Shown here: one piece after another, positions 1-21,496 of the stretch
Layout: each line of letters starts with the position of its first letter
Position numbering within the stretch: position 1 is the stretch's first letter
IMG/VR virus record: IMGVR_UViG_3300020410_000075
Span: 1-21,496 of that record
DNA from: a virus
Strand: one strand, 5' to 3'
DNA: 21,496 nucleotides
Notes under the pieces: model-generated
Told to the model about the DNA's origin: nothing
What the model saw: only the letters and a program-made list of their open reading frames with translations
The model's database searches: none
Position numbers and translations under genes: made by a program

Positions 1-1398
1 AATCCTACCACCTTGATTTCTTCGCTGAGCACCGCCTCCGCCTAACAGACCTCCCAAACCAACACCCAAAGCTTGGCCAACTTTTAATCCAATTAAAGTC
101 GTAATCAACGGCAATACATTTTCTAAAGCTGACGCTATTTTCAGAAAAGCACTAGCTAACTCCAAAGCACCCTTAACCGTGCTTCGAAAACTACTACTAT
201 CAGCAAATTGACGTATGAGAGCCGAAAATTCTTCTTTGACCTTAGCTATCTGATTTCCCAATCCTTGTTGAGCAATTTTTGCATCTCTTGCCACAGAGCC
301 AGAAGCGTTTTGGGCAGTGCTTAACGCAAGCTGAGCAGTGGTGAATTGCTGAATCAGAGGGATAACTTTGCCAACCTGGCGGAAACCACCCAACTCTTCT
401 ACAATATCGCTAAATCTAGCATCTCTGGGGTCTAATGCCGCTAAGCCCGTAGACAGCCTACGAACAGCTTCAAACGCACCCACAAATTGTCCCTGTGCGT
501 TCCTCAGTTGAATTCCCAGTGCTTTTAATTGGTCAACCGTGTCGGTACGTTGGATACGAGTAAAGATGGTCCTTAAGCCAGTAGCAATCGTTTCAGCGGA
601 CTCTCTGGTGGTAGCTCGCACAGATGTGAATAATGCGATTAACTCATTTACACTACCGCCAGCAGCAGAAAACACTCCACCAACTCTACGGATGACAGTA
701 ATCAAGTCCCCAGCTTCAACAGCAAAACTTTTGGATACCGCATTAATAGAATCTAATGTGGACTCTAAAAATTTGATATCACCACCGCTTTTAGCCGCCT
801 CTGCACCAAACTGTCTTAAAATAGCAATAGCCCCTTCGGTAGTCTGTTGAATATTATCGAACGTTGCCGCTAAGGTAGTTTGAGCTAATGACTGTAGAGC
901 TTTTTTAGTTTTTTCAGCATTAAAACCAGCCTGAGCCAATGTTCTAGAAACGTTTAATAATTCAGAAGAATTAGTACCAAGACTGGTAGACAATCGCGTA
1001 ACCTCAGATGTTAAACCCTTTAACTGTTTAACGGATTTACCTGTTACTTGGGAGATTTTAAGTAACTCTCTCTCAAAAGCAACCGCATCGCTCACACCAG
1101 ATCTGATAGCCCTCGCTAAACCCAGAAAGGTCCCCGTAGCAACAGTAATAACACTAAATCTTCTGGCGGATTGGGCGAGTGTAGCATTTAAGTTCTGCAC
1201 TGATTTAGCAGATGACTGACTATACCTACTTATTCCCTGTAACTCTTTATTAAGTTTAGCAACTTCCCGAGTATTAGACTTAACCTTTACGTCTACACCA
1301 ATATCCTTAAGTTGCTTCCTAATTTGGCCAACAATCTGTCTGGTATTTGAGGGTGCCTGTAACTGTAATTGTGCAGTTAAATTAAAACGCTGGGCCAT
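1..1398 (-). CDS. Phage tail tape measure protein, N-terminal part (cut by window edge)
   Basis: The reading frame is open from an ATG at 1398 to the window edge, giving 466 codons with no stop; the C-terminus lies outside. The protein sets tail length and occupies the tail lumen before DNA ejection. The N-terminus begins MAQRFNLTAQLQLQAPS, followed by a helical, Ala/Gln/Ser/Lys-rich region. The central part has the pattern typical of TP901-type tape measures: SQVTGKSVKQLKGLTSEV, LGTNSSELLNVSRTLAQAG and then TTEGAIAILRQFG. A hydrophobic stretch followed by Gly-rich sequence (LGVGLGGLLGGGGAQRR) sits near the window edge, the usual place for the membrane-interacting segment. The start follows a GGAG-type ribosome site (GAGCGGAGCAAAG). 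A strong terminator lies just upstream at 1415-1447, so expression may depend on read-through or on an unrecognised promoter. Family assignment is confident. Confidence 0.93.
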   Translation of the reverse strand, partial: MAQRFNLTAQLQLQAPSNTRQIVGQIRKQLKDIGVDVKVKSNTREVAKLNKELQGISRYSQSSAKSVQNLNATLAQSARRFSVITVATGTFLGLARAIRSGVSDAVAFERELLKISQVTGKSVKQLKGLTSEVTRLSTSLGTNSSELLNVSRTLAQAGFNAEKTKKALQSLAQTTLAATFDNIQQTTEGAIAILRQFGAEAAKSGGDIKFLESTLDSINAVSKSFAVEAGDLITVIRRVGGVFSAAGGSVNELIALFTSVRATTRESAETIATGLRTIFTRIQRTDTVDQLKALGIQLRNAQGQFVGAFEAVRRLSTGLAALDPRDARFSDIVEELGGFRQVGKVIPLIQQFTTAQLALSTAQNASGSVARDAKIAQQGLGNQIAKVKEEFSALIRQFADSSSFRSTVKGALELASAFLKIASALENVLPLITTLIGLKVGQALGVGLGGLLGGGGAQRRNQGGRI

Positions 1399-1414
1399 CT
1401 TTGCTCCGCTCTAT

Positions 1415-1447
1415 AAAAAAAAAGGGGAACTGTGTTAATGTTCCCCT
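1415..1447 (-). terminator. Strong intrinsic terminator upstream of the tape measure gene
   Basis: On the minus strand the sequence reads AGGGGAAC, a 9-base loop, GTTCCCCT and then a run of Ts. This is a perfect 8-bp stem followed by eight or nine U residues, the standard form of a rho-independent terminator. It sits between the 330-codon gene and the tape measure gene and also lies downstream of the TTGTGTAT motif at 1475-1482. Confidence 0.87.
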
Positions 1448-1474
1448 AAATCGCATAAGTCCTACCGGAAGGAT

Positions 1475-1482
1475 ATACACAA
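1475..1482 (-). promoter_or_regulatory. TTGTGTAT motif, candidate late promoter (copy 1)
   Basis: On the minus strand TTGTGTATATCC directly follows the TAA stop of the 330-codon gene. It is one of five exact copies of the same 8-mer, all in intergenic gaps and all in the coding direction. Promoter function is inferred. Any transcript started here would meet the terminator at 1415-1447 within about 50 bases. Confidence 0.45.
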
Positions 1483-2475
1483 TTAAACGGTTTTAGCATC
1501 CGTTTTTGTAGCTCTTGGCTTTCTTTTGGTAGTTTTGGGTTTGTCTTCAGTTTCTTCTGTCGTATCTTCAGCTTTTTCGGCAGATTTCTCTTCATTTTTA
1601 GACTCGACAACAATAGGGTTGCCTTCATCATCTAAGAATGGCTTACGCTCCGCAAGAGACTTTTTAATCCATTCTTCTTCGCCATCTTCATTAGTAATGG
1701 AAATGACTTCTTCACCCTCACGATTAACGAAATATATCTCATTTTCATCCTGGTTTTTCTTACCCTCTTCGGTACGGTAGGCGATAAACTTACCTTCCTC
1801 GTTAATCAACCTGCCCTCAGAATCTACTAAATGACCATCATCATTAATAAACCTTAAGTCCTCGTTAACAAAATTGAACTCTTTAAGGAATTTATTTTCA
1901 ACTAAGTTGTTCTCGTAATCAGGATCAAGCCCATATAACATATTGGCCAATTCAGAAGAAGCCTCAATAACCCACGGTTGATCAGCTTGAGAATCGTATG
2001 TCTTTTGATCTGGGAAATATGGTTGATTAGTATCCGGATTAATCATACACACACGAACCAATTCAGCAAACCTCGCATTGTCAGCCTGCCCCTCAGCAGA
2101 GTTCTGATCTAATGCATTTCTTTCAGCGATTAAAACTTTAAAATCATCCCTTAAATCACGCAACCCAAGTGCTGTGTTCTTTGCTTCGGTTAACTTAATA
2201 CCACCGCCTTTAAGTTTGTCTTCAGCCGCATTAATATCATTAGCAAATTTCTCATATGTCTTTTGTTTTTCCTCACTCCAAATTCCCTGCTCAGTCATAT
2301 AATCATTGATTTTCTGACGCAATAGAGCACCAGAATCGAGTGCTTTCCTAAACGCTTTATTATATTCGATTTGAGAATCTCTATACTGTTCAGCTGTGGG
2401 GTTTTTGATTAAAACCTTAACAACCTTATCGTCTTTGTCTTTGCTTTCAATAATCTTTTCATTCTTGTCTACCAT
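1483..2475 (-). CDS. Conserved phage tail-region protein with six turn-like repeats, tail assembly role possible
   Basis: This 330-residue, highly charged protein lies directly before the tape measure gene, where tail assembly chaperones are usually encoded. I chose the ATG at 2475 because AAGGAG lies six bases upstream; the frame stays open farther upstream but without a ribosome site. Residues about 20-185 are helical and charged, with the phrases FRKALDSGALLRQKI and AEGQADNARFAELV, which look strongly conserved-phage in style. Residues about 209-290 hold six copies of a hydrophobic-hydrophobic-[ND]-x-[DE]-G unit (FINDDG, LVDSEG, LINEEG, FVNREG, ITNEDG, FLDDEG). The last 40 residues are Glu/Lys/Thr-rich, ending in a basic KRKPRA-containing tail. 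It overlaps the preceding gene by 17 bases. The exact function is not known to me; a chaperone role rests on position alone. Confidence 0.78.
   Translation of the reverse strand: MVDKNEKIIESKDKDDKVVKVLIKNPTAEQYRDSQIEYNKAFRKALDSGALLRQKINDYMTEQGIWSEEKQKTYEKFANDINAAEDKLKGGGIKLTEAKNTALGLRDLRDDFKVLIAERNALDQNSAEGQADNARFAELVRVCMINPDTNQPYFPDQKTYDSQADQPWVIEASSELANMLYGLDPDYENNLVENKFLKEFNFVNEDLRFINDDGHLVDSEGRLINEEGKFIAYRTEEGKKNQDENEIYFVNREGEEVISITNEDGEEEWIKKSLAERKPFLDDEGNPIVVESKNEEKSAEKAEDTTEETEDKPKTTKRKPRATKTDAKTV
1606..1851 (-). repeat. Six degenerate turn repeats within the 330-residue protein
   Basis: The segment encodes FINDDG, LVDSEG, LINEEG, FVNREG, ITNEDG and FLDDEG. The first three are spaced exactly seven residues apart. 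The pattern suggests serial beta-hairpin turns. The repeats are visible at protein level and not as near-identical DNA, so they are old or under selection for the protein pattern. Confidence 0.65.
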
Positions 2476-2836
2476 CTTCGTCTCCTTGTTCTTGAGCCAT
2501 TGGTAAGTTGATGTAATGTTTCTTACGTGTAATATCGTAATTAACAAATTCCGTTTCCAAGTTCCTTATTTGAGTATTTCCTCTATCCAGTATTTTGGCA
2601 CGAGCTTCTTCATAAATCTCATGAATTTTCTTTTGTTCTGGGGTTCTCTCTTCTTCCAGAATGTCAAAACCCCACAAAAACCCAAACTGTTCCTCTAAGG
2701 TTGATAAAGCACCAATCATAGTAGTTTGAATTTTCTTTTTAGAAGCCTTGAAAAGCTTATCCCTAGAAATATCCTTGTATCTTTCTTCTCTTGCTTGTTT
2801 TAAATCAAGCGACTTTTGTAAAAAATTGTTATCCAT
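2459..2836 (-). CDS. Small conserved tail-region protein, unknown function
   Basis: This 125-residue charged protein lies between two other genes in the chaperone position upstream of the tape measure. It opens with helical, Lys/Arg-rich sequence, has a central phrase IGALSTLEEQFGFLWGF, and continues with helical sequence containing EEARAKILDRGNTQIRNLE. No enzymatic motif or membrane segment is visible. Its ATG directly abuts the TAA of the upstream gene in the same frame (TAAATG), and GGGGGAGG supplies the ribosome site. It overlaps the next gene by 17 bases, so translation is probably coupled across all three. I do not recognise a named family; tail assembly is the likeliest context. Confidence 0.75.
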   Translation of the reverse strand: MDNNFLQKSLDLKQAREERYKDISRDKLFKASKKKIQTTMIGALSTLEEQFGFLWGFDILEEERTPEQKKIHEIYEEARAKILDRGNTQIRNLETEFVNYDITRKKHYINLPMAQEQGDEDGRQE

Positions 2837-3889
2837 TTACCTCCCCCTCATTTTTTGTAATCCTTCTTGTCTACCTTGTATTGCCATGTCTTGTTTTATA
2901 TCATGTAACTGCCTAAAATCTAAACCGCCAGTCGTATCTCTAACTTGGTCAATTTGGTTACTCCGACTCTTAATAGTGGATCTCGCAAGAGGATCGTTTA
3001 AGTCATATATTTGATTTGCGGCCTCTTGATTGGAGGCCATTACAAATACCTCTTGTGAATTCGCGATTTTCGAATTCTTAGTGAGTGCATCTACCTCTTG
3101 TTGTTTTTTCTGTTTTTCTATCTTTCTTTTTTGCTCTATAAACCAACCATCTAAACAGACATCATCATCGATTATCTTCTCGTTTGGCCTCTCCGGACTC
3201 TCATAAACATTGTCGTACATCATAGAGTACGAACATAAACTAATTTGGTTAGGTGTAAAATCTATAGAAGATTTTCCAAATATATCACCAGTAGTCTTAG
3301 CAATAGCCCATTGAGATCTCCAAGGCTCATTACGGGCTATCATCCTGAATTCTTCAGACGTTATTGATTTGCTATTTAAAATTCCCATTACCTCATACAC
3401 GCTACAATTTCTCCAGTCGTATTTAGATCCATCTCGACGATATGTGCAATTTTCCACAATCCAAGCAGATCTTGTAAATTCCGCCGCCCCCCTACAAGAA
3501 ACATGATCTAATGATTTATTCCTTGATACTATATCCATTCTTTGACGCTCGGCTAACTTTAATCGCATCTTTATTAGACTTAGTTTCTGGGGATCAAAAA
3601 ACGATTTATAGGCATCCAGTTTTAACTCTTCGATCTTTTTGTCCAGTTTCTTAATTTCCTTATCATCTGCTGGATTCCAGAGATGAAGATCGTATAATAG
3701 TTCTCGTAATTCCTGGTCTACGAAAACATTACTGTAATAAGCTTTAGAATAAGCCTCATCATATATTTCGTATGACTCCTCAAGCACATCGCTCGTTGGT
3801 TCATACACGTATAGAATAAGGTCGCCCAGCTTTATGCGTAAGCGACCTTTTATTATTCTATATAAGATTTTCTCATAATAAATATCCAT
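2837..3889 (-). CDS. Tail-region protein in the tail assembly chaperone position
   Basis: This is a 350-residue protein immediately downstream of the tail tube gene. The N-terminus (about 1-60) is mixed and Tyr-rich; residues about 60-130 are Lys/Glu/Leu-rich and probably helical. A middle section contains several cysteines (VSCRGAAEFTRS, ENCTYR, RNCSVYEVMGIL). A conserved-looking acidic phrase DDDVCLDGWFIEQKRK precedes a Lys/Gln-rich helix, and the last 80 residues are polar. The start at 3889 has a TAGGA ribosome site about eight bases upstream. Position between tail tube and tape measure is the best evidence for an assembly chaperone role. I saw no convincing slippery heptamer joining it to the next gene. 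The specific function stays open. Confidence 0.72.
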   Translation of the reverse strand: MDIYYEKILYRIIKGRLRIKLGDLILYVYEPTSDVLEESYEIYDEAYSKAYYSNVFVDQELRELLYDLHLWNPADDKEIKKLDKKIEELKLDAYKSFFDPQKLSLIKMRLKLAERQRMDIVSRNKSLDHVSCRGAAEFTRSAWIVENCTYRRDGSKYDWRNCSVYEVMGILNSKSITSEEFRMIARNEPWRSQWAIAKTTGDIFGKSSIDFTPNQISLCSYSMMYDNVYESPERPNEKIIDDDVCLDGWFIEQKRKIEKQKKQQEVDALTKNSKIANSQEVFVMASNQEAANQIYDLNDPLARSTIKSRSNQIDQVRDTTGGLDFRQLHDIKQDMAIQGRQEGLQKMRGR

Positions 3890-3964
3890 CCATTTTTCCT
3901 AATTATATCCACTCGCCCAAGTCCTAAATTATTGAGGCTATCGCAGATACTTGATTAAATCTTA

Positions 3965-4990
3965 TTAATCGGAACCACCGTGTACAGTTAATACATTAAA
4001 GTTACTGAATGAATAACTAACAGTAGCATTGCCACCACCAGTGTCACCACCAGAGTAAGACACAGAAGATAACTTATTCTTATCTCCGAGATTAATAACA
4101 GTACCAGCAGTATCCTTGATGACAATTTCTCTGTTGCCAAGGTTTTCAGCATTACCAGAAACACTTACTAAATCACCAGAAGTAGCAATTACTTCAAATT
4201 CAGAAGTTACTTCAACCGGGAATGTGGCATATCGGTGATATGGACCAAATCGACCGAGTTCCTGGATGTTTTCCTGACCAAAGTCAGTACTAACAGAGAT
4301 ACTCTGAATGTGAAGACCTCGACCAAGACCGGTCTGATCATTGCTTTCCAGTTGTGTAATTTCTACAGGAAGTGTAGAACCTTCTATGTCTACATCAGCC
4401 CTACGAACAACACCAGATTTTGGAGTATCTGATCCACCAATACCACCACCACCTGTTGGATTGGATGTGCCCCAGGCAGTTATGGCATCTTCGTCAGACT
4501 CAATTACGCCAGCTGTTAGGTCATTCCAGAACCTGTCATTACCGACCAATGTTACTGATTCCGTAGCACTACCATCTACTGTGTAGTTATAGGCAACAGA
4601 ACTAATAAACATACCCGAGTTGTAACACACGTTTCGTGGAACACCAGTAGCGTGAGATACACCATCATCAAAGATAGCAACATACACATCACTACGAGAC
4701 TTGGTGGCTGCTACCACGTCAGTTTTACAAGTCCCACGACTAGCATGGTCATAAATTAATTTATAACCATCGATAACTTTTTCAATGGTTACTTCAATAT
4801 CGGCAACCTGCTCAATGTTCTCATAAATTTCAATCTGACCCAGTTCGAAAACTTGATCAAGAGTAAATGTAGAACTCATGCCCACACTTTGCACACCGTG
4901 AACCACATCATTATTACCAACAGTAGCGGCACCTCTGGCTGTGATTGCGACAGCTTGGCAAGCATAGAAAATACGTTGATTACGAGCCAT
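3965..4990 (-). CDS. Major tail tube protein
   Basis: This 341-residue protein is the likely subunit of the tail tube, which stacks as rings around the tape measure. It starts MARNQRIFYACQAVAI and has the tube-like phrases FELGQIEIYENIEQVADIEV and KVIDGYKLIYDHA, consistent with a beta-rich tube fold in which a ring-forming hairpin follows the first strand. A Gly-rich linker, NPTGGGGIGGSDTP at about 177-190, separates two halves, so the C-terminal part may be a second beta domain on the tube exterior. The ATG follows GATAGGAGATTAAA, a good ribosome site. Its position before the chaperone-like genes and tape measure agrees. No sheath gene is found near it, which argues for a non-contractile tail. 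Confidence 0.82.
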   Translation of the reverse strand: MARNQRIFYACQAVAITARGAATVGNNDVVHGVQSVGMSSTFTLDQVFELGQIEIYENIEQVADIEVTIEKVIDGYKLIYDHASRGTCKTDVVAATKSRSDVYVAIFDDGVSHATGVPRNVCYNSGMFISSVAYNYTVDGSATESVTLVGNDRFWNDLTAGVIESDEDAITAWGTSNPTGGGGIGGSDTPKSGVVRRADVDIEGSTLPVEITQLESNDQTGLGRGLHIQSISVSTDFGQENIQELGRFGPYHRYATFPVEVTSEFEVIATSGDLVSVSGNAENLGNREIVIKDTAGTVINLGDKNKLSSVSYSGGDTGGGNATVSYSFSNFNVLTVHGGSD

Positions 4991-4998
4991 TTTAATCT

Positions 4999-5012
4999 CC
5001 TATCTAAATAGG
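4999..5012 (-). promoter_or_regulatory. Small hairpin overlapping the tail tube ribosome site
   Basis: On the minus strand CCTAT-TTAG-ATAGG forms a perfect 5-bp stem with a 4-base loop. Its 3' arm includes the first part of the AGGAG Shine-Dalgarno site of the tail tube gene. It could modulate initiation or be chance; five AT-rich pairs are weak. Confidence 0.35.
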
Positions 5013-5042
5013 TTAAAAATCCTCTGGTAAAGGCATTTTTAT

Positions 5043-5050
5043 ATACACAA
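5043..5050 (-). promoter_or_regulatory. TTGTGTAT motif, candidate late promoter (copy 2)
   Basis: On the minus strand TTTTTTTTGTGTATATAAAAA lies just after the TAG stop of the 319-codon gene and about 53 bases before the tail tube start. The tail tube is one of the most abundant virion proteins, so a dedicated promoter here makes sense. Function is inferred from recurrence. Confidence 0.5.
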
Positions 5051-5058
5051 AAAAAACT

Positions 5059-6018
5059 CTAAATGGCTTTTACTTGGGTAGAACAGCTTGTTGTACCCAT
5101 ATATAATTCGGGAGATAATTGTGTAATTTCTGCACCTTTGGAGGAATTAATCCAGCATCTACGATAAAAGAAATTGTCTATCATATTGGGATACATGCCG
5201 CTGGGAATAGCATTTTCGTTTAATTCATTTCGATAATTGAACGGTAAAACACCAGAAATAGCCACTGCCGTGGGGTCAAATAGGTGAATAGTTCTATCAT
5301 TTTGGTAGAGAATTGTATCCATTAAGTTAGCACATTCCCAGTGATTTTCACTCATCACATAGAATACAATTTCATTATTAACCCACTGACCACCACCAAG
5401 CTGATAACCTTCTAACGACCTCGCTGGAACAACCTCAATAGCTACAGCTGGAAGTTGAATTCTTGTTTGACCCAACTGAGCCCAACCCCCAGATCCAGTA
5501 ACTTGAAAATTGTCCTCGGTTCTAAATGATCTACTTTGAAGTTGTCTAAACCAAGGAACACCTTCCGCAGGAACAACCTCTACCCATTTATGACTGTACT
5601 CTAACTGTACAGTACTAGTTGTTGTTTGGGCAGTATCAAAAACAACTTTACCATTAGGATAATCAACATAAAATGGTTTTGTTACATTGCCAGTAGCATA
5701 GAATGTTCCATCTACAAAAACACCAGAAATCGCAGTGGGTTGAGTAGTAGTAGCACTTATCCCAGTTTCCCAGACCCAGTTTTTTCTATAACCCTCCCAC
5801 ACTTGACCATCAGTATAATTAGGATCATCGACAGACCTTAGGATATGCCTAGAACCACCATAGATGCCTGATTGTGGAATTTTGATATTATAAAAGGATC
5901 CCCGATCTAAGAGCCCCCAATCATAAAAAGATATAAAATTATCGAGCAAGATATTAGAAATTGTAACATCTTGAGCATTACTTAGATTAGATAATTGTGT
6001 GTGTGGTCCACCGGCCAT
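5059..6018 (-). CDS. Virion structural protein of the neck/tail junction, unassigned
   Basis: This 319-residue protein lies between a neck-type gene and the tail tube gene. It begins MAGGPHTQLSNLSNAQDV, contains many aromatic residues, and looks beta-rich. Phrases such as DPNYTDGQVWEGYRKNWVWE and FYVDYPNGKVVFDT are soluble-structural in style. No transmembrane segment or enzymatic motif is seen. Its start overlaps the preceding stop by one base (TAATG), which couples it to the 204-codon gene. The position suits a head-tail completion or tail terminator protein, yet it is larger than typical tail terminators. I do not recognise the family with certainty. Confidence 0.75.
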   Translation of the reverse strand: MAGGPHTQLSNLSNAQDVTISNILLDNFISFYDWGLLDRGSFYNIKIPQSGIYGGSRHILRSVDDPNYTDGQVWEGYRKNWVWETGISATTTQPTAISGVFVDGTFYATGNVTKPFYVDYPNGKVVFDTAQTTTSTVQLEYSHKWVEVVPAEGVPWFRQLQSRSFRTEDNFQVTGSGGWAQLGQTRIQLPAVAIEVVPARSLEGYQLGGGQWVNNEIVFYVMSENHWECANLMDTILYQNDRTIHLFDPTAVAISGVLPFNYRNELNENAIPSGMYPNMIDNFFYRRCWINSSKGAEITQLSPELYMGTTSCSTQVKAI

Positions 6019-6632
6019 TATTGAAGAGCCTTTATAATTATGTTTCGTATTTGTGGTAAAATTGGGTTTATAGCCCTAGTGATAAAATTGTTATCTATAG
6101 TGCCCGCGTACTGACTATTTACCTTAAATGCGGCGACACCTTCGACCATACGCCCCCCGCCTGTACGTCCATAAGAACCATACTCAACCCCAAAATCAGC
6201 GATAATGACCTGTTGCCCCAAAGTTAGCAACCATTCAAGCCACGGTAAAACCTCTCCCTTTTCAGTAATCTGTGTAGCTGTGGATAATGAAAATAAATTA
6301 GAATAATCAGCGGGTTGCAAAGTAATTAGAACACCACCCTTAATGCCAGAAGATGATGCAACGGCTTTGCGTGCCTGTACTGATAAACTATTTGTGACAG
6401 CATTAACGATATCCGCAGACGGATCTTGTGTTAATCCAAAATCAATACGCAGAGTACCCGAAGACAATGATCGGATTTCCGAACTAGACAACAAAGCCGC
6501 AGAAACCAATGGTCTAATCTGTTCCTCTATAGACCTTGCCTTTTTTGATACAATTTTATTAAATATACTAGCCAAACCCTTGTTGATCTTTAGGGCAATA
6601 GCACGAGCGGATTCTGTCAGGTTTATAGGCAT
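6018..6632 (-). CDS. Neck or tail-completion-like protein
   Basis: The product has 204 residues. An N-terminal helical segment (LTESARAIALKINKGLASIFNKIV) is followed by a mixed alpha/beta domain with the phrases GTLRIDFGLTQD, GGVLITLQPADYSNL and LEWLLTLGQQVIIADFGV. A Gly-rich loop YGRTGGGRMVEG then leads to a C-terminal helix. The alpha/beta layout and its place after the connector genes fit an HK97 gp10-like neck or tail completion factor, by analogy only. The start directly follows the stop of the zinc-knuckle gene (TAAATG) and its stop overlaps the next start, so it belongs to a translationally coupled string. Confidence 0.62.
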   Translation of the reverse strand: MPINLTESARAIALKINKGLASIFNKIVSKKARSIEEQIRPLVSAALLSSSEIRSLSSGTLRIDFGLTQDPSADIVNAVTNSLSVQARKAVASSSGIKGGVLITLQPADYSNLFSLSTATQITEKGEVLPWLEWLLTLGQQVIIADFGVEYGSYGRTGGGRMVEGVAAFKVNSQYAGTIDNNFITRAINPILPQIRNIIIKALQ

Positions 6633-7145
6633 TTAACCGTCAATCCTATTCCAAAAAGTGACCACGTATTTGATGAGATTGTCTTTAAATCCCTGAGGAT
6701 AAGACGATCCATTTTTCGTGTATCTCATCTCATCATATTTCTCAATACCATCATATTTTGGTATCATATACTTAGATTTATTAATCTTGTCCATGTCGGT
6801 CATAAGAGCAATAGTTTGAATAGCACCGTCTGGGATGTCTATCGCGGGTCCTATATCTGCCCAAGACTTTCGATCCCAGTAAATTCGTAAAACAATATCT
6901 TCTGTGGTTTCTGTTGCTCTGTACCCCTTGCCTTCACAATAGGGGCACGGCATACCGCGATCAAATGGAAAAGGTCCACCCGGACGATATACGCTAATAG
7001 ATCTATTTCTTGTGCCCATAGTATCCATATAGCAATTTGCACACCGCTCACGTTTTTCTGGATAAACCAAAGTAGCGGTGCGTGTGAATAAATCTAAAGC
7101 ACTGTTGTATATATCGAAGACGGAATTAGGTATCGTGATAGCCAT
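6633..7145 (-). CDS. Head-tail joining protein with a zinc-knuckle-like four-cysteine site
   Basis: The 170-residue product has an N-terminal helix, then C35-A-N-C38 and, about 30 residues later, C67-P-Y-C70-E-G-K-G. The second pair looks like one DnaJ-type CxxCxGxG unit, so the four cysteines probably bind one zinc ion. Between them lies a Pro/Gly-rich segment, YRPGGPFPFDRG. The remaining 90 residues include a beta-rich stretch (EDIVLRIYWDRKSW), and conserved-looking acidic turns. The place between adaptor-like and neck-like genes suggests a head closure or connector role. The start has AAGGGGG five bases upstream. The zinc site is read from the sequence; the role is inferred from order. Confidence 0.7.
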   Translation of the reverse strand: MAITIPNSVFDIYNSALDLFTRTATLVYPEKRERCANCYMDTMGTRNRSISVYRPGGPFPFDRGMPCPYCEGKGYRATETTEDIVLRIYWDRKSWADIGPAIDIPDGAIQTIALMTDMDKINKSKYMIPKYDGIEKYDEMRYTKNGSSYPQGFKDNLIKYVVTFWNRIDG

Positions 7146-7160
7146 AAAAACCCCCTTATG

Positions 7161-7424
7161 TTATGATGGACCCCCGTAAGAACCACTTCCATGATAATAG
7201 TTAGTGTCATCAAACCGCTCGCTAAACCTATCATCTAAATCAGATATTGAGATATCAAGATTAGAAGCCGACTTTGGTCCAGCGGGAGCTAACCTATTGT
7301 TACTGGATAACTCTGTAATCAGTGTGCCAGAAGCACCTAACCCATTAGCACCAGCCACAGCCACTATAGAATTACCAGCATTGGGCTGGGATTCAGTATT
7401 AATTATTTTAACAGAAACTGGCAT
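7161..7424 (-). CDS. Small virion-associated module protein, homologous to the C-terminus of the 614-residue fibre-like protein
   Basis: The product has 87 residues. Residues 17-45 match the tail of the 614-residue protein closely: both contain GLGASGTLITE, and 21 of 29 positions agree by my count. The last 23 residues also match (LDDRF..RFDDTNYYHGSGSY against LDSRF..RMDETSYYAGSGAY). The short N-terminus MPVSVKIINTESQPN is unique. No membrane or enzymatic signature is present. The AGGAG ribosome site is clear. It sits between two head-tail joining genes, only 12 bases after the adaptor-like gene. The likeliest idea is a small virion component whose fold serves as an attachment or capping module, also appended to the large fibre-like protein. 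This is a real gene by conservation; its function is unknown. Confidence 0.72.
   Translation of the reverse strand: MPVSVKIINTESQPNAGNSIVAVAGANGLGASGTLITELSSNNRLAPAGPKSASNLDISISDLDDRFSERFDDTNYYHGSGSYGGPS
7164..7382 (-). repeat. Duplicated coding module, copy in the 87-codon gene
   Basis: This stretch and 8020-8238 encode the same protein module. Some DNA similarity also remains around the shared GLGASGTLITE phrase, so the two copies derive from an intragenomic duplication or from recombination between related phages. Confidence 0.75.
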
Positions 7425-7435
7425 TTATTTATCTC

Positions 7436-7945
7436 CTAGTCAAAGATGTTACCACGATAATCGAACTGATTAGCATTGAGAATCATACTACCAGGACTAT
7501 AAGGCCCAAGGATGGCTTGACCAATCGGGGTATCGTTATTTCTATTGTATTGATATTCTTTAAGTAGAGCATCGTATTTCGAACATATGTCGTTATAGAG
7601 AGTTGTTAAACTCCCGGCCACTCCTCTAAGGTCTATCGAAGACGGACCATCTTTAATTGCCACAGCATTTCCTGCATTAGTCTTAACCTCACTACCCAAC
7701 AAGATACATGCAGATTTGTATACCGTTAGAGTTGTAAAGTCTACGTCATTTTCGGAAATTGGATCTGGAGAAATTGATATGGCTGCTACATTCACAGTGT
7801 ATTCGGTGCTGAAGATAGCATCGTTAAGCACATTGTAGGCACCCACAACTAATATTTGCTTAAGTCTTTCGTCGGTGAAACTCGTACTGTCTAAATCACC
7901 TATGATAGATCTTAACATTAATACTAAATCTATATTCCAAGGCAT
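7436..7945 (-). CDS. Head-tail adaptor (connector)-like protein
   Basis: This 169-residue protein follows the fibre-like genes and opens the head-tail joining set. I chose the ATG at 7945 (MPWNIDLV) because AGGTGGG lies seven bases upstream; an upstream GTG at 7957 would add four residues. The sequence is mainly helical: LMLRSIIGDLDSTSFTDERL, ILVVGAYNVLNDAI and a later helical stretch ending with KYDALLKEYQYN. The opening helices followed by a D..FTDERL turn resemble gp6/gp15-like adaptor proteins that bind under the portal. The C-terminus (TPIGQAILGPYSPGSMIL) is extended, as expected for an arm that contacts neighbours. Assignment rests on helix pattern and gene order. Confidence 0.62.
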   Translation of the reverse strand: MPWNIDLVLMLRSIIGDLDSTSFTDERLKQILVVGAYNVLNDAIFSTEYTVNVAAISISPDPISENDVDFTTLTVYKSACILLGSEVKTNAGNAVAIKDGPSSIDLRGVAGSLTTLYNDICSKYDALLKEYQYNRNNDTPIGQAILGPYSPGSMILNANQFDYRGNIFD

Positions 7946-7989
7946 AAATTTACCCACCTATTAGGAGAAAAGGAAACCCTCTACTAATA

Positions 7990-7997
7990 ATACACAT
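7990..7997 (-). promoter_or_regulatory. Variant ATGTGTAT motif, weak candidate promoter
   Basis: The minus strand reads TTTTATGTGTATTATTAG in the 71-base gap upstream of the adaptor-like gene, one mismatch from the TTGTGTAT motif. The same variant also occurs inside genes, so this copy alone is weak evidence. Confidence 0.25.
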
Positions 7998-8016
7998 AAA
8001 ACCTAAATAATGAAGA

Positions 8017-9861
8017 TTATCTTGCCGACCCCCAGTAAGCACCACTGCCAGCATAATAAGAAGTCTCATCCATCCTATCTTCAAATCTACTATCTAAAAC
8101 CCCTATCGGGGCACCGGGCTCGTTAATAGTTCTATCTAATCTATTAGTGTTAGTAATTTCCGTAATCAATGTACCAGAGGCCCCTAAACCCCTAGCCCCA
8201 CCAACTGAAACCAAAGAATTGCCACTGTTTAATTGGCTCACCCCACTAGAAATAATGCTTGTAATTCCCGTGGAGGCTGCCGGTGTGTCCGATGCCGCAG
8301 TGACTACTCCAGAAACAGTAAAGTTAAACGGATTTAGAGTTGTGTCATTATTGACAAAACTAATAGTTCCATGCTTAACACCAAGCACAGAACTATCTAA
8401 CCGTACAGAAAATGTATCATCTCCAGATGTGGCTATGGAAGTTGCAAGACCTTCGGTTAAAGTAAACCCTGTTGGTATCGTAGGTGTTTCGGTGGTTAAA
8501 GCCAATGCTCCACTATTGGCCACTTTAAACGTTCTGGTAACAGTGCTGCCATCTTGGGTAACTGATCCAAAATCAGTACCATCCGTTGTGGTTGGAGTAG
8601 TATCTCCATCTGTGATGACATTGTCACTCAACCCAGTGACTGAAATTTCGGCAAAGTCTGATGGCGTGTCGCCAAAAATCATCCACGCATGTGCATATTC
8701 TGTGCCATCCGTATTGGTCCAAGCCTCAGTAAGATTGTCCCCACTGGAACCTATTGTTGCTTGCCCGGTAACTGTTTGGGCGTGATTATAATTTTTGAGA
8801 CCGTGGGCGGTAGAAAAATACGAATCAGTATCTGAAGTTGATTGAGCATCCTCGTCAAGTGCTCCTCCAGATTTTTGCGAGTCACCTTCAGCAGACCAAA
8901 ACCCTACACCAAGTCGCGAGTCGTCAGTGGAGTCAGTACTGACCGTTTTCATGGACATGAACCCAATAGCTGCTTTAGGGGGAAATCCCGCATCACGATT
9001 AACGGTTGAATTGCTTGTTGGTTGGGTGCCCCTCAAAACTTTGACGGCTGGACCTTTGATCGCGAGGATCAGGATTTCGCGTTCTGTCGACCCTAAGCTG
9101 TGGTCCCAAGATAATGTATAGCCAGTTGAATCAAGTGAAACGACCGTCGCTGTTTCCTGTGCGGCACCGTGATGTGCGTAAATCGAAATAAATTGGTCTT
9201 TCATCAGCGATCTTGTACCCGTGGTAGACTGATTGTTGAGAGATGTTTGATACGAAGAAACATCGGTTGTACCATCACTCATACCCATCCCGCAGTACGA
9301 CCCAACGTTGGAAAACGGTATGTTCGAACCGGCACTTCCATACAGAGCAATCAACGCATCTGGTTTAAATCCGGGTCCGGTGTATGATACCTCCCCATCC
9401 GCTAGAGGTGTTTCAATTACATCAATTGATATATTTTCAATAGCATCTCCACCCAGTGCTAATTGACCAAAAGTCAAACCGCTTTCCGTGACGTTATCCC
9501 AGTTTAGGGTCACCCTAGCTGCAGACAAACTTTGTATCGTTGCTGATTCGGTGACCCCCGTGGCACTTTGGGAGACATGGCTAGCTACATGAGTGTTCGT
9601 GATTCTAAATTGCGTGTCGCTGGTTCCCTGTCCATTCTCATTGAAGTAGGACACGGTTCCCATCTCGCTGGCATTACCAAAACCAAACGACAGATCAGCA
9701 TGTGATGAAATCTGTGTTAGATTATTTTGAGTTCCAAGATGAAAAACCAATTTTGGTGCATTGGTTGACCAATGCGACGACGTATAGTTTACATTCTCAG
9801 TACCCTCCTCATCAGGGGCCGAATCGTGTTTGGCTTCAGCAAGAAGTACGTTAGCAGTCAT
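8017..9861 (-). CDS. Large modular fibre-like surface protein with HYDIN/choice-of-anchor-like domain
   Basis: The product has 614 residues. Residues about 1-403 are paralogous to the body of the 429-residue protein and hold three tandem beta-sandwich-like units built around G.GFKPDALIALY, MGMSDGTTDVSS, S..STGYTLSWD and ILAIKGPAVKV. Shared landmarks include SYTG, TQPTSNST, NHAQTVTG and HAWMIFGD. Residues about 404-523 form an added domain with the features of choice-of-anchor D/HYDIN folds: DGDTTPTTTDGTDFGSV, TFKVANSG, then VNNDTTLNPFNFTVSG. Residues 542-614 repeat the module of the 87-codon gene. It begins in a TAATG overlap with the 120-codon gene. The likely role is a virion surface or neck fibre binding carbohydrate or host surface; this is inferred. 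Its first two thirds are richer in G+C than the paralogue. Confidence 0.75.
   Translation of the reverse strand: MTANVLLAEAKHDSAPDEEGTENVNYTSSHWSTNAPKLVFHLGTQNNLTQISSHADLSFGFGNASEMGTVSYFNENGQGTSDTQFRITNTHVASHVSQSATGVTESATIQSLSAARVTLNWDNVTESGLTFGQLALGGDAIENISIDVIETPLADGEVSYTGPGFKPDALIALYGSAGSNIPFSNVGSYCGMGMSDGTTDVSSYQTSLNNQSTTGTRSLMKDQFISIYAHHGAAQETATVVSLDSTGYTLSWDHSLGSTEREILILAIKGPAVKVLRGTQPTSNSTVNRDAGFPPKAAIGFMSMKTVSTDSTDDSRLGVGFWSAEGDSQKSGGALDEDAQSTSDTDSYFSTAHGLKNYNHAQTVTGQATIGSSGDNLTEAWTNTDGTEYAHAWMIFGDTPSDFAEISVTGLSDNVITDGDTTPTTTDGTDFGSVTQDGSTVTRTFKVANSGALALTTETPTIPTGFTLTEGLATSIATSGDDTFSVRLDSSVLGVKHGTISFVNNDTTLNPFNFTVSGVVTAASDTPAASTGITSIISSGVSQLNSGNSLVSVGGARGLGASGTLITEITNTNRLDRTINEPGAPIGVLDSRFEDRMDETSYYAGSGAYWGSAR
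8020..8238 (-). repeat. Duplicated coding module, copy at the 3' end of the 614-codon gene
   Basis: Encodes residues 542-614 and matches the product of the gene at 7161-7424, including GLGASGTLITE and the closing Tyr-Tyr-x-Gly-Ser-Gly-x-Tyr pattern. Confidence 0.75.
8293..8652 (-). other. HYDIN/choice-of-anchor-like domain insertion
   Basis: Residues about 404-523 of the 614-residue protein are absent from the 429-residue paralogue. The pattern of DGD.TP, DGTDFG, TFKVANSG, a TFSVRLDSS stretch and NNDTTLNPF matches the Ig-like HYDIN/choice-of-anchor D class, which in bacteria occurs in extracellular proteins. Confidence 0.65.
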
Positions 9862-10223
9862 TATGCAATCCCTAATGCTGTGTTAAATTCTGACCGTGTA
9901 CAATAATCCAACTCTGCTCTCATTAAAATTTGGGATATGTCATTTCGAATAACACCCTTAGCTATTTGAGTTGCTGAGTCTGAGTCCACACCAGTAGTAA
10001 TTAACGAGGTTGCTAAATTAGTAATATTTGTACCAATTTGTGTTTTCACTTTTGCAAATTCAGCTTGTTCACCAGCATCTAAATTGAATCTATCAATCAC
10101 ACCCGCATCTGTCTGTTCACCAGCCAAAATTTCAGTAAAACTTGTAATGGTGGGCCAAATTGGAAGCTTCACCACCTCTTGACCATTATCACCATACCCT
10201 CTAAATCGATCATATAAAGCCAT
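9861..10223 (-). CDS. Small virion-region protein, unknown function
   Basis: This 120-residue protein lies between the Ig-like gene and the large fibre-like gene. The first 45 residues are polar and aromatic (MALYDRFRGYGDNGQEVVKL, then LPIWPTITSFTEIL). The remainder is helical, with VKTQIGTNITNLATSLI and DISQILMRAELDYCT. There is no signal peptide or membrane segment. AAGGGG provides a ribosome site, and the stop overlaps the next start. Genes of this size next to fibres can encode assembly factors or attachment proteins, but nothing in the sequence decides between these. Confidence 0.68.
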   Translation of the reverse strand: MALYDRFRGYGDNGQEVVKLPIWPTITSFTEILAGEQTDAGVIDRFNLDAGEQAEFAKVKTQIGTNITNLATSLITTGVDSDSATQIAKGVIRNDISQILMRAELDYCTRSEFNTALGIA

Positions 10224-10244
10224 CGTATTTTCCCCTTTTAAATA

Positions 10245-10571
10245 TTATAGATTTTCGTATACTCTAAAAGTACCGACATCGGACCTAAATGTACCACCAC
10301 CCATTACTACTTTTGCTTGAATTCTCCAAGTGCCAACCTCGTTAAAATCACCATCTACCGATGTGTATTTAATTTTACCATCAGTACCATCTGTATTGAA
10401 AGAAGCGGTTTTAGTAGTTGATGTTCCAGACGGAGACTGTAATATAAGCTCTAATGTACTGGCCGCAGACACATTAAGAACGGTAGCTGTGCCAGACACA
10501 CAATCTTTTATAGTTACTAAGATAACAGTACCTATATCGTTATAATGGACTTCTTCTTCTGTACAAGCCAT
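10245..10571 (-). CDS. Small Ig-like beta-sandwich virion protein (BppU N-terminal-like)
   Basis: The product has 108 residues. After a short acidic start it shows the order expected of a small beta-sandwich found in phage tail and baseplate proteins: YNDIGTVILVTIKD, then ASTLELILQSPSGT, a short TDGTDGKIKYTS hairpin, and VGTWRIQAKVVMGGGTF followed by VGTFRVYENL. The segment from DG to GTWRIQA is typical of the BppU N-terminal-like class. It is probably an accessory virion protein, perhaps a fibre adaptor, given the flanking fibre-like genes. It begins three bases after the 51-codon gene with GAGAGG as ribosome site. The fold class is moderately sure; the exact role is not. Confidence 0.68.
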   Translation of the reverse strand: MACTEEEVHYNDIGTVILVTIKDCVSGTATVLNVSAASTLELILQSPSGTSTTKTASFNTDGTDGKIKYTSVDGDFNEVGTWRIQAKVVMGGGTFRSDVGTFRVYENL

Positions 10572-10574
10572 AAT

Positions 10575-10730
10575 CTACCTCTCTACTGTAAATTCTAATT
10601 GACGATTCACTTCTAATGTATCATCAAGCTGTCTGTTTATAGTCAAAATAGTGTCTATTTGCCTCTGAATTCCTAAACTAATTTCTAATTTTGTATTCTG
10701 GTTTAATGTAATATTTACTGTCTCTGCCAT
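10575..10730 (-). CDS. 51-residue decapeptide-repeat protein
   Basis: This small gene fills what would otherwise be a 167-base gap. It starts at ATG 10730 (MAETVNITLNQNTKLEISLG) with AGGG nine bases upstream, and ends with TAG three bases before the next start. Residues 21-50 form three exact-length 10-residue units: IQRQIDTILT, INRQLDDTLE and VNRQLEFTVE, all fitting [IV]-[QN]-R-Q-[IL]-[DE]. The regular amphipathic pattern suggests an oligomerising helix. The C-terminus of the upstream 429-residue protein, MELSLRLQRAMEIDL, resembles residues 15-29 here (LEISLGIQRQIDTIL). No other function can be inferred. The tight fit between neighbours and the repeat pattern support it as real. Confidence 0.68.
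   Translation of the reverse strand: MAETVNITLNQNTKLEISLGIQRQIDTILTINRQLDDTLEVNRQLEFTVER
10581..10670 (-). repeat. Three tandem 30-base coding repeats (decapeptide units)
   Basis: The three units encode [IV]-[QN]-R-Q-[IL]-[DE]-x-[IT]-[LV]-[TE]. DNA sequences of the units have diverged while the protein pattern is kept, which points to selection on the peptide. Confidence 0.72.
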
Positions 10731-10738
10731 AATATGCC

Positions 10739-12028
10739 CTATCTAAAAAGATCTATTTCCATTGCTCTTTGAAGGCGAAGTGATAATTCCATACCTATCT
10801 CTTCAGGTATCACTGGTGTTGGTGCATCGCCCAACAATAACCACGCATGTTCTCTTTCTAAACCGTCAACACCAGTCCATGTTTCTCTTATCCCCGTACC
10901 TGTTCCAGACACAGATGCCGATCCCGTAACAGCTTGTGAATGATTATAATATCGAATAGCATGGGTATCACTAACATAACGATCACAATTCGAAGTAGAT
11001 ACACCATCTTGATCTAACCATCCGCCTACTAAATTGTTATTGTTTTCATCCCAAACTCCTACCATAAATTTAGCATGATCTGTTACGGTTTGTGAAGACA
11101 CCCTAGCCGCAGAAATACAAATCCCAGCCTTGGGTGTAAATCCAGCCTCAACATCATTAGTAGAATTACTAGTTGGTTGAGTGGAAAATGCGACCTTGAC
11201 TTTTGGTCCCTTCATAGCAATAATAGTCACTTTCTTGGCTGTGCTGTCAACTGCAGAAAAATTCAATGTATACCCATCAAACTCCATGCTTTTAACAGTT
11301 GCCGCATTAAGTGTTGACTTTGTGTCAAGATCATACATCCGTATAAAATCTGAACATAAGACACCAGCAGTGTCTGATGCGGAAGACAACTTACCCCTTG
11401 ACGAAATCACGGAAACGGCATCCGTTGTTCCATCAGAAAAACCCATAGCAGAAACAGCATGTCTACTGCTGTCTTCTAAAGTATTCGGTGTCATAGTATA
11501 TAAACATATCAACAAATCAGGATTAAAACCCAAGCCAGTATAACTAATATCTCCAACGGAAGTGGGAGTTTCAATTGTCTGAATTTTAATGTCTTTAATA
11601 CCTGAACCACCAAGAACTAAAGAACCATAAGAGAAACCATCAAGAGATGATTCTGACCATGTGTGACCCAACGCTGTTGAAGAATAAGAACTTTGAACCG
11701 CACGCTCGTAAGTAGCTTTATTTCCAAATATGGCAGTCGCACTATGCGTATCAGAGTGTCTACGGGCCGTAATAGTGCTAGGAACCCCATTAAAAGCACC
11801 CAAGCCTATACTGTGATCCAAGGTGTCAGTAGCCCAACCAATGGAATTCCTCATGTCTGCTGTTATTTGAGCAGATGTGCCAACATTGGTAAATGCCAAA
11901 AGCATATGGTTACTTGGGGCATAATCTCCCCAATAAGAACTAGTCAATGCTTCGTTTTGAGTAATTGAAGAGGTGGGTGCTGTGAAGGATATTACCTCAG
12001 CTAATATATCTGTTGATATAGCGGTCAT
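10739..12028 (-). CDS. Three-repeat fibre-like surface protein
   Basis: The product has 429 residues. Its body consists of three tandem units beginning near YAPSNHMLLAF (about 36), GFNPDLLICLY (about 167) and GFTPKAGICIS (about 296). Each unit continues with a Gly-rich strand (IGLGAFNG, AMGFSDG, MVGVWDENN) and ends with a hydrophobic strand (YGSLVLGG, VTIIAMKG, HAWLLLGD). This repeating beta-sandwich plan is shared with the 614-residue protein, its paralogue. The last 27 residues form a helical tail resembling the 51-residue neighbour. It is the first gene after the terminator that closes the capsid block and has GGGGGA as ribosome site. A capsid- or neck-attached fibre or decoration that contacts the host surface is likely but inferred. 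Confidence 0.73.
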   Translation of the reverse strand: MTAISTDILAEVISFTAPTSSITQNEALTSSYWGDYAPSNHMLLAFTNVGTSAQITADMRNSIGWATDTLDHSIGLGAFNGVPSTITARRHSDTHSATAIFGNKATYERAVQSSYSSTALGHTWSESSLDGFSYGSLVLGGSGIKDIKIQTIETPTSVGDISYTGLGFNPDLLICLYTMTPNTLEDSSRHAVSAMGFSDGTTDAVSVISSRGKLSSASDTAGVLCSDFIRMYDLDTKSTLNAATVKSMEFDGYTLNFSAVDSTAKKVTIIAMKGPKVKVAFSTQPTSNSTNDVEAGFTPKAGICISAARVSSQTVTDHAKFMVGVWDENNNNLVGGWLDQDGVSTSNCDRYVSDTHAIRYYNHSQAVTGSASVSGTGTGIRETWTGVDGLEREHAWLLLGDAPTPVIPEEIGMELSLRLQRAMEIDLFR

Positions 12029-12074
12029 AAAATCCCCCGCAATCTTATGTCAGAGCGACACACACCATAATATT

Positions 12075-12082
12075 ATACACAA
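12075..12082 (-). promoter_or_regulatory. TTGTGTAT motif, candidate late promoter (copy 3)
   Basis: TTGTGTATAATATTATGG on the minus strand begins just a few bases after the U-tract of the capsid-gene terminator and lies about 47 bases before the 429-codon gene. A terminator followed at once by a start signal is a natural transcription-unit boundary, the best context among the five copies. Confidence 0.55.
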
Positions 12083-12086
12083 TAAT

Positions 12087-12116
12087 AAAAAAGCCGCCCC
12101 ATTTAGAAGCGGCTTT
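12087..12116 (-). terminator. Intrinsic terminator after the major capsid gene
   Basis: On the minus strand AAAGCCGC, an 11-base loop and GCGGCTTT form a perfect 8-bp, GC-rich stem followed by a short T-rich tract (TTTTTATTATT). It ends the packaging and capsid transcription unit. Confidence 0.87.
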
Positions 12117-12138
12117 ATCCCCGGAAACTGGTCTATTC

Positions 12139-13143
12139 TTAGAAAGAGCCAGCCAGAACACGTCGGTTGTCAAGAACACCAAAGCCAATTTCGGCAGTGC
12201 CGTAATAACCTTGTCGTTGATGACGATGCAGAGCTTCGTCTTCGAAGATTTCAACTTCCTGCTTAACAGGCATAACAAAACTATCGTTTGCAGCCTGATC
12301 CAGACCGATAACTAATTCAACATCGCTAGAAGCGAGCGAACCACCAAGATCGCTGGTAAAGTAGGTTTGATATTCCTGACCATCACCAAACTCAAAGATA
12401 TCGTGCAGGTTAACACCAAACACTCGCGTGATTGCCGGACCATCATCAGTAGCGGTGTAGATTTCTCGTCGAGAAACTTCATCCAACTGATCAACGCCCC
12501 AGTTACGAATATCTTCAATTGCTTCTGGTGAGCAGTAGAGGTCTGTCAAACGACCTGGAGCAGTAACAGAGTTACCACCACCGTTACGTCGCATAACAGT
12601 CTTCAAGAGACTAACCAGACGCTTGGTAAACTGACCAGCAGCAGCATCAGCATCGTAGACCAAGATATTACGGTCTACAGCAGCAGCCAAAAGTGTGTGC
12701 CAGCCATCATCGTTAATCTTCTTAACGAATGAAGACTCCAACACCTGCATAGCACGAGAAACAATGTTCCAGTTAGCACTACGAGCATACTTCAGCAAGA
12801 AATCAATCGAGCTGGAGATACCATAGGTATTAACCATCACATAGTCACCCTCAACATGTCGCTCAGGAATCCGACCATTGCCAGGATTTGTATAGGCAAC
12901 ATGATCAGTTTCTGTGCCGGGAGCCAACAAGTCCAGAGGAAATTCTGGAGATGCGGCGGGTTCTAAAGGCATCGCTTCATAGATAGATGTTACAACATCA
13001 CCAAAAAGCACTCCCTTACGAATAGGAACTTCCAACGCCTTAGCAATTTCCCGTTGAGCAGTAAATGCAACTGCTCGGTCGGAACTGCCGGATCGTCGGA
13101 GCAGTTCAATAAATTCATCAGTAGGTCTGTTTTTACTAGCCAT
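12139..13143 (-). CDS. Major capsid protein (HK97 fold)
   Basis: This 334-residue protein is the expected head subunit: right size for HK97-type capsid proteins without a fused delta domain, and placed after portal, protease/scaffold and decoration-like genes. The N-terminal part is helical (EFIELLRRSGSSDRAVAFTAQREIA). It continues with an extended arm, VPIRKGVLFGDVVTSIYEA, and then a mixed alpha/beta region with YGISSSIDFLLKYARSANWN and a helical stretch VSRAMQVLESSFVKKIND. The LVSLLKTVMRR-to-LTDLYCSPEAIEDIR section fits an A-domain helix and strand. The strong AAAGGAG ribosome site and the following terminator suit a highly expressed gene. It may be cleaved little at the N-terminus, since the scaffold is separate. 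Confidence 0.85.
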   Translation of the reverse strand: MASKNRPTDEFIELLRRSGSSDRAVAFTAQREIAKALEVPIRKGVLFGDVVTSIYEAMPLEPAASPEFPLDLLAPGTETDHVAYTNPGNGRIPERHVEGDYVMVNTYGISSSIDFLLKYARSANWNIVSRAMQVLESSFVKKINDDGWHTLLAAAVDRNILVYDADAAAGQFTKRLVSLLKTVMRRNGGGNSVTAPGRLTDLYCSPEAIEDIRNWGVDQLDEVSRREIYTATDDGPAITRVFGVNLHDIFEFGDGQEYQTYFTSDLGGSLASSDVELVIGLDQAANDSFVMPVKQEVEIFEDEALHRHQRQGYYGTAEIGFGVLDNRRVLAGSF

Positions 13144-13185
13144 TATAAATTTCTCCTTTGAGGTTCAGTTAGTTAAGATACTAGG

Positions 13186-13698
13186 CTATTCAGCGATCTG
13201 GCCGCCAGAAGGTCGAGCAGTATTCGGAAGATCAATATACACTTTGGCATATCCATCTTCGTCTTTCGTGCCCAAGAATCGACCAACAACCTTGGCACTA
13301 CCGGTATGGTCACTATTGTCAGTACCCACCCAGCTAGCAGCAATGTTGCCACTATGAGCCAGATACGCAAGAGCACCAGCGGTTGGTGTGCCAATGATGT
13401 CGTCAGTTACAACAGTACCCTTTTGAAGCAGGGTAACCTTTCCACCCTTTTGGACTTCATCCTTGTGCTGGTTAAGGTGCTGACGAGTCAGGTCAATATT
13501 GACCATATCATTCAACAACAGACCAACAGGAATCTTTCCAGAAGGTTCGGCAGCATAAGTAACCAAGGCAGCACCTTGATCCATAGCTGAACCTGATCCA
13601 GCAGTGCTAACACATGCGATACCACCGCGTGTAGCAGTTTCATTCATAAAGAACGAAATGTCAGTTTGAAGCGTACTTCTATCAGTTTTAAGAGCCAT
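13186..13698 (-). CDS. Head decoration or capsid-stabilising protein
   Basis: The product has 170 residues and is encoded between scaffold and major capsid protein, the usual place for head decoration proteins. It begins MALKTDRSTLQTDISFFMNE and becomes beta-rich, with VGLLLNDMVNIDLTRQHLN, EVQKGGKVTLLQKGTVVT and a stretch AGALAYLAHSGNIAASW. It closes with VGRFLGTKDEDGYAKVYIDL, a pattern in keeping with small beta-barrel cement proteins. The ATG follows a perfect AAAGGAG. Gene order plus sequence style give moderate confidence. It could alternatively be a minor head protein. Confidence 0.7.
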   Translation of the reverse strand: MALKTDRSTLQTDISFFMNETATRGGIACVSTAGSGSAMDQGAALVTYAAEPSGKIPVGLLLNDMVNIDLTRQHLNQHKDEVQKGGKVTLLQKGTVVTDDIIGTPTAGALAYLAHSGNIAASWVGTDNSDHTGSAKVVGRFLGTKDEDGYAKVYIDLPNTARPSGGQIAE

Positions 13699-13728
13699 TA
13701 TCGAATCTCCTTTGTGAGTTTAAATTAA

Positions 13729-14430
13729 TTACTTTTCGTCTTTCGGGACGTGTTGTAAAACAGAACCAAGCCATTCACTGGCCTGTGCCCGCAGAGATTC
13801 GGCTGGATCATCTTCACCAACAGCCTCTGCGATAGCCACTTCTTCAGTTTCTTCGACTGACTCAAGATCAGCTTCTGAAGCTTCTGAAGTTTCTACCTCT
13901 TCTTCTAAAACAGTTTCATCTGCTTTAGCATCATCTTTTTTATCCGCTGTTTTCTTCATAGGAACTGCGGCTTCTTCTTCTTCTTTCATAGCCTTTTCTG
14001 GCTTAACTCTAGCCAAGGTTGTAAGAACCTTAGCAAAAGTGTCGTTATCTACATCTTCAAAAGATGCAAGAGTAGACTCTACAGCTTCTGCTTCAAGACC
14101 AGCATCCTCAAGTGCAGTCTTGCGTTCCATTCTAGCTTCCTTCTTCTTCATTTCTCGCAGTTCTTTCATCTTGTCTTCCATATCTTTTTCGCCGTGCTTA
14201 ATTGCTTCAGCTTGTTCAGCAATTTTAGCTTCGGCTTCTGAGATCTGGGTTTCGAAACCAGAAATCTGCTCATCTTTTTCAGCAAGAGTTGCTTCAAAAG
14301 TAGCGATTTTGGCATCGAATTCGGCTTGCTGCTCAGCAGCAACCTTTTCTTGCAATGCATCATTAGCAGCTTTAGCTTCTGCTAATTCAGCTCGCAGATC
14401 ATCGATCTGCTTTTCATAACTGTCAGACAT
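13729..14430 (-). CDS. Scaffold protein translated from an internal start (nested gene)
   Basis: An in-frame ATG at 14430 (MSDSYEKQIDDLRAEL) opens a 233-residue product identical to the last 233 residues of the protease gene. A perfect AAAGGAG at 14437-14443 lies six bases upstream, as strong as the sites of the two capsid genes. The product is a long coiled coil rich in Ala, Glu, Lys and Gln (about 1-125), then a highly acidic region, and a short closing helix (SEWLGSVLQHV) of the kind scaffolds use to bind the capsid protein. The arrangement parallels the lambda C/Nu3 pair: one frame giving few protease-scaffold and many scaffold molecules. Confidence 0.8.
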   Translation of the reverse strand: MSDSYEKQIDDLRAELAEAKAANDALQEKVAAEQQAEFDAKIATFEATLAEKDEQISGFETQISEAEAKIAEQAEAIKHGEKDMEDKMKELREMKKKEARMERKTALEDAGLEAEAVESTLASFEDVDNDTFAKVLTTLARVKPEKAMKEEEEAAVPMKKTADKKDDAKADETVLEEEVETSEASEADLESVEETEEVAIAEAVGEDDPAESLRAQASEWLGSVLQHVPKDEK

Positions 14431-15228
14431 CTTAATCTCCTTTATAGAGGATATTGTTAATGTTTTGTCTTTTGTAAAAGAAATATTTTCACCACCATAA
14501 GATCCGGTCCTATCTAGTATAACACTATTAGGATTAGCAGGTTTTGAAACTAAGCCTTTACCAGAGAACGATAAGTTTCTTAATAATCTGCCAACTCTAT
14601 AGTTGTCGTATTCACCAGTGCCGCCATAAGCCCGTAAGTGCTTGGTTAAAAACGCAGAAGCCTCGTCACGGGTAACGACCTCGGTCTGACCATCCTCTCT
14701 CGCAAGAGCATAGTCAAAATCAGGGAATAAACATTCCATAGACACAAACCATTTACCTTCTTCTATCTCAGCAACAATTTTTCTCATTCGTTCTCGCTGA
14801 GAAGGATCGCTCCATTCCGTATAAACAACCGCTGTAGTTAAAATGTTAAATGTGCCTGGAAGAGATTCGTCCGACACAATTTCATTTCCCTCTACATCAA
14901 CCACTGTATTACCAGTGATATGACCTATAATATCTCGCTCATCATGCATAAAGTTAAAAGGCTTGTCTTCAGGGGTATCCCTAGCATCCCACAGTTCCTG
15001 CGGATGGAACACATCATCATTCTTATTCCAACCGGCAGTAACCAAAATCGATCTTAGGTAGTATAAGTCAATTTGATCCTTGTTCTCAGCAATTATTTTT
15101 TCTAATGCCGAAGACTTAATATTAATTTCCGGTGTAAAAGATTCCGCAACGATGTCCCAAGCGAGGGTATTATTCGTTAATACCTGGTCGCGTAAACCAT
15201 CGTCTATTTCTGATTGATATATCTTCAT
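13729..15228 (-). CDS. Prohead protease fused in frame to the capsid scaffold
   Basis: This 499-residue protein starts at ATG 15228 (MKIYQSEIDDG), six bases after GGAGG. A TTG at 15255 is in frame but has no ribosome site. Residues 1 to about 250 form the protease domain. Likely catalytic candidates are H95 in FNFMHDERD, H103 in IIGHITG and S163 in WFVSMECLF; these are assigned by comparison with His/Ser prohead proteases of the herpesvirus-like class. The phrase SGKGLVSKPANPNSVIL near the domain end is typical for the family. Residues 267-499 are scaffold: a long Ala/Glu/Lys coiled coil (about 270-390) and an acidic C-terminus. The protease probably cuts the scaffold and itself during maturation. 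Residue roles are inferred. Confidence 0.85.
   Translation of the reverse strand: MKIYQSEIDDGLRDQVLTNNTLAWDIVAESFTPEINIKSSALEKIIAENKDQIDLYYLRSILVTAGWNKNDDVFHPQELWDARDTPEDKPFNFMHDERDIIGHITGNTVVDVEGNEIVSDESLPGTFNILTTAVVYTEWSDPSQRERMRKIVAEIEEGKWFVSMECLFPDFDYALAREDGQTEVVTRDEASAFLTKHLRAYGGTGEYDNYRVGRLLRNLSFSGKGLVSKPANPNSVILDRTGSYGGENISFTKDKTLTISSIKEIKMSDSYEKQIDDLRAELAEAKAANDALQEKVAAEQQAEFDAKIATFEATLAEKDEQISGFETQISEAEAKIAEQAEAIKHGEKDMEDKMKELREMKKKEARMERKTALEDAGLEAEAVESTLASFEDVDNDTFAKVLTTLARVKPEKAMKEEEEAAVPMKKTADKKDDAKADETVLEEEVETSEASEADLESVEETEEVAIAEAVGEDDPAESLRAQASEWLGSVLQHVPKDEK
14437..14443 (-). promoter_or_regulatory. Internal ribosome-binding site for the scaffold
   Basis: AAAGGAG on the minus strand, six bases before ATG 14430, inside the protease reading frame. 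A coding stretch this similar to a perfect site, exactly at the domain border, is unlikely by chance. Confidence 0.85.
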
Positions 15229-15247
15229 GTAAAACCTCCAGATCGTA

Positions 15248-15255
15248 ATACACAA
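15248..15255 (-). promoter_or_regulatory. TTGTGTAT motif, candidate late promoter (copy 4)
   Basis: TTTTTGTGTATTACG on the minus strand lies in the 47-base gap between portal and protease, about 20 bases before the protease start. With initiation a few bases downstream the leader would be very short but would still include the GGAGG site. Confidence 0.45.
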
Positions 15256-15275
15256 AAAGTTTTATATATTGGAAT

Positions 15276-17387
15276 TTATTGGTTTAAATTGGGGTCAACA
15301 GCTACGACAGAAGCGTTGATATACTTCATCTCAGATGAATTAGGTAATCTATTGTTATGGGATTTAAATGATTCAATCTCATCTTCAATAGCATTTTTAA
15401 AGGCAAGAGAAGGACGAGACCCAGAATCAACTAATTCCTTCACTAATTCGGGAGTGATTTCCATAAATGGTTTAATACCCGACAATATACAAAGCTTTAA
15501 GTAGTCTACTTGAGACATTTCTGCCTTACTCAAGCTCCGCATATTCTTTTTATCAAAGTGGGCTAATGCAATAGGAGACAATATTTCAGATATTTGATCT
15601 TGAGCAGATACGGCCCATAATACAGCAGCTGTTGGAGTACCTGATTTAGGTAATACTCTTTTCCGCTTTCTCTTCGTTGAATCTTTAGAGAAGTCTGGGC
15701 GACCAACTGGATTAATAGGTCGCTCTTTATCTTCTTCATCTTTGTCTTTATTATTAGGAGATGGGGGTGGTGCCACTGGCTCTTCTGGTTTTTCCGACAC
15801 AGGAATACCCATATCATCAAGATATTCATCAGCTAATATATCTTTAGTTAAAGCGATTTTAGCAATATCTTCACGATGTTGTGGGTTATGATAAGGACTC
15901 GCCTTATCGGGTATAACATCATCTCTTCTATCTTTTTCTTCTCTTCTTACTCTAACTTTTTCCATACTGGGCATTTCCTTGAATCTTTCCAATAGAGTCT
16001 CGTTAGAAATAATATCACGGTCCGCCAATTGAATAAGCAAATTCTTTTCAGCGGCTTCATCAGAAAGAACAATAGAATCGAAATGTATTTCAGCGGGATA
16101 CCTAAAACCCATAGCTTTTCTAACTAATTCAATCTCATGCCTCCAGAACTGCTTTAATACATCGCGACCATATTCCAGTCTCTCAATCAACGTCTTTAAA
16201 GAAACATAATTATTCGTATACCCGCCACTACTACTGGCACCAGTTAAAGTAGGAGGAATACCTAGTCCAGCATATATACTGGTCAATACTGGTTGATACT
16301 TTTCAGTGCCTAAGAATTTGTATACCTGTGATTGACTCTCTGTGAATTTGAGTTCTGGACCCCATACCAAATCCATAGTACCACCACCAACATTGCTGGC
16401 CAAGATATCTCTCAGCTTATTAATAGCAGCTTTAGTGGGGATAATCTTATGCTCCAGATCACCCACGGTCCATAATCGAACATTAGAAATAGCACCATCC
16501 AGAGCCGCTAAGTCAGCAAGCTTCATCTTTTCAAGCATTATAATATCATCCAAGATCGCATGAATCATTGGATTGGCCCATAACAACCAGTCATCCTTTT
16601 TGTAGTAATAGAATGCTACATCGTCAGGACTTAGGGGAACTTTTCGATCTCCCTCATGCAGTCTTTTCTGTAGATCATTAGGCAATGTCTTGAATACTGT
16701 TCGATTTTTGGTCGAACTCTTTACTAATGACTCATAAGTCATTTTAGACATATTTAAAACAAATTCAGGTTTGCCAACAACCTGACTACCATAATCTTGA
16801 ATATCTACCGCTAAGGGATTTAAGAAATCATAAGTCCAAGGGACTTCTCTTTTATTTACTTTAATGTTTTGGATTACAATATCTTGCCCAGCAGTTTTTC
16901 GTAACTCTTTTTCTTTCTGGGGATTTAATTTAGCGTTTCTTCTCTTTACTACAACATTGCCACAACGATACAAATAATTCAAGAACCTTTCAGATCTATC
17001 AGTGCCATTAACCTGTAAGAACCACTTACGATAAAACTTCTCAACATTCTTGTTTGGATGAACAATTGTTAAACCCTGAGCAGCAAAGTCACTCATCAAG
17101 TCGATAACATTTCGAACAATACCAACTCTATCATAAGCCTGCATACACATCTTCATAATGCGTTTTTGATAATTAGAAACAGATTCGCCAGGTCTAAACT
17201 GGTCATAATCTTCTCGGAGAAATCCCGTTCTAACAGAGCGGTTTGGCTCAATATCAATATAGCTTGTTCTGCGACCATAAGCTACAGCCTTTTGAATGCC
17301 GTCATAAGCTTCGACATTATCCGATGTAGCAGCATATGCTTGTTCTTTTTGTGAATCGCTATCCCATGTTTTGTATAAATCAGACAT
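15276..17387 (-). CDS. Portal protein with extended C-terminus
   Basis: This 703-residue protein forms the head vertex channel and docks the terminase. I chose ATG 17387 (MSDLYKTWDSD) because GGAGA lies about ten bases upstream; an in-frame ATG at 17414 lacks a ribosome site. The portal core covers about residues 60-480: MCMQAYDRVGIVRNVIDLMSD, a CGNVVVKRR strand, AVDIQDYG, and VPLSPDDVAFYYYKKDDWLLW. It also holds the stem/crown-type segment with IYAGLGIPPTLTGASSSGG, a phrase common in portals. Beyond about residue 490 there is a Pro/Glu/Asp/Lys linker, a basic KRKRKR at 572-577 and a further roughly 120-residue helical domain. The length exceeds the usual 400-550 residues. Its place between terminase and protease agrees. 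Confidence 0.88.
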   Translation of the reverse strand: MSDLYKTWDSDSQKEQAYAATSDNVEAYDGIQKAVAYGRRTSYIDIEPNRSVRTGFLREDYDQFRPGESVSNYQKRIMKMCMQAYDRVGIVRNVIDLMSDFAAQGLTIVHPNKNVEKFYRKWFLQVNGTDRSERFLNYLYRCGNVVVKRRNAKLNPQKEKELRKTAGQDIVIQNIKVNKREVPWTYDFLNPLAVDIQDYGSQVVGKPEFVLNMSKMTYESLVKSSTKNRTVFKTLPNDLQKRLHEGDRKVPLSPDDVAFYYYKKDDWLLWANPMIHAILDDIIMLEKMKLADLAALDGAISNVRLWTVGDLEHKIIPTKAAINKLRDILASNVGGGTMDLVWGPELKFTESQSQVYKFLGTEKYQPVLTSIYAGLGIPPTLTGASSSGGYTNNYVSLKTLIERLEYGRDVLKQFWRHEIELVRKAMGFRYPAEIHFDSIVLSDEAAEKNLLIQLADRDIISNETLLERFKEMPSMEKVRVRREEKDRRDDVIPDKASPYHNPQHREDIAKIALTKDILADEYLDDMGIPVSEKPEEPVAPPPSPNNKDKDEEDKERPINPVGRPDFSKDSTKRKRKRVLPKSGTPTAAVLWAVSAQDQISEILSPIALAHFDKKNMRSLSKAEMSQVDYLKLCILSGIKPFMEITPELVKELVDSGSRPSLAFKNAIEDEIESFKSHNNRLPNSSEMKYINASVVAVDPNLNQ

Positions 17388-17416
17388 TTGTATTCGTCTC
17401 CAGGGTAATGGCATTG

Positions 17417-17429
17417 GTAATAGTATTAC
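17417..17429. repeat. Short palindrome in the terminase-portal gap
   Basis: GTAATAGTATTAC is a 13-base inverted repeat with 5-base arms. It lies between the candidate promoter and the portal start. It is AT-rich and short and could be a weak operator, a processing site or chance. Confidence 0.3.
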
Positions 17430-17439
17430 TAATTAGACT

Positions 17440-17447
17440 ATACACAA
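17440..17447 (-). promoter_or_regulatory. TTGTGTAT motif, candidate late promoter (copy 5)
   Basis: TTGTGTATAGTC directly follows the TAA of the large terminase and lies about 52 bases upstream of the portal start, so it could separate packaging-motor expression from head gene expression. Confidence 0.48.
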
Positions 17448-19430
17448 TTAATAAATATCTTGCATTTTTTCAGTAAACCAAGCTGGACCATAAAACATCT
17501 TATCATCTTCTGGTTTCCTCTTTCCTTCAGCAAGTGCGAATCCACCAATAGCTCCATATTCTATTATATCTTTTTCAGTACATAGTATGCGGGCCGACAT
17601 ATTCGCCATAATCAATGATGAATACCGGTCTTTTCTCAATCTGCTTTTCTTTCCAGCCGCCACTTTAATCTCTGGTGTGTCCCATCTCTCGCGACCCGCT
17701 GGTGTTTGAGTCATCACAATCATAGATAATTCATCTTTAAGCTCTTCGATCTCCATAACAGAATCTTCCAAGGTGTCATACTTCCTACCAGCAAGCTTAT
17801 CATCTTCAATAGACAGTCCTATACTAGCAGCGTCAAAGAATGGAAAGAGCACCACTTTATCTTCAAAATCTTTTCGAAGTCCGTGATTGGCTTCGGCCAA
17901 CCAGTCCGCCTTAGCAAATTGGCACATCCTAAGAATGTGTAATCCCGATTTGTGGTCTGTATCTTTCTCCTTGTTCTCGTCCACAGTGGGCCATATGGCG
18001 ACTTCTCCTTCGGGTATCTTATCTTTGTCGTGCAATGCCTCCATGACCGCTATACCGCCCCCCTGAGCGTCCATAGCGACCTCTAAGCAAGGATACACTT
18101 TCATAAGTTGTCTAATCTTCTTAGCACAGTAAGAATAGAAGTCATCTTCATCCACAAGTTTAGATTTTAACTTATCTTTATGTTGTTGACGATTCGTAGT
18201 CCAGCAATGCACAATTCTTCTGTGGTCGGGATGTAGTTCAAGCACAACAATGGAAAAATTGTCAACTTCAGATGCTGGGTCGACACCAAATACATATTTC
18301 TTGTCTGGTGAGCCCTTAAGGCCCGCCTCAAACATAATTTCGCCAGAAGGTAAGTTGATGGGTTTATGAGGAGAAGCCGTACAGGACTCAAGCAGGCTCC
18401 TCTTAAAGAACCCCTGACTATCTGTGGTGAAACAGGCCCCATACTCCATATTATAGATTCCAGCATGTACAGTCGCTTTTGCTCTTGCTACTTGCCCTTC
18501 ATCCATAAAGCCATCTGGCAAAGTGCTAACAGGCATTCTAATTACAGAATACTCAGTCCAATCAAAGCCTTCAGGAACCTCTCCATTAAACACTTCCTGT
18601 AGTTTAAATTTGTCACCACCACTTTTTACGATACTACAATATCTTTTCCAATAATCTGCGAAGTGATTAAAGTCATAATAAGCCGTTCCAGATAAAATAA
18701 TCTGATTGGATTTTTCCATCATTTCTTCGTTATTCTGCTCAACGCCAACACCTAACTCTTTAGCTTTTTTGTTCTTAGCTTTTTGTTTTACCTTCTCAAT
18801 AGGAGAGGCGGCCACAGCAGCAAAACCAGCCACAACATTTTCAAAGATGTCACGAGGAATAGAAGCAAATTCATCAGCAATGATATCATTAGCACGCTGA
18901 CCACGAATCTTACTGCCATCACCAAGAGGTAGACATGTAATGGTGCTTTGACCAATATGCATTACACACCTGTCAACATCTCGTCTTGGCCCACTATTAC
19001 CACCGCATAAATCCCTAAGAATAGGGGCATTCTTCCAAATTGTGTCCATATACTCAAACAGGACCTTAGATTGCCTAAAGGCAGCACCCACAACGATAAC
19101 TTTTCGTCTGGGCATAAATAAAGCCCTCAGCAAAGGATACACTGAGAGCAAAAAGGATTTCCCCATACCTCGACTACCAATCAGCATAGGAAACTTCCTA
19201 TTCCACATTTCATACAGAATCAGAGATTGAAATGGGGATAATTCTACATTGAGAATGTACTTACAAGCAAAAGAGAAATACTCTGGTCGCATTAAAAGCC
19301 ATGCGATTTTTTCCAGCAGTCTATCTCTATCTTCTTCGTCAAACACAAAGTCCATAGGGTTGAAGAGCTTACTTTCGTCTACCTCAATTCCTAACCATGC
19401 GTCATTTATTTTTTGTTGTTGGTCTATCAT
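17448..19430 (-). CDS. terL: Terminase large subunit (packaging ATPase and nuclease)
   Basis: The 660-residue protein is the motor that cuts and pumps phage DNA into the prohead. The N-terminal ATPase has a Walker A (GSRGMGKS, 85-92), Walker B (IIADE, 183-187, with catalytic E187) and a coupling motif SGT at 248-250. A Lys-rich insert (about 212-240) lies between Walker B and the coupling motif. The C-terminal RNase H-like nuclease shows D384 in FGVDPAS, D454 in VAMDAQGGG and D602 in KDRYSSL, consistent with the three metal-binding acids. The start overlaps the HExxH gene by 29 bases and lacks a strong ribosome site, so translation is probably coupled. All motifs are intact. No small subunit is recognisable nearby. 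Confidence 0.95.
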   Translation of the reverse strand: MIDQQQKINDAWLGIEVDESKLFNPMDFVFDEEDRDRLLEKIAWLLMRPEYFSFACKYILNVELSPFQSLILYEMWNRKFPMLIGSRGMGKSFLLSVYPLLRALFMPRRKVIVVGAAFRQSKVLFEYMDTIWKNAPILRDLCGGNSGPRRDVDRCVMHIGQSTITCLPLGDGSKIRGQRANDIIADEFASIPRDIFENVVAGFAAVAASPIEKVKQKAKNKKAKELGVGVEQNNEEMMEKSNQIILSGTAYYDFNHFADYWKRYCSIVKSGGDKFKLQEVFNGEVPEGFDWTEYSVIRMPVSTLPDGFMDEGQVARAKATVHAGIYNMEYGACFTTDSQGFFKRSLLESCTASPHKPINLPSGEIMFEAGLKGSPDKKYVFGVDPASEVDNFSIVVLELHPDHRRIVHCWTTNRQQHKDKLKSKLVDEDDFYSYCAKKIRQLMKVYPCLEVAMDAQGGGIAVMEALHDKDKIPEGEVAIWPTVDENKEKDTDHKSGLHILRMCQFAKADWLAEANHGLRKDFEDKVVLFPFFDAASIGLSIEDDKLAGRKYDTLEDSVMEIEELKDELSMIVMTQTPAGRERWDTPEIKVAAGKKSRLRKDRYSSLIMANMSARILCTEKDIIEYGAIGGFALAEGKRKPEDDKMFYGPAWFTEKMQDIY

Positions 19431-19761
19431 TCGCTGAATCCATAAGAAAACTCATTACTTTAGCATTTCTCGGATCATCGAACAAACCAATTAATCCTGT
19501 GGAAATCCTTGAAACAGCCTTCTCTTCCTCTTCGTTATTTTGTAAATAATATAAATGCCAAACAGCATGTAATATCTCGTGCAGTAAGGTGTCTCTTACC
19601 CCCGACATAATCATGCCGCAGTAGACCCTAATTAATTTCTTTTCGTTACAACAATCTCCATAGGCCTCCCTTTCCTTATGGAGTTTCTCCGACATTTCCT
19701 CTATAACATACTCATGTCCCAGTACATAAACCTTAGAAGGTAATTTCTTCGTTCTCGTCAT
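19402..19761 (-). CDS. Small HExxH zinc-metallopeptidase-like protein
   Basis: The 119-residue product carries LLHEILHAVWH, with H61, E62 and H65 forming an HExxH zinc site; E78-E82 downstream offer a possible third ligand. The preceding part reads as a short beta-rich region (SKVYVLGHEYVIEEM, LIRVYCGM), then a helix carrying the motif and a second helical stretch (VSRISTGLIGLFDD). This layout resembles the compact SprT/IrrE-like gluzincin fold, but the protein is short for these and may be a minimal or inactive form. A clean AAAGGGG site lies six bases before the ATG. It overlaps the ERCC4 nuclease and the terminase genes by 29 bases each. A role in packaging-linked processing or in countering a host factor is speculative. 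Confidence 0.72.
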   Translation of the reverse strand: MTRTKKLPSKVYVLGHEYVIEEMSEKLHKEREAYGDCCNEKKLIRVYCGMIMSGVRDTLLHEILHAVWHLYYLQNNEEEEKAVSRISTGLIGLFDDPRNAKVMSFLMDSANDRPTTKNK

Positions 19762-20242
19762 GACTGCCCCTTTTGTGAAAAAGTTCGTTCAGTCGTTTAA
19801 AGATACTATTACAAGTTAAAAATGCACTGTCTTTATTGCCGCAAAAAATAATCTTAGTATCGTACCATAGCTGAAATTCAATTAAACACTTTAAAATATA
19901 CTTTCCTGTAACTTTGACATGTGATCTTAATTTCTTGGGCACATTCGAACCCTCTGGATATCTAATGATATCATTCATATCAAACTCACAAATCAAAAAG
20001 GAAAACTCATAGTCCTTCATTCTGTCCATTTCCCGTAGAAACGCAGATTTCTTCCTTCCTAAATTCATAGCAATTTCAGACACAGATGCTTTTCTCTCGA
20101 TACAAACCACATCTTCAAATCCCTTGAGTGTATAGTCGCCAGTATGAAGAGCATCCATATCCATCCCCTCACATTTGTCATATTCTGTGAAGGTCCATCC
20201 ATCCTTTTCTCTCGTGTCCTTTATTACCCTATACTTAGACAT
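19733..20242 (-). CDS. ERCC4-domain nuclease
   Basis: This 169-residue protein has the signature of the XPF/ERCC4 nuclease fold. D9-T-R-E12 opens the first motif, T34-G-D36-Y follows, and VCIERK (E49, R50, K51) gives the ERK core of the GDXnERKX3D site. The usual final Asp is not found at the expected place: SVSEIA follows, with E56 possibly substituting. Later segments are alternating strands and helices (FSFLICEFDM, TKIIFCGNK). No helix-hairpin-helix domain is present, so it is a single-domain phage type. It starts two bases after the upstream stop, with only a distant AAGGG, so coupling is likely. Recombination or branched-DNA trimming before packaging is a plausible role. Confidence 0.82.
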   Translation of the reverse strand: MSKYRVIKDTREKDGWTFTEYDKCEGMDMDALHTGDYTLKGFEDVVCIERKASVSEIAMNLGRKKSAFLREMDRMKDYEFSFLICEFDMNDIIRYPEGSNVPKKLRSHVKVTGKYILKCLIEFQLWYDTKIIFCGNKDSAFLTCNSIFKRLNELFHKRGSHDENEEITF

Positions 20243-20244
20243 AT

Positions 20245-20571
20245 TTAGTCTTTAACCCTTCGTACAGTTAATATACCGTTTTCATATTTAATCCGTAGTT
20301 GTCCTTGTTGTCTCATCGATCTAGTCTTCTCATATACCTCACTAGCTTCTTCCCGTGTGCATAACCATGTTGAGCTAAGACCAACCCCGACACTGAACAC
20401 ATCGTCTAGTGTCACTCCAGTCGTTGGCTCTGCAACAGGTTCTGGGGCTGATTCTGGTTCTGGAATTAGTTCTGATTCTGGTTCTGGTTCTGGTTCTGGG
20501 GTTGGTTCTGGATCTACGCTTGGAGCTGCAAAAGGTGCCGCAAAACTAAATAGTTTTTTTTCGTCAGTCAT
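20245..20571 (-). CDS. Pro-Glu repeat protein, unknown function
   Basis: The 108-residue product has a short hydrophobic N-terminus (MTDEKKLFSFAAPFAAP), then a Pro-Glu-Ser-rich segment (about 18-50) of PEPEPE-type repeats. A C-terminal region of about 57 residues follows: TLDDVFSVGVGLSSTWLCT, a helical EASEVYEKTRSMRQQG and a final small beta hairpin (LRIKYENGILTVRRVK). The repeat segment is probably an extended, rigid arm; the C-terminal part looks like a small folded domain, perhaps a helix-hairpin. It overlaps the HNH gene by eight bases. Position among packaging-associated nucleases allows a small-terminase-like role, but there is no sequence support for that. Confidence 0.72.
   Translation of the reverse strand: MTDEKKLFSFAAPFAAPSVDPEPTPEPEPEPESELIPEPESAPEPVAEPTTGVTLDDVFSVGVGLSSTWLCTREEASEVYEKTRSMRQQGQLRIKYENGILTVRRVKD
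20438..20513 (-). repeat. Tandem hexamer-type repeat encoding the Pro-Glu segment
   Basis: On the plus strand GGTTCT-type hexamers recur (TCTGGT and TCTGAT) through this stretch. They encode alternating Pro-Glu and Glu-Ser on the minus strand. Such repeats can change copy number by slippage, so length variation between relatives is expected. Confidence 0.78.
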
Positions 20572-20839
20572 TGGTATCTCCCTGATTAATCAGATTTAAA
20601 AGATAAGAAATGTAATGATTTTCCTTGCCGGTAATAGCCTTATGACATTTGCTACATAAGGTGATACCATTACTAACATCATACCGTAAAGATGAAGCAC
20701 TGGACCATTTTATAATATGATGAACTTGTAATCTTGCTTTCCTACCCTTCTTTTTACACATTTTGCAGGTTCTCTTGTCTCTCTTGAGCACATCCATCCT
20801 AAATCTCTTATATTCTGGGTCATTGTAGTCTCTTTTCAT
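20564..20839 (-). CDS. HNH endonuclease, terminase-associated type
   Basis: The 91-residue product has a complete single-domain HNH nuclease: zinc cysteines C25-x-x-C28, H40-H41 in VHHIIKW (catalytic His), N57 in SNGITLC, and C62-x-x-C65-H66. Small HNH proteins of this form near the large terminase are known in many phages with cohesive or headful packaging (for example HK97 gp74) and are needed for, or stimulate, terminase cutting. Here it sits four genes upstream of terL within one overlapping string. It starts inside the end of the dehydratase gene (20-base overlap) and overlaps the next gene by eight bases. No intein or intron context is seen, so a free-standing homing role is less likely. 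Confidence 0.87.
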   Translation of the reverse strand: MKRDYNDPEYKRFRMDVLKRDKRTCKMCKKKGRKARLQVHHIIKWSSASSLRYDVSNGITLCSKCHKAITGKENHYISYLLNLINQGDTND

Positions 20840-21496
20840 TTTCGATGTCGCTATCTACCATCAGCTTAACTAATTCGCTGAATGAAGTTTGAGGTCTCCA
20901 ATTTAACACAGTATTTGCCTTAGCGGCACTGCCCTTTAAGAAATCCACTTCTGCTGGCCTATAAAACTCTGGATCAACCACCACATAATCGCTCCAATCG
21001 GAAATTCCAATATAATCAAATGCCGCATCTAAAAATTCTCTAATTGTATGTGTTTCTCCTGTACAAATCACATAATCGTCTGGATTATCTTGTTGCAACA
21101 TTAACCACATCGCCTGAACATAGTCTCCAGCATATCCCCAGTCCCTTGAAGCCTCTAAATTACCAAGACGCAACTTTGGGAAAGAATACTGCTCTCCAGA
21201 GGCAAATAACCTATCACAGTCTTTTGTTAAGACATTCTCTTGATCAATCTGCATTTTATTCAGCCATTGCTGGAAAGCTCCTATCCACTTAGTGATCTTC
21301 CTCGTCACAAAATGCTCACCACGTCTTGGACCCTCATGATTAAATAGGATCCCGGAGTTTGCATGAACCCCATAAGCCTCCCTGAACAGTCTCGTCATGT
21401 AGTGAGCAGCACATTTTGCAATAGCATATGGAGATTGTGGTAAAAATTTAGTGTCTTCATTTTGATATCTATGACGATGATACTCTAAATCTGCGT
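20820..21496 (-). CDS. gmd: GDP-mannose 4,6-dehydratase, C-terminal part (cut by window edge)
   Basis: The frame is open to the window edge and gives 225 codons; the N-terminal Rossmann nucleotide-binding part lies outside. Visible are the catalytic Tyr and Lys in SPYAIAK, and the family signatures GILFNHEGPRRGEHFVTRK, LGNLEASRDWGYAGDYV and YVICTGETHTIREF, which are near-diagnostic for the GDP-mannose 4,6-dehydratase family of short-chain dehydrogenases. The enzyme converts GDP-mannose to GDP-4-keto-6-deoxymannose, the branch point to GDP-fucose and related deoxysugars. All visible motifs are intact, so the gene is probably functional. It overlaps the HNH gene by 20 bases, which ties it to the phage operon. 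Closely related GDP-sugar dehydratases cannot be fully ruled out from the C-terminus alone. Confidence 0.92.
   Translation of the reverse strand, partial: ADLEYHRHRYQNEDTKFLPQSPYAIAKCAAHYMTRLFREAYGVHANSGILFNHEGPRRGEHFVTRKITKWIGAFQQWLNKMQIDQENVLTKDCDRLFASGEQYSFPKLRLGNLEASRDWGYAGDYVQAMWLMLQQDNPDDYVICTGETHTIREFLDAAFDYIGISDWSDYVVVDPEFYRPAEVDFLKGSAAKANTVLNWRPQTSFSELVKLMVDSDIENEKRLQ

Follow-up and report, generated by a model that had tools for sequence, protein, structure and literature searches.

The question raised by this stretch of DNA is whether an eight-base word, TTGTGTAT, that recurs between the genes of an uncultured virus marks the starts of its late transcription and, if so, which factor reads it. 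The window, i.e. the whole stretch analysed (21,496 bases), comprises an entire viral record, probably a fragment of something larger, and its DNA had no near match among 50,697 phage records, leaving it with no cultured relatives at the DNA level.

Motif copies and gene order in the window

A scan of both strands confirmed five exact copies of TTGTGTAT at the positions listed by the sequence-only reading, all of them on the coding (minus) strand, with no copy on the plus strand. This number compares with 0.88 copies expected, and none of 100 shuffles reached five. All five copies are intergenic, with gaps accounting for about 4% of the window, slightly more than the roughly 3% first estimated. 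The relevant features, in the direction of transcription, are as follows.

17448-19430, minus strand: terminase large subunit gene (PF03237 and PHROG terminase matches)
17440-17447, minus strand: TTGTGTAT, putative promoter element of the portal gene, immediately following the stop codon of terminase
15276-17387, minus strand: portal gene, named by position, no family match; the ATG at 17387 is taken as the start
15248-15255, minus strand: TTGTGTAT before the protease/scaffold gene, ending 19 nt before the ATG
13729-15228, minus strand: protease/scaffold gene, named by position, no informative family match
12139-13143, minus strand: major capsid protein gene (weak PHROG major head protein match; phage G major head protein, E=1e-3)
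12090-12116, minus strand: intrinsic terminator where the capsid gene ends, immediately upstream of the motif
12075-12082, minus strand: TTGTGTAT after the capsid gene and before a gene for a 429-aa protein, 7 nt downstream of the terminator stem
10739-12028, minus strand: the gene for the 429-aa protein, downstream of the motif at 12075
7990-7997, minus strand: ATGTGTAT, a sixth copy with one mismatch, in the gap 7958-8016 before the gene at 7436-7957
5043-5050, minus strand: TTGTGTAT before the tail-tube-like gene
3965-4990, minus strand: tail-tube-like gene (PHROG virion structural protein match; name given by position)
1475-1482, minus strand: TTGTGTAT before the tape-measure gene, beginning right after the stop codon of the preceding gene
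1415-1446, minus strand: hairpin GGGGAAC-9nt-GTTCCCC with a run of nine T after it, read from the sequence and lying between motif and tape-measure gene
1-1398, minus strand: start of the tape-measure gene, assigned from its translation and running off the window

Two longest-ORF calls apparently overlap motif copies, namely a TTG-start form of the protease gene (13729-15255) and a spurious ORF of 61 aa (1446-1631). The protease gene likely starts at the ATG at 15228, which has a Shine-Dalgarno sequence, and this start places the copy at 15248-15255 upstream of the gene and not inside it. Matches to sigma-70-like promoters in the window were no more numerous than in shuffled sequences.

Conservation and distribution in related phages

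Scanning the terminase of the window against viral contigs returned 420 related stretches, of which 80 loci were kept; the group is presumably marine, judging from the nature of such metagenome collections. On the terminase strand of these loci the motif was counted 142 times, versus 11 times on the other strand. When conservation was counted over lineages less than 90% identical to each other, the terminase-portal gap held the exact motif in 41 of 55 diverged lineages (48 with variants included), the protease leader in 29 of 42 (38 with variants) and the post-capsid gap in 25 of 28, with all 28 carrying either the exact motif or a variant. The tail-tube leader carried the motif or a variant in 9 of 11 lineages, the other two resembling false paralogues. 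Lineages missing the motif at these four orthologous gaps mostly have GTGTGTAT or CTGTGTAT instead, or appear to be false paralogues, and the reverse orientation was never found in the four gaps of the diverged lineages. In the gap after the terminase gene, the 8-mer is kept while its flanks drift, with occasional replacement by TTGTGTAA, TTGTGTAC, TTGCGTAT or GTGTGTAT. At the tape-measure site the motif stands in the same place in the relatives G007, G009 and G011, and as TTGTGTAA in G001.

An unbiased test was performed on 11 non-redundant related genomes or fragments, the window included (769 kb), with genes called by a simple script and all 8-mers ranked by how enriched they are in the gap before each gene, taken to at most 120 bases. 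The top 8-mer was TTGTGTAT, with 46 of its 80 copies there (binomial 2e-63), and Shine-Dalgarno words ranked below it and its shifted forms. Since the relatives share ancestry, such p-values are too small and overstate independence; the rank does not depend on them. Overall, 54 of the 80 copies lie in gaps, which make up 7% of the sequence, while 150 permuted 8-mers of the same letters had on average 5 of 59 copies in gaps, the two high ones among them being shifted forms of the motif. The one-mismatch form ATGTGTAT is itself enriched upstream of genes in the relatives. The claim that exact copies are restricted to gaps thus holds for the window but not genome-wide, as the remaining 26 of 80 copies are intragenic (9 on the coding strand and 17 antisense). 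An abundance of intragenic copies had been named as evidence against a promoter, and these 26 are not above chance (Markov expectation of 47 in all). Total copies of the 8-mer in control phages, irrespective of location, were 8 in T4, 2 in phiEco32, 1 in 7-11 and 3 in part of MaeS. A search of the literature for TTGTGTAT as a promoter returned nothing relevant among the matches listed. Kept before particle-building genes in dozens of related uncultured phages, the word is, as judged from these comparisons, very probably a late start signal.

Host-type promoters are distributed differently. About 16 perfect TTGACA/TATAAT promoters were located in gaps of G001, opposite to the late-gene strand, and none in the late module, which holds four of the five gap copies of TTGTGTAT; in G007, every mapped TTGACA/TATAAT promoter falls between 26.8 and 76 kb, again opposite to the late-gene strand. 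Only these two genomes have many perfect host-type promoters, and G008 and G009 have too few sigma-70 matches for the early/late division to be tested. Early genes are thus apparently served by host sigma-70 promoters, clearly mapped in G001 and G007, and late expression of the late-module genes is presumed from their structural role. In G001 (136166-136849) and G008 (17132-17809) the late motif precedes genes that by eye resemble secreted trypsin-like proteases, and G001 carries a second gene that looks tail-tube-like by eye (86287-87699, minus strand), distant from the late module.

Form, spacing and leaders of the element

Constraint is seen at TTG(T/C)GTAT and at the next base, A or T. In the window the base after the motif is A or T, as originally noticed, and at 56 sites in relatives it is A in 39, T in 14, G in three and C in none. 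The T-rich sequence reported upstream is also present, but it is weak, with 0.2-0.36 bits at positions -4 to -1. No -35 element was found, as upstream columns carry at most 0.30 bit once the four main gene classes are removed and are therefore uninformative, and the combination of TTGACA and TATAAT 16-18 nt apart is not present at the motif sites.

Spacing is most constant at the protease gene, where the end of the motif lies 18-33 nt from the start codon in the 42 lineages and 7-11 nt from the Shine-Dalgarno sequence in all of them. If the word is a promoter element, RNA must then start within about 10 nt of it, which is the geometry of a -10 element, and the protease sites would be compatible with a -10-type position only. 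At the post-capsid sites an intrinsic terminator, with its stem ending 4-23 nt before the motif, is found in 26 of 28 lineages; a terminator with the motif immediately after it argues for re-initiation and against a signal acting at the RNA level.

Both findings bear on what kind of signal the word is. A processing or translation signal in the leader RNA would fit the location of the motif in leaders and its tight distance from the Shine-Dalgarno sequence of the protease gene, but over all sites the start codon follows at anything from about 15 to 97 nt, and transcripts from upstream would mostly end at the post-capsid terminator before reaching the motif, which makes such a role very unlikely. 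It is likewise highly improbable that the word is the extended -10 of host sigma-70 promoters: its T-G and TATA letters and the prevalence of A in the next position recall that element, yet its TG is shifted by one base from the expected register, T is no commoner than background at the final -10 position (20 of 56 sites), the -35 is missing, and perfect TTGACA/TATAAT promoters are used elsewhere in the same genomes.

The leaders between motif and gene have features of their own. A hairpin whose sequence changes but whose place is constant separates the motif from the tape-measure gene in the window, G001, G007, G011, G012 and G013, with folding z-scores of -1.3 to -4.5. In the window it is terminator-like, which is a point against a simple promoter at this site; ending in nine T, it is possibly an attenuator, and attenuation of a gene of which little product is required is only a guess. 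The portal leader, which spans the distance from the motif to the portal Shine-Dalgarno sequence, contains AATAnnATT-like units every 12 nt in the window (17388-17439, minus strand) and in 30 other lineages. In these 31 diverged leaders, ATT pairs 12 apart number 33 against 1.5 expected, and pairs 24 apart 18 against 1.2. The repeats could be a protein-binding site, and no common RNA fold was predicted for the portal leaders.

A candidate sigma factor and its alternatives

A protein with sigma-70 region 2 (PF04542 above the cut-off) was encoded in six of six records and then in seven of seven of a second set, and upstream of the terminase gene in more than 40 loci. One such protein, hereafter sigma A, consists of 170-180 amino acid residues (173 in G001, encoded at 5978-6499) and is present a few kilobases upstream of terminase in every relative whose contig extends far enough; all loci collected contain 180 copies in 45 clusters. 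The window ends before the expected gene, and its closest relative, L006, carries the neighbouring gene at its edge. Region 2 was matched in all 23 aligned members and region 4 in none of the 23. The AlphaFold model (mean pLDDT 76) shows the helices of region 2 and a C-terminal part that is helical as well; among PDB sequences, the sigma A profile matches region 2 of sigma-E and SigW, and a PDB fold search with the model gave weak matches to sigma region 2, none with E<0.001. No homologue was detected among cultured phages in the phage collection. Of 65 lineages, 42 lack the motif upstream of the sigma A operon; the other 23 have it there, exact or as a variant (TTGTGTAT or TTGCGTAT in 14 of them), which suggests self-activation in part of the group.

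We consider it probable that TTGTGTAT(A/T) is a single -10-type late promoter element read by sigma A together with the host RNA polymerase. According to this proposal, host RNA polymerase would carry the small phage-encoded sigma A, the resulting holoenzyme would open the DNA at TTGTGTAT(A/T), and RNA would begin a few bases downstream, giving late starts at the portal, protease, post-capsid, tail-tube and tape-measure operons; early genes would use ordinary host sigma-70 promoters. The rank of the motif, its conservation at orthologous sites, the -10 geometry, the terminators and the separation from host-type promoters all argue for the late promoter proposed by the sequence-only reading. 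From these computed patterns we infer the promoter role, the late activity and the choice of sigma A over a second sigma factor as the reader; what links sigma A to the motif is their co-occurrence.

The main rival keeps the late promoter and assigns its reading to that second factor, sigma B, or to a host alternative sigma. Sigma B, a protein of about 159 aa that has both region 2 and region 4, is encoded in the four largest records, G001, G007, G008 and G009, and a gene beside it carries the motif. However, its region 4 is clear and would predict a -35 element, of which none is observed, so sigma B is the less likely reader; moreover, sigma A lies upstream of the late module in the far-reaching relatives, with the motif before its own operon in a third of the lineages. 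On this balance the rival appears unlikely. The gene adjoining sigma B (in G001 sigma B lies at 94946-95425, minus strand) encodes a protein of 223-235 aa and has TTGTGTAT or TTGCGTAT with a long leader before it, also in G007, G008 and G009. A phage RNA polymerase had been suggested as a reader alongside a phage-encoded sigma-like factor, and it is the sigma that recurs in every far-reaching relative. Phages with a single-subunit RNA polymerase typically have short conserved late promoters, but these are about 20 bp long, as compared with 8-9 constrained bases here, and the four large records gave no PF00940 match in a search run without a positive control; a promoter of this type is extremely improbable.

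Reading by sigma A can be compared with the late system of T4. The T4 late promoter consensus is TATAAATA, and TTGTGTAT agrees with it by eye at one of eight positions. The T4-type sliding clamp (PF02916) was absent from G001, G007, G008 and G009, while the T4 positive control was matched, and sigma A does not have the hydrophobic clamp-binding tail of gp55, to which its profile gives a weak partial match over region 2. T4 late promoters are 8 bp long without a -35 element and depend on gp55, gp33 and the sliding clamp gp45 (PMC2988020). Both systems thus share an 8-bp element without a -35, a small sigma in which region 2 but not region 4 can be recognised, and late structural genes as targets; given its different motif and the absence of any match to a T4-type clamp, the present system is not a member of the T4 type.

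Another close comparison is with phiEco32 (Kuravirus) and Salmonella phage 7-11, in which an ECF-like phage sigma uses the short promoter TAATGTATA, a consensus that shares seven of nine positions with TTGTGTATA (PMC4331800). Common to both would be a phage sigma that redirects the host polymerase to a short element before structural genes, a role that is predicted here. The sigma A profile matched phiEco32 gp36 weakly and in region 2 only, and tblastn with sigma A against the phage collection, phiEco32 included, gave no match. Unlike phiEco32 and 7-11, the sites here are spread over many late operons, in records of up to 148 kb. The system may accordingly be filed under a known general kind, in which a phage sigma comes with a short late promoter of its own. 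It is possible, though we hold this tentatively, that in this widely sampled group a minimal sigma has lost the domain that reads the -35, does without a T4-type clamp and reads an 8-9-base late promoter, in some lineages also activating its own operon.

For a large phage group known from metagenomes alone, represented by the 420 terminase-related stretches, these results provide a testable code for late promoters together with a probable reader, and the motif permits late operons to be mapped from sequence alone. The small sigma would be a natural example of how region 2 can recognise a promoter when neither a recognisable region 4 nor a T4-type clamp is present.

Covariation of motif and sigma was also considered. 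The most diverged sigma A copies (L241 and L246, with LKRKVYYR in place of FKRDNYYR) still accompany TTGTGTAT, so no natural switch of motif and sigma is seen. In about 12 lineages (e.g., L121, L128 and L148), the sigma A operon shows a fixed WTGTGTAT-N17-(C/T)ATAAT layout shortly before the Shine-Dalgarno sequence; its TATAAT lies too near the Shine-Dalgarno sequence to be an ordinary -10. A 265-aa protein encoded near sigma A, mostly right after it (6483-7280 in G001), for which no cultured phage homologues were found, was considered as a gp33-like co-activator but is assigned no role, its matches being weak and mixed, with the HK97 small terminase among them and a weak resemblance to PHROG 'D5-like' regulators and small terminases. 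It is very well conserved, with 86% mean column identity, and its model combines a helix-turn-helix with a long coiled coil.
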